Below are positions 1 to 64,000 of a stretch of DNA of 64,000 bases, piece after piece. Origin of the DNA: Gari tellinella (taxonomy: Eukaryota; Mollusca; Bivalvia; Cardiida; Psammobiidae). The notes beneath the pieces are model-generated. The model saw only the letters and a program-made list of their open reading frames with translations. It was not told the DNA's origin and searched no databases. The position numbers and the translations under genes were made by a program. The stretch is from positions 30,025,246 through 30,089,245 of the forward strand of contig OV277866.1 in NCBI GenBank assembly GCA_922989275.2. The letters are read 5' to 3'. The first letter of the stretch is position 1. Each line of letters opens with the position of its first letter.

Positions 1-49
1 TTATTAGATGTTGAAGACATGGCACTGCTTAAGTTGAAAGTAGAATAGA

Positions 50-165
50 GCTGATTCAGTTTCTGTTTTACTTTCACACTACTTTTAGCTATCACCTGTC
101 TTTTATACAAGAAAATAGTCATTTCAGCGGTCATTCATGTAATAGAAAGGTTTAATTGTATGTAT
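50..165. mobile_element. Family D MITE, right-half fragment
   Basis: Shows the second palindromic core (TTTTACTTTCAC...TTTTAGC) followed by TATCACCTGTCTTT and a degraded terminus GGTCATTCATGTAATAGAAAGGTTTA. This matches the right half of the D copies at 21529 and 48433. The left half is not recognisable. Confidence 0.5.
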
Positions 166-486
166 TCTCGCATTTATAGAGAAAGTGCTACCAATGGCTA
201 AACAAGGATTAAACATATGTGTTTCATTTTAATAGTAAAAGCTATAACATTGCAAGCAAACTTAACGAATTTGCCTTGAAATCTTCCGTTTGATAGATAT
301 ACATGACATGTTATCAATTATATATTTGGTTTTTGTTTGAGGTTACAGGTATAAATCACCATACATGTACGTACAATTGCCACTGCATTGCTTATGAATG
401 ATTTCGCATTTGATCTCACTGAACTATTTCACCATAAGACAACCAGATCAAGGGTTTGGTCCGGGTAAGACACGAAGTACAATGAA

Positions 487-732
487 CAGTGGAGAAAACG
501 TTATTCTTTTCCGTTTAAACGAAACGAAAAGCAAATGCAAAACACTAAAACGTAGAAAGGCGCAACTTTTGGACAATTCTGATAATTCATGTTTATCTTG
601 GTGGCAAACAGTTTGGAGCCTGATCAGACGCCGGGTTAACCGGCGTCTGAATTGGCTCCAAACTGTTTGCAATATAAATAATAGTTTTAGCGTAAACGCG
701 GTTATTGGGAAATAATAACGTTTTCTCCACTG
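487..732 (-). mobile_element. Family A MITE, full length (246 bp)
   Basis: Starts CAGTGGAGAAAACGTTATTC and ends with the complement ...GTTTTCTCCACTG, followed by TA. The central palindrome at about 603-671 pairs GGCAAACAGTTTGGAGCC with GGCTCCAAACTGTTTGC. Orientation is set by the CCGTTTAAACG arm on the left and the AAACGCGGTTATTGGG arm on the right. It contains no transposase frame. Confidence 0.9.
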
Positions 733-758
733 TAACCCCGTGTATGGCCAGAGCCTGA

Positions 759-868
759 GGTCATAAAACGTTTTAGTTGAATCTTAGATCGTTCTTCGAT
801 TTTGATCAAATCTGATCAAACAAATGCTTGAGAAAGATCTCAGACTCAACCCGAACTCTGTATAACAT
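759..868. repeat. Family G hairpin repeat, degraded
   Basis: AGTTGAATCTTAGATCGTTCT is partly complementary to AGAAAGATCTCAGACTCAAC 55-60 bp later, around AAATCTGATCAAACAAATGC. The same motif order is seen at 47831-47955, the clearest copy. Confidence 0.55.
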
Positions 869-1500
869 TGTACTCTTGATCTAAACTGTTTTACAGTCAC
901 ATTAATATAATAGGCCATAATTAAATGTATTATGATGGTGAAAGGGTAATAATATTCAATGAAAGAAAAAACCCTTTGAACTTGAATGAAAATGCACGTA
1001 GTAATGACACGTTAATAGAAGGCATTGCCATGCCCTTTTTCCTATCATTGTATTGTCTGCTTAAAATGTTGTCTGTTTTTACTATTCAAATTTAGACTAG
1101 ACATTTTGACAGAATGAACATCGAATTGAGTGCCAAACAGTTTTCTTCCTCACTAGACATTGTGGTTTCCGAAGCATGACCTAGATCCAAATTGTTTGTC
1201 AATGACAATATAATTCCGAGTCGGCAATGAACGGGTTAATGTGAGAAAGTTTAAAAGTTAACGATTTAATTGACAAATGTTCATTATCGTGTTTACCAAC
1301 ATAATTACCCCTAATTCAGAAGTGGAGAGGCTCTTGTTTCCATTAAACATGTCGTTCGCAATCTAATTCTCATCTACAAATATTCTCAGAGTTGATGTAT
1401 CCTTTCACAGTAAAGGTGGAAAACACTGACATTTTCCGACAGTTTGGATCCTGATCCAACAGTTTTCTCTTTACAGTAGTTACCTTTTTTCTGTAGCAAT
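869..1500. other. No recognisable gene or element
   Basis: AT-rich unique-looking sequence. There are isolated fragments of the CAAACAG arm (near 1135 and 1438) but no complete palindrome, terminal repeat or credible coding frame. Confidence 0.5.
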
Positions 1501-2690
1501 ATGTTAACTGTAGTTATGTATGTATTGTTGATACGTATTCATTGTAGTTATGTATTTAGATACAGTGGGTAAAACGTCATTATTTCCCTTTCAAACGAAA
1601 CGAAACGCAAATGGAAAACACTTCAATGTCGAAATGTAGAAAATTACAACTTTTTGACAACACTTTTTACTTATTTTGACCTAAGGGACAAGCAGTTTGG
1701 AGCCTGATCAGAAGCCGGGTTTCCCTGGGTCACATCTGGCTCCAAACTGTTTGCAAAGGAAATAATTGTGTTAGCGTAAACGCGTTTATTTGGAAAGATA
1801 AACGATTTCTCCACTGTAGTTATGTATTAACTGTAGTTATAAATTTACTTTAGTTATATATTAGCTGCGATTAATTATATACTGAAGTTGATTTTTTTAC
1901 TTCTTTCTTTATTCATGCATCTAATGTAGTAATGTTTTATTCTATTAATGACTTTATTGCATTTTTTGTTTACAGTCGTGGCGAATCTAATTACGTTTTT
2001 ACTGTAGTAATGTATTTATTGTAGATATACATTGAGTAATGTATTTACTGTAATTTTGTAATTACCCTAGATATTGTTTTGCTGTTGCTAGGTATATGCT
2101 GCAGTAATATATCATACTATAGAAATGTGTTTATTATAGTTATGGTTTACCGTAGTAATCTACTTACTTTAGTTATGTATCTACTATAAAAGTAATGTCT
2201 TTATTATAATTATGTTTATACTGTAGTAATATACTTACTGTAGTAATGTATTTACTTTAGTCGTATATCTGCTATAGTAATGTATAGTTATTTTTTTATT
2301 ATAGTTATGGTTTTACTGTAGTTATGTACTTACTTTAGTTATGCATATTCTATAGTAATGTAAATATTATAGTTATGTTTTACTGTAGAAATGTATTTAC
2401 TTGAGTTATGTATCTACTATAATAATGTCTTTATTACATGTATAGTTATGTTTTTTCTGCAGTTATGCCCTTACTTTAGTTATGTTTCTACTAATGTAAT
2501 GCATTTATAATAGTTATGTATTTATTGCAGGAATGGTTTTACCTTAGTTACATATCTACTATAGAAATGTATTTACTATAGTTATGTTTAACTGTAGTAA
2601 TGTATTTAATGTAGTTACGTATTGTTTGCTGTTACATATCTACTATAGTAATGAATCTATTATAGTTATGTTTTACTGTAGGAATGTAAG
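1501..2690. repeat. 17-bp tandem satellite array, interrupted by a MITE
   Basis: Degenerate 17-bp units such as TACTGTAGTTATGTATT, TACTATAGTAATGTATT and TATTATAGTTATGTTTT recur from 1501 to 1562 and from 1817 to about 2690. Unit types tend to alternate, which suggests a higher-order period of two to four units. A family A MITE occupies 1563-1816 and splits the array. No coding frame crosses it. Confidence 0.85.
1563..1816 (-). mobile_element. Family A MITE inserted in the 17-bp satellite
   Basis: CAGTGGGTAAAACGTCATTA on the left and ATTTCTCCACTG on the right are flanked by TA inside satellite units. The palindrome (about 1689-1755) is diverged in its loop. The same satellite unit lies on both sides, so the insertion is younger than the array. 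Confidence 0.85.
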
Positions 2691-3017
2691 AGCATATTGG
2701 GGGAGTGCGACATCGCTGTGCACATGTCTATAATACTATTAATAGTTTTTATTTCATTTCAACAGCCACCTATTCAGATAACCTTTGCCACATAATTAAC
2801 CTTTTTTCTGTTGTCTAGCAACCATGACATTTTACATACAGTTTGCACCCTGATCAAATCCCTAGTACGTCTTTGACATATTAGAATCATAAGCATTTGA
2901 CGCCGCTGGCATCAACGTTTCTACATTTAATTGTTTTAAAAAACTAAACTTGAAAACCAAAGCAGACGACAATATTTTCAGCAGTCGATTTTATGAAGAT
3001 AAATAAGTTACTCATTT

Positions 3018-3184
3018 CCTACTTGTCACTATTTAACTGGTCCTTGCAAACATTGCTGATCCAGATCGGACAAAGACTTATTCGGTGTATAATCTAGATC
3101 CAAACCGTTTGACACTCGTCTTAAAATATTCTTAAGTTAAAGCACATAAATAGTGCATGTGATAAGTATTGCAGACGATGCTTG
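3018..3184. mobile_element. Family B MITE, degraded
   Basis: A decayed palindrome (TTGCAAACATTGCTGATCCAGATCGGAC...AATCTAGATCCAAACCGTTTGACACTCGT) is followed by the B-type subterminal ATTGCAGACGATGC. The ends are not clear. Confidence 0.5.
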
Positions 3185-3408
3185 TTAACTCTTTGCATGC
3201 TGGGTATTTTTTTTTCGTCTGCAACATTTTGTCTTCTGCTATTGTTCTAAAATTAGCATTTTCAAAATTTCTTTTAAATTCAGGATCAGTATGGCAAACA
3301 GTTTGGATCCTGATGAGACGCCGCATTATGCGGCGTCTCATCTGGATCCAAACTGTTTGCAAAGGCAATCACTATTGTGGATATATCCGCCCCTAGCATG
3401 CAAAGAAT
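3185..3408. mobile_element. Family B MITE, GCATGC-end subtype
   Basis: Starts TTAACTCTTTGCATGCTGGG and ends CTAGCATGCAAAGAATCAA, an imperfect terminal inverted repeat with TTAA on the left. The palindrome at about 3293-3361 pairs CAAACAGTTTGGATCCTGATG with its complement and has a CGCATTATGCG tip. Subterminal TCGTCTGC motifs are present. Confidence 0.75.
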
Positions 3409-3552
3409 CAAAGTTGATGATGCTTCATGTACGACAGTAGAAGGGTTAACACAGTGACTTAATTCATTACACTTTGCCGTCTTTGATATTAAAAAACATA
3501 CTGTCGGCGTTACAAGACCGTAACACATAGGATGTATACAACATACACTGGA

Positions 3553-3762
3553 TTAACGTCTACTTAACGCGAAATTGTAATTTGCAAACAGTTTGGATCC
3601 AGATCAGACACCGCGTCACGCGGCATCTGATCAGGATCCAAACTGTTTGCCATTCGTATTTAATACTCAATACTTTCAAAGAAAAATTAAAATAAATTTT
3701 AAAATAGATATTGCAGACGACAGTCTTGAAGCAGAATATACAACAGCAGACGAAGGGTTAGC
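3553..3762. mobile_element. Family B MITE upstream of the gene
   Basis: Palindrome at 3584-3650 (GCAAACAGTTTGGATCC / GGATCCAAACTGTTTGC, tip GCGTCACGC), then TTGCAGACGACAGT and CAGACGAAGGGTTAG, the usual right end. The left TTAA is either 3553 or 3564. It lies about 40 bp upstream of the TATA box at 3805. Confidence 0.7.
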
Positions 3763-3804
3763 GCCAAACAGCTGATTCAGACACAGGTTATAGTAGGTAA
3801 AGGG

Positions 3805-3812
3805 TATATAAG
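3805..3812 (+). promoter_or_regulatory. Putative TATA box of the 4002 gene
   Basis: TATATAAG lies about 190 bp upstream of the first ATG of the coding exon. A start site about 30 bp downstream (near 3836-3845) would give a 5' leader of roughly 160-190 bases. This is inferred from position and motif only; chance AT-rich matches are common in this window. Confidence 0.4.
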
Positions 3813-3871
3813 CGCTGAGGATGGATAACGAGCGATAGTAACAAATTGTGAGTGAATAGTGTGGAAGAACG

Positions 3872-3955
3872 ATGTCAAACAGTGTTAACAGGGCTAATGT
3901 TGATGGCTGTGATATAGAATATATTGTGAGGTTATACCGTTTATTATACCCCTGA
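3872..3955 (+). other. Upstream ORF, 27 codons
   Basis: ATG at 3872 to TGA at 3953-3955 within the predicted leader. A second minimal uORF (ATG TCA GTA TTA TGA, 3991-4005) ends inside the first main-frame ATG, so its stop overlaps that start. Such uORFs would be expected to reduce initiation at 4002 and favour re-initiation at 4029, if the leader is transcribed as inferred. Confidence 0.35.
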
Positions 3956-4001
3956 TCTTACTATTTGTTACGTTTTGCGGGTAAGTTAAAATGTCAGTAT
4001 T

Positions 4002-4902
4002 ATGATACGTGTGTACGAAAGTAATTTAATGTTTTCACCAGTTTTAATATTATTTGGATTAGCTACCTCTGTTTGGGGCCAGTGTAACTTCAGTGATGGC
4101 CAGTGCACGTACAATATTAACCTTGCACAAACAGGAAGCTGTAAGCCGGCGGAGATTGACAATGCCCCGCAAGGTATAAAACAAAAAGATGATTCTAAAA
4201 TGGTTCGAATGCAGCAAGATTTCGATATTGTTAAAGCGGACCATGAAAATAGGATCAAAGAGCTGGAAAGTTCAATACAGAAAGTTCTTAGAAATATCAT
4301 TCCCACTGGCGGTGCGGTATATACAAACGTTCCCATAAAGCTTGAACCAAATACCAGAAAAACGGTCCTGGAACCGGTCAGTCGGCGTAATCGAGTACAA
4401 GAAACCGGCGGGAATTTACTTCTTTTACAATTACAAAATCAGTTTAATAAATTACGGTCGTCGTTGACTGCGAGGACAACCGAACTGCTAGACGTTGGTA
4501 ACAAGCTTAATGAAACAGTCGACCTCTTAACTGAAACACAAAGACAAAACTTTGAGGCTTCTTCAAAACTAGGAAAATTAGAAACAAGTGAAGCGCGTCT
4601 TAAAAAGGAAAACAGCATACTGAAGAATAAGTTAAAAAGTAAAACAGAACGGTTGGATTACACAGAAGAGAGGTTAAATTCATCAGAAGCAAAACTTCTG
4701 AGTGTGGAGAATCAGCTATATGATGTTGTGCGCTCAGAAGCACTTCTGAAAGAAGAGTTAGAAACACTAAAGATAGAGATGAAGAAAACGCTCGAGGAGC
4801 TAGAGGAGTTAAAAAGAAACCATTCACTATTGACAAGGAAATACGATAAAACCAAGACTAACCTGGAAATACGAGAGATCGAATTGATAGAATGCTACAC
4901 AG
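4002..4902 (+). CDS. Secreted coiled-coil protein, first coding exon (angiopoietin/fibrinogen-related-like N terminus)
   Basis: This is the only frame that looks like a real gene. It encodes 300 residues plus one base before a GT donor (phase 1). An in-frame TAA at 3987-3989 precedes the ATG at 4002. A second ATG at 4029 (residue 10) starts a better signal peptide, MFSPVLILFGLATSVWG, and may be the true start. After it come Cys28, Cys35 and Cys47 in CNFSDGQCTY...GSC, a predicted coil around residues 62-100, and a long heptad-rich coiled coil at about 137-297 ending near Cys298. N-glycosylation sequons lie at N29, N170, N226 and N273. The order signal, C.Y..L...C motif, coiled coil, Cys resembles the N terminus of angiopoietin-like or olfactomedin-type secreted proteins, which carry a C-terminal globular domain. 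No such domain was found here, so the function is inferred and uncertain. Confidence 0.7.
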
Positions 4903-4908
4903 GTAAGC
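4903..4908 (+). other. Splice donor (GTAAGC)
   Basis: ACACAG|GTAAGC at the end of the coiled-coil exon. Codon 301 is split after its first base (phase 1). Beyond it the open frame runs on to 5033, but the sequence becomes a family A MITE from 4951, which supports the exon ending here. Confidence 0.75.
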
Positions 4909-4950
4909 ATTTACTAAGCCCTTTAAAATGCAATAAACGAGCCCAGGGTA

Positions 4951-5191
4951 CAGGGGAGAAAACAGTTTTATTCCTGTCTAAACGCAAAACTTATAACAAA
5001 CGCTTTCACTATCTAGAAAGTTACAACTTTTGAAACTGTTAAGGTTTGTTTCAATCAGAGTGGCAAACAGTTTTGACCCAGATCAGCCGCCGGATTACCC
5101 GGCGGCTGATCTGGCTCCAAACTGTTTACTAAGGATTTAATTGATATAGCACAAATGCGCTGATTGGGACAAAATAATGTCTTCCCCATTG
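4951..5191 (-). mobile_element. Family A MITE in the first intron
   Basis: Diverged ends CAGGGGAGAAAACAG and TCTTCCCCATTG. The palindrome at about 5062-5128 has a GCCGCCGG/CCGGCGGC stem with paired differences from the usual GACGCCGG. It lies about 48 bp after the splice donor of the coding exon. Confidence 0.8.
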
Positions 5192-5769
5192 TAAATGTGG
5201 GAATGGTTCATCCTTGTATAATACAAGCTGCCGGATCATACAGATCTTAAATTAAAATATGCATAGAAAACATCAAATGTAGCAATTAAAGAACGCACTA
5301 ATGAGACACCATTTAGTGGTGTCTGCTTTGTTGGGGCTGCTATGTATGTATGCATACTGATTATTTGATATACATATTGTAACGTACGTGGTACGTTGGT
5401 ATATGCAAACCGTTGTATGTTGAGAAGTGAGTCAGCTATATAGCGCAACAAATATCTCTTAGTGTGAGCTTAAGCTTTGCACCGATGGTGTTTGTTGCTG
5501 CTGGGTCTCTCGGTTTGCACGTTACAATACGTACAGCATGCTAGTAGAAACTAAAAGAAAATTGCATATACTGGATACGTCATGAATACTATAGTACATG
5601 TAACTGTTGTTCCGATAAATATTTGTATCTTATTTGGTCGTAGAGTAAATAATATGTAATAGCGAAAATGACTTCGACAAGTATGAAGTTTGCCTCGAAT
5701 TTGACTATGAACATGTATGCGGATTGCCTCGATTTTGACTAGTATGCATTTTACATCGACTTTGACTCT
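5192..5769. other. Intronic sequence, no element recognised apart from short TTTGACT repeats
   Basis: AT-rich. Around 5690-5768 the motif TCGA.TTTGACT recurs three times at irregular 30-35 bp spacing. No exon is recognisable on either strand. Confidence 0.4.
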
Positions 5770-5881
5770 CGAAGAAGGTCGGTGGTTCTACCCGATTGCC
5801 GATTTGTGCCTAAAACAGTGCATAAATGGCTTCTTGGGTCTTCCTCCACCTGTAATTAGCTGGAAGTCACAATATGACTGA
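5770..5881 (+). mobile_element. SINE-like core fragment
   Basis: GAAGGTCGGTGGTTCTACCC ... TTCTTGGGTCTTCCTCCACC ... AGCTGGAAGTC matches, from memory, a repeated SINE-type segment common in bivalve genomes. No tRNA head or A-rich tail is evident, so this is a fragment. Confidence 0.5.
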
Positions 5882-6340
5882 AACACTGTTAAAATCGAAG
5901 TAAAAATCATATCACGTCAAATAAAATCCGTTTTGACTACTATATGTATGCAGTTGGCCTTGACTTTAGACAATGACTTCGTTTGATCTCCACATCATCG
6001 CCCGAATCTTCATCTGTTTTAGTAGTCAATTGTCTAAACGCTTTGAGTGAGGTTTTAAGGATGTGTAATTGCTAATTGCTGGACAAATATAGCTCAGAAT
6101 ACTCTTGTAAAAGAATTCGCATTACCTCTGTCCTACATCAATCATGGTTGTGTATTAAGGCTGCCAATGCACCCTCTTGTACATGTAAATAGTCACCCTG
6201 TACAAGTTAAACTGTACTTTTTCTTTCAATAAATCTGTTTTATCAAGGAGATGCCTGAGTTGAATATTGCGCCATTCAGGAAGACCTTCCTATAAGCATA
6301 AGCACATGTTTTGGAGAATAGGTATATTTAGCAGGAATGA
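5882..6340. other. No recognisable gene or element
   Basis: AT-rich, without a palindrome, terminal repeats or credible coding frame. The sequence AATAAATCTG at about 6227 is an isolated polyadenylation-like motif. Confidence 0.4.
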
Positions 6341-6393
6341 TAGTAGTTCTTTTTACACTACTAAAGAAAGTAAAAGTGTAAAAAGAACTACTA
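6341..6393. repeat. Perfect 19-bp inverted repeat hairpin
   Basis: TAGTAGTTCTTTTTACACT (6341-6359) is exactly complementary to AGTGTAAAAAGAACTACTA (6375-6393), with a 15-nt loop. It does not match the MITE palindromes elsewhere in the window. Confidence 0.8.
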
Positions 6394-6481
6394 TATACAA
6401 TCACATGTATGTGGTAGTAAATAGTATAATATCTTATATGCCAATCAATTGGAAATACAATGTACATAATCTCAAATCATA

Positions 6482-6694
6482 GTTACCCATTTCATATCCA
6501 AAATCGCTTAAAATGACTCTGCTAACAGTTTGGATTCCGATCAGACGCCGCAAAACGCGGCGTCTTGTCAGAATATAAACTGTTTGACACTCGTATCAAT
6601 ATTTCTGAAGGCATACTATCTTGAATCTTACTTTTAAACGATCTTACATACAACAATACTGAAACAGACCACAATATAACGGTGAAGGGGTAAT
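6482..6694. mobile_element. Family B MITE, diverged
   Basis: Starts TTACCCATTTCAT and ends GTGAAGGGGTAA. The palindrome (6532-6586) has the tip GCCGCAAAACGCGGC. The flanks are TTAC/GTAA instead of TTAA, probably by mutation. Confidence 0.65.
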
Positions 6695-6779
6695 GACTCA
6701 TGATTAATTGGCAGAAAAAGGGTTAAAGTTAATTATTTTGGCGTCTGGTTGGGTTCGAAACCGTGTGTCACTCAGATTG

Positions 6780-7031
6780 TTAACCCTTTCCCCCATAGAA
6801 GCGACTTTTAGCGTATTTAATTAATTCCTCCGCTGAAGAAAATAGTTCCAGTTTATACCCTCATGAACTATTACCATTACAAATATTTTATATAGCCTAG
6901 CAGATTTAATCTTAAAGCAGGCTGAAAGAAAAGCAGAATGTGCCTTAGGGCACATTCTGCTTTACTTTCAACCTGCTTTTAGTGGTCACCTATCTTCAAA
7001 ACTAGAAATAGGCTATCAGGTAAAGGGTTAA
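6780..7031. mobile_element. Family C MITE, full length with TTAA flanks
   Basis: TTAACCCTTTCCCCCATAG on the left and GGTAAAGGGTTAA on the right. The palindrome at about 6912-6980 pairs AGCAGGCTGAAAG with CTTTCAACCTGCT and is centred on GTGCCTTAGGGCAC. TTAA is present at both ends (6780-6783, 7028-7031). Confidence 0.85.
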
Positions 7032-7285
7032 GAGTCGTCTTCACATTAAAAAAGCATGTCATATTCTTACTTTCATTGCATTACGTTTGCAATAAATTTC
7101 ATGTTTATATGGATGAAAGTTACGTTTACTCTCCGTTACATAGGCGTGAGGGAAAATTCTGTAGTACTTGTAGAATCAATAGTACAGATTACAGTAGACA
7201 AGTAGTATCTTGATCAGATTCTGTGGTTTACATATCTGTATAATATATATACCAAAGAGCTATGCATGCCTTTGTTCCTCGTCAT

Positions 7286-7372
7286 CTAATCTGGTTCCAA
7301 ACTGTTGCTTTGGACAACATTGGTTTTACTACAAACGCCTTTGTACTGGAAAGAAATAGTGAATTGTACCCT
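7286..7372 (-). mobile_element. Family A MITE, right-half remnant
   Basis: ATCTAATCTGGTTCCAAACTG ... GGTTTTACTACAAACGCCTTTGTACTGGAAAGAAATAG is the right arm of the palindrome followed by the degraded right end. The left half is missing. Confidence 0.6.
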
Positions 7373-7599
7373 TGACCACATTGCCTTAAATACCCTATCA
7401 TAGGTACACACTGGTGATTTGAAGACTCTGCAGTCCATATACAACTGAGCCATGTCATGACAAAAACAGCCCCATCGCTTTAAAACATTGTACAGACCAA
7501 GCATCGTTGACATCCAAGCCTCTGTATCTGAGTTTAGTCTACTCTGCCAAATACCGTAAATAATCGTGACAGCTACATAGAATGCCTTTGATTCATGTG

Positions 7600-7830
7600 G
7601 ATGTCAAACAGTGTATATCCAGACCAGCTGCCGCGGCTTTGACGTGGCGACTGGCATTGATCTACACTATTTGCAATGCGATAAGACATGTTTTGTCATG
7701 ACACAGTTCAAATCATTTCTTGTAACCTTGCAAATATTGTAGACACTGATGAGACCCACTTTAACGCAGAGTACAATCGGTGTATATTCTATTTGTTAAT
7801 GTCTACGTTTGTAAACGATACGCATTAATG
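7600..7830. mobile_element. Family B/E-type MITE, degraded
   Basis: GTCAAACAGTGTATATCCAG...CATTGATCTACACTATTTGC (about 7603-7676) is an imperfect palindrome with a diverged tip. A terminal ATTAATGGGTTAA lies near 7825. The left end is unclear. Confidence 0.45.
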
Positions 7831-8515
7831 GGTTAATTGCATACATGTACACGTAGCTAATTGATAGAGCGTTCTTCCTGATATTCTGAATTTCACCTAC
7901 TTCATGCAAAGTTATTAGTTTAAGTATCGCCTAAGTGATGCATTAAGCATCTAATTGATAAAAGCGAGGCATTCGAGAGAAAATGCACATAAAAACTCTC
8001 CCAATCATAATGTTTGCTTTTGGCAGAACGTAAATAATGCACAACTTTCTGAGTGAGGTTATTTTTACATTATCTCATTGAATCCTATTGCCACATATAC
8101 TGTATAATGCTCTGTAATAAACGGTATACCTGAAATGTAATGAGTACACATGTTCTATGTACATATAGAACCGATCAGGATCTACATTTTTATCAATTTA
8201 TAATCTTTTGTAATGAACAAGTCTGATGAGTAAACATTAACTGAATTGGAAACTGAATTAATCAATTGTAATTTCGAGGGGTAAATGAAAAAAACTGTTA
8301 CTGTTTTAGAAAGATGTTACTCTTTTAAGTTCAAAACGTATATAAGCGAAAGTACACTGCAACTTATGGTGGGACATGGATGGATTCCCGGAATAGCATT
8401 ATCATTTCAGACATTTTATCAATTTTTTACACCAAGACTAAAATATTTACTACGTGCACTGTAATACCGAGATTAGACAACACTAAGACAACCGTTATTT
8501 TGACGGGTCCTTATA
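7831..8515. other. No recognisable gene or element
   Basis: AT-rich sequence with no palindrome and no credible coding frame. The frame beginning at 8380 runs into the family A element at 8516 and is not considered a gene. Confidence 0.4.
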
Positions 8516-8764
8516 CAGTGGAGAAAACGTTATTCTTTCCCAATAAACGCGTTTACGCTAAAACTATTATTTACATTACAAACAGTTTGGAGCCAGATCA
8601 GACGCCGGGTAACCCGGCGTCTGATCAGGCTCTAAACTCTTTGCCACCACGATTAACATGAATTATCAGAATTGTCCAAAAGTTGCACTTTTCTACGTTT
8701 TAGTGTTTTGCGTTTTTTCGTTTCGTTTCGTTTAATCGGGAAAGAATAACAGATTCTCCACTTG
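8516..8764 (+). mobile_element. Family A MITE, near full length
   Basis: CAGTGGAGAAAACGTTATTC left end with a CCCAATAAACGCG arm; right end AACAGATTCTCCACTTG. Palindrome at about 8579-8645 with tip CCGGGTAACCCGG. It lies head-to-head with another copy 16 bp downstream. Confidence 0.9.
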
Positions 8765-8779
8765 AGTATAGTTACAGTA

Positions 8780-9023
8780 CACTGGAAAGGACATTGTTCT
8801 TTCCCGTTTAAACGAAAACGAAACGCAAACGCATAGCAATAATAAATATGTATAAAAAATGTTGAACATTTTAATGATTTATTTGAAACAGTACAGACAG
8901 CTTGGAACCTGATCAAGCACCGGGTTACGCATCGTCTGATCTGGTTCCAAACTATTTGCAATGTAAATAATAGTTTTAGTGTATTTACGCGTTTATTGGG
9001 AAATAATAAGGTCGTCTCCACTG
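8780..9023 (-). mobile_element. Family A MITE, diverged copy
   Basis: Left end CACTGGAAAGGACATTGTTC and right end GTCGTCTCCACTG followed by TA. The palindrome (about 8889-8960) is diverged: AGCACCGGGTTACGCATCGTCT. Confidence 0.8.
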
Positions 9024-9339
9024 TATACACTTTGTTCATTATCCCAACACATTTTTTCGGTCCATTTCTCAGACTACCGTGTAAAAACAGTGTGCTTAAG
9101 AAAGCGCAAACCATCCATCACTTTGTACTGCATTATAAAAAAGTCATAAGATATATATAGTTAGTGATAATGATGCTTCAATTTGCCACTAGCAATTTTA
9201 TGCAAAACCAGTGGGGAGTATAAGTATTGCGATTGTGGGGGTTATTAACACGAGAGTGCAGAAAAAACGTTATTAAAATGATAATGAACTGAAATGCGTC
9301 TAGAAAATTATAACTTACACTGAAATACAGACCTGTCTG

Positions 9340-9785
9340 ACGCTTACGGACGAATTTTATACATCATCTTACTAATTACAAACAGTTTGGATCGAGATGA
9401 GAGATCTTTTAACCCTTTACCACATAGCCTGTTTCTATTTTTGAAGACATGTGACCACTTAAAGCAGGTTGAAAGTTAAGCAGAATGTGCCCTAAGGCAC
9501 ATTCTGCTTTACTTTCAGCCTGCTTTAAGCTATCATCTAATAGGATTTAGAATTTTTTCTTATGGGTCATTTTAAAGACTGTATAAATTGGAACTATTTT
9601 CTTCAGTGGATGAATATATCAAATGTGCTAAAAGACGCTTATATGAGGAAAAGGGTTAAATTGGCATATCCTCTGGCTGCAAACTGTTTAAAAATTGAAT
9701 GTTACTTTCTAAACGAAATCGATGCTAAACTAAAGTTGATAAGTGTTGCAGACGACAAATTGTGCAGACTAAGACTTGTTAACAA
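9340..9785. mobile_element. Family B MITE split by a family C MITE
   Basis: The left palindrome arm (ACAAACAGTTTGGATCGAGATGAG, 9377-9402) and the right arm (CTCTGGCTGCAAACTGTTT, about 9671-9690) are separated by the family C element at 9409-9659. Downstream is the B subterminal TTGCAGACGACAAATTG and GTTAAC. The left terminus is not defined. Confidence 0.65.
9409..9659. mobile_element. Family C MITE nested in family B, TTAA flanks
   Basis: TTAACCCTTTACCACATAGCC on the left and GAGGAAAAGGGTTAA on the right, with TTAA at 9409-9412 and 9656-9659. The palindrome at about 9459-9530 pairs AAAGCAGGTTGAAAG with CTTTCAGCCTGCTTT. It interrupts a B-type palindrome. Confidence 0.85.
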
Positions 9786-9789
9786 GTAA

Positions 9790-10170
9790 TAAAAGACGCA
9801 AAGGAATTTATATATAGAAAAATCGAAAATAGTTATGCTGAATAAGCACATTTTAGTTAGCTACGAGTACATCAACCCATTGAGCCCTCGTCACAAACCA
9901 TATACTTGTTAAGAGTAAACATGTTACATGCAAATAGTGTAGACCGGGCCTAGACACAGAGCAGACCTTTTCAAATAAACTTTAAAAACAACCTTAAATA
10001 GTCAAAATGGACCGAATATAATACGTACTTTATTTTTTCTAATTAAAAGATACAGGGTTGAAAGAGTTTAGGAGATTGTCTCGTTATTGCCGTTCTACAT
10101 GATATATAAAAGGATACTTTCTCATACGGTTGCTCAATGCCGTTTGGAATGCAGATTTGACGCTACACTG
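9790..10170. other. No recognisable gene or element
   Basis: AT-rich. The stretch AAAACAACCTTAAATAGTCAAAATGGACC near 9985-10015 resembles the E-family subterminal block, so a decayed E fragment is possible. Confidence 0.35.
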
Positions 10171-10385
10171 TTAACCCTCATTGTGCTATGAGCGACCTTG
10201 CCAATGTGTGCAAACAGCTTTGGTCCAGATCAGACGCCGCTTTACGCGGCGTCTAATCTGGAGCCAAGATGATTGACACTCACATTAACATTTTCTCAAG
10301 TTTAGAAAAGATAAAACTTAATTTTATCTTTTTTCGCAGACGATATATTCTTTTCACAGACGACAGTTCAGCATGCTAAGGGTTA
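10171..10385. mobile_element. Family B MITE
   Basis: TTAACCCTCATTGTGCTATG on the left and CAGCATGCTAAGGGTTA on the right. The palindrome (10210-10268) has a GCCGCTTTACGCGGC tip. Two GCAGACGA-type motifs lie before the right end. Confidence 0.75.
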
Positions 10386-10489
10386 TAGCATACATGTATA
10401 GAGGGACTGGACTGACATTTTCATCGTCTGAGCTGCTCAAATATCACCTGTTTCAGATTTTCAATATCAGATACTTTCAAATTCATTTA

Positions 10490-10600
10490 TTAACCTCTGG
10501 AAAACATAGTTTCAAGTGTGAAACAGTTTTAAACTTGGTCAGACGACGAGTTCGTCTTTTCCTGATCAGGATTTCAAACAACATGTAACTAAATTATCAG
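10490..10600. mobile_element. Family B-like palindrome, degraded
   Basis: AACCTCTGGAAAACATAG then GAAACAGTTTTAAACTTGGTCAGACGACGAGTTCGTC...CCTGATCAGGATTTCAAACAACATG. The arms are recognisable but the ends are not. Confidence 0.4.
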
Positions 10601-10662
10601 AAAATTCGAAATTAGCAAATTCAAGTTTAACGATATAGTTTTACATTATACCAAGATATCTA

Positions 10663-10908
10663 CAGTGGAGAATCTGTTATTCTTTCCCAATAAACGCGTT
10701 TACGCTAAAACTATTATTTGCAGTGCAAACAGTTTGGAGCCAGATCAGACGCCGGGTAACCCGGCGTCTGATCAGGCTCCAACCTGTTTGCCACCAAGAT
10801 AAACATGAACTATCAGAATTGTCCAAAAGTTGTTCTTTTCTACGTTTTAGTGCTTTGCGTTTGCGTACGTTTGCGTTTAAACGGGAAAGAATAACAGATT
10901 CTCCACTG
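10663..10908 (+). mobile_element. Family A MITE, full length (246 bp)
   Basis: The first 20 bases are CAGTGGAGAATCTGTTATTC and the last 20 are their complement; TA flanks both sides. Palindrome 10726-10792 with one mismatch (CCAACCTG). Close to the consensus, so a recent insertion. Confidence 0.95.
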
Positions 10909-10964
10909 TACATGTTTGTTTTTGTTGAAACCTTTCACTGTCAATTCTTATTACAACACTTACA

Positions 10965-11160
10965 CTTGCAACTAGTATCCTGGCCAGACGCCACGTAACT
11001 TGGCGTTTGGCGTCTGGTGAAGGTTCAAACGGTTTCGCATACTCGTATCAATGCTTCTTAAGTAAAACATCGAAAACAATATTCCAAAAATGAATCAATA
11101 AAAATCATGCTATCATGGCACTGTCAGTGTTAGACGTAGGGGTTATTACGTCATATTGGA
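10965..11160. mobile_element. Family B MITE, degraded
   Basis: TATCCTGGCCAGACGCCACGTAACTTGGCGTTTGGCGTCTGGTGAAGG, then CATACTCGTATCAATGCTTCTTAAG, the usual B segment after the palindrome. The ends are not clear. Confidence 0.45.
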
Positions 11161-11479
11161 AGTGAAAGTGTTTAAACGTTGGTTTATATTGCGATATTGC
11201 ACTGTTTTCTTATCGTTGAAAACTAATTAAATCAGCCCGATTTAAGAAAAATGTGAATTCCAGCTATTAACCGAGTACACATCATATCAGTCTAATTGTT
11301 GAAACAAATAGTTTGACTCTAGGCAAGCTATATAAAGAGAATTTTAGGCGCCTTATTCAACAATAAATCGATGTATAGTCTTACTTGCATTTTTCTCTCG
11401 AAACCACCGTGCCTTTTGTTTAAAATCAACCATTTCCAATCTTTTTAATGCTCTCATTTATAAAAGTTATAGTGATAGT
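11161..11479. other. No recognisable gene or element
   Basis: AT-rich sequence without inverted repeats matching the local families and without a credible coding frame. Confidence 0.4.
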
Positions 11480-11664
11480 TTAACCACTTCACTGCCGTTC
11501 TTGGAGTACAATCATTTGCAAACAGATTGACGTGACGCGGCGTCTGATCAGGATCAAACTGCTAGAGACTCAATTTCGGAAAATATATATCTGCTTTGCC
11601 TTCAATCTGCTTTAAGTGGTCACCTGTCTTTAACATTAGAAATATACTATTGGGTAATGGGTAA
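11480..11664. mobile_element. Chimeric MITE: family B left part, family C right part
   Basis: The left end is B-type (TTAACCACTTCACTGCC) with a shortened B palindrome ending ATCAGGATCAAACTG. After CTCAATTTCGG it changes to the family C right half: TGCCTTCAATCTGCTTTAAG, GGTCACCTGTCTTTAACATTAGAAATA and GGGTAATGGGTAA. Confidence 0.6.
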
Positions 11665-11951
11665 AGATGTTATTTTTTTCGAAATGATAAACAATATTAG
11701 AAAAGAAGAAAGTGAATAGCATAACACAAGCAGACACCTTATCTAAAATAAGAAGTTACCATTGTGCCAAGCTATGCATATTTATGTCAGATACACCTAA
11801 CAGATTCGCTTTCAGACTAAATAAAAGTGCATGGTGCAAAATATCTATGCTTCACTTGTGCGCTTTATATCATACAGACATGTAAAACGATGGTGAATGG
11901 GAAATAAGGGCTGATTAACCCATTACTCCATAAATACGCAATTATAAGCCT

Positions 11952-12202
11952 TTAACTCTTTGAACCCTAGTCCCGCATATAGGCGTGTTTTTCAAACAGT
12001 GTACATGTGAATAGTACACTTGTCCTATGCAAACAGTGAAGACCCTGATCAGAGGGCTCCGAAAGGAGCCCTCTGATCAGGTTCTTCACTGTTTGTCACA
12101 ATGCCAAACATTGACAAAAACAACCCTTAAAAGTCAAAAATGGACTAGACTAAAATGGAAACTGGAATTTTCCATTTAAAGTTTCAGGGAGGAAAGAGTT
12201 AA
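11952..12202. mobile_element. Family E MITE, full length with TTAA flanks
   Basis: TTAACTCTTTGAACCCTAG on the left and GGAGGAAAGAGTTAA on the right. Palindrome 12029-12096: GCAAACAGTGAAGACCCTG, then GATCAGAGGGCTCC facing its complement. The subterminal block AAAAATGGACTAGAC is shared with other E copies. Confidence 0.8.
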
Positions 12203-12248
12203 TGTCCTGCCCCTGAAAAAAGTTTCATTTTAAACAATAATGAATAAA

Positions 12249-12590
12249 CAGTGCTCCCTCTCTACAGCGACAAAAAGGGGAAACAAAGAGGATGTGCGTT
12301 GTTCGGGGGGAGTCGTTATAGGGAGGGGAAATGGCTTACATTTGCAAAAGCTTGAACCCAGATTAGACGCCTCGTCACGCGTCCGATCTGAATTCAAGCT
12401 GTTTGCAACTTTTAATTATGTTTCTCCTATCAAAGTTTCAAATAGGTAACCTTGAGAAAAACAGCAGACGACAGTCATTAGTAAATAGCAGCGTTAAACA
12501 TAAATAGTTTTATTGTTTGGGGAACAGCGGCAAGAGTCGTTGTAAGGAGGGAGTCGTTTTTGGGAGGGCCGTTGTAGGTAGGGAGTGCTG
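12249..12590. mobile_element. Family F MITE
   Basis: Ends CAGTGCTCCCTCTCTACA and TGTAGGTAGGGAGTGCTG. Palindrome 12343-12407: GCAAAAGCTTGAACCCAGAT with a CTCGTCACGCG tip. Internal GGGAGTCGTT blocks near both ends and the CAGCAGACGACAGT motif are shared with family B. Confidence 0.8.
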
Positions 12591-12740
12591 AAAAGCATAA
12601 TAAATAGTTTCTATATCATAGCAGATGGTACTTTAAAGAAAGCTGAACGTAAAGCAGAATACGCCTTAAGGCTCAAATCTGCTTTATTTTCAACCTGCTT
12701 TAATTGGTCATGTTTCTTTTAAATTGAAACAGGTTAAAAC
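12591..12740. mobile_element. Family C MITE fragment
   Basis: TAGTTTCTATATCATAGCAGATGGTACTTTAAAG, then GAACGTAAAGCAGAATACGCC...CTGCTTTATTTTCAACCTGCTTTAA. The core and the flanking segment are present; the TTAA ends are not. Confidence 0.65.
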
Positions 12741-13165
12741 TTGTATTCTGGTCTAGGTCTACAAACTGTTATGAATAGAATGTTAAGAAGCGAACTTTAT
12801 CTTGATGAAAGACAACCATCTGCATAAGAACATGCTTAGCAGACGACTCTTGTTTGACAGAAGAACATATCTTGAAAAGAGTTTGACCAAAGACAAGGTC
12901 TTGACAAAAGAAAACACATACAAGAAAATTGAGGACACTTTGTCAGTATAAGAAACCCAACTTATCAGCAGAAGATATTGTTAAGCAGACGACAATTTTG
13001 AGGTCATCGAAAGAAATGATGACACAGTAAATATCAATATCTGACATATACATGTATGTATGCAGATATACAGATGCAACCGTGAATAGCCAATTTTATA
13101 TTTTACAAAATTTCACTAGAAGGTCGACCGACAGTCTTTGACACTGGGAGTTGCTAAATGAAGGA
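12741..13165. other. No recognisable element except scattered GCAGACGAC motifs
   Basis: Contains TTAGCAGACGACTC and TAAGCAGACGACAAT at about 12837 and 12982, the B/F subterminal motif, without accompanying palindromes. Probably remnants of decayed elements. Confidence 0.35.
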
Positions 13166-13226
13166 TACAAATAATGCATAAAGCTCCCATAGGAGCTTTC
13201 TGCATTTTTTATATCCGGCAATAAAC
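13166..13226. repeat. Short palindrome, D-core tip
   Basis: GGATACAAATAATGCATAAAGCTCC faces GGAGCTTTCTGCATTTTTTATATCC. The tip AAGCTCC.ATAGGAGCTT is the same as in the family D element at 21529. Confidence 0.65.
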
Positions 13227-13290
13227 AGTCACATGTATTCAGAGATATGTATGTTACTTAAAAAGTGGTCCGTAACTTTGACAAGGTTAC

Positions 13291-13535
13291 AGTGGAGAAT
13301 ATGTTATTCTTCCCCGTTTAAACGCAAACGTACGCAAACGCAAAGCACTAAAACGTAGAAAAGAACAACTTTTGGACAATTCTGATATTTCATGTTTATC
13401 TTGGTGGCAAACAGTTTGGTGCCTGATCAGACGCCGGGTTACCCGGCGTCTGATCTGGCTCCAAACTATTTGTACTGCAAATAATAGTTTTGGCGTAAAC
13501 GCGTTTATTGGGAAAGAATAACAGATTCTCCACTG
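13291..13535 (-). mobile_element. Family A MITE, full length
   Basis: CAGTGGAGAATATGTTATTC and ACAGATTCTCCACTG, with TA on both sides. Palindrome at about 13408-13473 with two arm mismatches. Confidence 0.92.
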
Positions 13536-13795
13536 TAACTGTAATCCTATATTTACAATTTCATTGACAAATATAGGTCCCCATGCAGTATTCGTTTTTC
13601 CATCATCAGAGATCTCATTATGATTTATTTTCAAACCTGTGTCTTTACTATATATCAACACAACATGGATATCTCTTGGAACATTTGACTTTTGCAAATT
13701 TTAATGCACAAAGCTGCATCTACCATTTTGTCACAGTCTGCATTCGGCAGCAACCCAGTTTGAAGGCTACCCTTACATCGTTTGCTGGATGTATG

Positions 13796-14003
13796 CTTTT
13801 AGCCCCCTCACTGCCATGCCATCGTCTATTTGAAAGAATTGCCGTATACTTATATTCTCAAACTCAAGTTTTTAGGCAAATTGAAATAAGCGTCAAACAG
13901 TTTGGATCCTGATCAAACACCGCAATACGCGTTGTCTGATCCGGATCCAAACTGTTTATAGATAACTATATAATGCACTTGGGTTTAGGAAGTTAAGGGA
14001 TTA
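13796..14003. mobile_element. Family B MITE
   Basis: Left TTTTAGCCCCCTCACTGCC and right GTTAAGGGATTAAAA. The palindrome (13893-13957) GTCAAACAGTTTGGATCCTGATC has a decayed tip CCGCAATACGCGTTG. Confidence 0.65.
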
Positions 14004-14395
14004 AAAGTTACAACCGTTTATTCGCTGAATGGATTTAACCATGGATATAGAACTAACAGGACTGTTTTAACGCCTCGACGTTTTACTATCCTTTAGTATG
14101 CTAAATTTTAGTATACACTTGGCATTTGTAAACCTATTTGACCAAGAGCGATAGGATTCAAATGTTTTTGCACTGGGTTGAATTTTGAATCCATTTTATT
14201 ACACATATAAAATAAGTTTGAATATTTGGTAGACAGCAACGTTGCAGCAGATGATATTTTTGGAATAGATGCATATACTATACCCAGTTTTGACATAGTT
14301 AAATGCCGTTCTGCCTGTAAGAATGATTTCAAACTTCAATTTGGTTTTGCAAATGAAAGGTGGTTGTTGACTGTTTATGGTCTTAGACTAGCGAT

Positions 14396-14440
14396 CACTT
14401 AAGCTCATCCGCTGTGGGTTCGAATCCCAGTTTGGAAATG
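14396..14440 (+). other. tRNA-like 3' half (B-box), probable SINE or tRNA pseudogene remnant
   Basis: GTGGGTTCGAATCCCAGTTT contains a perfect polymerase III B box with a TpsiC stem (TGGG/CCCA). A CTTAAGCTCATCCGC segment precedes it, but no complete cloverleaf with acceptor stem is seen. Confidence 0.4.
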
Positions 14441-14518
14441 CTCAAAGTATAGACATTGACCAGATGTCGCACTTCAGATGTGTGCCTACTTTAATTCAAA
14501 AGTACTTTTGCGCTTGTA

Positions 14519-14764
14519 CAGTGGAGAATCTCTTATTCTTTCCCGTTTAAACGCAAACGAAACGCAAACGCAAAACACTAAAATGTAGAAAAAGACAATC
14601 TTTTGACAATTTGACTTTTCATTTTTATCATAGTGGCAAACAGTTTGAAGCCTGATCAGACGCCGGGTTACCCGGCGTCTGATTTGGCTCAAAACTGTTT
14701 GCAAAGGAAACAATAGTTTTAGCGTAAACGCGTTTATTGGGAAAGAATAATGTTTTCTCCACTG
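14519..14764 (-). mobile_element. Family A MITE, full length (246 bp)
   Basis: CAGTGGAGAATCTCTTATTC on the left and ATGTTTTCTCCACTG on the right, with TA flanks. Palindrome at about 14636-14702 with tip CCGGGTTACCCGG. Confidence 0.93.
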
Positions 14765-14935
14765 TAGCATGTCTAACAGAGGGGCTTTTATTTTACGATG
14801 TCATTTTAATATATATAAAGCTGAAGATTTGCTACCAAAGAAAGGTCTCAAGATTAAAAAGGAGGAAAAAGATGGAAAAATAAAGTATATCAACTCACTG
14901 AAACCTATCACCGACACCAACTATTTCACTACTAC

Positions 14936-15078
14936 AATATCGTCTGCTTGAAAAGATGACGTCTGCTTTTATTTCTCAGTTACATCTATGTGAGTATCAA
15001 ACAGTTTGGATCATGACCAGACGCCTGAAAAGGAAGAACAAGAAGAAGAAGAATTAGAAGAAAAAGAAGAAAAGGATT
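14936..15078. mobile_element. Family B left fragment running into a GAA-rich tract
   Basis: ATATCGTCTGCTTGAAAAGATGACGTCTGC, then GTATCAAACAGTTTGGATCATGACCAGACGCC stops in the palindrome and is followed by a purine-rich AAGAAGAAGAAG tract (about 15033-15078). The right arm is missing. Confidence 0.6.
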
Positions 15079-15210
15079 AAATGATCTAGATTGACTTTAT
15101 CGAGCTTCGACTGTAGCTCGCAAATGAGGCTGAAGTTGGTCTCGTACTTTACATGTACATAATTCAGCCAAAAGTTCGTACATAACGTACCACACTTTAA
15201 ACTCCAACTA

Positions 15211-15456
15211 CAGTGGAGAATCTGTTATTCTTTCCCAATAAACGCGTTTACGCTAAAACTATTATTTGCAGTACAAACAGTTTGGAGCCAGATCAGACGC
15301 CGGGTAACCCGGTGTCTGATCAGGCTCTAAACTGTTTGCCACCAAGATAAACAAGAATTATCAGAATTGTCCAAAAGTTGTTCTTTTCTACGTTTTAGTG
15401 TTTTGCGTTTGCGTACGTTTGCGTTTAAACGGGAAAGAATAACAGATTCTCCACTG
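15211..15456 (+). mobile_element. Family A MITE, full length (246 bp)
   Basis: Perfect terminal repeats CAGTGGAGAATCTGTTATTC and complement, TA flanks, palindrome at about 15275-15340 with one G:T-type change (CCGGTGTC). Confidence 0.95.
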
Positions 15457-15725
15457 TATATGAAGGCCGTAATAACCGATGTCCCTTTTCAAATTTTAAA
15501 GCAGGTGACTGCAGTTGACTGCTTACAGTAATAGAAAAATAAAGTAAAGCAGAATGTTTCCGTGCTGGCTACATTCTCAACAAGACCTTTCAAGTTGTCG
15601 TAATGACGGGTCTTCACTGTACTCAGCAATGAATACCACACAACTGGCAGAGAATAGATGCCACTTTAACCTGTCAGTACTTAAACAGATACTTACAACT
15701 TAACCTCAACATTGGTATGCGAATA

Positions 15726-15965
15726 CAGTGGAGAAGACGGTATTATTTCTCGTTTGAACGCAAACGAAACACAAACGCAATGCACTAGATTGTAGAAAAG
15801 GACAATATTTTAATATTTTTCATATTTATCTGAGTGGCAAACAGTTTGAAGCATGATCAGACGCCGGGTTACCCGGCGTCTGGTCTGACCCCAAACTGTT
15901 TGCATCGAAAATAAACGTTTTAGTGTAAACGCGTTTATTGGGAAAGAATAACGTTTTCTCCACTG
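15726..15965 (-). mobile_element. Family A MITE, first of a tandem pair
   Basis: CAGTGGAGAAGACGGTATTA to GTTTTCTCCACTG. It is preceded by TATGCGAATA, and the same ten bases separate it from the next copy, so the pair is a tandem duplication that includes the left flank. Confidence 0.85.
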
Positions 15966-15975
15966 TATGCGAATA

Positions 15976-16130
15976 CAGTGGAGAAGACGGTATTCTTTCT
16001 CGTTCAAATGCAAACGAAATGCCAATAAATTTTATTTTTAAATGTCTCCCTCTTTATTAAAATATAAGTGGCGTCTGTCCCGGCTCCAAACTTTTCGCAC
16101 TGGAAATATTAGTTTTAGCGTCTTCTCCCC
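15976..16130 (-). mobile_element. Family A MITE, truncated second member of a tandem pair
   Basis: CAGTGGAGAAGACGGTATTC repeats the left end of the copy at 15726. The palindrome left arm is lost; CCCGGCTCCAAACTTTTCGCAC and TTAGCGTCTTCTCCCCC remain from the right half. Confidence 0.75.
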
Positions 16131-16202
16131 CTTCCCAAGCCAGTCGTTTCAATGTTTCAGTGACATGTTCTTGTAAGTGGCGACAAGTTATACTTATCTT
16201 AG

Positions 16203-16272
16203 TGTCAAATAGTTTTGATCCAGATCACAGGCGAGTGGCTAAGCGTCTTATCTGTATCAAAACTGTTTGCAA
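16203..16272. mobile_element. Family B palindrome remnant
   Basis: GTCAAATAGTTTTGATCCAGATCAC...TTATCTGTATCAAAACTGTTTGC. The arms still pair but the tip is decayed. A family A copy follows 20 bp downstream. Confidence 0.55.
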
Positions 16273-16292
16273 ATACCATTCAACGTGACATA

Positions 16293-16539
16293 CAGTGGAG
16301 AAAACGTTATTCTTTCCCAATAAACGCGTTCACGCTAAAACTATTGTTTCCTTTGCAAACAGTTTGGAGCCAAATCAGACGCCGGGTGACCCGGCGTCTG
16401 ATCAGGCTTCAAACTGTTTGCTTCTCTGATAAAAATGAAAAGTCAAAATTGTTAAAAGATTGTCTTTTTCTTCATTTTAGTGTTTTGCGTTTGCGTTTCG
16501 TTTGCGTTTAAACGGGAAAGAATAACAGATTACTCACTG
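16293..16539 (+). mobile_element. Family A MITE, full length
   Basis: CAGTGGAGAAAACGTTATTC and AACAGATTACTCACTG with TA flanks. Palindrome at about 16355-16421 with tip CCGGGTGACCCGG. Confidence 0.92.
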
Positions 16540-16910
16540 TATGTGGAGTAAGGGCTGACAGAGATATGTGTTATTTTATTGGTAGTGTGCCTGGTCCCGT
16601 GCTTGTAATAATTACGTATGATACATACAGACACGCAACGTTCAAATGAAAACTGTCAGTCATAAAGACCAGTGTCAAGTACTCAATCTAAAGAGGGATG
16701 ATTCATAGCTTCCAACTTTACAGTAACGCTTACACCACCGTTTTAATAATCTATTTTAACAAGTCCACCCCAATTGACAAGGTTTGCATCAACCGTTTTA
16801 ACTTTATCGTCTACTTTAACCACTAAATACACATTTATTTGGTCTGAATCATTAAAACCATGATTGTCCCTTGATCACCATGAATGAATTGAATGTATAT
16901 CTAGCTACAC
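16540..16910. other. No recognisable gene or element
   Basis: AT-rich. TTTTAACTTTATCGTCTACTTTAACC near 16798 is reminiscent of a family B subterminal segment but has no palindrome. Confidence 0.35.
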
Positions 16911-17152
16911 ACATCTCTCTCTCTCATTTTCTCTGACATTCTGTCTCTTTCCTTCTTCTTTCCTTCTGTAGTATTTTTCTTCAACAAAATAGTTACATAA
17001 TTTCGTCATATTTCATCTATATGCCATTGTTCCTGTACTGTATATTTACATTGTAGGGGGAGGGTCGGATCTAATGTTGTTATTTCTTGTGTCCCAACCC
17101 CAATCCCATGTATATTTGAAGGAATAAAAATATGTTTAAACTAAACTAACCA
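16911..17152 (+). mobile_element. Possible 3' end of a non-LTR retrotransposon
   Basis: A pyrimidine-rich tract (CTCTCTCTCTC...CTTTCCTTCTTCTTTCC) is followed by a short unique segment and then GGAATAAAAATATG and TTTAAACTAAACTAA, a polyadenylation-like signal and simple tail. This is the general layout of LINE 3' UTRs. No reverse transcriptase frame is present. Confidence 0.35.
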
Positions 17153-17449
17153 CTGCCCTGTCATCCATATCATTTCCTTACTATTTCAAAACCAGATTGA
17201 ACCTATATTTTAACTGATCCACGACCAATGCTATCACAAGCTTTAAAGCTTTAAAGCTTTTCCTGCAAACTTTATTGTCTGGTTTAATTCCGTTTTATTG
17301 TCTATCCATTTTACTGCTAACCATTTTGTTTCCTTACATGTTACCATTAATATACATTCAATCCTAATCAAATGCCGAGTTACACGGTGTCTTATTACTC
17401 TCTGTAGGGTGAGACTGTACGTCTGTCAAGAGAGCCATGATTGTATGCT

Positions 17450-17545
17450 GTGTTGAAGGTGTTATTCTTTCCAGTTCGTACGAGGGGTAACATGACGTCT
17501 GACCAGGCTCCAAACTGTTTGCTACTCAGATTAGCACGAATCGTA
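17450..17545 (+). mobile_element. Family A MITE, internal remnant
   Basis: GTGTTATTCTTTCCAGTTCG joins directly to GGGGTAACATGACGTCTGACCAGGCTCC and AAACTGTTTGCTACTCAGATTA. An internal deletion removed the left palindrome arm. Confidence 0.6.
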
Positions 17546-17626
17546 CATGTAACAGTTTGCGAATTCGTTGATACTCGTCTTTAGATTTCGTTACATGAAC
17601 ATCATAAATGGAAAAATGTTAAGAAT

Positions 17627-17690
17627 ATTAATAATAATAATAAATAATAATAATGATAATAATAATACTACTAATAATAAAATGCAGCCA
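17627..17690. repeat. AAT-type microsatellite
   Basis: Imperfect (AAT)n with TAATAATGATAATAATAATACT interruptions. Confidence 0.9.
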
Positions 17691-18234
17691 GAAAATTCAA
17701 AGCAGACGATTTAACGTTATGATAATGGCGGAACGGGAAGGCCCAATGGTTTCCCGACTGTAACAATGTGCATCACTAAAGGCATTTAGACCACACAACC
17801 TGATGCTCATACAGTGTTGAACCTTTCAACTCAATATTTCACCCTGGAGACAAAATAACCATAAAACACACATTAACTCTAATCTTCACATACAGTATGA
17901 AAACGAGCCAATATATCATGTATGTCAAAACATGAGAAATGTGTTTCCCAAATAGTTACAAACAGATTGTATCCAGATCAAACGTGTAAATATTCGAGGA
18001 CACGTCAGTTCTTAGTCTATCGTAACTCGGTATGGTAAAGAAAGAAGGAAATCTCAGTTAAAAGCAGACACCACATTTATTTGAAATGATCACGGCGTTG
18101 GATGTTTAGTGCAATCAGCACTTAAGGCATATCATTGTCTGCATCAATATAACAGTCGCCTGCAAAATTTACCCCTGAAACTTAAAATGGATTATTCTAA
18201 TTTCGAAACAAGGTCTAGTCAATTTATTATTAAC
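17691..18234. other. No recognisable gene or element
   Basis: AT-rich sequence with a TTCAAAGCAGACGATTTAACG fragment at the start (B subterminal). No palindrome or credible coding frame. Confidence 0.35.
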
Positions 18235-18421
18235 TTAACCCATCACTCTATATTTACGCGTTTTATGTACATCTATTCGTCCACTGAACACTGAACTGTG
18301 AAGGAAAAGTCCACTTTATACGCTCATGAAAGTGCACTATAATATGCTCCTTTTCCATTAACCTGATGTATGTGGCCATATGTTTTCAAAACTAGAAACA
18401 GGCCATAGGATAAAGGATTAA
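18235..18421. mobile_element. Family C MITE lacking its palindrome, TTAA flanks
   Basis: TTAACCCATCACTCTATATTTACGCG on the left and AGAAACAGGCCATAGGATAAAGGATTAA on the right. The core palindrome is deleted, leaving the two arms and ends. TTAA at 18235-18238 and 18418-18421. Confidence 0.65.
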
Positions 18422-18496
18422 GTGACCTACAGAATGTTATGTTTTCGCCTGCTTCAAAAGTGTTGCCCTCTAGTTTCAGAGTTAACGTTTATGCTA

Positions 18497-18742
18497 CAGA
18501 GGAGAATACGTTATTCTTTCCCGTTTAAACGCAAACGTACGCAAACGCAAAACACTAAAACATTGAAAAATACAACTTTTGAACAATTCTGATAATTCAT
18601 GTTTATATTGGTGGCAAACAGTTTAGAGCCTGATCAGACGCCGGGTTACCCGACGTCTGATCTGGCTCCAAACTGTTTTCAATGGAAATAATAGTTTTAG
18701 AGTAAACGCGTTTATTGGGAAAGAATAACGTTTTCTCCACTG
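18497..18742 (-). mobile_element. Family A MITE, full length (246 bp)
   Basis: CAGAGGAGAATACGTTATTC and AACGTTTTCTCCACTG, flanked by TA. Palindrome at about 18611-18678 with tip CCGGGTTACCCGA. Confidence 0.92.
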
Positions 18743-18855
18743 TATTTGGAAAGGTCAAACGATTTCATTCGAACATTTACAAATGTCACTAAAGTTGGTT
18801 TAACTAAGGTTTAAATTCAATAGATAATGGCCTCGTTTTAGGTGCAAAGTATCTC

Positions 18856-18975
18856 AATACTTCGAACTCTCGTTAGTTCGAATTTCCACATATTTTAAAG
18901 TTAAAAGACTTAGTGGCTGAGCCACGTTTTAACTTTGAAATACGAGTATGTTCGACTTTAGCGAGATCGAATTAT
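18856..18975. repeat. Foldback repeat
   Basis: AAAGTTAAAA (18897) faces TTTTAACTTT (18927) around TGGCTGAGCCA. Outer arms CTTCGAACTCTCG and CGAGATCGAA also pair. It is unlike the other families in this window. Confidence 0.6.
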
Positions 18976-19082
18976 CGGTATTCAACTTTTGAAATAGTTG
19001 TTATATTGAGTAAAGTTTGAAAACCCAGGAGGTAAAATTTCCCGAAAAATTTTATCATGAAAGGGTTAAGCATGCGTTAACC

Positions 19083-19160
19083 ATTTCACCCCATAGGTGC
19101 CTACAACAGTTTGGAGCCTGACCTGACGCTAAGTTACGCCACGTCTAAATGTCGTTTGCT
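19083..19160. mobile_element. Family B left fragment
   Basis: TTAACCATTTCACCCCATAGG then ACAACAGTTTGGAGCCTGACCTGACGCTAAGTTACGCCACGTC. The right arm is lost. Confidence 0.45.
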
Positions 19161-19439
19161 TGGACTATTTTACAGTGATACTGACATCAAAAAAGTATTA
19201 TTCATATATAGAGACATATCTATGGAGGAAATATATCTCAACAGAGTACAGACAAGAACCGGTTTTGTTTCGATGTCTAACGCAAGTTACTGCTTATAGC
19301 AGAAAAAAAACAGAATTAGTATACGGGTAATGGCTGCTTTACTTTCCTTCTGTTTGAAGCTGTCTTTTACATCGTCGTTGAGTCGTTTTTGAAAGATTGT
19401 TATATTAGTTTTTACTGTATCTAATCTTATTTGTTCATA

Positions 19440-19630
19440 CAATGGAGAAGTGATTCTTTATCGTTTAAACGAAACTAAACGCAAACGCAATTGAATGAAA
19501 AGTAGAAAATGATAGAATTTGGAAAATTCTGATATTATGTTTTCTTCTGAGAGGGGAACTTTTGAGCGTGATGAGACGCCGGGTTCCAAACCGTTTTCGA
19601 TGCAGATAATTGTTTCAGCAAAACGCACCT
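19440..19630 (-). mobile_element. Family A MITE, truncated
   Basis: CAATGGAGAAGTGATTC left end, then GTTTAAACGAAACTAAACGC. The palindrome is collapsed (GATGAGACGCCGGGTTCCAAACCG) and the right terminus is absent after AGCAAAACGCACC. Confidence 0.65.
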
Positions 19631-19729
19631 GTTGTAAAAAGCAGTGTGTGTTCCTCGAATACATGTAAGACATTAAGCACCGAAAATACAAGGAAGCATT
19701 GGCGGAGATTAACGAGCGCAATGTCTATG

Positions 19730-19925
19730 TTAAGCCCTTCGCTACCATGACGTCATATGTTTTATACAATAGCCGTCTGGTTTTTCTTTGTCAAATTTTG
19801 ATTCCATTCATTTTTTTCTGCAAAAAACATCGATACGAGTGCATAACAGTTTGAATCCTGATCAGACGCCGCGTTACGCGGCGTCTGATCTGGATTCAAA
19901 CTGTTGGTAAATAATCAATGAACTC
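19730..19925. mobile_element. Family B MITE
   Basis: TTAAGCCCTTCGCTACCATG left end. Palindrome 19845-19905: AACAGTTTGAATCC with a perfect GACGCCGCGTTACGCGGCGTC tip. The right end is weak (CAATGAACTCTTGG). Confidence 0.65.
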
Positions 19926-20426
19926 TTGGTAAGACAGATAAGGGACAGAGCAAGGAGATATACAGGTAATTGTGCAATACAACAATACAAAGCTATACAA
20001 GATTAGGCGTAAACTTCTGAGAAATTCTTGTCATAACTGCAGAGAGCTTGACTAGGAAACTAAACTATGTCACGCATATAAATGTCTACCAGCGCAATTT
20101 ATAAAGAGCAATTTTTCTTCAGCAATCTACCAGTAAAGAATAAAAATTATAATTGAATGTTGTTTGCTAAATGTAGACAAAAGTGACACAGAAAACTTCT
20201 CTTTTCCATAAGTTCGCAATGGACTGCAATCTCATAAAAAATACCAAAAAACTGCCTGTCAAATATACAACCTGTCTTAAAGGTCCACACTGGGTGTCTA
20301 TTGAGGGAGGTTTTACTGTTATAGCAACAGTGTACGTCATCAGGAACGATGTATGGTGATTGCAAAAGCACAAGTTTCTTGTGATAAGTACTTCCTAGAC
20401 TAGTATAATGATTTTCGCCGGAACTA
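19926..20426. other. No recognisable gene or element
   Basis: Overlapping minus-strand frames of 68-74 codons at 20147-20373 have no recognisable domain and are not supported as genes. Confidence 0.4.
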
Positions 20427-20632
20427 CAGTGGAAAAGAAGTTATTCTTTCCCAATAAACACGTTTGCACTAAAACTATTATATCCTGGCGTTTGACCAGG
20501 TTCAAAACTGTTTAACCTTTTATATTTAAATAAACAATCAGAATTGTCAAGAAGTTTACATTTTCTACGAGTTAATGCAATGCGTTTGCGCTTCATTGCG
20601 TTTAAACGGGGAAAATAGCGATGTCATCACTA
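20427..20632 (+). mobile_element. Family A MITE, internally deleted
   Basis: CAGTGGAAAAGAAGTTATTC left end with CCCAATAAACACG. The left palindrome arm is deleted: TATTATATCCTGGCG leads directly into GACCAGGTTCAAAACTG. The right end GTTTAAACGGGGAAAATAGC is decayed. Confidence 0.75.
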
Positions 20633-20814
20633 CAAGCACAGTAGGTCCTGTTGTTAAGATTATCCAAACGCATGCATACGTAGACTGGAAAATTCAATTT
20701 GCTTGGAACTATGCATTAAGAGTTCTTTGAACTCGGCAACGTAGAAAACGTTTGGGTTTTTTGCGTAAGTGGTACGTAATCGTTGAATTAATTCCTCCTC
20801 GAAACTTCAAATAG

Positions 20815-20960
20815 AAAACCCCAGTTGTTTCTATTTAAGTCTAATTCATTAATTTATGACAGCTCTAGTTTCTATTTAAGCCTAGTCCATTTTTGACAAC
20901 TCAATTTCTTTTTAAGTCTAGTCCATTTTTGACAACTCCAGTCTCTATTTAAGTGTGACC
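20815..20960. repeat. Tandem repeat of an E-family subterminal block (about 35-45 bp period)
   Basis: TTTCTATTTAAGTCTAGTCC followed by ATTTTTGACAACTC recurs four times with small changes. Its complement (GGACTAG.CTTAAAT.GAAACTGG) matches the subterminal block of the E element at 11952. Confidence 0.7.
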
Positions 20961-21099
20961 CACTTCTGATCGTTTGGGTCGGGTTTTTTATCATTAACAT
21001 TGCTTTCTCCAAAGTTTTGGTCTATGTTCAAGTAGAGCGCCGGTCAAGTACAAATTTGAGTTTTAAGTTCTTACAGCATTTAGAAAGCCATGTCCACGG

Positions 21100-21185
21100 G
21101 TTATAAAGAGTTTGATTTGAGTCTGAGATCACTCTCAAGCATTTGATTTGACAGATTTGAACATTTGCTGGAGAACGATCTTTAC
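21100..21185. repeat. Family G hairpin repeat, partial
   Basis: TTATAAAGAGTTTGATTTGAG, then ATCACTCTCAAGCATTTGATTTGACAGATTTGA. This is the left arm of the G repeat best seen at 47831; the right arm is reduced. Confidence 0.5.
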
Positions 21186-21528
21186 TGTTTCACATTCGTA
21201 TCGATATTTCTTTAAATCTAGAATAACTTTGTTAAAAACGATATTGCAGAAAACAATATTGTATACAACAATAATGTGTTGGTGATAAGATAAAAATCCA
21301 CATGCTAAGTGGCAGTGAACGGATTAAATGTTCTGACTTGATTTCCATGACTCAGAGCATGGAAACAACCTTTTTAGTTGGATTGAATGTTGTTAACTAT
21401 TTGTAAATGTCAAATTTTGCGATATTTTCTAAATAAAGATAAATCTTCATCACATCTGATAAATGATGCAGGCAACACACTTTGCAGATGGCAATGACAT
21501 ATGCTCGTTGCTTGCAAATATTGAAGTA

Positions 21529-21733
21529 CTGTAAATCCCCTCTATTAAGAAAACTTAATTGTGTTAGTTATTAGGTGTTTACGACAGGTGATTGCTTAAA
21601 GCAAGGTGACAGTAAAACAGAAAGCTCCTATAGGAGCTTTCTGTTTTACTGTCACCTTGCTTTAAGCTGTCACCTGTCTTTAATACAATCAATTAGTCTT
21701 CTTTTTAGTGGTCGTAATAGAGAGGTTTTACTG
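21529..21733. mobile_element. Family D MITE, full length
   Basis: Right end TAGTGGTCGTAATAGAGAGG then TTTTACTG; left end CTGTAAATCCCCTCTATTAAG is diverged. The palindrome at about 21593-21667 is almost perfect: AAAGCAAGGTGACAGTAAAAC with tip AAGCTCCTATAGGAGCTT. The terminal motif is typical of pogo/Tigger-like elements. Confidence 0.8.
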
Positions 21734-21975
21734 TAATCGTGTGCAATAGTAGCATGCACTTGTTTCGGCAAGGTGCCATATTATATATATAAATTTATAA
21801 GCTTTCCTAATTTGATTTTATATCAATCTATCATGACTGTCACAATAACTAAAGAAAATGAATATTGAATGTCTTACCTTTTTTTCTATTTAACACTTTC
21901 ACGCCAAAAGTTAACGTCTTTTTGGACCATTTTCACCGCCATAATATCATTTACTTTACCCACTTCACTGTCTTA

Positions 21976-22221
21976 CAGTGGAGAAAACGTTATTCTTTCC
22001 GGTTTTAACGCAAACTAAACGCAAACGCATGGCAATAAAACGTAGAAAAAGATAACTTTTTGACAATTCTGACTTTTCATTTTTATATGAGTGGCAAACA
22101 GTGTTGAGCCTGATCAGACCACGGGTTACCCGGTGTCTGATCTGGTTCCAACTGTTTGCTATGGAAATAGTAGTTTTAGCGTAAACGCGTTTATTGGGAA
22201 AGAATAACGTTTTCTCCACTG
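21976..22221 (-). mobile_element. Family A MITE, full length (246 bp)
   Basis: CAGTGGAGAAAACGTTATTC and ACGTTTTCTCCACTG. The palindrome (about 22093-22160) has a single-base deletion in the right arm (GTTCCAACTG). Confidence 0.92.
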
Positions 22222-22255
22222 CACATGTACCTCGAGTACAATGTTATTTCTGATT

Positions 22256-22320
22256 GCAAACAGTCTGGACTCTGATCAGACGCCGCGTCGCGCGGCGTCT
22301 GATCAGGATTCAAACTATTG
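22256..22320. mobile_element. Family B-type palindrome core
   Basis: GCAAACAGTCTGGACTCTGATC with tip GACGCCGCGTCGCGCGGCGTC and CAGGATTCAAACTATTG. The family B ends could not be located around it. Confidence 0.6.
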
Positions 22321-22553
22321 ACCATCATTGCAATATTTTTTTAGTCATTGTTGATTCAGATAAAAGCCTAAACAGCTAAATTCCAAAAGATATCATAACA
22401 GTAATTATAACAGATTGTTGTTTTAAGAAGACACTTTTTGGCAGTACATGTACCCATGTTACATTGTAAATATACATTGACGTTTTCAACTCAAGATAGT
22501 AAATAGTTGCATGTATAGTTTTTCGTGAAAAGAAACCCAGTAACGGATAGTTA

Positions 22554-22800
22554 CAGTGGAGAATCTGTTATTCTTTCCCAATAAACGCGTTTACGCTAAA
22601 ACTATTATTTGCAGTGCAAACAGTTTGGAGCCAGATCAGACGCCGGGTAACCCGGCGTCTGATCAGGCTCCAAACTGTTTGCCACCAAGATAAACATGAA
22701 TTATCAGAATTGTCCAAAAAGTTGTACTTTTCTACGTTTTAGTGCTTTGCGTTTGCGTACGTTTGCGTTTAAACGGGAAAGAATAACAGATTCTCCACTG
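22554..22800 (+). mobile_element. Family A MITE, full length (247 bp)
   Basis: Perfect ends CAGTGGAGAATCTGTTATTC and complement, TA flanks, perfect palindrome at about 22617-22683. One extra A in the AAAAAGTTG run accounts for the length. Confidence 0.95.
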
Positions 22801-22810
22801 TACATGTAAA

Positions 22811-23013
22811 ACTATAATATCCATTGCAAAACGTTTGGAGCAAGACATGGGGTTGGATAACCCAGTGTCTGATCAGCCTGAGCCTGCCAAACTGTTTGCC
22901 TCTCAGACTTTAAAAACTTTCAATAAATATTCATTATACGTATGTTCATTTCATTGCATTTCGTTTGCGAATCGTTTGCTTTTAAACGGGATAGAATAGC
23001 GTCTTCTCCACTG
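22811..23013 (+). mobile_element. Family A MITE, left-truncated and diverged
   Basis: AACTATAATATCCATTGCAAAACG, palindrome arms GTTTGGAGCAAGAC / TGCCAAACTGTTTGCC and right end AATAGCGTCTTCTCCACTG. The left terminus is missing where the intact copy at 22554 ends. Confidence 0.7.
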
Positions 23014-23026
23014 CATCGGCTAGGGT

Positions 23027-23227
23027 TTACAATTAGTCCGCCACCAAAACCTAGGGTTAGGGTATGCTTTTCAATCTGTCCGGAGGTCTTTTTGGTATTT
23101 TCGTAGAAATTATCTGGCCTTCACTTGTGACATTAACCTTGCCATTTATTGTAACATTAATTTGGCCATTTCTTGTGACATTAACCTGACCATAAAAATG
23201 ACATTTTTGGTGGCGGACTAATTGTAA
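23027..23227. mobile_element. Distinct MITE with 23-bp perfect terminal repeats
   Basis: TTACAATTAGTCCGCCACCA at the left (23027) has an exact complement at the right (23205-23227), 23 bp in all. Inside, a 30-32 bp unit (TGACATTAACCT.GCCAT) is tandemly repeated about three times. A single copy only in this window, without the palindromic cores of the other families. Confidence 0.8.
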
Positions 23228-23435
23228 AATTGCTCCCATCTATGTGGGCGGTACGGGCATTGGGCAATCATTTGTATTTCATACGTGATTTATTGTTATG
23301 GTGATGACGCTTGGTGAACAGGTGCACACCCTGAAAGAACGCTTAAAATCCACTCAGAGAAGCTGGAACAAAAGGTTGCTACATATGTATAGTTATACTA
23401 TAAATAGGACCTAAACGTTTACAATCTGAACTACA
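23228..23435. other. No recognisable gene or element
   Basis: Unique-looking sequence between two repeats, without a credible coding frame. Confidence 0.3.
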
Positions 23436-23990
23436 GTTGGATAAAATACTTTATAATTTCTCTTCTTAACGAAACTAGGCAAACTCAATGTAATCAAATA
23501 AATAGTTGAGAAGACGTTATTCTTTCCCAGTAAAAGGGCTGAAGCTGAAAATATTATTTCCAATGCAAACAGTTTGGAGCCTGATCAGGGAGCCTGATCA
23601 GAAGTCGGATAACCCGGCGTCTGATCAGGCTCCAAACTGTTTGCCACTCAGTTTCAAACGAACAGTCTGAATTGTCAAAAAGTGGTCCTTTTTGGACATT
23701 TTTTGTCAATGCGTTTGCGTTCCGTATACGATTAGAAGGGAAAGAATAACGTTTTCACTGTGGACACTTAAAAACAGTTTGAAATTGATGACGGTGTACT
23801 TTTATCTTAATGTCAAACAGGTTGGAATCTAATCACCTGTCAAATAACTCCGAGTTTTGACTGCCTCCAAACTGTCAGACATTCGGATTATAAATAGTAT
23901 AATTATTAAAAAAATAACCAAAAAACAATGTCATTTTTGCATTTTATAGAAGCTTTTATTTAGACGAGAGATAACAGAATCCCCTACTAA
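23436..23990 (-). mobile_element. Old family A copy, apparently split by a younger one
   Basis: CAGTTGGATAAAATACTTTA...TTCTTAACGAAACTAGGCAAAC (23435-23500) looks like a decayed A left end. After the copy at 23503-23760, palindrome arms (GTCAAACAGGTTGGAATC, CCTCCAAACTGTC) and a right end continue to about 23990. Both pieces are heavily diverged, so the pairing is tentative. Confidence 0.45.
23503..23760 (+). mobile_element. Family A MITE with duplicated arm segment
   Basis: TAGTTGAGAAGACGTTATTC to AACGTTTTCACTG. The left arm holds a short direct duplication, GAGCCTGATCAGGGAGCCTGATCAG cut in two 12-13 bp units, which lengthens the element. Confidence 0.8.
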
Positions 23991-24870
23991 AATGAACAAT
24001 ATGCTATATTCAATGAGATCATATCAGTGCTATAGATCGTTTGCAGTCCAATATATTACTATGAAACACGCATAGACTCCTGATGATTACTTGGCACGTT
24101 CTTATCAAATATTGCATCTTTGTATGATATGCATGTACCAAATCTGACAAATAAATTAATCTTCATTTATGCTGTCACTTGGAGATATTTTTAAATAGAT
24201 AATAATGAATACATCTTTTTATTGACTGTAAAGAAACAACATAAGATGCCCAGAGCGAATTGAATTTATGGTATAAAAACGCCGACTCATCTGATTTTGT
24301 TGCAATGGAAAAACACTCACACATGCGCGCTTGATAGGATTATTTAGACTTTATAATCCGAGGCCCGATGTATCATTACTTTACACTTGGTATCAAAATT
24401 ACCAAGAGAACGATGTTGATAATAAGAGAAAAGCACAGCGCCTGGGTTTTCTTTATCAGCTCCCTTCTCTCTTGGGCGTTCAAATAGCCCATAGATGGCA
24501 GAAACGGACGTTAAAAAGAAAACAAAAACTCACTTTTAGCAGGATACTGATTATTTGATTTAAAATATGTTGTCAATGCAGCAATAAATCTCAGATTAAG
24601 AAGATACAATTAATATATAAGATAAGTATTTTGCTATAGTTATCGATAAATTGAATCATGGAAATGAGAAATAAGTTAACTTAAGAACCTGAAAAATGCT
24701 CTTTGATGAGGAATTTCATTGCATTACGTATTGCTATTATTTTCAAACACCATACTCTTAAAATAAAAGTCAATCATGAAATTAGGACGAAGCTAAATTG
24801 CATTTTGTTTGCAGTGACGAATCATCGCTTTAACGGCCTTGTATTCGGACCTTGCTATGCTCCATCTTTT
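23991..24870. other. No recognisable element; weak 75-codon frame at 24331-24558
   Basis: One of the longer MITE-free stretches. The plus-strand frame at 24331-24558 is basic and lacks a recognisable domain; a chance frame is the simplest reading. AT-rich elsewhere. Confidence 0.35.
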
Positions 24871-25102
24871 TTAACTCTTTTACTGCCAAGTTTTATCGTC
24901 TGCTTTAACTTCTTACCGCCATAATATCGTCTGCATTGGTAGTATCGTTTGCAACAACTTTCAAGTCGGCTTTAGGGCTGTCTTGATTGAAGAAGTGTCG
25001 ATATGAGTGTCAAATTATTTGGATCCTGATCAGACACAGCGTTACGCGGCGTCTGATCAGGGTCCAAACTGTTTGCAAAGTCGATGGCAGTGAAAGAATT
25101 AA
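24871..25102. mobile_element. Family B MITE, full length with TTAA flanks
   Basis: TTAACTCTTTTACTGCCAAG and GGCAGTGAAAGAATTAA form an imperfect terminal repeat with TTAA at both ends. Palindrome at about 25010-25077 with tip CAGCGTTACGCGGC. Four TCGTCTGC-type motifs lie in the left half. Confidence 0.85.
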
Positions 25103-25267
25103 TTCTCTGCGCTGCAAACGTCTGGTTTACTTTATTATTGCTATCGATGTAAGTATCTTTCAGAATCCAATGCATCATCGCAACAAACACAGAACGGACT
25201 TCTCATTAACTGTGTTACTCAGCTCCTCTCTAAAGTGACCAACCAGTGAGGAAAGTAGTTACATGTA

Positions 25268-25635
25268 CAGCGTTCCCTTTCGACAACGGCCCTCCCAACA
25301 GCGACTCCCTCCTAACAACGACCCTTGTCGCAGATCTCTACGCAGGACAATTATGTCCAACCTATTCACGACTACATTGTAATCTGTTTAAAAATGTCGT
25401 CTGCTAATTTTCTCAAAGTTTCATAATGGACATTTGACAGAAAAAAACTTAATGACGAGTGACGAACAGCTTGAATCCAGATCAGACGCCGCGTTACGCG
25501 GCGTCTGATCTGGAATCAAGCTGTTTTCAAATGTAGACCAATTTCCCTCCCTATAACGACTCCCTCCGAACAACGCACATAATAACGCACACAATATGTG
25601 TCTCCCGTTGGGTGCCGTTGTAGAGAGGGAGCGCT
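25268..25635. mobile_element. Family F MITE, full length
   Basis: CAGCGTTCCCTTTCGACAACG and TTGTAGAGAGGGAGCGCT. Palindrome 25464-25528: GAACAGCTTGAATCCAGATC with perfect tip CGCCGCGTTACGCGGCG. GACTCCCTCC and GACTCCCTCCG subterminal blocks occur on both sides. Confidence 0.85.
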
Positions 25636-25794
25636 TTAGTAAATATTTACATGTAACACATTGGACCCTAGCGACGAGTATACTCTTCATTTATAGTGAG
25701 TTAACATGTGCAGCGTAGCAGTCAGTGCAAATATATTAAGCAAAGTGTAACTATTACGACTTCTCAAAATACACTTAGGATTTGTGGATTGTTT

Positions 25795-25885
25795 ATAAGA
25801 CATAATCTAAGCTTAAAACAAGATGAAAATAAAACAGAAAGCTCCTACATGACATTTCTTCTTACTTCAATCAAGTTTTAAGAAA
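25795..25885. mobile_element. Family D core, degraded
   Basis: AAACAAGATGAAAATAAAACAGAAAGCTCCTA then ACATTTCTTCTTACTTCAATCAAGTTTTAAG; D-type core with a damaged right arm. No ends. Confidence 0.5.
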
Positions 25886-26057
25886 CCAGCTGCCTGCAAG
25901 ACAAGAAACACATTCTTTTTCTGAGATACTTTAATTGTGAACCGTATTGTGATTTCAGTTTAAAGTTCAAAATTCTGATAGGAATTTCCCTGCAGATAAA
26001 TATGTAATTGTTTTATAACTGATGGTTCAGAGAAGCAAATTTTAAGTTATTCTGGCA

Positions 26058-26225
26058 CAATAAATCTGTTTGCACTAATACAACGTTTTTCTTTGCAAAC
26101 AGTTTAGTGTCATATCAGACGCAGTGTAACCTGATGTCTGTTTTTGTACGAATAAATAACACGTGTAAAATGAAGATAGAGTAGAACTTTGTTCATTTAC
26201 GATTCACTTTTTAACGCGGCCACAA
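26058..26225 (+). mobile_element. Family A MITE, degraded
   Basis: GGCACAATAAATCTGTTTGCAC, then GCAAACAGTTTAGTGTCATATCAGACGCAGTGTAACCTGATG. Right half lacks the terminal repeat. Confidence 0.45.
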
Positions 26226-26372
26226 TTCAATCATCATACTCTATACTTGGGTGGTTGGTATAATGATTATTATGAAAATCATATTTGATGATGTTAGTTT
26301 GACATGGTCCACTTCTCTTTAACCGATTAACAATCCTATAAAATAAATAGGCAAACGGTGAAGAATTAACTA

Positions 26373-26537
26373 CAGTAAAACCTCTCTATAAAGACCACTG
26401 CTTTCAATGCATAGTGTTTTAGGCAGGTCCTGGTGGCTGCTTAAAACAAAACAATAGTAAAACATCAAGTTCCATTAGGACCTTCCATACAATTAATTAA
26501 TCTTATTTTAAGCGGTCGTAATAGAGATGTTTAACTG
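26373..26537. mobile_element. Family D MITE
   Basis: CAGTAAAACCTCTCTATAAAG at the left and GGTCGTAATAGAGATGTTTAACTG at the right, preceded by TA. The core is reduced and diverged (AACATCAAGTTCC). These ends carry the pogo/Tigger-like motif. Confidence 0.75.
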
Positions 26538-26624
26538 TTCTCAGGGTTTACTTTACGTTCATCTTGCATTAAATTGCCACCTGTCTTTAACTCTCACCCT
26601 GCTACATGTAGCAGCGGATAGGAC

Positions 26625-26813
26625 TGAAACAGTAATTACATTTGCAAACAGTTTGTATCTTGATGAGACGCCGCGTAACGCGGCGTCTCATCAGGATCCA
26701 AATTGTTTGCCATTCTGATCCTCAATTTAAAAGAAAATTAGACAATTCTAATTTTAAAACATTAGCAGACTACAATTGTTGCAGACGACAACATTACCCA
26801 GCATGCAACGTAA
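26625..26813. mobile_element. Family B MITE, GCATGC-end subtype
   Basis: Palindrome 26643-26710 (TGCAAACAGTTTGTATCTTGATG, tip GCCGCGTAACGCGGC) and right end CAGACGACAACATTACCC then AGCATGCAACGTAA, matching the copy at 3185 in reverse. Confidence 0.65.
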
Positions 26814-26992
26814 CGACTCCTCGTTTTGTAAGCTGTAGAACATTTAGCTCGACTTGACGTTGTCCTGAAATCAGTTTTGAGGCCGTATATTTGTAGCCTG
26901 TCTTTTTTGAAAAATTGAGGGCAAATGGACCGATATAAATGTCATTACTATCTTAGATCGCCAACAAAAAATGAGGGCATACGGTCGTTTTA
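26814..26992. other. No recognisable gene or element
   Basis: Short spacer with two partial direct repeats, TTGAGGGCAAATGGACCG and ATGAGGGCATACGGTCG. No gene. Confidence 0.3.
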
Positions 26993-27210
26993 TTAACCCA
27001 ATTATCCCTTTATATCATGAAACGCCCTTTTCAAACCCATTTTCTATTCTGCAGCCTAAAACCTGACATGTGCCTGATTAAAGCATGCTTGAAATAAATC
27101 AGAAATCTCTATTAGGGAGATTTGTGCGTTGCTATAAGTCTGTTTTAAGCAGCCATCTGTCTTAATCACATCATGTTCAACTATAACTGTATGAGGCAAA
27201 GGGTTAAGCA
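26993..27210. mobile_element. Family C MITE, diverged
   Basis: TTAACCCAATTATCCCTTTATATC left, GAGGCAAAGGGTTAA right. The core carries AATCTCTATTAGGGAGATT at the tip, a D-like tip in a C-type element. Confidence 0.6.
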
Positions 27211-27516
27211 ACTGGATATGACCATTAATCACAATGTAGATCAACCCATCCGAGTAGCTTAACTGATGCTTTCAACATAAAATACACATCACGATGTAGG
27301 TGGCAATTTGCTATTGACGTATATGTCCCGTCGAAGATTGTGTTTCTTTTTAATTTCACGTCTTATTTTCATAAGTTTTGTTGTCATAAATTGCCAAACT
27401 CATGCTGTAAGAATTCGTTAAACTAATTGTTACACATTTCTGCAAATCTAGGTCAAGTTTATGCAAAAACCTGTCATGTCAAGTGATGTTTATATATTAA
27501 AAATTCGTGTATGTTA
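27211..27516. other. No recognisable gene or element
   Basis: AT-rich sequence without palindromes or credible frames. Confidence 0.4.
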
Positions 27517-27763
27517 CAGAGGAGAAAACGTTATTCTTTCCAAATAAACGCGTTTACGCTAAAACTATTATTTCCAGTGCAAACAGTTTGGAGCCAGATC
27601 AGACGCCGGGTAACCCGGCGTCTGATCAGGCTCCAAACTATTTGCCACCAAGATAAACATGAATTATCAGAATTGTCCAAAAGTTGTTCTTTTCTACGTT
27701 TTAGCGCTTTGCGTTTGCGTACGTTTTGCGTTTAAACGGGAAAGAATAACAGATTCTCCACTG
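27517..27763 (+). mobile_element. Family A MITE, full length (247 bp)
   Basis: CAGAGGAGAAAACGTTATTC and AACAGATTCTCCACTG, TA flanks. Palindrome at about 27580-27645, near perfect. Confidence 0.93.
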
Positions 27764-27845
27764 TAACGTCTGCTTTGAAATTGCCGCTTGTAAAGTTTGT
27801 CAAAATACCAGTATATTAATGTACTCAAAGTTGAAAAAGTCTAAA

Positions 27846-27990
27846 GACGGTTTGCTTGGATTCAGATCAGACGCCGCATTGTGCGGCGTCTGATCTGGAT
27901 CAAAATTGTTTGCAAATACCAGTTTAGTCAGACAAACGATTAAGACTAATTGTTTGAAATGAAGCGTTAAGACCTCGAAGACAGTTTGAG
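27846..27990. mobile_element. Family B MITE, central part
   Basis: Palindrome 27846-27912: GACGGTTTGCTTGGATTCAGATC with tip GCCGCATTGTGCGGC. It is flanked by AAATACCAG motifs on both sides; terminal repeats are unclear. Confidence 0.6.
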
Positions 27991-28051
27991 TTATTTTCCT
28001 AACAGCAGGATAAGAAAAACGTAGTTTCTCAGACACTTATGAAGTATAGTT

Positions 28052-28231
28052 TAGCTACTACCGCAGCCTAACTAAACCGCGTCTGGTCCGACTGTAAAAC
28101 TGTTTATCTTTCAGATTAAAACGGATCGTCCTTATATTTAATAACATGTGCATTTATACATTTTATGCAACATACTGCGTCAGAGTTGTAGTTTCTTTTA
28201 AACCTGAAAGGCTAACGTCCTCTCCTCTGTA
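28052..28231 (+). mobile_element. Family A MITE, right part, degraded
   Basis: AAACCGCGTCTGGTCCGACTGTAAAACTGTTTATC then GTTTCTTTTAAACCTGAAAGGC and ACGTCCTCTCCTCTG before TA. Left half missing. Confidence 0.55.
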
Positions 28232-28649
28232 TATTTTCTTTGATCATATGGTGGTTATTTAATTTCTAGATGGTGATTTGTTTAAATCTGATAGGGGTAT
28301 GAAGCTAAAACGAAACCCCCGGTTCGTGTCGGGTTAATGTAAACCAGGTTTGAATTACGGGTATCTTGACAGCAAGAGATTTAGAATACCCGGCAAACAA
28401 AGAACAGATTTCAATGCGACGTATTTGGTACGAACACAGTTTTAAAGGCTTAAAGTGTCAGATACCCATAAGTGTTAGATTATATGTACTAATGTAAAGA
28501 GTAAGAACCATCTTTAACGATATTATATAAAGGTATAAATTAACATAATTAAACAGTAAAACTTGTGTAAAGTGGCAACTTCCTGAAGTAGTATGCATTT
28601 CTCTAACACATATTTAAAGGTCAATGCAGGCGAAAAATTAATTCATAAC
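28232..28649. other. No recognisable gene or element
   Basis: Contains a small stem (ACGGGTATC...GAATACCCG near 28356-28401). No credible coding frame. Confidence 0.35.
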
Positions 28650-28861
28650 CCCAATACACATGTAAATACGCATTTTTACGTCTTTAATTTACTTATTCAC
28701 TGGAATATATAGCTCCATTTTATAGTCATGACTATGAACCATAATAACTCTTTTGCTATATCCTACCAGCTTCTAAACGAGCATTCTACTTTTCTGTGAG
28801 TTTTCTTTAAATAACCATCTGTCTTTAATAGTGAAAACAACCCATGGGGAAAGGGTTGAGT
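28650..28861. mobile_element. Family C MITE without palindrome
   Basis: ATAACCCCAATACACATGTAAATACGC left and TGGGGAAAGGGTTGA right, with the C-type internal order (TTCACTGGAATATA, TATATCCTACCAGC, AACCATCTGTCTTTAATAG). The core palindrome is mostly absent. Confidence 0.5.
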
Positions 28862-29018
28862 GATTGCTCAATATAAGACACTCGATCAGCAGCAAAAGCT
28901 TTCTGCTTTACTTTTGCCATGCATTAAATTGCAATTTGTATTAGTGACTGTCATTTTCTTTCAGTTTCACGCTTAGTCGTTTATCTATAAAACAACTTTT
29001 AATAATCAAACTTAGAAT

Positions 29019-29245
29019 ACAGAGGGCAATTAGAGTTTTCTTTCTAAATTTATATGAATTCAATCTTAATATTTGCGAACATTTCAAACAAGGTCAAACC
29101 TTGCGTCTCATCAGGCTCCACAATGTTTGCCAATTTGATAGAATTGAATCGTTAGAAGTTTCAAAAAGATACCAATTCTACATTTTATTGCATTGTGTTC
29201 ACGTTAAGATATATTTAAACGGGAAAACACCGTCTTCTTTTCTAA
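29019..29245 (+). mobile_element. Family A MITE, degraded
   Basis: ACAGAGGGCAATTAGAG, then CCTTGCGTCTCATCAGGCTCC and GTTTAAACGGGAAAACACCGTCTTC near the right end. Left palindrome arm decayed. Confidence 0.55.
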
Positions 29246-29863
29246 AGATATTGATGTCAGCTCTATGCAGAACTGAAGTAAGTAAAGAAAACTCCCTCAA
29301 CAGCCGTCTAAATTGTTATGTTAAAAAAAGTTAAACCTTTCTTCAACCGTAATATCGCCTGCCCTGAAATTCTCGATGGAACATCCATCAAATTTGCGCA
29401 ATATTAGATTGTGGAAGCTTTAAGAAGTGAAGCAAACAGTTTGAATCAAAATCACAGCCCGCTTAATGCGTTCAACCTGCTTTGAGAAAGACAACTTGAT
29501 CATGCAGGAAGGGTTAAAATCCTTCCGTTTAGCATTTAGTAAGTATTGATTGGCCAACAGGTGATTGCCCGCAAAGAAAATGTTTTATTCCATGGAATTT
29601 GTAACACTTTAATTTTATAGACAAAGTGCATGTTAAGAAAGTATTTTGCAAGCGAAATGTAATAAAAAGGAGCAACCAACGCACACAAAACACCCTGGAG
29701 TTAACATCTAAACAGCTAGCACTTAAATTGCTAAGTTTGCTAATTAGATTGTATATAAAACCTTTAGAAATAGATTAGTATGTTCTTGCAGGCAACTACT
29801 TCAACACAACCCGTGTTCAGCTACATGTTCAACCCATGTAAATTGATTGATACATTTTAAGAC
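29246..29863. other. No complete element
   Basis: AT-rich. AACCTTTCTTCAACCGTAATATCGCCTGC at about 29332 and GCAAACAGTTTGAATCAAAATCACAGCCC at 29432 suggest a decayed family B copy ending near GGGTTAA at 29511. No gene. Confidence 0.35.
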
Positions 29864-30004
29864 CTGTCACAGCTTAATACTGGACAAATATTATGAAGAA
29901 AGTCTCTGAAGCAGATTTCTGCATTGCCTTTATTTTGCATTAAATATACATTTGTCTTTAAAAGTGTTCATTTCTATTTGACACACAACAAGGTTTTACT
30001 GTAG
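29864..30004. mobile_element. Family D MITE, right part
   Basis: CCTGTCACAGCTTAATAC, core fragment GAAAGTCTCTGAAGCAGATTTC and right end ACAAGGTTTTACTGTA. Confidence 0.4.
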
Positions 30005-30056
30005 GCATTTAGTATTTTGGCTGAAATCCGTGTCAGAGTGAGTTTTGAACGCGTTA

Positions 30057-30302
30057 CAGTGGAGAATCTGTTATTATTTCCCAATACACGCGTTTACGCT
30101 AAAACTATTATTTGCAGTGCAAACAGTTTGGAGCCAGATCAGACGCCGGGTAACCCGGCGTCTGATCAGGCTCCAAACTGTTTGCCATCAAGATAAACAA
30201 TAATTATTAGAATTGTCCAAAAGTTGTTCTTTTCTACGTTTTAGTGTTTTGCGTTTGCGTACGTTTGCGTTTAAACGGGAAAGAATAACAGATTCTCCAC
30301 TG
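30057..30302 (+). mobile_element. Family A MITE, full length (246 bp)
   Basis: CAGTGGAGAATCTGTTATTA and complement, TA flanks, perfect palindrome at about 30120-30186. Very close to the consensus. Confidence 0.95.
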
Positions 30303-30388
30303 TAACCCATTTAAGCACAGTGTCTATTAATGGGGACATACATGTACGTAACGCAATACAATAAAATGTAAAAAAAATGGCAGTGTCT

Positions 30389-30455
30389 TAACCCTTCCAA
30401 CCCTAAATTTATCGTGCGGGTATTAATAATCATTTTAGATTCTTCTAGTTCTTGT
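30389..30455. mobile_element. Family E terminal fragment
   Basis: TTAACCCTTCCAACCCTAAAT then TAATCATTTTAGATTCTTCTAG match the complement of the right end of the E element at 51227. Confidence 0.5.
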
Positions 30456-30744
30456 TTTTTCCCGTCGCAGACGGGTCTGTTTTGTATTTTGACCTCAACT
30501 CTATGAAACAATTTAACCAATCAGGAATGATCAGAAATCCTGGTCAATGATCACGTGCTTGAAATGCAGTACTCTTATCGGCCAATGGCCTAGACTGGCG
30601 TTCTGTTATTTTTTCACATCAATCTTGCGAGTGTAAACCTGGCAAAACATTGAGATGCAGTCTATGTCATCATTTCTATTTAGCGTGGATAAGCTCTAAA
30701 TTGAGCTGTTAAGTCAGAATCTCTCTGGTTAAGTGAATACTGTA

Positions 30745-30989
30745 CAGTGGAGAATGTGTTATTATTTCCCAATAAACCTGTTTACGCTAAAACTATTATT
30801 TGCAGTGCAAACAATTTGGAGCCAGATCAGACGCCGGGTAACCCGGTGTCTGATCAGGCTCCAAACTGTTTGCCACCAAGATAAACATGAAATATCAGAA
30901 TTTTCCAAAAGTTGTTCTTTTCTACATTTAGTGTTTTGCGTTTGCGTACGTTTGCGTTTAAACGGGAAAGAATAACAGATTCTCCACTG
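30745..30989 (+). mobile_element. Family A MITE, full length
   Basis: CAGTGGAGAATGTGTTATTA and AACAGATTCTCCACTG, TA flanks. The palindrome (about 30808-30873) has two mismatches. Confidence 0.93.
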
Positions 30990-31039
30990 TACCCCACACA
31001 AAACTTTAACCTGCGACGGAATATCTTTTTTAAAGATAT

Positions 31040-31236
31040 TTCTTGTTTAACCAGTCTACTGTTACGTTTCGTATGACAACAAAAAACAATGAAAATATCA
31101 AACAGTGTAATATCAAACAGCGCAGACCCTGCACAGAGGGCCTTTAAAGGAGTCCTCTGATCAGGATCTACACTGTTTGCATAATATTATGTAATTAGTA
31201 ATCTCTACAGAGGGCTGTATAACTGAAAGGGTTTAA
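31040..31236. mobile_element. Family E MITE, left-truncated
   Basis: AACCAGTCTACTGTTACG, palindrome 31114-31180 (TCAAACAGCGCAGACCCTG / CAGGATCTACACTGTTTGC, tip GGGCCTTTAAAGGAGTCC) and right end ACAGAGGGCTGTATAACTGAA then AGGGTTTAA. Confidence 0.65.
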
Positions 31237-31345
31237 ACGTCAAGGAGTGGACTATTATGCGAGGATTTACAGCATTCTGTAAGGAAAACAGCTGAGCCTG
31301 ATCAGATTCCAAACTATAATTTATGTAATGGACATTAGTGTCGTA

Positions 31346-31586
31346 CAGCGGAGAGGAGATTATTCTGTCCCAATAAACGCAATTATGCTAAAACAATGAT
31401 TTCCATTGCAAACAGTTTGAAGCCAGATCAGACGCCGGTTTAACCGGCGACTTGTCAGGCCCCAAATTGTTTGCCACTAAGATTAAAATGAACAATCAGA
31501 ATTGTAAAAAAAGATTTTTATGTTTATTGTAATGCGTGCGCGTTTCGTTTGCGTATGAACGGGAAAGCATGGCGTCTTCTTCAGTG
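31346..31586 (+). mobile_element. Family A MITE, diverged
   Basis: CAGCGGAGAGGAGATTATTC and CGTCTTCTTCAGTG. Palindrome about 31408-31474 with tip CCGGTTTAACCGG, a paired change relative to the consensus CCGGGTAACCCGG. Confidence 0.85.
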
Positions 31587-31699
31587 TACATTATATGTAA
31601 TTAGGCTTTAATGTTACATCCTGAAGCCGATTGAACTTGGAGGACAGGTGAAAGGCCTGAAAGAAATCCCTACATTTTTATTTTGTAGCACACCTATTA

Positions 31700-31945
31700 C
31701 AGTGGAGAAAACGTTATTCTTTCCCGTTTAAACGAAACGAAACGCAAACGCAAAACACTAAAACGTAGAAAAGTGCAACTTTTGGACAATTCTGATAATT
31801 CATGTTAATCGTGGTGGCAAAGAGTTTGGAGCCTGATCAGACGCCGGGTTACCCGGCGTCTGAACTGGCTCCAAGCTGTTTGCAATGAAAATAAATGTTT
31901 TAGCGTAAACGCGTTTATTGGGAAAGAATAACGTTTTCTCCACTG
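31700..31945 (-). mobile_element. Family A MITE, full length (246 bp)
   Basis: CAGTGGAGAAAACGTTATTC and complement, TA flanks, palindrome about 31815-31882 with few mismatches. Confidence 0.95.
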
Positions 31946-32035
31946 TATTAATTAAGCTTAAGTGAGGTTGCTGGAAGAAGGAACTAAAGGCTAAAAGTCA
32001 CATTGTAAAAATACACACAACAACGCCAAAACTTA

Positions 32036-32286
32036 CACTGGAAAAGACGGTATTCTTCCCAATAAACGCGTTTATGCTTGAAACAGTTATTTCCATTGGA
32101 AACATTTCGGATCTAGATCAGACGTTGGGTAACTGGTCGTCTGATCAGGCTTCAAAATATTTGCAACACAGATGAAATTGGGTCGTTAGAATATTAAAAA
32201 CGGGTTCTTGTTTTCTACACTGCATTGCACTGCGTTTGCGTTTTGATAAAAAACAGGAGAAAAATATCATCATCTCAACTCCACTG
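32036..32286 (+). mobile_element. Family A MITE, diverged
   Basis: CACTGGAAAAGACGGTATTC, CCCAATAAACGCG and right end ATCATCTCAACTCCACTG. Palindrome AACATTTCGGATCTAGATC / CAGGCTTCAAAATATTTGC decayed. An intact copy follows 25 bp later. Confidence 0.8.
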
Positions 32287-32311
32287 ACACTGTACGAAAA
32301 ACTAATAGGTA

Positions 32312-32557
32312 CAGTGGAGAATCTGTTATTCTTTCCCAATAAACGCGTTTACGCTAAAACTATTATTTGCAGTGCAAACAGTTTGGAGCCAGATCAGACG
32401 CCGGGTAACCCGGCGTCTGATCAGGCTCCAAACTGTTTGCCACCAAGATAAACAAGAAATATCAGAATTGTCCAAAAGTTGTTCTTTTCTACGTTTTAGT
32501 GCTTTGCGTCTGCGTACGTTTGCGTTTAAACGGGAAAGAATAACAGATTCTCCACTG
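32312..32557 (+). mobile_element. Family A MITE, full length (246 bp)
   Basis: Perfect ends CAGTGGAGAATCTGTTATTC and complement, TA flanks, perfect palindrome at about 32375-32441. Confidence 0.95.
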
Positions 32558-32608
32558 TAACTATTTCATTTCGATAAAAGACACGTGTATAGAAGTACTT
32601 TTTATTGC

Positions 32609-32846
32609 TTAACCCTTTCCACGCCAAATTAATTGTAAGCATTGCCCTTTCGTCGCTATAGTGTCGTCTGCTTCAATATTGTTGTCTACAATATCGATTT
32701 TTAGTTAGATTTGAAGCTTGAATGACTGATTTAGTTACGAAACACGTTTCAAGCAGTTTGCATTCTTATCAGACGTCGCGTGTCACGGCGTCTGATCAGG
32801 ATCCCAACTGTTTATAGGGTCGATTTTAGAACCAAAGGTCATAATG
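32609..32846. mobile_element. Family B MITE
   Basis: TTAACCCTTTCCACGCCAAA left end, TCGTCTGCTTCAATATTGTTG subterminal, and palindrome AAGCAGTTTGCATTCTTATC / CAGGATCCCAACTGTTTAT (about 32750-32817). The right end is weak. Confidence 0.7.
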
Positions 32847-33047
32847 TAATGATGGTTAACATAAAAAAAATGAGAAGTAGTAGAAAAGTAGTTATGAAGT
32901 AACCATAAATAAACCTTCTGCAAATTGTTGGCGAGATTTTAATTAGTGTTGTAAGCAGTCGAGATCAAGACGAGACGCCGAGTAACACGACGTCAATTCT
33001 TGATCCAGACTTTTCGCACAAACACTTGTTTTCCTAAAATAAAAATA

Positions 33048-33282
33048 CTTGGAATACATTCTTTTCCCACAAACGCATTTATGCTAAAATCTTTATGTCC
33101 ATTGCAAATAGAGCCTGATCAGATGACGGGTAACCCGGCGTCTGATCAGGATCCACTCGGATTTGCATTCAGATAAAGTTAAATCTGTAGAATATAAAAA
33201 ATGTCATTTTTTATATTTCATGTCAATGCATTATCGTTTTGATTTCGTTTAAAAGAGAAAGAATACCGTCTTCTTCCGTGTA
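33048..33282 (+). mobile_element. Family A MITE, diverged
   Basis: TACATTCTTTTCCCACAAACGC, palindrome with shortened left arm (GCAAATAGAGCCTGATCAGATGACGGGTAACCC) and right end AGAATACCGTCTTCTTCCGTG. Confidence 0.7.
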
Positions 33283-33519
33283 GCATATAACTCAAATTAA
33301 CTTTAGAGCGTGTTAAAGGGTTTTCCTTAATTACTTAACTGCTAACCCGCCTTTATTTTATTGCCAAATGATTGCTATTAAGAGTACAAAGTACTTTCTC
33401 ATCCGTGTTAATAGTATTGTTTTATTGAGACAACCTGTTGTATGACATCATCTGCCCTCGGATGAATCAAGTGACCCTAAACGAATATATAATTATGTTT
33501 CCCATATGTTACTTTCTTA

Positions 33520-34005
33520 CAGTGGGGAAAACGTTATTTATTTCGTGACTGTGTTAAAACAATGGTGCCCACTGCAAATACATTTAGTATGGAGCCATAA
33601 CAAAAGCTGAGTAACCCGGCGTCTGATCGGGGCTCAATCATTTAGCCACTCGGATAAAAAATCTTCATTAAAAACAAACAACCAACATTTTATTGCAGTT
33701 CATTGCATCTACGAGTAGTTTTATTTAACCCTTTCGACGCCAAAATTATCGTGAGTTTTTTACCCGTTCACCGCTTTATTGTCGTCTGCTTCAATATTAC
33801 TGTCTACAAGATCATTTAAAAGAAAGATTCAATATACATGAAGTATGACTTAAGAAATATCGATACGAGTGTCAAACAGTTTGGATCCTGATCAGACGCC
33901 GCGTTACGCGGCGTCTGATCTGGATCCAAACTGTTTGCAAAGTCGATTTTATGCTTCTTAGGCGCTAAAAGGGTTAAGCAGAAAAGAATAACGTCTTCTT
34001 GACTG
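33520..34005 (+). mobile_element. Family A MITE split by a family B insertion
   Basis: Left part 33520-33724 begins CAGTGGGGAAAACGTTATT and carries a decayed palindrome. Right part 33978-34005 (GCAGAAAAGAATAACGTC then TTCTTGACTG) is the missing A terminus. Removing 33725-33977 and one TTAA restores TTTATTTAAGCAGAAAAG, matching the A consensus GTTTAAACGGGAAAG. Confidence 0.85.
33725..33977. mobile_element. Family B MITE, full length, nested in family A
   Basis: TTAACCCTTTCGACGCCAAA and TTAGGCGCTAAAAGGGTTAA with TTAA at both ends. Palindrome about 33870-33940: perfect GACGCCGCGTTACGCGGCGTC tip and TCAAACAGTTTGGATCC arms. Confidence 0.92.
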
Positions 34006-34169
34006 TTTATGCAATGTGATAGAAAACCAACTGTAATGCAGTATCGTCTATGAAAATTAGTAAAGCGCAGTCTTTATACCTCTTTTACCCCATCTAGAGT
34101 TTAATATTAATATATGTAAAACTGTAATGTGAGGATACTGTTTAATCTTCGTCTAACAGGCAAACTTAA

Positions 34170-34367
34170 CCACATAACTACCTCGGCAAACATTATAACA
34201 TTTGCAAGCAGGTTAGATCAAGCTCAGTGACTCGGCGTCTGATCAGGATCCAAAGTGGTTGGAACTCGTGTCGACATTTTTGCAGTATAAATGCTAGCAA
34301 TCTTCTTTGAAAAATAAATGCAGACAACAATTTAAATGAACGATATCGAGACGCTAAAAGGGTTTAA
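34170..34367. mobile_element. Family B MITE, first of three in a row
   Basis: Decayed palindrome (TTGCAAGCAGGTTAGATCAAGC / CAGGATCCAAAGTGGTTGG), AATGCAGACAACAATTT and right end GACGCTAAAAGGGTTTAA. Its terminal TTAA (34364-34367) is also the left TTAA of the next copy. Confidence 0.6.
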
Positions 34368-34577
34368 TTCTTATCATGTGGACATGTCGTCTGCTTCAAA
34401 TATATCGTCTGCGACAAAAAATCAAAGTGAGTTTTAAAGTTTTTCTGAAATAAAACAAAGGTGAATATGAGTGACAAACAGTTTTGATCCGAATCAGACG
34501 CCGCGTTGCGCGGCGTCTGATCCGGATCAAATATATTTGCATCGTTAGCCAAGTTTCACTTAGCATGCTAAGGGTTA
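34364..34577. mobile_element. Family B MITE, second of three
   Basis: TTAATTCTTATCATGTGG to TTAGCATGCTAAGGGTTAA. Palindrome 34474-34540 with tip GACGCCGCGTTGCGCGGCGTC and TCCGAATC / GATCCGGATC arms. Confidence 0.75.
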
Positions 34578-34628
34578 ATATATTAAACTTGGTAAAACGG
34601 TTACGTGAGTGTAACGTGATGCTACTGT

Positions 34629-34843
34629 TTAACCTTTCGTGTGCTGTATTATCGTCGGGTTTTCATTGCCGTATTTATTTCTTGTCCTAAATAAAGATAT
34701 TCTAAAAAAATCAATTACAAAGAAATCTAAAAACGAGTGTCGATCAGTTTTGGCACTGGTAAGAAGCCGAGTTACTCAGCGTCTGATCTGGGTAAAACTG
34801 TTTGCAAATACTGGTCTAGTCGTGATTGCATGCATATGGTTAA
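34629..34843. mobile_element. Family B MITE, third of three
   Basis: TTAACCTTTCGTGTGCTG to TTGCATGCATATGGTTAA. Palindrome TCGATCAGTTTTGGCACTGG / TCTGGGTAAAACTGTTTGC, decayed tip GCCGAGTTACTCAGCG. Confidence 0.65.
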
Positions 34844-35069
34844 TATCCTTTGAAAAGGTGAACTAAATGGTGGTTATTTAGAATAAAGTACATTAAATTC
34901 ACTGTTAGTTTATATTAAGTAAACCATAAAGATAACATTTGATTTGTTTTCATTACATGTAGTTATAGCTCTATTCCATTACTTATATGTAATTCAGTTT
35001 AAATTGGTTTAACTAACGTTAATCAGGATATGACATTTAGATCGTTAAACGTATCCTCATTTATTCTTA

Positions 35070-35316
35070 CAGTGGAGAAAACGTTATTCTTTCCCGTTCA
35101 AGCGCAAACGAAACGCAAACGCAAAGCACTAAAACGTAGAAAAGTACAATTTTTGGACAATTCTTATAACTTATGTTTAACTTGGTGGCAAACAGTTTGG
35201 AACCTGATCAGACGCCGGGTGACCCGGCGTCTGATCAGGCTCCAAACTGTTTCCAATCGAAATAATAGATTTAGCATAACCGCGTTTATTTGGAAAGAAT
35301 AACGTTATCTCCGCTG
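35070..35316 (-). mobile_element. Family A MITE, full length
   Basis: CAGTGGAGAAAACGTTATTC and AACGTTATCTCCGCTG with TA flanks. Palindrome about 35187-35253, tip CCGGGTGACCCGG. Confidence 0.93.
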
Positions 35317-35384
35317 TAGTAGGTGAACTCAAAATGATAACAGTTACGCTGAAATGTACGATGTGGAATCTAATCATCACCTTA

Positions 35385-35714
35385 CAGAGCTCATTACCTA
35401 CAACGGCCTTCCAAACAACGTGTCCCTCCTTGCAACAATATTTGCCGCTGATCCCAAACAAGGACAATGTCATTCAACTATTTCACTGCTGAAATATCGT
35501 CTGCATAGAATTGTCGTCTGTTTGGTTTCTCAAAGTTACACAGTGGACAGTTTGAAAGGCAAACAGTTTGAATCCGGATCAGACGCCGCGTCACGCGGCG
35601 TCTGATAATGATTCAAGCTGTTTGCAAATAAGCAATTTCCCTCCCTATAACAATCCCTCCGAACAACACACACTCCTTGTCCCCCATCGGGTGTTGTTGT
35701 AGAAAGGGACACTG
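35385..35714. mobile_element. Family F MITE
   Basis: CAGAGCTCATTACCTACAACG left and GTTGTAGAAAGGGACACTG right. Palindrome 35559-35624: GCAAACAGTTTGAATCCGGATC / ATGATTCAAGCTGTTTGC, tip GCCGCGTCACGCGGC. TCGTCTGC motifs are shared with B. Confidence 0.75.
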
Positions 35715-35721
35715 TGCATGT

Positions 35722-35830
35722 AGGAACACGGTATCTGATCAAGCTCCAAACTGTGTGTCACTAAAATAACAATAAGTAGTCAGAACTTTCATAAAGCTGT
35801 AAATTTTTACTTTATGCGATATAGTTTTTT
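35722..35830 (+). mobile_element. Family A right-half remnant
   Basis: GGTATCTGATCAAGCTCCAAACTGTGTGTCAC then AGTAGTCAGAACTTTC and TTTTACTTTATGCGATATAG, the region after the palindrome in A copies. No termini. Confidence 0.5.
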
Positions 35831-35925
35831 GCTGCTTGACAGCATCTTGGAATTGCAATCTCATAGAAGAGTTCAGAGGAAATCCATAAACAGCTGCATA
35901 TCAAAGACAGTGTGTCAGATATACA

Positions 35926-36621
35926 CAGTGGTGAAGACGTTATGGATTCCAATTTAAACGCAAAAAGGAGCAAACACGCGCTGCAATAAAACATAAACAG
36001 ATAACATTTGACAATTTTGTCAATATATTTTAGTAATTATAAGAACGGAGGACCTACACCGTGTAAGTCCTCCGTGATGTAAGTGACAAGCAGCTTAGAA
36101 CCATGATCAGACACCGGTGTACCCGTTATCTAATCTGGTTCTAAACTGATTGCAATGAATATTACATTTTATTATATACCTACCAATGTTCTGCCCGTAA
36201 TATTTCCGTATTTTATCGAACAAATACACCTTGACGGATTGAAAATTCCGTATTACCCATGTACCTTGTGTAATGGGAAAAGAACGTTTACTGTGTAGTC
36301 GGAAGTTCGGAACTACTTTACACACTACAGGGCCATAGAAAATAGCTCGAAACATTTCTATCGTTTTTTATTTTATCATTATTATATGAGGTTTATAATA
36401 AAAGGAACATTACTATACTTTGCATATCTTATGCACCGGATCACTCTCGTTGTGTGTGTAAAGGCTATATCCAACTCGACCTTCGGTCTCGTTGGATATA
36501 GCCTTTACACACACAACTCGAGTGATCCTGTGCATAAGATATGCAAAGTATAGTAATATTCCGTTTGTATTGTTTTAGCATTTACACCTTTATCGGAAAA
36601 TAATAGTGTCTCCCCCCAATG
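35926..36621 (-). mobile_element. Family A MITE expanded by internal insertions
   Basis: Left end CAGTGGTGAAGACGTTATGG and palindrome CAAGCAGCTTAGAACCATGATC / TCTGGTTCTAAACTGATTGC (about 36086-36152). The matching right end TTGTTTTAGCATTTACACC...AATAGTGTCTCCCCCCAATG appears only at 36573-36621, beyond a foldback element and about 240 bp of other sequence. A short extra hairpin CGGAGGACCTACAC/GTGTAAGTCCTCCG lies at 36045-36074. Confidence 0.6.
36409..36557. repeat. Long foldback element, about 65-bp arms
   Basis: ATTACTATACTTTGCATATC...GGATATAGCC type arms at 36409-36475 and 36490-36557 are nearly perfect complements around a TCGACCTTCGGTCTC loop. It sits inside a split family A copy. Confidence 0.85.
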
Positions 36622-36989
36622 TATCTGTAACGTTTAGACAAGATAAATTGTATTAATTAGATCAACAGTAACATAAGCATCAACATATAGAACGAAGATT
36701 TCAAACCAAAGCATGTTTTGTAACTAAACAAGTGAATGACGACCAGTTGTGGCCCTCAACGTCTTACTGCCCTGTAGTACCAAGCTTAAGGCTTTTAAGT
36801 TGAGGAGGTTACTCTGTTTCGACCGTTTACAATATATCTATACCATGGAAACAATCGCTGAAATAATCGCGATAGTTTTTGTCGTTAAAGATGGAAATAT
36901 TGTCTATTGATATACGAGTAGTAATATTGCACTATAACTATTTCAATGTATCGACGGAACAGCGCATCGTTACACTCCTGCAATGCATA
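36622..36989. other. No recognisable gene or element
   Basis: Unique-looking sequence between two repeats; no coding frame of interest. Confidence 0.35.
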
Positions 36990-37235
36990 CAGTGGAGAAT
37001 CTGTTATTCTTTCCCGTTTAAACGCAAACGTACGCAAACGCAAAGCACTAAAACGTAGAAAAGTACAACTTTTGGACATTTCTGATATTTCATGTTTATC
37101 TTGGTGGCAAACAGTTTGGAGCCAAATCAGACGCCGGGTTACCCGGCGTCTGGTCTGGCTCCAAACTGTTTGCAGTAGAAATAAACGTTTTAGCGTAAAC
37201 GCGTTTATTGGGAAAGAATAACACATTCTCCACTG
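36990..37235 (-). mobile_element. Family A MITE, full length (246 bp)
   Basis: CAGTGGAGAATCTGTTATTC and ACACATTCTCCACTG, TA flanks, palindrome about 37107-37173 with two mismatches. Confidence 0.94.
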
Positions 37236-37420
37236 TACATGTATCAGTATACACGAACAACATATATTGTCAGTCCTCATACTTGAATAACCGTTAAATT
37301 GGGAACTAATGCATATGTTCCAATGAGTTTAAGCTTAGATACATGTACCTCTAAAGACCGGTTACATGGCATGCTTACAGTACTGAACCGTATTAAATTA
37401 AATTGATAATCGCAAGCAAA

Positions 37421-37456
37421 TTGCCATCGAATTGCCATCGAATTGCCATCGAATCG
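37421..37456. repeat. Short tandem repeat, 12-bp unit
   Basis: AATTGCCATCG occurs three times in succession with an 11-12 bp period. Confidence 0.85.
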
Positions 37457-37516
37457 GGCGCTTCAAAAAACAAATCCTACGCTTAAATATTTTTACGCGA
37501 ATTTTCCGAAGCGGTT

Positions 37517-37723
37517 GTGACAAAAATGGAATCGAAAAAATTAACGGAGGCATATTTGCGAACATTTGTGAGATACACCATTCAAGAAAAGTTACCCGAG
37601 GGGGGAATAAGGCTTCCATTGGGATCTTTTGCATTCCTTTTATCCTGCATGTTTTGTCGACGGCATGAAAGGCAACCACTATATCTTTATTTAAATGGTC
37701 AGTCAACCCGAACTATACTTTGA
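37517..37723 (+). other. Weak candidate coding frame, 68 codons
   Basis: A plus-strand frame beginning with a good AAAATGG context at its second Met. It shows no recognised domain, and overlapping frames exist on both strands in the same span. It stands in the longest MITE-poor stretch (37236-38454), otherwise featureless. An exon is possible but unsupported. Confidence 0.12.
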
Positions 37724-38454
37724 AAAACTGTATCCCAATGACTTCTTAAAAGGAATAAAATGTTTGCGATATTCGTCCTTTTCATGCTGCAGTCTGTTTT
37801 TAACAACACATATATTATGTTTTCTAAATGGTCGCAATGAAATGAGTTTATTATATTAACATGAGCATTCACTCTCTCTATGTTGTACTTTTCGTAAAAT
37901 GTTTTTCACCCTTTATCATAAATATCAAATTTCATTCAGAATGCTAAAGTCTAAGCGAAAATGTCTTTTTTATATGTGACTCATAAATATCTGAATGAAT
38001 GGTTTATTTCTATATCATATAGACATTCCTTTAAGCAACTTGGTTACATTTTCAAGTTGAGACGTATTGATGTATGCTTGGTTAATCTAATTAATTCAGC
38101 TTATAACATTTCACAGCACTTAACGTATTACATGCTGTCTCTTCCATCACATCAATATTAATGTAAACATTAAAGTTCATTTACCTCTTGTTTTGCATTT
38201 TATCAAGTTTAAAATAAATCATGACTGACAAACTGCAAGTATTACAAATATTACCCTATAGCATATTTTCAGTGTTAAAGACATGTTGTTGCACAAAGCA
38301 GCCTAAAATAAAGCTATTCGTTCATAAGGGAGATTGTATGCTTTATTTTCAGCCTGATTTAACCATCCACATGTTAGGATGCAGATAGAGTATTGCTTTT
38401 GCTCTTTATCTGGGCAAAGTAGATGCACAAAGGCATTTCTATAAGAAATAAGTA
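37724..38454. other. No complete element
   Basis: AT-rich sequence. Near 38300-38370 GCAGCCTAAAATAAAGC...GCTTTATTTTCAGCCTGATTTAA is a decayed family C core. No gene. Confidence 0.4.
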
Positions 38455-38676
38455 CAGAGGAGAAGGCGCTACGTTTTCTCCAATAAACGCGTTTGTGCTC
38501 AAACTAGCATCTTCATAGCAAATTGTTTGGAGACAGAGCAGGCTCCAAATTGTTTGCCACCAAGATTGAAATGAATCGTCCATATTCTAAAGAAGCTGTT
38601 ATCTTCTACCTTTAACTGCAATACGTTCGCATTTCGTTTGCTTTTAAACGAGAAAAAATAACGTCTTCTACAATTG
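38455..38676 (+). mobile_element. Family A MITE, internally deleted
   Basis: CAGAGGAGAAGGCGCTACG, CCAATAAACGCG, a collapsed palindrome (TTGTTTGGAGACAGAGCAGGCTCC) and right end AACGTCTTCTACAATTG. Confidence 0.7.
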
Positions 38677-38917
38677 TCAAATGGTGTTTATACAAGGGAC
38701 TAGATACAATGTACACTACAATTCACTAAAGAAGCACGGAGATCTGGTGACCATATGATCGCTAGATTCATCACGCAACTTATGCAGAAATACCAAAATG
38801 CATTTTGTCTTAAAGATGCATCTCGTTGGTTTGTTTGAATGTTTAAAGTGACATTATAAATAATACAAACAAACTCATTCTATGTAGAGTAGCAATCAAA
38901 CCATACATGTAGTCTAT
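38677..38917. other. No recognisable gene or element
   Basis: Unique-looking spacer, no coding frame. Confidence 0.3.
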
Positions 38918-39257
38918 TAACCCTTTCATGATCAAATTATTCAAGGGTTTTTACCCCTTCACCGCTTTATTGTCGTCTGCTTCATTATTGTTGTCTTTTG
39001 CCATATTTAACCCTTCCTTTTAAATGTTTCGCAAACAAAATTTTATCCGATATGTTTTCCACCTTGTGAAGCCGACTGAAACAAACATATTTGCGTCAGG
39101 AATCCAATACATGACAAATATGGTTAGACATCGTCAAGTCAAATAGACATTCGTTTTTTTAAGTTTCTTCAGTTTAATTAAATGTTTAAATCTGCATTTT
39201 AGAATATTTTCAGACGATACTTCAAAGCAGACACTGTTTCGGCCTGATAAGGGTTGA
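38918..39257. mobile_element. Family B MITE(s), degraded
   Basis: TTAACCCTTTCATGATCAAAT and TCGTCTGCTTCATTATTGTTG at the left, CAGACGATACTTCAAAGCAGAC and AGGGTTGAAAG at the right. No palindrome; an internal TTAACCCTTCC suggests two overlapping remnants. Confidence 0.45.
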
Positions 39258-39458
39258 AAGCAGACAATCATTTAACGTTTGATATACGTTGTAAAATGAG
39301 TATCACTGCATTGACCTTTGACAGTAAATAATAGCTGCACACCTGTGCGCTTTAGTTTTCATTGATAAATTGCTTGTACTGTAAAGTATCTTTAACATAA
39401 AGTTTCAGAATATTTTTCTCATAACTTACATAAAATGCATGCATTTGAATATACTATA

Positions 39459-39617
39459 CAATGGAGAAGACGTTATTCGTTCCCGTTTAAACGCAAACGA
39501 AACGCAAACGCACTGCAATAAAAAGGAAACTATAACAAAAAATAAGGTTCAACATTTTTGACTACTTGTTTAGATTGGAGTGGCAAACAGTTTGGGGCAT
39601 GATCTGACGCCGGGCTA
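39459..39617 (-). mobile_element. Family A MITE, left half
   Basis: CAATGGAGAAGACGTTATTC, CCCGTTTAAACGCAAACG, and palindrome left arm GGCAAACAGTTTGGGGCATGATC. It stops after GACGCCGGGCTAG; the matching right half is not found. Confidence 0.7.
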
Positions 39618-40044
39618 GTAAAGACGAATACGAAACAGACGTAGAAACGAAATAACTTAATTATATCCTGGTACAGTGGTGCTTTCTTCGGGTTTGGCGT
39701 CTGAAATTTATTCAAAATATCTCTTTCTTTTTTAATGTTTTTATCCTGAAATAATCATTTTGGTTGTCACTGCTGTCTGGGGCCCATTTTTCGAAACATC
39801 GTACGCCAAAAACGATCGCATGTAAAATTCTAAAATACAATATAATTTCTGATTTACCCATTTAATCGTGTCTTGTGACATCTTTTTGGAATCATTTTGT
39901 TCCAAACTGTTTGCAAATAACCAGTGCACACTGGATAAGGCAGTGAAGGGAGTAAACTAAACTTTCAAAATCCTCACAGCAGAGCTACTACTTTGTAGGC
40001 AGAAAATCGTTCACATGTTTGACAACTGATTTTTGCTATGTGTT
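39618..40044. other. No complete element
   Basis: Unassigned sequence ending in a B-like right arm (GTTCCAAACTGTTTGC...GGCAGTGAAGGGAG, about 39899-39951). No gene. Confidence 0.35.
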
Positions 40045-40274
40045 TTAACCCAATTGTGCTCTCGATCCCATATATGGAACATAGATAAACAATGTAGACT
40101 CTGATTAGATGCCGCATTATGCGGCGTCTGATCAGTGTCTACACTGTTTGCTGATAGGAATTTCAATATAAAAAACAACTGAAAATGAAAATTTTGACCA
40201 GGCATCCTTTTGATAAAAAATGGACTAACCCAATATATCAACATGGAAAAATCCAGTGGGCGTAAATAGGTTAA
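40045..40274. mobile_element. Family E MITE, full length with TTAA flanks
   Basis: TTAACCCAATTGTGCTCTCG left and GGGCGTAAATAGGTTAA right. The palindrome (about 40089-40152) combines E-type outer arms (AACAATGTAGACTCTGAT / GTGTCTACACTGTTTGC) with a B-type tip GATGCCGCATTATGCGGCGTC. Confidence 0.8.
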
Positions 40275-40672
40275 AGACATATTATATATTAAAGAAAGCT
40301 AACAGTTAACACGTATGATGCTATCGGTTTTACTTTTACCCTGTTTTAAGCGGCACCCTCTTTGAAAACTTCTCAAATGAGCCTATGAGAGGTTGAATTT
40401 CAGAGGGTTTGCTTATTAATACGATATACGTATTTCTTAAAACGCTAAGGTCCCCGTCTTCTTCAAATAAATGATTATTTGACTTGTTTTCTTTTAACCT
40501 ACGTAATCTGGTACTAACAAATAACCAACAATTGAGTATTTATTTTCTTTTAATTGCATTCCAGGGTTTTGAAGAGCGACTTGAAGTAGATTTATTTACT
40601 TTTAGATAGCAATGTAAAATTTGTTAAACTTCTGTATGTTATGTGCGAGTCCGTGGTTTATGTAAGAAGTAC
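40275..40672. other. No recognisable gene or element
   Basis: AT-rich; a CTTTTACCCTGTTTTAAGCGGCACC remnant at 40332 recalls the right arm of family D/C. Confidence 0.35.
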
Positions 40673-40850
40673 AAAAAGTCTGAATCTAGATGAGACGCCG
40701 AGTAACTCAGCGTATCATCTGGATCCATACTGTTTGTCATTCACAAAATACATTCTGAAATAAAATTCAGTTAAATCAAAATTGAGAACCGCTGCAGACG
40801 ACATTATCAGCAGACAACACTCACATAGCGTTCTAAAGATTAACGATCAG
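40673..40850. mobile_element. Family B MITE, partial
   Basis: AAAAGTCTGAATCTAGATGAG / CATCTGGATCCATACTGTTTGTC with tip GACGCCGAGTAACTCAGCG, then TGCAGACGACATTATCAGCAGAC. Ends decayed. Confidence 0.5.
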
Positions 40851-41184
40851 ACAAGCCAATATATCGCTTACTATACAGGTGCCAACAAATCTACCACTGT
40901 TTATCAATTAAATAAAGATTCTGCATCTTTAGTGAGAAATAAGCCCTTAAAGAATTAAACCTGTGCTTTTAACACAGCAGGCTTAAAACAGTATCTATTG
41001 CCTGCAATGCGAAATATTTGATTACGATACCCCTTATCGCGCCGTCTGTTTCTAAAATATCGATATTAAAATCAAATGCACTAAATATCATTTGAAAGTG
41101 GATTAAGTGTTCATATAAAGCTGCAGAAGTGATTAAGTTAACATACATTCCTTTACTTATTTATGTGCATGCTGTTGGGGGTAA

Positions 41185-41360
41185 ACGTAAACAGTTCTGA
41201 TCCCAGATGAGCACGGAGTAACTCGCGTACCACCAGGATCAAAACTTTCTTATACCCTATCGCTCTTCATATTTTTGTTTTTGAAATTGCTAAATTTAGA
41301 GCAGAAACAGAAGTAATTGTTGAACACAACAATATTACTTAGCATGTAACGAGGTAAAGT
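41185..41360. mobile_element. Family B MITE, degraded
   Basis: GTAAACAGTTCTGATCCCAGATGAG / CCACCAGGATCAAAACTTTC, then AGCATGTAACGAGG near the right end. Confidence 0.4.
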
Positions 41361-41572
41361 CTATGAATGAAATATCTTTTAGCTTAAAGTCTTGTCCCAA
41401 ATGTCACCATTGAGACGCAAATATTTTAACCATATGTGTTGACACTAAACGGCTGTCATTTTCTGTAATCATATTCAAAATGGCATATTTATCTTCAGAT
41501 ATTTGCTGACAAATCTCTTTTGTGCATAATGCATTATGTAAAGATTTATAACATTTCTGTTTTGTCAACATA

Positions 41573-41819
41573 CAGTGGAGAAAACGTTATTCTTTCCCAA
41601 TAAACGCGTTTACGCTAAAACTATTATTTCTACTGCAAATAGTTTGGAGCCAGATCAGACGCCGGGTAACCCGGCGTCTGATCAGGCTCCAAACTGTTTG
41701 CCAACAAGATAAACATGAATTATCAGAATTGTCCAAAAGTTGCACTTTTCTACGTTTTAGTGTTTTTGCGTTTGCGTTTCGTTTCGTTTAAACGGGAAAG
41801 AATAACGTATTCTCCACTG
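41573..41819 (+). mobile_element. Family A MITE, full length (247 bp)
   Basis: CAGTGGAGAAAACGTTATTC and AACGTATTCTCCACTG with TA flanks, palindrome about 41635-41702 nearly perfect. Confidence 0.94.
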
Positions 41820-41864
41820 TATGTGGTTGAACTCTTCAAACAGTTTTGAAATTTGCAGTTAGGC

Positions 41865-43252
41865 ATCTAAACTTAACGTTACTGCTATATTTCTCAATGA
41901 ACACGTCTATGCCTAAACGATAATGTCAATTGCACACAGTTTGGAGCCCAATCAGGAACCAGGCTCAAATTTGCCACTCTTTTTGTTGGTTTTTTTTAAA
42001 AAAAAAAAGTATTTTTGTTTGTTTTTTGTTGTTTCTTTTTAGCTCACCTGAGCACAAAGTGCTCAAGGTGAGCTTTTGTGGTCAGTCAATGTCCGGCGTC
42101 CGTCGTCGTGCGTTGTGCGTTGTGCGTCGTGCGTTGTGCGTCAACAATTTCTTCAAACATCTTCTTCTCCAAAACCACTTGCTTGATTGCAACCAAACTT
42201 CACAGGAATGTTCCTTGGGTCAAGCTCTTTCAAAGTTGTTCAAAATATTTGAAACCATGCAGAACTCTGGTTGCTATGGCAACCAAAGTGAAAAAATAAG
42301 GAAATCTTAAAAAATCTTCTTGTCACAAACCACAAGAGCCAGAGCTTAGATATTTTGCACATAGCATTACCTATAGGTCCTCTATCAAAGTTGTACAAAT
42401 TTTGCCCCTGGGGTCAAAATTGGCCCCGCCCCGGGGGTCAACGTTTTACATAGAGTTATATAGTGAAATGTTCAAACACCTTTTTCTCTGAAACCAATAT
42501 GTCCAGAGCTTTGATATTTAGCATGGTATTACTTCTATAGGTATTTGACTTATGTTGTTGAATCGGTTCCGGTCCGTTGTATATCTGGGTCACCAAAGCT
42601 AAAAATAGATTTGTTTCCACGAGAACTTAAAAAATCTTCTTGTCTGAAACCATAGTACACTTAGCTTAGATATTGTGCACATAGCATCGTCAACAGATCC
42701 TCTATCAAAGTTGTTCAAATTTTGTCCCTGGGGTCAAAATTGGCCCCGCCCCGGGGATCACAGTTTTACATAGAGTTATATAGTGAAATGTTCAAACATC
42801 TTTTTCTCTGGAACCAATATGACCAGAGCTTATATATTTGGCATGATGTAACTTTTAGAGGTCCTTCACATATATGGATGAATTGGTTCTGGTCTGTTGC
42901 ATATCTGGGTCACCGGAGCTAAAAATAGATTTTTTAAATGAAAACTTCAAAAATCTTCTTGTCTGAAACCATAGTACACTGAGTTAAGATATTTTGCACA
43001 TATCATCGTTTACAGGCCCTCTATCTTAGTTGTTCAAATTTTGCCCCTGGGGTCAAAATTGGCCCCGCCCTGGTGGTCACCTTTTACAAATCTGCTTTTC
43101 TGAAATCACGTGACCCATCCTAGTGTCACCATTGTCAGGTGAGCGATCAAGGGCCATTCTGGCCCTCTTGTTTAATAAAAGTAGTTCTACGTTTATTGCA
43201 TTACGTTTGCTTTTCGTTTTCGTTCTTTTCAGCTGATATATCGACTTCACTG
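41865..43252 (+). mobile_element. Old family A MITE interrupted by a 1.1-kb repeat
   Basis: Left piece (41865-41980): TTCTCAATGAACACGTCTATGCC and ACAGTTTGGAGCCCAATCAGG...CTCAAATTTGCCACTC. Right piece (about 43180-43252): GTTCTACGTTTATTGCATTACG then TTTGCTTTTCG and TCGACTTCACTGCC, the usual A right region. The repeat at 42041-43170 lies between. Confidence 0.65.
42041..43170 (+). mobile_element. Bivalve-type repeat element with about 320-bp internal tandem units
   Basis: Opens with a hairpin (AGCTCACCTGAGC...GCTCAAGGTGAGCT, 42041-42074) and closes with CAGGTGAGCGATCAAGGGCC and GGCCCTCTTG. Two and a fraction internal units repeat with a period of 319-320 bp: AAAATCTTCTTGTC at 42311, 42631 and 42950; CCCTGGGGTCAAAATTGGCC at about 42405, 42725 and 43044. 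A GTGCGTTGTGCGTC microsatellite lies near 42107-42142. I recall this family as widespread in bivalves. No transposase frame. Confidence 0.8.
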
Positions 43253-43339
43253 CCATTTTAAAACAGTTTATTTTCAAATATAAGTAATACGTCATCAGGT
43301 CAGGATTAATGCTGCGTAAAGCTCATATAAATGTTTTTG

Positions 43340-43584
43340 TCAAAAAGCCCAAAATATGAATTTGAAACAACAAAAACTAAGCTTTAACAATAATTTCCAT
43401 CGGAACACCGTTTTTGAGCTAGATCAGCCGTCAAGTAAGTCGGCGTCTTATCAGGCCCCAGGCTTTTTGACACTCAGGTTAGAATGATTAGTCAGAATGT
43501 TGATATGTTGCAATTCTTATGTTATTGCGTTTATGTTTCGTTTGCGTATTGTAGAAAAGGGAAAAATAACGTCTTTTGTACTGT
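43340..43584 (+). mobile_element. Family A MITE, diverged
   Basis: AAGCTTTAACAATAATTTCC, decayed palindrome CACCGTTTTTGAGCTAGATCAG / CAGGCCCCAGGC, ATGATTAGTCAGAATG and right end AACGTCTTTTGTACTG. Confidence 0.65.
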
Positions 43585-43863
43585 GCCAGTGCCATCGACT
43601 TCAATATTTTTTCTTAATCATCATGCAGTGAAGTAGTGAGTAAGGAATGAACTGATATTGTTCATCAACAAATCGTACAGAATGATGTGATACGGATGAT
43701 ATCAAACAGTGGTCATACTATATCATTTTTATTATCCTGGTAGATCTATATGTTAACGTACGGTAGTATTAGACGGGTTAATATTTTTGAAAATGATTTA
43801 CAGCAAAAGGAATTGAAGTATGGATTCATTAAAAGAGATGAATATTTCAAAACCAGTATGTAC
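43585..43863. other. No recognisable gene or element
   Basis: AT-rich spacer with no credible coding frame. Confidence 0.3.
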
Positions 43864-43985
43864 TGTTTGAAAAATGTTATTATTCCCTACTTTTAAATAA
43901 ACTAAACGCAACTGAATCATGTGAGTACATTCAGTTGCAATTATTTAGGATCCATATCAGACACCAAACTATTTGACTCTGGTGT
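43864..43985 (-). mobile_element. Family A left-end remnant
   Basis: TACTGTTTGAAAAATGTTATTATTCCC then AAATAAACTAAACGCAACTG and a short GGATCCATATCAGACACCAAACTATTTGAC palindrome trace. Confidence 0.4.
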
Positions 43986-44039
43986 CAGTAAAAAAACAAA
44001 ACAATGTTATCTAAATTAAGAATATAAAAGCAGTGATCT

Positions 44040-44175
44040 CATAGCCTACTGTTAGTTATGTAGACAGGTGACTACTTTAATCAGGTCGAAAGTAAAGCAG
44101 AATGCGTCTTTCGTCTCATTTGGCTTTACTTTCAGCCGGTTTGAAGCTACCATCTGTTAAGATAGAAACATGTTT
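44040..44175. mobile_element. Family C/D core fragment
   Basis: AGACAGGTGACTACTTTAATCAGG then GAAAGTAAAGCAGAATGCGTC / CTTTACTTTCAGCCGGTTTGAAGCTACCATCTG. Ends not defined. Confidence 0.55.
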
Positions 44176-44490
44176 CTTACAGTACACATTCTTGACTGTA
44201 ATGTTTTTTATTCTAAAACTATTAACTATTCAAGGCTTAGAATATATAAAAGTAATTCCAAAAAGGATAAAGTTTGAAAATACCTAAAAAGGCATACAAG
44301 TATTAAATTAGAAATATTACCCCTAAACTTACAATTTTCTTTACTATAAGGGTCAAAACTCAAAATAATAAAATGTTTAGAAACTTTTAATAGTATCAGA
44401 AAAATAAGATTCTTTCATCGCTATTACATCGTCTATTTTCTTTGGGTTTAGTGCTTTATTTTTTTCATACATTTTGACCCGAGAAATATT
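44176..44490. other. No recognisable gene or element
   Basis: AT-rich; a TCGCTATTACATCGTCTATTTTC segment at 44418 may be the left flank of the following B copy. Confidence 0.35.
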
Positions 44491-44600
44491 GAAACTAGTG
44501 TCAAACTGTTTGGATCCTAATCAGACGTCTAGTTAGTTGGCGTTTTATCTGACTCCAAACTGTTTGTACATTGTACATATAAATAAAGTTGCAGTTATAT
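44491..44600. mobile_element. Family B palindrome, decayed tip
   Basis: TAGTGTCAAACTGTTTGGATCC / ATCTGACTCCAAACTGTTTG with tip GACGTCTAGTTAGTTGGCG. The right arm looks A-like (CTCCAAAC), the left arm B-like (GGATCC). Confidence 0.55.
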
Positions 44601-44615
44601 AAATTGTAGTTGACA

Positions 44616-44855
44616 ATTCAACCACAGGGACGAGTATACTCGTCATTTTGAAAATGTACAAATGGTGAGTACACTTACCTTATGCAAACAGTGTAGACTC
44701 TGGTCAGAAGGCTCATGTAAGAGCCCACAGGTCAGGGTCGGCACTTGTGTCAACTTTAAAAATATTATCAACACCAGCCCTATAAAGTCAAAATTGGACT
44801 AGATCAAATGGGAAACTGAAAGTGTCCATTAACAGTGTTAGAGTGAATGAGTTAA
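44616..44855. mobile_element. Family E MITE
   Basis: TTCAACCACAGGGACGAG, then GCAAACAGTGTAGACTCTGGTC / AGGGTCGGCACTTGTGTC palindrome, AAAATTGGACTAGATC block and right end GAATGAGTTAA. Confidence 0.65.
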
Positions 44856-45148
44856 ACGCTTATCGATGGTTAGTATGAAAGATACTTACAATATTGCGCA
44901 AGGCAAAAATGTGTTTTATGTTAAGTGGGTGTCTTTCGTCTTGTAATTCAAACCTCGGTTATATAAAATCTAATACGATGGGAATTTTTAGAGTCATATC
45001 AGGTTCAACAAATTACCATGCATATTTTTCAATAACCCGCCTGTCAGCGAAAGATCAGAGATAAAGACAAAACTGTGGGCTGTAGAAATAAAGTTTTTGC
45101 TATCTTCTTTTCTAAAAGAGATAGTCTTCGCAGGAGCAGTGTTATCCC
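44856..45148. other. No recognisable gene or element
   Basis: Unique-looking; the minus-strand frame at 44994-45230 overlaps the next MITE and shows no domain. Confidence 0.35.
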
Positions 45149-45379
45149 TTAACCCATTTGTGTGCTGGGTAATAGTTGGCGGCCATTTTAAAGTGTCGTT
45201 TTGCAGCGAGTATAACTCAAATATTTGCAAAAGATTTTAGCAGTTTCTGATAGAAAACTGAACTAGCTGCAAACAGTGTTGATCTCAGATCAGGCCCCAT
45301 AATGTGGGGCCTGATCTGAGATCAAAACTGTTTGCCTAGAGGTACACCTAAAAGTGCATCCCGAAATAAAATGGGTTAA
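45149..45379. mobile_element. TTAA-flanked MITE with divergent E-type palindrome
   Basis: TTAACCCATTTGTGTGCTGG left, ATAAAATGGGTTAA right, TTAA at both ends. Palindrome 45269-45335: GCAAACAGTGTTGATCTCAG with tip GGCCCCATAATGTGGGGCC, a fully paired alternative to the usual tips. Confidence 0.8.
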
Positions 45380-45561
45380 TACTTGCTGAACATTTTCATT
45401 GAAAGTATACAAGGATAGTATAAATACAATGGACTGCTTGTAATGAAATAACAAACAGTGCAGACCCTGATTAAACCGTGCAAATCGCTTTTTGCGAAAG
45501 TCTAACATTTGCGGACTTTTGATCTTCATTTTATATATACTACCATATAGTTTCATTTTTG

Positions 45562-45796
45562 CTAACTCTTTCACTGTCAAGTTTTATTATTACCTCCAAA
45601 GTATCATCTGCATGGGTAGTGTCGTCTGCAATATTTTCAAATTCAGCTTTAAGGTTTTTTGACTGGAGAAATGTCGATACGATACAAGTGTCAAACAGTT
45701 TGAATACTTATCAAACACAGCCTTATTCTGCGTCCGATCAGGATCCAAAGTGTTTGCAAAGTCGCCTTTTGGAGCCGTTGTCAATGAAAGAGTTGG
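45562..45796. mobile_element. Family B MITE
   Basis: CTAACTCTTTCACTGTCAAG left and GTCAATGAAAGAGTTGG right, a terminal repeat close to that at 24871. The palindrome is worn (TCAAACAGTTTGAATACTTATC / CAGGATCCAAAGTGTTTGC). Confidence 0.7.
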
Positions 45797-45989
45797 TGAT
45801 TCTTGAGGGTCCACTGAAACCATTTGTTCTTTTATATGTACAAGTATAATAACTTAGAGCGTTATTTAATACCACGTTCACCCAGTACGTAGTTGTTCAT
45901 AAAACGAAGTTCGTACAGTTAAAGATAAACATTGCGTTTCATTTAGAATCACTTGAACCAAATCTTTAACATACATACTTTTACAATTA
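45797..45989. other. No recognisable gene or element
   Basis: Short AT-rich spacer without a gene. Confidence 0.3.
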
Positions 45990-46150
45990 AACATGATTAA
46001 CATATTGACGCATAATCTGTTTCTAGTTTTGAAGACAGGTGACTACCCTCTGATAGGATATGGCGAATTATTTTACGGTGTGTGTTCATGACTGTATGAG
46101 GTAAAACTATTTTGTATATAGTGGAGGAATAAGTTTAAGGCGTAAACTGG
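45990..46150. mobile_element. Family C MITE, core-less fragment
   Basis: TTGACGCATAATCTGTTTCTAG then TTTTGAAGACAGGTGACTAC and, without palindrome, CTGATAGGATATGGCG and GGAGGAATAAGTTTAAGGCG. Confidence 0.5.
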
Positions 46151-46559
46151 CGTATTATTAAGTTATTGGTCAAACAGCAACTTGACGAAACCAGAGAGCG
46201 AGTCTTTTTTTATTGCCCGTACTATCAAGATTGTATCGTTTAAGTGTTAAATATTCATCAGTATAATAATTAAGTTTAATTAGCATTAAACAAACACTCT
46301 TGACAGCTTTATTTATTATTATATCAAATGAGCATGATATATTAACGTGCTGCAACTTTACGTATAAATCAAACTAGAATTAAAAAAAATTATATGCTTA
46401 AAGTGAATACACTTCCGCTAATAATTATGCTAATACAGTAATTTAAGACCTAATAGTCGTACAGTTTACCTCTGTGGAATTCCATGCATCTTGTTATTAC
46501 ATGAAAGGCGGGGCTGAATGAATTTGAAACGGTTTACCGTCAGTATTAAGAGTATACAC
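46151..46559. other. No recognisable gene or element
   Basis: AT-rich; no palindrome, no credible frame. Confidence 0.4.
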
Positions 46560-46820
46560 AGTTATGTCCAATTTATGCACGGCTGCAATGTCGTCTGCTT
46601 AAAATTGTTGTCTGTTGTTTTCATAATGGAAATTGTCACAGATTCTTTTTAATGACGACTGACAAACAGCTTGATTCCAGATCAGACGCCGCGTCACGCG
46701 GCGTCTGATCTGGAGTCAAGCTGTTTGCTAATATAAGCCAAGTTCCCTCCAAAAAAGACTCCATCCGAACAACGCACATCATTTGTGTCTCCATAGGATG
46801 TCGTTGGAGAGATGAAGCAC
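46560..46820. mobile_element. Family F MITE, left-truncated
   Basis: TTATGTCCAATTTATGCACGG then TCGTCTGCTTAAAATTG, palindrome 46662-46728 (GACAAACAGCTTGATTCCAG, tip GCCGCGTCACGCGGC, paired change TGATTCC/GGAGTCA), and right end GTCGTTGGAGAGATGAAGCAC. Confidence 0.75.
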
Positions 46821-46842
46821 TATATAAGGCCGAGTTCTGTCT

Positions 46843-47091
46843 TAACCCTTTACCTCATAGCTTGTTTCTAGTTTTGAAAAACAGGTAACTTAAAGCAGGT
46901 TGAAAGTAAAGCAGAATGTGCCTTAAGGCACATTCTGCTTTACTTTCAGCCTGCTTTAAGCTATTACCTGCTAGAATAAGGAAATTATTAAATATGACAC
47001 ATATTCATTACCGTTTATATTGGAACTATTTTCTTCAGCGGATGAATTAAATGAATGTGCTAAAAGTCGCTTCTATAAGGGAAAGGGTTAA
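46843..47091. mobile_element. Family C MITE, full length with TTAA flanks
   Basis: TTAACCCTTTACCTCATAGC and AGGGAAAGGGTTAA. Near-perfect palindrome about 46893-46965 with tip GAATGTGCCTTAAGGCACATTC. TTAA at 46843-46846 and 47088-47091. Confidence 0.92.
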
Positions 47092-47240
47092 GCATGATGA
47101 ATGAAAAGCAGACAACTCTTATAGAACCTTTCTGCTTTACGCCATCAATGAGTATTGTTTGAATTGCCGAAATAGTGAAACCCATAGGCCTGGAGAAATT
47201 AAGAAAATTCCAAATATTTCTTAAAATTCCAAAACAATGG

Positions 47241-47450
47241 CAGATCTGATATTATTCTTTCCTAATATACGCGTTTATTTTGAAACAATGATGTGCACAG
47301 GTTAACCCGGCGTCTATCAGGTTCCACACTGTTTGTCACTAAGTTTTAATCAAATCGTTAGAAATGTTAAAAAATGTTGTTTTCTACATTTAGTGCAGTG
47401 TTTTAATTTCGTCTGTGTTTAAACATGATAGAATAACTTCTTCTCTACTG
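47241..47450 (+). mobile_element. Family A MITE, diverged
   Basis: GATCTGATATTATTCTTTCC, ATACGCGTTTATTTTG, a left-arm deletion (GTGCACAGGTTAACCCGGCGTC) and right end AACTTCTTCTCTACTG then TA. Confidence 0.7.
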
Positions 47451-47537
47451 TACATGTATTTATGTATGAGGGGCGTGTACCTACAGGAGAAGTCACCATC
47501 TTGACTGACAGCCATTTTACCCCTTCACTGCCTCATA

Positions 47538-47783
47538 CAGTGGAGAATCTGTTATTCTTTCCCAATAAACGCGTTTACGCTAAAACTATTATTTGCAGTG
47601 CAAACAGTTTGGAGCCAGATCAGACGCCGGGTAACCCGGCGTCTGATCAGGCTCCAAACTGTTTGCCATCAAGATAAACATGAAATATCAGAATTGTCCA
47701 AAAGTTGTTCTTTTCAACGTTTTAGTGCTTTGCGTTTGCGTACGTTTGCGTTTAAACGGGAAAGAATAACAGATTCTCCACTG
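47538..47783 (+). mobile_element. Family A MITE, full length (246 bp)
   Basis: Perfect ends CAGTGGAGAATCTGTTATTC and complement, TA flanks, perfect palindrome at about 47600-47667. It lies inside a CCCCTTCACTGCC left end of a B element. Confidence 0.95.
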
Positions 47784-47830
47784 TACAATGGTCATTTTCA
47801 AACAGTTTTAAGCTGGTCAGGGTCCATGCT

Positions 47831-47955
47831 TATTAAGCCTTTGAGTTGAGTCTAAAGTCGTTCTCAGGCATTTGATTGGTCAGATTTGAGCATAGGCCTC
47901 AATCTGACCAATCAAATGCTTGAGAACAAATCCGGACTCAGCTCAAACGCTTTAT
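47831..47955. repeat. Family G hairpin, best copy
   Basis: TTTGAGTTGAGTCTAAAGTCG then GCATTTGATTGGTCAGATTTGAG on the left faces CTCAATCTGACCAATCAAATGC and CCGGACTCAGCTCAAACGC on the right. Arms of about 58 bp with few mismatches around GCATAGGC. Confidence 0.8.
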
Positions 47956-47959
47956 AACC

Positions 47960-48123
47960 TTGGACCCAGATGCCGTGTAACGTGGCGTCTGATTAGCATC
48001 AAACTTTTGACGCTCATTGCTTATTACAATATCACTTTAGAATTGCGGAATCAATAAATACGAGAAAAAATAGCAGACGACCGTAGTATAAAGCGGATGA
48101 CGACATGGTAATGAATGGGTTAA
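47960..48123. mobile_element. Family B MITE, right part
   Basis: GGACCCAGATGCCGTGTAACGTGGCGTCTGATTAGCATC palindrome with shortened arms, AAATAGCAGACGACCGTAG and right end GTAATGAATGGGTTAA. Confidence 0.6.
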
Positions 48124-48214
48124 CCTTGTATAGAAAAACATGTACATGTAGTGACGTCTACTTCAACTATTTCGACTGTTACATTTTTATTTGATCTAAA
48201 CTGAGGAATACCTA

Positions 48215-48300
48215 CATAAATGCCAAAAGGTTTGGACCAGCTCAGCAATTCGGCGTCTCGTCAAGATACAAATTGTTTGAAGTCACCAATGATGTCGTTC
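48215..48300. mobile_element. Family B palindrome remnant
   Basis: GCCAAAAGGTTTGGACCAGCTCAGCAATTCGGCGTCTCGTCAAGATAC then AAATTGTTTG. Worn on both arms. Confidence 0.4.
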
Positions 48301-48432
48301 TTGACAGTACTATGGTTACACATATTTGTAAATTACTCGAGTTTAAAGATTCAATTTGATCTTAACCTTTATCCTGTTAAAATCTCGATTGCTTTACAAA
48401 TTTCTCAACCGTGTCTTTTTTCGAAAAAAATA

Positions 48433-48637
48433 CAGTAGAACCTCTCTATTACGACCACTAAGTTTTGTCAAATATTAATCGTTTAAAACAGGTGACTGCT
48501 TAAAGCAATGTGAAGGGAAACAGAAAGCTCCTGCAGGAGCTTTCTGTTTCACTTTCACATTGCTTTAAGCTGTTACCTTTCCTTTATACGGACAATTAGC
48601 CTTCTATTTAGTGGTCGTAATAGAGGGGTTCTACTTG
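48433..48637. mobile_element. Family D MITE, full length
   Basis: CAGTAGAACCTCTCTATTACG and its complement CGTAATAGAGGGGTTCTAC, with TA on both sides. Near-perfect palindrome at about 48496-48569 with tip AAAGCTCCTGCAGGAGCTTT. Best D copy in the window. Confidence 0.9.
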
Positions 48638-49200
48638 TATTTTGCATATTTTACAGCTTGAAGTAGGTAGAAATCAAAATACGAGCAACAGATAGTTTAT
48701 ATCATGATTTGCCGCCAATTAAATTAGATTCAATCAGATTGCTATCAGATTGTAAAAGGAAGACTGCTTAAGATGTCCTATCACATACATTTGTGGAAAT
48801 TTGACCTTTTCAGTACAATATTGTAGATATGCATGGCTAAAAAAATGACATATTGGAGTTAATTTGTCGCTTCATTTCAGCATCTTTAACTTTAATACTG
48901 CTAATTGTGTCTTGACAGCCGCTTGCATTGAAATGATCTATCATGTACCGTAATATCCAATATACAAATATCTTCAACATTTCAACAATATTGATGGTTA
49001 AAACCATTGGTACAGCAGTAAATTGTTACTCGTTCTGTTTAACCATTTATTCCCTAAGACTTCAAATGGACAATTCGAGTATCCAACTTTGTCTAGATCA
49101 TTTTCTGACTAGCTAGTTCAACAAAACTAGTTCAAAACTCACTGATATAGCCGTCAGTTCTTGTGTTTGATAGACAAGAATACAACCCACTTTAATTGTA
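48638..49200. other. No recognisable gene or element
   Basis: AT-rich; short stem AGCTAGTTCAACAAAACTAGTTC at 49112. No credible coding frame. Confidence 0.4.
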
Positions 49201-49295
49201 TTAAACCTCTTCACTGCCTTATCCAAAGTACATTTATTATTTGCAAACACTTTGCATGAGGCAGCGTCTGATCAGGATCCAAACTGTTAGATGCT
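49201..49295. mobile_element. Family B fragment
   Basis: TTAAACCTCTTCACTGCC then TTGCAAACACTTTGCATGAGGCAGCGTCTGATC and AGGATCCAAACTGTTAG. Left arm shortened. Confidence 0.5.
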
Positions 49296-49404
49296 AAATA
49301 TTATTTTTCTAAAATCAAAATACCTAATAAGTAAATTTTGGTTATAACTCAACTCAACTCTTATAAAAGCAGACGGTATTTGTTTAAAATTGATGACGTC
49401 ATTG

Positions 49405-49746
49405 CAGTGCTCCCTTTCTACATGTATCATGGCAATCCCAACAACGATTCCCTCCGTACAACGGCCCTTACCGCAGTTCCCTAAACAGGACAATTATGTC
49501 GAACGCTTTTATTGCTACAATATCGTCTGCTTAAAGTTGTCGTCTGTTGTTTTTCTCAAAGTGACATAAAGGACATTTTGACAGAAAACAAATTAATAAC
49601 GAGAAACAAAAGGCGTAACGTGGCGTCTGATCTAGATTCAAGCTGTTTGCAAATGTAAGCCGATTTCCCTCCTTACAATGACTCCCTTCGAACAACGCAC
49701 ACAATCTGTATCTCCCATTGGATGTTGTTGTAGAGAGGGAGCGCTG
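49405..49746. mobile_element. Family F MITE, palindrome left arm lost
   Basis: CAGTGCTCCCTTTCTACATG and TGTAGAGAGGGAGCGCTG ends. Only the right arm remains (AAAGGCGTAACGTGGCGTC then TAGATTCAAGCTGTTTGC). Subterminal GATTCCCTCCG and GACTCCCTTCG blocks are present. Confidence 0.75.
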
Positions 49747-50074
49747 TAAATATTTGTTGATTACGATGCAAGTGTTATTTGCAAACAGTAAGTTCAGGAA
49801 CGGCGTTAAGCGTTATTTGGTCAATAAAGATCCGAAATGTTCGGTCAATAATCTTTTAGGGTTCCATCAATAAAGATGAATACATTTTAAACTTATCAGG
49901 CAACAATATCTAAAGCAGACGATAGTTCTTCACTGAAGAGTGAAATACATTGGGACATTCACTGACAGCTTTTCATGTATTATATTTATTACATTTGCAA
50001 ACTATGCTGTTTGGTAATTAAACAATTAGGATCCTAACTTCTATTTTCAAATGTATTATGTTTTTCCATTGTTT

Positions 50075-50195
50075 TCCCTATATATATACAAACACTAAAT
50101 ATATATTGGAAAAGGGCCACCATATTAACCTGTAGCCAAATCCCTTTGCGTAGGTTTTTAATGCAAATAAATATATTTAAACTAAAATCCTTCTC
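50075..50195 (+). mobile_element. Possible retroelement tail
   Basis: AAAAGGGCCACCATATTAACC...CCAAATCCCTTTGCGTAGG then AATAAATATATTTAAACTAAA. The tail resembles that at 17120-17152. No coding portion is present. Confidence 0.3.
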
Positions 50196-50404
50196 AAACC
50201 GGGCTTCTCGGCGTCTGCTCGGGATTCAAACTGTTTACAAATTGAAGTGTAGTCGCAATAGGAAGTAAATGAACCAAAATCAGTCCAGCCATTCGTTCAC
50301 GTGACACTTCATCTTCGTCATCTTATATAACCCACTGTGTAGGCGGTGATTTGTTATACTGTCACAAAAAACAAACCTCAGCGATATTATCGCAGGCCCT
50401 TTAT

Positions 50405-50480
50405 ATTTGGTTGAGTTGTACAGCGCCCCCTCTCTACAATGACACCCCATGGGAGACACGGATTGTGTATATGTCTACAC
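50405..50480. mobile_element. Family F left-end fragment
   Basis: ACAGCGCCCCCTCTCTACAATG then ACACCCCATGGGAGACACGG. Only the terminus is preserved; a family A end begins 40 bp later. Confidence 0.6.
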
Positions 50481-50517
50481 TGTTCATACATCATTTGAGT
50501 TTATTTAAGTATGCATA

Positions 50518-50640
50518 CAGGGAAGAAGATGTTATTATTTTCCAATGCACGCGTTTGTGCTAAAACAATTACCTCTTATGCAAACAGTTTGGAGCCAGAT
50601 AAGACACTGGTCTAAATCTATGCTGTTTAACACCCACATG
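50518..50640 (+). mobile_element. Family A MITE, left half
   Basis: CAGGGAAGAAGATGTTATTA, CCAATGCACGCGTTTGTGC and GCAAACAGTTTGGAGCCAGATAAGACAC; the right half is missing. Confidence 0.65.
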
Positions 50641-51151
50641 CATCTATAGTAATCTATGTAGCTGTATTATAAATCATGCTATTTGACTTTGTAGACCAAA
50701 CTCAGACGCAGAGCCTGTAATGGTAACGGTGCTTAGTCTATATACAATATTGCAATGCAACGAGGCATTTTTGTCAAGGCACGCATCATTATTATAATTT
50801 CCACTGTATAGTATGCCTTCGATATTTAATATACCTAGAGCCACAACAAACACATACAAGATTGCACTAGTTGACTTGTCACTGATAAAAGTGCTTATTA
50901 AATGTTAATAATGTGCATTGTTTCCAACTTACAAGCAATTAACTGTTTTACGACAGCCAAAAATGTGTGCCATAAAGTTTGCCTGCTAATTAATTTCTTG
51001 TTAAATACTTGCACCGTAACTCTTCAAATCTGTTTCGAATGTTTTATGTATTATGCCAAAGAGTGTGAAATGGGTTTTGAAATCTTAATGCATAGCCAAC
51101 TGTAAGTGAAAACCCTAAAGCAAGGGCGGTGCCTCATTTAGTTACATGTAT
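50641..51151. other. No recognisable gene or element
   Basis: AT-rich; short frames at 50674-50859 (minus) and 50902-51105 (plus) have no recognised domains. Confidence 0.35.
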
Positions 51152-51580
51152 ATTATGGAGAAAAAAGTTTATTATTTCCCAACAAACTGGTTTATGCTGA
51201 AACAATTATTTCTATTGCAAACAGGTTTAAACCTTTCAACCCTTCAACCCTCTGTAGAGATTACTGATTACTTATGCAAACAGTGTAGACCCAGATCAGA
51301 GGGCTCCTATAGGAGCCCTCTGATATGGGTCTGCACTGTTTAATATTTTCATTGGTGTTTGGTGTCAAACCAAAAATGCAACAGTAGACTGGTTCAAAGT
51401 ACCTATACTAGAAGATTCTAAAATGACTATAAACACCCACAAGAGAACAAGAACAAATTAGAGTTGAAAGTTTTAAGTCTGATCAGACATCGTTTTACCC
51501 GGCCTTTGATAAGACTTTAACTTTAGCCACTCGGTTAATAAATAAATCGAATGAACTTTTTTTAAAAAAAAAGGTCATGG
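51152..51580 (+). mobile_element. Family A MITE split by a family E insertion
   Basis: Left piece to 51226: TATGGAGAAAAAAGTTTATTA, CCCAACAAACTGG, GCAAACAGG. Right piece from 51477: GTCTGATCAGACATCG...GATAAGACTTTAAC and CCACTCGGTTAATAA. Removing the insert and one TTAA restores GCAAACAGGTTTAAGTCTGA, matching GCAAACAGTTTGGAGCCTGA. Confidence 0.8.
51227..51476. mobile_element. Family E MITE, full length, nested in family A
   Basis: TTAAACCTTTCAACCC left and AGAGTTGAAAGTTTTAA right, TTAA at both ends. Palindrome about 51274-51342: GCAAACAGTGTAGACCCAG with tip GAGGGCTCCTATAGGAGCCCTC. Confidence 0.88.
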
Positions 51581-51754
51581 TTAACAGCCTTAAGATCGAT
51601 CGAAAACTGCTTGGTTGTGTTTATTGAACTGATTGATGGCAGGCAATGGTTTTAAGACTTTGCTAAGCTGAAAGGCATGAGAACTCATCTACCAACTCCT
51701 CCACATAAAGTAATATAAATTGATGATGATGAATACCGGTACATGTAACAGCTT

Positions 51755-51975
51755 AACCCTTCACTCCATAAATACGCCTTTGTATGCCTTTAATATATCC
51801 CTCCACTATAGACAATGGTTTCAGTTTATAGAGTCATGAACATGCACTGTAAGAAATGCTCCCTATATTCTAGCAGATGGTAATTTGATATAAAGTAGAA
51901 CGAACATGAGGCACTTTCTGCTTTACTTTAAAACTGATTTAAGAGTCTTCAGAACAAGAATCAGGCTATAACATA
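51755..51975. mobile_element. Family C MITE, diverged
   Basis: TTAACCCTTCACTCCATAAATACGCC left, ATATTCTAGCAGATGGTAATTTG, damaged core AAAGTAGAACGAACATGAGGCAC / TTCTGCTTTACTTTAAAACTG and ATCAGGCTATAAC right. Confidence 0.6.
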
Positions 51976-52044
51976 TAGCAATAGCACTAGCATCTGCTTC
52001 CACCTTGTTGTCTACAAAAAGTTGTTTCATATTCAGTAGTAATA

Positions 52045-52316
52045 TCTTTACTCAAAAACCTGTTTCTAATTTTGAAGACAGGTGAAAACTTAAAGCAGGT
52101 TGAAAGTAAAACAGAATGCGCCTTAAGGCGCATTCTGCTTTACTTTCAACATGCTTTAAGCTACTATTTAAGCTACTATTTGCTAGGATTTAGAAACTAT
52201 TTTGTACATATTTATCATTTTATATAATAATGATTATATTGGAACTATCTTGTTTTCAGTGCAGGAATAAATTAAGTCCGCTTAAAGGGCGCTTCTATGG
52301 AGGAAATGTTAATATC
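52045..52316. mobile_element. Family C MITE
   Basis: CTCAAAAACCTGTTTCTAAT left; near-perfect palindrome about 52091-52160 (AAAGCAGGTTGAAAGTAAAAC, tip GAATGCGCCTTAAGGCGCATTC); a 12-bp duplication TTTAAGCTACTA follows; right end GGAGGAAATGTTAA. Confidence 0.75.
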
Positions 52317-52339
52317 CTTTTACCAAATCTCGACGGCTG

Positions 52340-52455
52340 ATCTTGATCAAAACTGTTCTCACCTCGGTTTGAGCAAGGATCTCCACTGAGTTCAGAGTCT
52401 GAGCACAGAGTTCATTTCTGAGTTGAGTTTAAAAAAAGTTTTATAACCTCGGGGC
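52340..52455. repeat. Family G hairpin repeat, diverged
   Basis: GTTTGAGCAAGGATCTCCACTGAG...TTTCTGAGTTGAGTTTAAAAAAAG then TTTTATAACCTCGG, the same terminal motif as at 47955. Confidence 0.45.
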
Positions 52456-52603
52456 CAGGACTCGCTAAGGAGGCTAATTACTTAATACACGCGTTGACGA
52501 AGTACCCGTACTAGTCATAAGGTAGATATATGTATAAATTTTAAGGTTAGCAATTAATCAACATTAACATTTATTGAGAGAATTAATTTAAAACATATGT
52601 GTA

Positions 52604-53067
52604 CAATGGAGAAAACATAATTATTCTCTGTTAACCCTTTACCTTATAGAAGCGACTTTTAGCGCATTCATTTTATTCATACGCCAAAGAAAATAGTTCC
52701 ATTTTATACTGTCATGAATATGTACCATAAGATATAGTTTCTATATCCTAGCAGATAGTAACTTAAAGCAGGCTGAAAGTAAAGCAGAATGCGCCCTATG
52801 GCGCATTCTGCTTTACTTTCAACCTGCTTTAATAGGTCACATATCTTAACTACTAGAAACAGGCTATGAGGAAAAGGGTTAAACGCGTTTATGCTAAGAC
52901 AATATTTTTCATTTCAAATCCAGTGTCTAATCTAGCTTTGTACTGTTTTCAACTCAGATCAGAATGAATAGTCAGTATTATTAAAACGTTTTCTTTTTAT
53001 TGCAATGCGTTTGCGTTCTATTTGCGTTTTAACGGGAAGAAGAACGTCTTCAAAACCGTTAACTGTA
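52604..53067 (+). mobile_element. Family A MITE split by a family C insertion
   Basis: Left piece CAATGGAGAAAACATAATTATTC to 52630; right piece from 52883 begins ACGCGTTTATGCTAAGAC and ends AGAACGTCTTCAAAACCG. Excising the C element and one TTAA gives CTGTTAAACGCGTTTATGC, matching the A arm CCAATAAACGCGTTTACGC. Confidence 0.85.
52631..52882. mobile_element. Family C MITE, full length, nested in family A
   Basis: TTAACCCTTTACCTTATAG and ATGAGGAAAAGGGTTAA, TTAA at both ends. Palindrome about 52754-52832 (AAAGCAGGCTGAAAGTAAAG, tip AATGCGCCCTATGGCGCATT). Confidence 0.92.
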
Positions 53068-53269
53068 GGAAGTTGTGGTAATGACATGACGAGAAAGTGT
53101 GTGCTGTTTATAACAGTAAAATCCGCTTTTATCGTCATCAAATGATTACTTTTTATGCATGACAGGCATCATATAATGATCAAGGTATGTATTTATGCAG
53201 TTGTTCGATATTTATAAAGCTGAAAACACAAAATGTACGTTAAGCTTAATCTTAATCATTCACCCTAAA

Positions 53270-53482
53270 GACGCCAAATAGACAATTCCAGTTTCCAATC
53301 AAGTCTTATTTATTTTTTACATATTTAGGATTGGTTTTAACAATATACTTTAAAGAGATAAACAGTGTATATCCTGATCGATCAGATGGTTCCCATAGGC
53401 AGAAGCTCACTAATCAGGATTTACACTGTTTGCACAGGACACGTGTACTCTTCATAGGTACACTATTGGAAAATTAATAGTA
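53270..53482. mobile_element. Family E MITE, left part, abutting a family F insertion
   Basis: CACCCTAAAGACGCCAAATAG, CAATTCCAGTTTCC, palindrome about 53366-53434 (AAACAGTGTATATCCTGATC / ATCAGGATTTACACTGTTTGC). The E right end GTAGGGTTGAATGTGTTAAC appears after the F element, at 53870-53889. Confidence 0.6.
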
Positions 53483-53855
53483 CAATGCTCCCTCTCTACA
53501 ACGACACCGTATTGGAGACACATATTGTGTGGAGACACATATTGTTCGGAGGGAGTCGTTATAGGGGAAATTTAGTCTTGACTTACATTTGCATACAGCT
53601 TGAACCCAGACCAGACGCCGCGTAACGCGGCGTCTGGTCTGGATTCAATCTGTTTGTCACTCGTATTTATATATATTCTACCAAAATGTCCACTTACATG
53701 TAACTTTGAGAAAAACAGCAGACAACAATTTTATGTAGGCGGTATTGCAGCCATGAAATGGTTAGACATAATTGTCTTTTTTAGGGGAACAGCGGCAAGG
53801 GTCGTTATAAGGAGGGAGTCGTTGTTGGGAGGGTCGTTGTAGAGAGGGAGTGGTG
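53483..53855. mobile_element. Family F MITE, full length, nested in family E
   Basis: CAATGCTCCCTCTCTACAACG and GTTGTAGAGAGGGAGTGGTG with TA flanks. Palindrome 53591-53655: GCATACAGCTTGAACCCAGACC with tip GCCGCGTAACGCGGC. GGAGACACATATTGTG is duplicated in tandem near 53515-53545. Confidence 0.85.
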
Positions 53856-53889
53856 TATACTCGTCGCTTGTAGGGTTGAATGTGTTAAC

Positions 53890-54661
53890 TTCTCAGGGTG
53901 CAAGAGAACACGTATATGACCGACTCTATTACAAGACATTGATTAAACTCGAACAACATTTCAAAGTTTTATCTCCGGGACAATTAGACTGTGGTGGCAA
54001 TTAGTATGTCTATAGAGCCAATAATTGCTTGCATTATCCTGGATAACAAGCTAGAGAACCTATCTAATGAAGATATACTGATAGTTATTCTTTTCTAATT
54101 GTGAGTCTCAAGTATGTATTGTACAGATACAATATACAATAACCATTTATAAATCAGCACACAGAGTTTTTACAACAATTAGATTTCAGTAATAATAATG
54201 CATAAAACAAGACAAAACTAATTTAGAAAGGTCAAAAAAGGAGTTTTCTGTAAAACCGTTATTCTTCTTATGAAGCAGCATGTTTTTTAATGCAAAAATA
54301 TGTTACATAACATTTTGCTAAGCGGAAAGTAAAAAGGCGATGATTTTGTGATATTTTATCAAAGATGCAAGCATGTTGTAAAACTTTTCTTAATTGTTTT
54401 GAACTGTAGTTGGTAGAACCTCTTGTTTAGAGTTCAATATGCTTCTTATTTGAATTGCCGGTGGATACAGGTTTAACTGTTTTGCAATTCTGAATTACTT
54501 CCATTGTCATTCTCTACAAGTTGCACTGTACACTTGTGCTGTTTAATTTTCCGAAGTAATTGGCACCCAATAAACCCAGGGTTTGCGTCAGCGGTATCAT
54601 TGAGGTCACTTACCTGTACCCTATGGTACTGGAAGGGTTCAGCAAGTATTACTCGAAGAAA
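53890..54661. other. No recognisable gene or element
   Basis: AT-rich and unique-looking; no inverted repeats or credible frames. One of the MITE-free gaps. Confidence 0.4.
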
Positions 54662-54881
54662 TTAACTTATTTGTACTCACGATCCCTTAAACGGGACACA
54701 GACAAAACGTTTACACTCTGATCAGACGCCGCAAAATGCGGCGTCTGATCAGAGGGTACACTATTTGCTGATAGGGATTTAAAAAGAAAAGATAACTAAA
54801 ATTTTAACCAGGCACCTCTTAGGTAAAACTGGACAAATCCAATATATATTTTGGGAATATTCACTTGGGGCAAATAAGTTG
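54662..54881. mobile_element. Family E MITE with B-type tip
   Basis: TTAACTTATTTGTACTCACG left; palindrome about 54707-54770 (AAAACGTTTACACTCTGATC / TCAGAGGGTACACTATTTGC, tip GCCGCAAAATGCGGC); right half ACTGGACAAATCC and GGGGCAAATAAGTTGG. Same subtype as 40045. Confidence 0.7.
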
Positions 54882-55627
54882 GAAGTATTGGATGTTGCGT
54901 CAACAATTCATTGACAGACAAATATAAAATATTGATCGAGAGCAATATCACATGCCCCAAATATTTATCCTAGGAATTACATCGCACGAAGACGACCAAG
55001 AGTGGAAACAAAATCAGGAAGAAAGAAAAAGTGTCTGAATGTTAACACCACTACGTATAAATAGGAGTATTTATTTCGCAATATAGTTTCTAAATTCCCA
55101 CTGTATAATTTGACTTAGATATCTAAGATTTTAATTTCGAGAATTTGAAATTTTATCAATGAGTTAAACACTACGTTAACCATATCCTCCCTGAAACCTT
55201 TTATAGACAGTTTCCAGTTTCTAGTCCAGTGTAGAGTCGTTTGACTATTTAAAGTTGTTTTGCCAATGTATTGCACTATGAAAAACAGTCCATTATGAAC
55301 TCTCTGTTCTGGGTCTTCACTGTTTGTATAGGACAATTGCATATATCACAAAGTCATGTACAATTTTTATATGCGGGGCGAGGATTGGTATTTACAAGTT
55401 AAATACGCGATAGTAAAGCCGGTTGGCTTCTAAATGCAGGACATTGCAATGCAAAATTATCCTAAAGGAGATCCATGTATTCATTTAATGCTGTATTAAA
55501 CACCATCAATCTGAGTGCTCGACCAATACATCTATTGTCAGAGGATAATTGTAAACACCTTTTATAACATAAAATAAACCTAACATAAAATAAACCATCG
55601 TACGTCACAAGTCAGAGTATTCTATAT
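54882..55627. other. No recognisable gene or element
   Basis: AT-rich; a short E-like trace (AGACAGTTTCCAGTTTCTAGTCC, GGGTCTTCACTGTTTG) lies at 55205-55328. No gene. Confidence 0.35.
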
Positions 55628-55873
55628 CAGTGGAGAAAACGTTATTCTTTCCCATTTAAACGCAAACGTACGCAAACGCAAAACACCAAAACGTAGAAAA
55701 GTGCAACTATTAGACAATTCTGATAATTTATGTTTATCTTGGTGGCAAACAGTTTGGGGCCTGATCAGACGGCGGGTTACCCGGCGTCTGCTCTGGCTCC
55801 AAACTGTTTGCAAACGAAATAATAACTTTAGCGTAAACGCGTTTATTGGGAAAGAATAACGTTTTATCCACTG
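55628..55873 (-). mobile_element. Family A MITE, full length (246 bp)
   Basis: CAGTGGAGAAAACGTTATTC and ACGTTTTATCCACTG. Palindrome about 55745-55811 with three mismatches. Confidence 0.93.
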
Positions 55874-56022
55874 TATCAGCTGAAAGGAAGGTAGTCTCAA
55901 AAGAAAAGAAAACTGAAACATGTTTATGCTCCGCACAGGTGTACTGCAAAAATTCACTTAATTAAAGTTATATGATATACTATATTAAATTATTTGCTAT
56001 ATGAAAACGCATTATGCTGTTC

Positions 56023-56256
56023 ATAACTCTTTTACTGTCAACGGCACCAAAAGGCGACTTTGTAAACAAGTTGCGTCCTGACAACCTAACCTCTGATCAT
56101 GATCCAAACTGTTTAACTCTCGTATCAACACTTCTTCAGTCAATTCAACCCTAAAGCTGACTTTAAAAATATTGCAGACGACACTACCAATGCAGACGAT
56201 AACTTGCAGGAAATAATGTTCAAGTAGACGATAAAACTTTGCAGGGAAAGAGTTAA
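56023..56256. mobile_element. Family B MITE
   Basis: ATAACTCTTTTACTGTCAACG and TTTGCAGGGAAAGAGTTAA. Palindrome worn (TGTAAACAAGTTGCGTCCTG / CATGATCCAAACTGTTTAAC). Three GCAGACGA-type motifs at the right. Confidence 0.65.
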
Positions 56257-56265
56257 ACAGAGCGT

Positions 56266-56465
56266 TTAACCCATTCACTACCATGGCGTCATCAATTTTA
56301 AACAATTATAGTCTCATTTCTTTTTCTAATATCTAAAATCTAGGTGTTACAAGAAATATTGAAATGACTGTCAAACAATATGTATTTTACCCGATCAGAA
56401 ACCGCGTTTCGCGGAATCCGAAAAGGATCAAACCTTTTTCAAATAACTTATACTCGGTGTAAGGC
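56266..56465. mobile_element. Family B MITE, degraded
   Basis: TTAACCCATTCACTACCATGG left and TCAAACAATATGTATTTTACCCGATCAG with tip AACCGCGTTTCGCGGAATC. The right end is not clear. Confidence 0.5.
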
Positions 56466-56847
56466 GGAGAGATGGATGTTACATATGAATTGACACTTGA
56501 CTGAAACTTAGTGCAATGGGACTGAAGTGAATTTATAAAAAAAAAAAGTCCTGTTAACGCAGAGGTTTTGATGAAGTGCCAATGTGAGTTTTTGTTATCG
56601 CAGTGTTTACGCCGTCGTCTGTCCGTCGTTGTCCGTGCATTTGTTTGTTTTTCATACTCAATATATAGCTCATTAGTTTCAAACGGTTACCACAGATACA
56701 TGTAGTAGCTGTATTGAACAAATATTGTCTCACGACAAATTAACCTAAAAGCAACAAAACGACACAGGTAACAGGATGATGACAATAGCTCGGTTTTTCT
56801 AAAAGTTAAGCTAAACATGATAATAAAACAACAAATAAAATCACGTT

Positions 56848-56935
56848 TTTGTTGATTGCATTCGATGGGATTCGAACCTCTAACCTCTACAGTTCTATAC
56901 GTTAAACACTATACCATCTCGAAATATGTTATATG
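56848..56935 (-). other. tRNA-like sequence, probable SINE head or tRNA pseudogene
   Basis: On the minus strand GAGATGGTATAGTGTTTAACG (A-box-like) is followed by AGAGGTTCGAATCCCATCGA (B box with stem). The acceptor stem pairs only partly and the anticodon arm is poor, so a functional tRNA is unlikely. Confidence 0.4.
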
Positions 56936-57567
56936 AATTGATTTTTAAAGATAAAATACTTCTAGTTATACGCAAAAAAATTCTTCCGCAGACTGTAAGA
57001 GTCCGTGCGTAGACAACTTAACAAAATGTGATATTGCACATTTTTGGTGTAAATAAAGAAGAAATAAAGACCAAGGTCTGTAACGAAAACATTTATGCCT
57101 CGTAAGGTTTTTCCATTCAAAGTTTGCACTTTTTTGTGTTGATAGGTTTGTTCAGAGTTTTGGAACCCTCATCTTTTTGTGCTTTTCTAGCTACGCCGTC
57201 AAAACAGAATCTCTTCAAAAACGGAAGGATGTCTTTTTATACTGAGCGGAGCGGAACTTTAGGTTGATCAAACGATGTGTTCCCCCACAGGCTGCTCTAT
57301 TTCGACACTCTTTGCAGTCGAAATTAGATTTTTGCTGAAAACACTGAATGACAGGCTGCTTTACAAGATACAAGAAGCTTGAGTTTCAGTCGGGTAAACA
57401 ACGGAAAATATTAGCTATATCAAAGCTATTTTCCGACTAGTTTCAGTTTTACGTTTCAGAACAACTGGATAAATCAAGGGTAGAAGTTACAAGAAGAGTC
57501 ACACAAGCATCCATTGGATGTAACTGTTGGCGGTTTAATTAACGTGAGTGATTGCTGTAGCTCAACA
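56936..57567. other. No recognisable gene or element
   Basis: Sequence of average composition without MITE cores or a credible reading frame. Confidence 0.4.
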
Positions 57568-57754
57568 TTAACCCTTAGCCCGCCAAATAAATTGTCGTCT
57601 GCTATATTTCTCGTCTGCTTCAAGTTTCAAAGTGCTTCAAAGCTGCTCAAAATTGCTGAAAATGTTGTCCGAGTGTCAAACAGCTTGGATCCGGATGAGA
57701 CGCCAAGCTGTTTGCATATGGAGCTATAGTCGTGACTGGCAGGCTAAGGGTTAA
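57568..57754. mobile_element. Family B MITE, short deletion form with TTAA flanks
   Basis: TTAACCCTTAGCCCGCCAAA and GACTGGCAGGCTAAGGGTTAA, TTAA at both ends. The palindrome has lost its tip: CAAACAGCTTGGATCCGGATGAGACGCC runs straight into AAGCTGTTTGC. Confidence 0.8.
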
Positions 57755-58200
57755 TGTTTTTCATTGCAAAGAATGCACCTTCGTCAACTTTTTGTGAGAA
57801 CGTTTAACGCAACGTTTATTGAATCGGCATCAGGCGTGTGCTGTAGAAGTAATCTGCAGACAAAAATACTGCACCTTTCTTTAATTCTTATGCATGCTAT
57901 GACTGGGCTTTTGATAAATGTTACAACCAATAAGAATACTGAATAATCCGTTGTCCCATCCGGTTTAAAAGGTTTTGGCATTCTGATTAATTTGATTTTA
58001 AGAAATTGAAGATAACCAACTCTGATAATTTGTTGCAAGACCTCAAATATTGCAGACGACAATGGCATAGCGCCCAGAAGGTTACCATACCTTCATCATA
58101 CCATCTGGTGTATAACGACCCTGTCATCAGCCTTCACTGTCTGTAAACATTGCACTATGAATTATACAGATGGTATTTCGTTGTATAAACAGTTAGTTTA
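57755..58200. other. No recognisable gene; trace of family B
   Basis: ATTGCAGACGACAATGGC at 58047 and GCGCCCAGAAGGTTA look like a B right end without a palindrome. Short frames on both strands have no domains. Confidence 0.35.
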
Positions 58201-58415
58201 TTAACTTTACCCTGCTGATCGCGACTTTACTGGTACATACTGGTATATATGCAAACAGTTTGGATCTAGATCAGACGCCGCATCACGCGGCGTCTGGTCT
58301 GGATACAAACTGTTTGATACTCGTCTTTAAGTTTCTTTGATTAAAATGTATAAAATCTTAAATGAATATTTTTCAGACGGCAAATTCAAAGCAGACGATA
58401 TTACTGCAGGGTTAG
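58201..58415. mobile_element. Family B MITE
   Basis: TTAACTTTACCCTGCTGATCG left; palindrome 58251-58315 with tip GCCGCATCACGCGGC; right CAAAGCAGACGATATTAC then GCAGGGTTAGG. A family A copy begins 13 bp later. Confidence 0.7.
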
Positions 58416-58427
58416 GGCTACATTGTA

Positions 58428-58673
58428 CAGTGGATAAAACGTTATTCTTTCCCAATAAACGCGTTTACGCTAAAACTATTATTTGCAGTGCAAACAGTTT
58501 AGAGCCAGATCAGACGCCGGATAACCCGGCGTCTGATCAGGCTCCAAACTGTTTGCCACTAAGATAAACAAGAATTATCAGAATTGTCAAAAAGTTGTAC
58601 TTTTCTACGTTTTAGCGTTTTGCGTTTGCGTACGTTTGCGTTTAAACGGGAAAGAATAACAGAGTATCCACTG
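58428..58673 (+). mobile_element. Family A MITE, full length (246 bp)
   Basis: CAGTGGATAAAACGTTATTC and CAGAGTATCCACTG with TA flanks; both ends share the GGATA variant. Palindrome about 58490-58556 with one mismatch. Confidence 0.94.
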
Positions 58674-59329
58674 TAACTCTTTACACAGTCTTCACAGGCA
58701 GTTTTTTGTCTGCAAAACTCATTTGTCTTCTGCTGCGATTCTCTGAATTATTTCTCTGGATCTATATGAGCTGCAAAGTTACTCGGCGTCTAATCAGTAT
58801 CCAAACGGGTTTTCATAGCTACAACAAACTCGCCAAAAGCGTACTAACGGTAACGAAAACAACACACCTTTAACGCCTTTACAACGAGTCAATCGGTGTT
58901 TCAATTTGGATCTAAACTGTCAAAATTGCCAAACTCACACTATCAAGATTAAGCTTAAACGGTCTATATTTAAAAATGTCATACCGTTTGATACTAATTC
59001 AAACCGGTTTTGAAATCAAAGGGTACGAACGTACTACTCTTGAAACAATCCAGCTTCAAAACTAAATACAAATAGTCAAACACGTCGATAGGGACATAGT
59101 CATGCATTATTACATCCTTACATGTGTGTTATTGATGTGTATTCAAACACTTCCTCATCAATAAAGCAAAAGATGATAACTGTTTGTCGAATGATTTGTC
59201 ATGATTTTAAGATACATTATAATACATCGTTTTTAAACTCATCAGTCCAAAACCGTCTGCATCAGAAAGGCTGTCCGCAATTTAGGTACAAACAAGAGAG
59301 TGTGTCTTTATAGACGAAGATCTCAAAAA
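58674..59329. other. No complete element
   Basis: TACTCGGCGTCTAATCAGTATCC at 58783 is a worn palindrome arm. Otherwise featureless. Confidence 0.35.
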
Positions 59330-59415
59330 ACGAGTGTCAGACAGACTGGATCCTGATCAGACGCTGGGGCCAGGATTTAGCGTCTGATCTACATACATGT
59401 ACAAACTGTTTTAAA
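59330..59415. mobile_element. Family B palindrome remnant
   Basis: GAGTGTCAGACAGACTGGATCCTGATC with tip GACGCTGGGGCCAGGATTTAGCGTC and ACAAACTGTTTTAAAC. No termini. Confidence 0.5.
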
Positions 59416-59759
59416 CAATATAATTAAGTCAATTCGTGCATACATGTATCATCATCATCAAGGTCATCATTTCCCTGCCCATCGCGTCATGGCTTAATTT
59501 GCAGACCGTTTGGGTTCAGATCAGACACTTGTCTTTCGGTTTCCTTATTTAAGATAGTCTTTCGGTTTCCTTACTTAAGCAAAATGTATAAATCATGAAT
59601 TAATAAATTTTGGATCGACACTGTAAAAACAGATATTACGGTATGGTGAGGGTTAAATGGTTCACTAATCATCAAAGGCAATCGTCTTTACAAGTAAGCA
59701 TGATTATCAAGTGATGGAAACTGTCGAACTTAATCAATATAGTCCAAAGTGAAAAGTTC

Positions 59760-59965
59760 GCATACCCAGCTGTTTTAAGACAGAATACTGCTAAAACAAA
59801 ATAAAGATAAAATAGAAAGCTCTAAAAGGGAGCTTTCTGCTTTACCTTCATTTAGTTTTAATTGCCACCTGTTTTCAAGAGTTTCAGTAAATAGTTTTCA
59901 TATATGCTAAAAGCAAGATAAAAAATAAGACAGAAAGCTCATGTAGGAGAGTTTACTTTGCGGTG
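59760..59965. mobile_element. Family D fragments, two partial cores
   Basis: AAACAAAATAAAGATAAAATAGAAAGCTC / GAGCTTTCTGCTTTACCTTC (59795-59855) and a second AAGATAAAAAATAAGACAGAAAGCTC (59914-59940) that is cut off. Ends absent. Confidence 0.55.
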
Positions 59966-60490
59966 GAAAGGGGAAAAGCGTCATATGGTTTTTATGCGGT
60001 AAAAAAGGTTAAGATACAGGTCAGTTATCGTCTGTGGTCATTGATATGATAGACTGTCCTACTATTTGTTTTAGAAACATATGTCAAAATATTACTTGTG
60101 CTTCATCAAGTTTAACAGTTTGAGAAGGATTCCACATAATCACGCATTGACTTCTAATGATTTAGAAATAGTTAAAAAGCAACCACTCTCAAATAGCAAT
60201 TGAGCCTGGTCAAAGGAGCATTTGCAACAACACGTCTGATCAAGTGTATAGTTTTAATTTCTGTGTGTATTCAATATTTTGCTTATGCTGCAAAAACGTA
60301 CAAACCTTATCAGGCCCGTTGAAAAAACAAAAACAACCATTGGATTAATTTTGATACCATATCTTTAGATAAACGTTTACCTGTTTCTAGTAGAATATAG
60401 AAAATAATTATGTAAAATTATACATATTCATGACTGTATAAATGAAAACGATTTTCTTCATTGGAGGAATAATTTAGATAAATGGGTATA
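59966..60490. other. No complete element; family C right-half trace
   Basis: GTTTCTAGTAGAATATAGAAAATAATTATG then CATGACTGTATAAATG and CATTGGAGGAATAATTTAG (60382-60478) match the part of family C right of the palindrome. No gene. Confidence 0.4.
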
Positions 60491-60736
60491 CGGTGGAGAA
60501 TCTGTTATTCTTTCCCAATAAACGCGTTTACGCTAAAACTATTATTTGCAGTGCAAACAGTTTGGAGCCAGATCAGACGCCGGGTAACCCGGAGTCTGAT
60601 AAGGCTCCAAACTGTTTGCCACCAAGATAAACAAGAATTATCAGAAGTGTCCAAAAGTTGTTCTTTTCTACGTTTTAGTGCTTTGCGTTTGCGTACGTTT
60701 GCGTTTAAACGGGAAAGAATAACAGATTCTCCACTG
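60491..60736 (+). mobile_element. Family A MITE, full length (246 bp)
   Basis: CGGTGGAGAATCTGTTATTC and complement, TA flanks. Palindrome about 60553-60620 with two mismatches (GGAGTC, GATAAGG). Confidence 0.94.
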
Positions 60737-60945
60737 TATATGGAGTAATGGGTTAATATACTAAATGTTCAATAAATGTACTATCGCACTTTTTTAAGGA
60801 AAACTATATAAACGCTGATTATGTACAATGTATGTGAACAGGTGGAGGATTTAGAGACAAAAATGTGTTCGCTATCGTTATAAATCTAGGCTAATTGGTG
60901 TTCATATAGATAGCAGACCGTAGCTTTTGAATATCAGGGTCACCG

Positions 60946-61136
60946 CTCAGAAAGTGTTGTTATTCTTTCACAAAAATAAATACATGTATGCTAAACAATA
61001 ATGTCCACTGCCAACTGTTTGCCGTTCAAATCTAATAAATTCATTACATGTTTGTTTTTAAAAAACTTTCTAAACTGAATTGCATTGAATTTGCCTTACG
61101 TTTCGTTTGCGATAGGGAAATAAAGGCGTGTACTCT
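60946..61136 (+). mobile_element. Family A MITE, palindrome mostly deleted
   Basis: CAGAAAGTGTTGTTATTC then ATACATGTATGCTAAACAATAATGTCC, a joined CACTGCCAACTGTTTGCC, and right end GATAGGGAAATAAAGGCG. Confidence 0.6.
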
Positions 61137-61490
61137 ACTTTATGAATCTAGAATGTTTTAAATTCTTAGGCACTTTATAACTGGAACGTCAAATATAACA
61201 ACTGAATGTGGTGTCTTATATACAAAAGTTTAACCATCATTACGATTTGATTTTTATGTTGGATAAGTCCTAAATTATGATTCAGCTATATCTAAACTGC
61301 ATTTCGCAGACGACTATTTCAAAGCAGACGACAATTTGGCGGATTAAGTGTATAACAAATTCTGATGTTAGGTTCTGACAGTTAACCTATTTTTGAATGT
61401 ATTAGTAGCATGTCTGTATCTACAGTCATTATTACTCTGATCATATTTTCATGAGCTCAGGAACATATGTTTTAGCCATTTCGAAGGTTA
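61137..61490. other. No recognisable gene; B subterminal trace
   Basis: TTTCGCAGACGACTATTTCAAAGCAGACGACAATTTGGCGG (about 61302-61342, two GCAGACGAC motifs) marks a decayed B right end. Confidence 0.4.
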
Positions 61491-61720
61491 CAGTAGAGAA
61501 GTAAATTATTTCCCAATAAACACGTTTATATCAAAACAATGATATCCTTTGAAAGCAGTTTAAAGTCCGGTCCAATTCCGAGAAAGTCTGCGTCTGGTCA
61601 GGTTCCAAACTGTGTGCCATTCAGCTTAAAATAACTCGTTACGTAGAAAGTTAATTATTTTAGTTTTCACAGTTCTATTGCATTGCGAGAAACGAGAAAG
61701 ATCAAACGTCTTCTCCATTG
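61491..61720 (+). mobile_element. Family A MITE, diverged
   Basis: CAGTAGAGAAGTAAATTATT, CCCAATAAACACG, palindrome GAAAGCAGTTTAAAGTCCGG / GGTCAGGTTCCAAACTGTG, and right end AACGTCTTCTCCATTG. Confidence 0.75.
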
Positions 61721-61819
61721 TAGAAAGCCTACGTTTTTATATGGCACCTGTCCTTATCATTAACCTATCTCTAAGACATTATAGACAACGCCTAATTGTT
61801 TTCTAGATCAAATCTACGT

Positions 61820-62000
61820 CTTAATCTCTCTCAGGCTATTTCTATCTGTTGCTGTCTGTCTTTTTCTCTACCCTCTCTCTCCTTCTTTCTAATTATCACT
61901 GTCTGTCTCTTCGACTGGTTCTCTCCTTTCATCTACAGTATCTGCATGTCTGTATATGTATCTATTTTTCACTCTGTCTAAAAGTTCCTTTTCCTGGTCC
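61820..62000. repeat. Pyrimidine-rich tract
   Basis: CTCTCTCAGG, TCTGTCTTTTTCTC and CTCTCTCTCC runs. The overlapping plus-strand frames at 61796-62175 are Ser/Leu/Phe-rich by-products of this composition. Confidence 0.7.
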
Positions 62001-62178
62001 TTTCTGCCTTCTCGTTGTCTTTGCTGTCAGTCTAGTCTCTATGAATACATTTTGTGTATGTTTGAATCTCCATTCATCCCCCGTCTCAATTTATATGTCA
62101 CTCTTTTCTCAAGAGACATGCAGAAAAATGTGCAACAGAATATTTTCCGAATATAAAAAAAACTCATGTTTTTAAATG

Positions 62179-62335
62179 AAGAAGACGTTATTATTTCCCA
62201 TTGAAACGTAAGTAACGCTAATGCAATACAATGAAATCAACATAAACTTGACATTTCATCAAAGTCTAAGTTTCATATTTTAGTTTGGATATCAGATCAG
62301 TTGCAAGTTATTCATTTTGGTTCCAAAATGACTTC
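62179..62335 (-). mobile_element. Family A MITE, left part, degraded
   Basis: GAAGAAGACGTTATTATTTCC then GAAACGTAAGTAACGC and a worn palindrome TAGTTTGGATATCAGATCAG / ATTTTGGTTCCAAAATG. Confidence 0.5.
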
Positions 62336-62439
62336 AATACACATATGTATGTGTCTGTCTCCAATGGACGTCCATATATTGTTTTACGTGAAGAAACGCC
62401 AATGAAAGATTATCAGTAGTATGTGAAATAATTCATTGT

Positions 62440-62520
62440 GTTGTAATCGTATACGACGAGACAACTCGATACTGTTAATGTGCTGATCTCTGCAGCTTTG
62501 TTGCGCATAAAGGAAGTACA
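62440..62520. repeat. Diverged direct repeat, copy 1
   Basis: GAGACAACTCGATACTGTTAATG, TGCTGATCTCTGCAGCTTTG and TGCGCATAAAGGAAGTA recur, diverged, at about 62943-63002, some 485 bp downstream. Confidence 0.6.
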
Positions 62521-62650
62521 TTTCCATAGATTGAAACAGCTGTTAGAAGAACACAGTAACAGTTTGAATATCCTAACATTTGTTTCTCAACATGATTGTG
62601 TACATGTACATGTATATAAGCAGGCGAACATCTGTATCAAATCGGTAAAA

Positions 62651-62871
62651 CAGTAGAGAAAACGTTAATCTTGCCCGTTTAAGTGCTACGTAAAGCAAAC
62701 GCAATGTATTAAAACGTATTTAACTACTTTGTTATTTTTTTCTAATGATCCAATTTAATCTGGATGGCAAACAGCTTGGGGCTAGATCAGACGCAAGCCC
62801 GAAGCTGTTTGCAATGGACATCATGGTTTTGGCACAGATGGGCTCTTTCAAGAAAAACGTCTTCTCCGCTG
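62651..62871 (-). mobile_element. Family A MITE, internally deleted
   Basis: CAGTAGAGAAAACGTTAATC and AACGTCTTCTCCGCTG. The palindrome has lost its tip: GCAAACAGCTTGGGGCTAGATCAG meets CCCGAAGCTGTTTGC. Confidence 0.8.
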
Positions 62872-62942
62872 CAGTGCATTGAACTTGTATGTAAAAGAAA
62901 ACACTAGTGGTTACTAACACTGTTTTTGTAATCGCATGTTTT

Positions 62943-63002
62943 GAGACAACTCGATACGATTAATGTGCTAATCTAGGTAGCTTTGATGCGTATGAATGAA
63001 CT
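62943..63002. repeat. Diverged direct repeat, copy 2
   Basis: GAGACAACTCGATACGATTAATG, TGCTAATCTAGGTAGCTTTG and TGCGTATGAATGAACTA match copy 1 at 62459-62520. Confidence 0.6.
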
Positions 63003-63099
63003 AAAACAGTATAATTATGTGGCAACCATTACGTTTTGAACGGCGTAACAACTAATTGTAATTAAGAAATGATAAATTCATACCATTGTTTTATCGTGC

Positions 63100-63202
63100 A
63101 ATCGAACACTGGTAGGAGTTGAGATACGTAGTAATTTAATCACGAGGCCTTTAGGCCGAGTGGTTTAATTACAAGCATCTCAAAGACTACACGTGTTCGA
63201 TT
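63100..63202. repeat. Foldback element, about 48-bp arms
   Basis: AATCGAACACTGGTAGG...GAGATACGTAGTAATTTAATC faces TTTAATTACAAGCATCTC...ACACGTGTTCGATT, around GAGGCCTTTAGGCC. Arms pair with several mismatches. It is distinct from families A-G. Confidence 0.8.
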
Positions 63203-63342
63203 ATTAGATATTTTTAACACTGGTATTAGTTTATTATTTCGATTCTAACACATACTTTTACCTGAATTTGCACCGAAGCAACGGCGCTACATTTCTTGGC
63301 GTACGCATTTTCGAGGCCGTGAGTACAGAAAGTGTAGACTTA

Positions 63343-63588
63343 CAGTGGAGAATCTGTTATTCTTTCCCGTTTAAACGCAAACGTACGCAAACGCAAAGCG
63401 CTAAAACGAAGAAAAGAACAACTTTTGGACAATTCTGATATTTTATGTTTATCTTGGTGGCAAACGGTTTTGAGCCTGATCAGACGCCGGGTTACCCGGC
63501 GTCTGATCTGACTCCAAACTGTTTGCACTGCATATAATAGTTTTAGCGTAAACGCGTTTATTTGGAAAGAATAACACATTCTCCACCT
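63343..63588 (-). mobile_element. Family A MITE, full length (246 bp)
   Basis: CAGTGGAGAATCTGTTATTC and ACACATTCTCCACCTT; the last bases are mutated. Palindrome about 63460-63525 nearly perfect. Confidence 0.93.
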
Positions 63589-63744
63589 TATATCAGAGGA
63601 CTCAACTGCAGACCTTTTAACCTTTTGTAAATGTGCAAGTCCCCGTATATATTCTAACACTTGGAAAGAGGAGTTTTTGTGTCTAAAGTATCAGCAATCA
63701 CCGAGTTAAACAATATGTTGAAGTAGAGCTCTCATTTTGAAATG

Positions 63745-63950
63745 CAGTAACATCTCTCTTATATGACCACATAAATGTAGGCTTTTGATAGCATTCAAGA
63801 CAGGTGGCAGCTTAAAGCAAAATGAAAGTTAAGAAAAAAGCTCCTGTAGGAGTTTTCTGGTTTGTTGTCATCTTGCTTTAAGCAGCCACCTGCCTAAACT
63901 TGCAAAAATACATATCATGTAATGGTCTCAATAGAGAGGTTGAAATAGTA
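63745..63950. mobile_element. Family D MITE
   Basis: CAGTAACATCTCTCTTATATG and CAATAGAGAGGTTGAAATAG ends; palindrome about 63806-63885 (AAAGCAAAATGAAAG, tip AAAGCTCCTGTAGGAGTTTT, CATCTTGCTTTAAG). Confidence 0.75.
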
Positions 63951-63977
63951 GATATATTTCTAATGACAGGCAACTTT

Positions 63978-64000
63978 TTAACTCTCTCACTGCCAAGTTT
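63978..64000. mobile_element. Family B MITE, cut by the window end
   Basis: TTAACTCTCTCACTGCCAAG is the left end seen at 24871. The element continues beyond the window. Confidence 0.7.

What the first reader, a model, noticed from the sequence alone, without database searches (positions are those of the whole stretch)
9409..53855. One palindromic core shared by MITEs with unrelated ends and different target sites
Families A (CAGTGGAGAA ends, TA), F (CAGTGCTCCC ends), B (CCCTTTC ends, TTAA) and E (TTAA) all carry a 60-70 bp palindrome of the form CAAACAG.TT..A..C..GATCAGACGCC. Ends of TA and TTAA type normally belong to different transposase superfamilies (Tc1/mariner versus piggyBac). Independent origin of the same 60-bp palindrome is implausible. 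Either the core moves on its own into MITEs, or recombination swaps ends around it. Clear examples: A 22554-22800, B 33725-33977, E 51227-51476, F 25268-25635. I know of no described system of this type, but I cannot search.
Basis: partly seen in the sequence, partly recalled or inferred. Interest (0 to 1): 0.88.

Follow-up and report, generated by a model that had tools for sequence, protein, structure and literature searches.

The report
Palindrome shared by unrelated mini-transposons
In a clam-like genome, the same hairpin-forming DNA core sits inside small jumping elements that use two different kinds of end sequence, which suggests that such elements are built from exchangeable parts.

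Summary
The window is bivalve DNA packed with one ~65-bp palindrome: 183 arm matches, 62 paired palindromes. Arms of eight subtypes are homologous in 28 of 28 pairs. They occur in TA elements (A, F) and TTAA elements (B, G, J, X, E; H, I, L by end sequence only).

The reading needs changing. The core is not seen moving alone: 28 of 28 aligned A copies (picked by core) hold it at one place, and unassigned cores still share flanks (499 bits versus 194±11). Family F (TA) shares left-flank sequence, including the motif TCGTCTGC, with TTAA-type families B, G, H, I. F looks like a TTAA-type interior with TA-type ends.

A second palindrome, P, does likewise: TTAA elements (P1) and TA elements (P2); P2's TIR matches F's. 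All four end/core combinations exist, which implies module exchange.

Closest precedent found: coral CMITEs (PMC2872659), one interior with different TIRs, all TTAA. Crossing the TA/TTAA boundary is the new part. The mechanism is inferred; no related genome could be searched.

The parts
22552..22802 (-). Family A element, TA target site, TIR CAGTGGAGAATCTG; core 22616-22682
22616..22682 (.). Core-1 palindrome, A subtype; predicted DNA hairpin -39.9 kcal/mol, z -14.1
33725..33977 (+). Family B element, TTAA target site, TIR CCCTTTCGACGCCA/CCCTTTTAGCGCCT; core 33873-33937
25266..25638 (+). Family F element, TA at both ends, ends TACAGCGTTCCCTTTCGACAACG / CGTTGTAGAGAGGGAGCGCTTTA; core 25463-25527; interior carries TCGTCTGC at 25397 as in B, G, H, I
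   Evidence: TIR of this copy alone not significant
51227..51476 (-). Family E element, TTAA, inserted inside an old family A core; core ~51276-51342 (GAGGGCTCC centre)
24871..25102 (+). Family G element, TTAA, TIR CTCTTTTACTGCCA/TTCTTTCACTGCCA; core 25011-25075
11952..12202 (+). Family J element, TTAA, TIR CTCTTTGAACCC/CTCTTTCCTCCC; core 12030-12095
40045..40274 (+). Family L element, tentative TTAA-type ends; core 40086-40150
   Evidence: TIR not significant
45149..45379 (+). Element X, TTAA, CCCATTTGTGTGCT/CCCATTTTATTTCG; core 45270-45334 (GGCCCC centre)
34475..34539 (+). Core of a family I element (TTAA-type end sequence; TCGTCTGC at 34387 and 34405)
3295..3359 (+). Core of a family H element (TTAA-type left end CTCTTTGCATGCTG; TIR pair not significant)
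9409..9659 (+). P1 element (second palindrome, TTAA, CCCTTTACCACATAGC), lying between the two halves of a core-1 palindrome (9379 and 9626 hits)
46842..47091 (+). P1 element, TTAA, CCCTTTACCTCATAGC/CCCTTTCCCTTATAGA; palindrome 46889-46960
6780..7031 (-). P1 element, TTAA
52631..52882 (-). P1 element, TTAA, inserted in the terminal region of an A-like element (by eye)
21527..21735 (-). P2 element: second palindrome with TA ends (right end CAGTAAAACCTCTCTATTACGACC); palindrome 21583-21678
48431..48639 (+). P2 element, TA, CAGTAGAACCTCTCTATTACGACCACTAA; palindrome around 48513-48554
63743..63941 (+). P2 element, older copy, approximate ends

Best explanation
These are non-autonomous MITEs in a bivalve genome, built from exchangeable modules. 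SHOWN: one homologous palindromic core occurs in TA-type (Tc1/mariner- or pogo-like) and TTAA-type (piggyBac-like) elements; a second palindrome does the same; and TIR type and core type occur in all four combinations. SHOWN for F: what it shares with TTAA-type families is core plus left flank with their motif TCGTCTGC, so F looks like a TTAA-MITE interior inside TA-type ends. INFERRED: new families arise when a core-bearing MITE, or its inside, is captured between the ends of another transposon class, by nested insertion followed by loss of the inner ends or by template switching during repair of an excision gap. The dense MITE population makes capture likely, and the hairpin may favour both breakage or template switching and later amplification. 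After birth each family spreads as a unit by cut-and-paste with its own transposase type, and its core then ages with it.
For: Core homology in 28 of 28 subtype pairs. TIR/TSD support for A, B, G, J, X, E, P1, P2. Left-flank scores among F, B, G, H, I: all 10 pairs 34-58, against a shuffled single-pair 99.9% point of 34 and maximum of 39 in 3000; the other 26 left-left family pairs reach at most 30. TCGTCTGC 36 times versus 0.4 expected; 28 of 36 lie 58-115 bp outside a core: 17 in B, G, H, I, F (5 of 6 F copies), 11 at unassigned cores, 0 in A. P1 and P2 arms align at score 42 versus a null maximum of 24; their outer flanks do not. F and P2 TIRs share CCTCTCTA..ACGACC, 0 of 1000 shuffles. Nested insertion happens here: of 10 TTAA copies with assigned ends, E lies inside an A core and P1 9409-9659 between two core halves; element Q splits a third core (by eye).
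Against: No intermediate (a whole TTAA element inside TA ends, then amplified) was found in the window. Direction TTAA to TA is not proven: the core tree has 65 columns and one starred branch of 36; F joins I_10211 at 86/78; mean core distance of F to A equals that to B/G/H/I (permutation p 0.53). F's right flank scores at most 29 with B, G, H or I, not significant. H and L failed the TIR test and I was not tested, so the TTAA side of the F comparison rests mainly on B and G. For A, homology beyond the core is modest (p 0.004 and 0.017; 20 of 29 copies reach p<0.01 on one side, 6 of 29 on the other). Scores are best of several copies against a single-pair null.
Confidence: 0.6

Rival explanations
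1. The palindrome is itself a tiny mobile element (a palindromic MITE or hairpin element) that inserted independently into TA and TTAA MITEs.
For: For P1/P2 the shared block is the palindrome alone (about +/-50 bp), with no significant outer-flank match. L, J and X flanks do not fit the B/G/H/I flank profile. Another palindromic element, Q, did insert into a core (by eye).
Against: 28 of 28 aligned A copies carry the core at one position (copies picked through their cores, so a biased sample). Unassigned cores share asymmetric flanks, 498.6 bits versus shuffled 193.9 +/- 11.4 and seven displaced controls 173-190; some of these are probably old A or TTAA copies.
Confidence: 0.15
2. The core is a functional module under selection: a hairpin (DNA or RNA) that helps any MITE amplify, so only families that carry or capture one become abundant. 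The sharing would reflect selection more than a special exchange process.
For: Near-perfect hairpins in five core-1 and two P copies, chosen as clear examples (z -13.5 to -18.2). In 13 F/B/G/H/I cores 14 both-arm matching changes versus 4.6 in shuffles, 0 of 2000; within A 3 versus 1.26, p 0.12 (52 of 62 paired cores used, position 17 left out). Between F/B/G/H/I, core identity is 0.78 while the 70-bp left flank is 0.64 (shuffled 0.61), core above flank in 62 of 66 pairs.
Against: Shuffles do not keep relatedness. Cores were found by their sequence, so conserved ones are favoured; within A the core is also more alike than the flank (0.90 versus 0.83). No function was tested. Rfam has no match.
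Confidence: 0.3
3. Passive capture only: cores are so dense that any new 250-bp MITE often contains one, with no role for the palindrome.
For: Core hits cover 12%, and cores plus self-repeats 37%, of the window. Two of 10 TTAA copies lie inside cores, in line with coverage. An element with P2-type ends at 26381-26529 lacks an intact palindrome.
Against: The three TA families recognised here (A, F, P2) carry a palindromic core of one of two types; but they were found partly through their palindromes. Cores look better conserved between families than flanks.
Confidence: 0.3
4. Independent origin or chance similarity of the palindromes.
For: None found.
Against: 28 of 28 arm comparisons significant; randomised windows give 2-3 arms.
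Confidence: 0.01

Closest known systems
CMITEs of Acropora corals (Wang et al. 2010, PMC2872659; abstract, Results part 1 of 2 and Discussion read; word search of the main text)
   Same: MITE families with different TIRs share a conserved ~75-bp internal region that is better conserved than the TIRs; mostly CCCTTT-type ends; origin of the interior unknown
   Different: CMITE families are all TTAA/piggyBac-like; here TA families share the interior too. The paper's text does not contain 'palindrom' or 'hairpin'; sequence homology with the coral region was not tested
Bivalve pearl-family MITEs (DTC84, CvA; seen as passages of PMC5139131)
   Same: Modular non-autonomous elements in bivalves; a conserved palindrome is reported near a repeat junction in DTC84
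   Different: Their modules are tandem satellite-like repeats; I saw no such array inside the A, B, F, G or P1 copies aligned or read here
CORE-SINEs / MetaSINEs (recalled, no call)
   Same: A central domain shared among elements with different heads and tails
   Different: Those are retroposons; these are TIR/TSD DNA elements
Tc1/mariner- or pogo-like MITEs and piggyBac-like MITEs (end motifs recalled, apart from CC[C/T]T, which PMC2872659 gives)
   Same: TA + CAGTG ends, and TTAA + CCCTTT ends
   Different: Interiors are not known to me to be shared across these superfamilies (recalled)

Membership tests
piggyBac-type MITE (B, G, J, X, E, P1) | TTAA at both ends of a TIR pair | tested here: met
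   (0-2 of 400 shuffles each; two of four P1 copies tested)
piggyBac-type MITE (L, H, I) | TTAA at both ends of a TIR pair | tested here: inconclusive
   L 239 and H 106 of 400 shuffles; I only seen in an alignment
piggyBac-type MITE (B, G, J, X, E, P1) | CC[C/T]T terminal motif | tested here: inconclusive
   B and P1 CCCTTT fit; X CCCAT; G and J CTCTTT and E ACCTTT do not fit exactly
piggyBac-type MITE (B, G, J, X, E, P1) | mobilised by a piggyBac transposase | not testable with these tools
   The genome search did not complete, so no autonomous copy could be sought in the genome
Tc1/mariner-pogo type MITE (A, F, P2) | TA target site and CAGTG/CAGTA ends | tested here: met
   A and P2 0 of 400 shuffles; F through several copies, TA at both ends clear in 2 of 6, single copy 54 of 400
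Tc1/mariner-pogo type MITE (A, F, P2) | related autonomous transposase | not testable with these tools
   Pfam scan of 6 ORFs showed no transposase
CMITE-like group | interior conserved across families with different TIRs | tested here: met
CMITE-like group | all families TTAA | tested here: not met
   A, F, P2 are TA
CMITE-like group | sequence homology with the coral interior | not tested
   coral sequence not looked up
Solo mobile palindrome | own target duplication / core-less sister copies | tested here: inconclusive
   28 of 28 aligned A copies have the core at one place, but they were chosen by core; no systematic TSD scan at core edges was run

The most novel reading that the evidence does not exclude
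Hairpin cores are exchangeable amplification modules: at least two palindromes circulate between TA- and TTAA-mobilised MITEs, are kept palindromic in active masters, and make whatever pair of ends captures them successful, a DNA-transposon counterpart of shared SINE core domains.
Probability: 0.25. Interest if true: 0.85.

Novelty: new variant of a known kind. Interest (0 to 1): 0.62.

Why it matters
How new MITE families begin, and where their interiors come from, is an open question (PMC2872659 says so for MITEs in general and for CMITEs). A genome in which two palindromes each occur with two incompatible end types lets this be tested: interiors and ends can be treed separately and swaps counted. 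If the palindrome raises amplification whichever transposase is used, it points to a host-level step (replication, repair or chromatin) that several transposon superfamilies share.

Tried and rejected
Rejected: chance or convergence; a known structured RNA (0 matches at gathering scores); flank cluster 'M', an artefact of neighbouring A ends; simple relatedness of core 1 and palindrome P (16 arm comparisons, two weak, p 0.0105 and 0.018); preferred insertion of TTAA elements into cores (2 of 10, as coverage predicts).

Led nowhere: exact-pattern scans of viral contigs and genome contigs, 0 matches each; phages by blastn (no match); protein searches with core-bearing ORFs (one hit, E 0.013; none). 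Literature: motif strings (10 papers hold one of the strings, none on transposons by title) and peptides (0 papers); palindrome-cored or chimeric MITEs. In those seven searches of the held open-access papers I saw no description of one core shared by TA and TTAA MITEs; apart from PMC2872659 (parts named above) and passages of PMC10294476 and PMC5139131, only listings were seen.

Core distances did not place F nearer B/G/H/I than A. Global identities are inflated by gaps (shuffled flanks about 0.6). Other flank scores above the null: H-J crosswise 39 and J-L right 36 (unexplained), A-E right 71, A-B right 45 and crosswise 42 (put down by eye to old A remnants).
Full report
WHAT WAS CHECKED. The window has 33-38% GC per 4-kb block. 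An ORF at 4002-5033 matches proteins of Mercenaria, Mactra, Dreissena, Mya and Ruditapes (E 1e-68 or lower for the best hit of each) and Tegillarca (E 3e-48), among 31 listed, so the host is a bivalve, probably a heterodont (species not identified). A fuzzy search for the arm found 183 arm matches in 121 hits, 62 of them paired; three randomised windows gave 2-3 arms at a looser setting.

FAMILIES. Masking the cores and comparing flanks gave family A (29 paired cores), F (5), B (3), G, H, I, L (2 each), J (1) and 16 unassigned paired cores; with half cores included, A 37, F 6, B 3, G 3, H, I, J, E, L 2 each, unassigned 62. One further flank cluster ('M') was an artefact of A ends and was dropped. 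The pair clustered as 16206/22257 ('K') turned out to be cores next to A copies, and was left unassigned. TIR pairs next to TTAA or TA were scored and tested against 400 shuffles of the same flanks: A 0, P2 48513 0, G 0, X 0, B 2, J 1, E 1, P1 0 and 1 of 400 reach the observed score; L (239), H (106) and F (54) do not pass. F's ends rest on recurrence in copies: the right end matches with 1-4 edits in 6 of 6 copies, the left with 2-5 edits in 5 and 8 in one, and TA at both ends is clear in 2 of 6. H, I and L are TTAA-type by end sequence in two-copy alignments only. Idealised arms from eight subtypes are homologous in all 28 pairs.

HOW FAR THE SHARED PART REACHES. Outside the core, F, B, G, H and I share the left flank: all 10 pairs score 34-58, against a shuffled maximum of 39 in 3000 and a 99.9% point of 34 (each score is the best of several copies, so borderline values such as H-I 34 and F-I 37 should not be leaned on). 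Right flanks of F give at most 29 with these families. Also above the null are H-J crosswise (39) and J-L right (36), which I did not explain, and A-B (45, 42) and A-E (71), which I put down by eye to old A remnants next to those copies (E sits inside an A core). The 8-mer TCGTCTGC occurs 36 times versus 0.4 expected; 28 lie 58-115 bp outside a core: 17 in B, G, H, I, F, 11 at unassigned cores, none in A. I read it as a subterminal motif of the TTAA elements (inference), and 5 of 6 F copies keep it. F thus looks like a TTAA interior within TA ends. For A, a profile built only from B, G, H, I flanks matches the A consensus at p 0.004 and 0.017 in the expected orientation, and 0.21 and 0.30 when sides are swapped; copy by copy, 20 of 29 reach p<0.01 on one side, 6 of 29 on the other, none when swapped. 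L, J and X show no such match, and E only a weak one (p 0.094 and 0.029).

A SECOND CASE. Another palindrome, P (CTTAAAGCAGGTTGAAAGTAAAGCAGAATG...), lies in TTAA elements P1 (four copies with TIR and TTAA: 6780-7031, 9409-9659, 46842-47091, 52631-52882; two other copies tested gave none) and in TA elements P2 (21527-21735, 48431-48639, and decayed 63743-63941). P1 and P2 arms align at score 42, null maximum 24 in 2000; flanks beyond about 52 bp from the centre do not match. P2's TIR and F's TIR share CCTCTCTA..ACGACC (0 of 1000 shuffles). So {TA, TTAA} x {core 1, P} is filled: F and A, B and its kin, P2, P1. By four-gamete logic at least one exchange (or repeated origin) of ends or cores is needed; repeated origin of these sequences is not credible.

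DOES THE CORE MOVE ALONE? I see no sign of it for core 1. Twenty-eight of 28 aligned A copies have it at one place, though copies were picked through their cores. In the core tree A is one side of a branch (94/83); one branch of 36 is starred and 23 are open. Unassigned cores have common asymmetric flanks: 498.6 bits versus 193.9 +/- 11.4 for shuffles (maximum 219.5 of 60) and 173-190 for seven displaced controls; some of them are probably old A or TTAA copies. For P the shared block is the palindrome only, so there solo transfer cannot be excluded.

IS THE HAIRPIN KEPT? Seven clear palindromes fold as near-perfect DNA hairpins (z -13.5 to -18.2). Across F/B/G/H/I 14 changes match in both arms versus 4.6 in shuffles (0 of 2000); within A only 3 versus 1.26 (p 0.12) (52 of 62 paired cores, position 17 left out). 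This fits copies that decay without arm repair while family masters stay palindromic; but the shuffles do not keep relatedness. Between F/B/G/H/I, cores are 0.78 identical and the left flank 0.64 (shuffled 0.61); within A the core is also more alike than the flank (0.90 versus 0.83), and cores were found by sequence. This hints at constraint on the core but does not prove it.

MECHANISM. Likeliest route: in a genome where repeats and cores fill 37% of the window, one MITE type is captured between the ends of another, by nested insertion and loss of inner ends or by template switching in gap repair; then the chimera spreads as a unit. Nested insertions are visible: of 10 TTAA copies with assigned ends, E 51227-51476 splits an A core (a core match runs across the joined flanks) and P1 9409-9659 lies between two core halves; a third palindromic element, Q, splits a core at 47817-47970 (by eye). 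The core match was loose (10 edits) and was also reached beside P1 6780 and two of 29 A copies, so it is the reading of the halves that carries the point. The number is no more than coverage predicts. Capture, loss of inner ends and any help from the hairpin are inferred, not shown.

KNOWN OR NEW. Coral CMITEs (PMC2872659: abstract, Results part 1 of 2, Discussion) are the nearest case: different TIRs, one conserved interior, all TTAA, origin unknown; the text holds neither 'palindrom' nor 'hairpin'. Bivalve pearl elements are modular and one has a conserved palindrome (passages of PMC5139131). None of seven literature searches showed a core shared across TA and TTAA elements; papers outside the held library are not covered. 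I recall peptides such as ANSVDPDQ from bivalve protein sets, which would mean the core is widespread in bivalves; no call confirmed that. The only outside trace is one unnamed metagenome protein whose sequence reads like a translated core.

LIMITS. One 64-kb window; no second genome, no autonomous transposon, no empty allele. Family membership of old copies is uncertain.

Noticed in passing
window 47817-47970 (relatives 786-866, 21100-21181): A third palindromic element, Q (70-nt arms, 83% complementary), splits a core-1 palindrome; the two core halves read on across it, with CAG possibly duplicated (by eye). The other two Q fragments also lie beside core-like arms.
   Followed up: partly
window 36400-36566: A long palindrome with 82-nt arms, 91% complementary, 3-nt spacer; it is in none of the repeat groups.
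   Followed up: no
window 38519-38556, 43938-43975, 57677-57714, 62768-62811: Cores that keep both outer arms but lack the hairpin tip, as expected if the palindrome forms hairpins that are trimmed or skipped.
   Followed up: partly
window 26381-26529: A short element with P2-type ends on both sides but no intact palindrome.
   Followed up: partly
window 42301-43088: 320-bp tandem repeat, 2.5 copies.
   Followed up: no
window 1998-2688: 17-bp minisatellite, about 41 copies, downstream of an A element (1561-1818).
   Followed up: no
window 4002-5033 (+): Coding stretch of a coiled-coil protein; named relatives are bivalve proteins, several with MAM domains.
   Followed up: yes
window 12030-12095, 51277-51341 versus 21583-21678, 48513-48554: E/J cores and P2 palindromes share the centre CAGARRGCTCC (E-P2 p 0.018, J-P2 p 0.16), so palindrome centres may also be exchanged.
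   Followed up: partly
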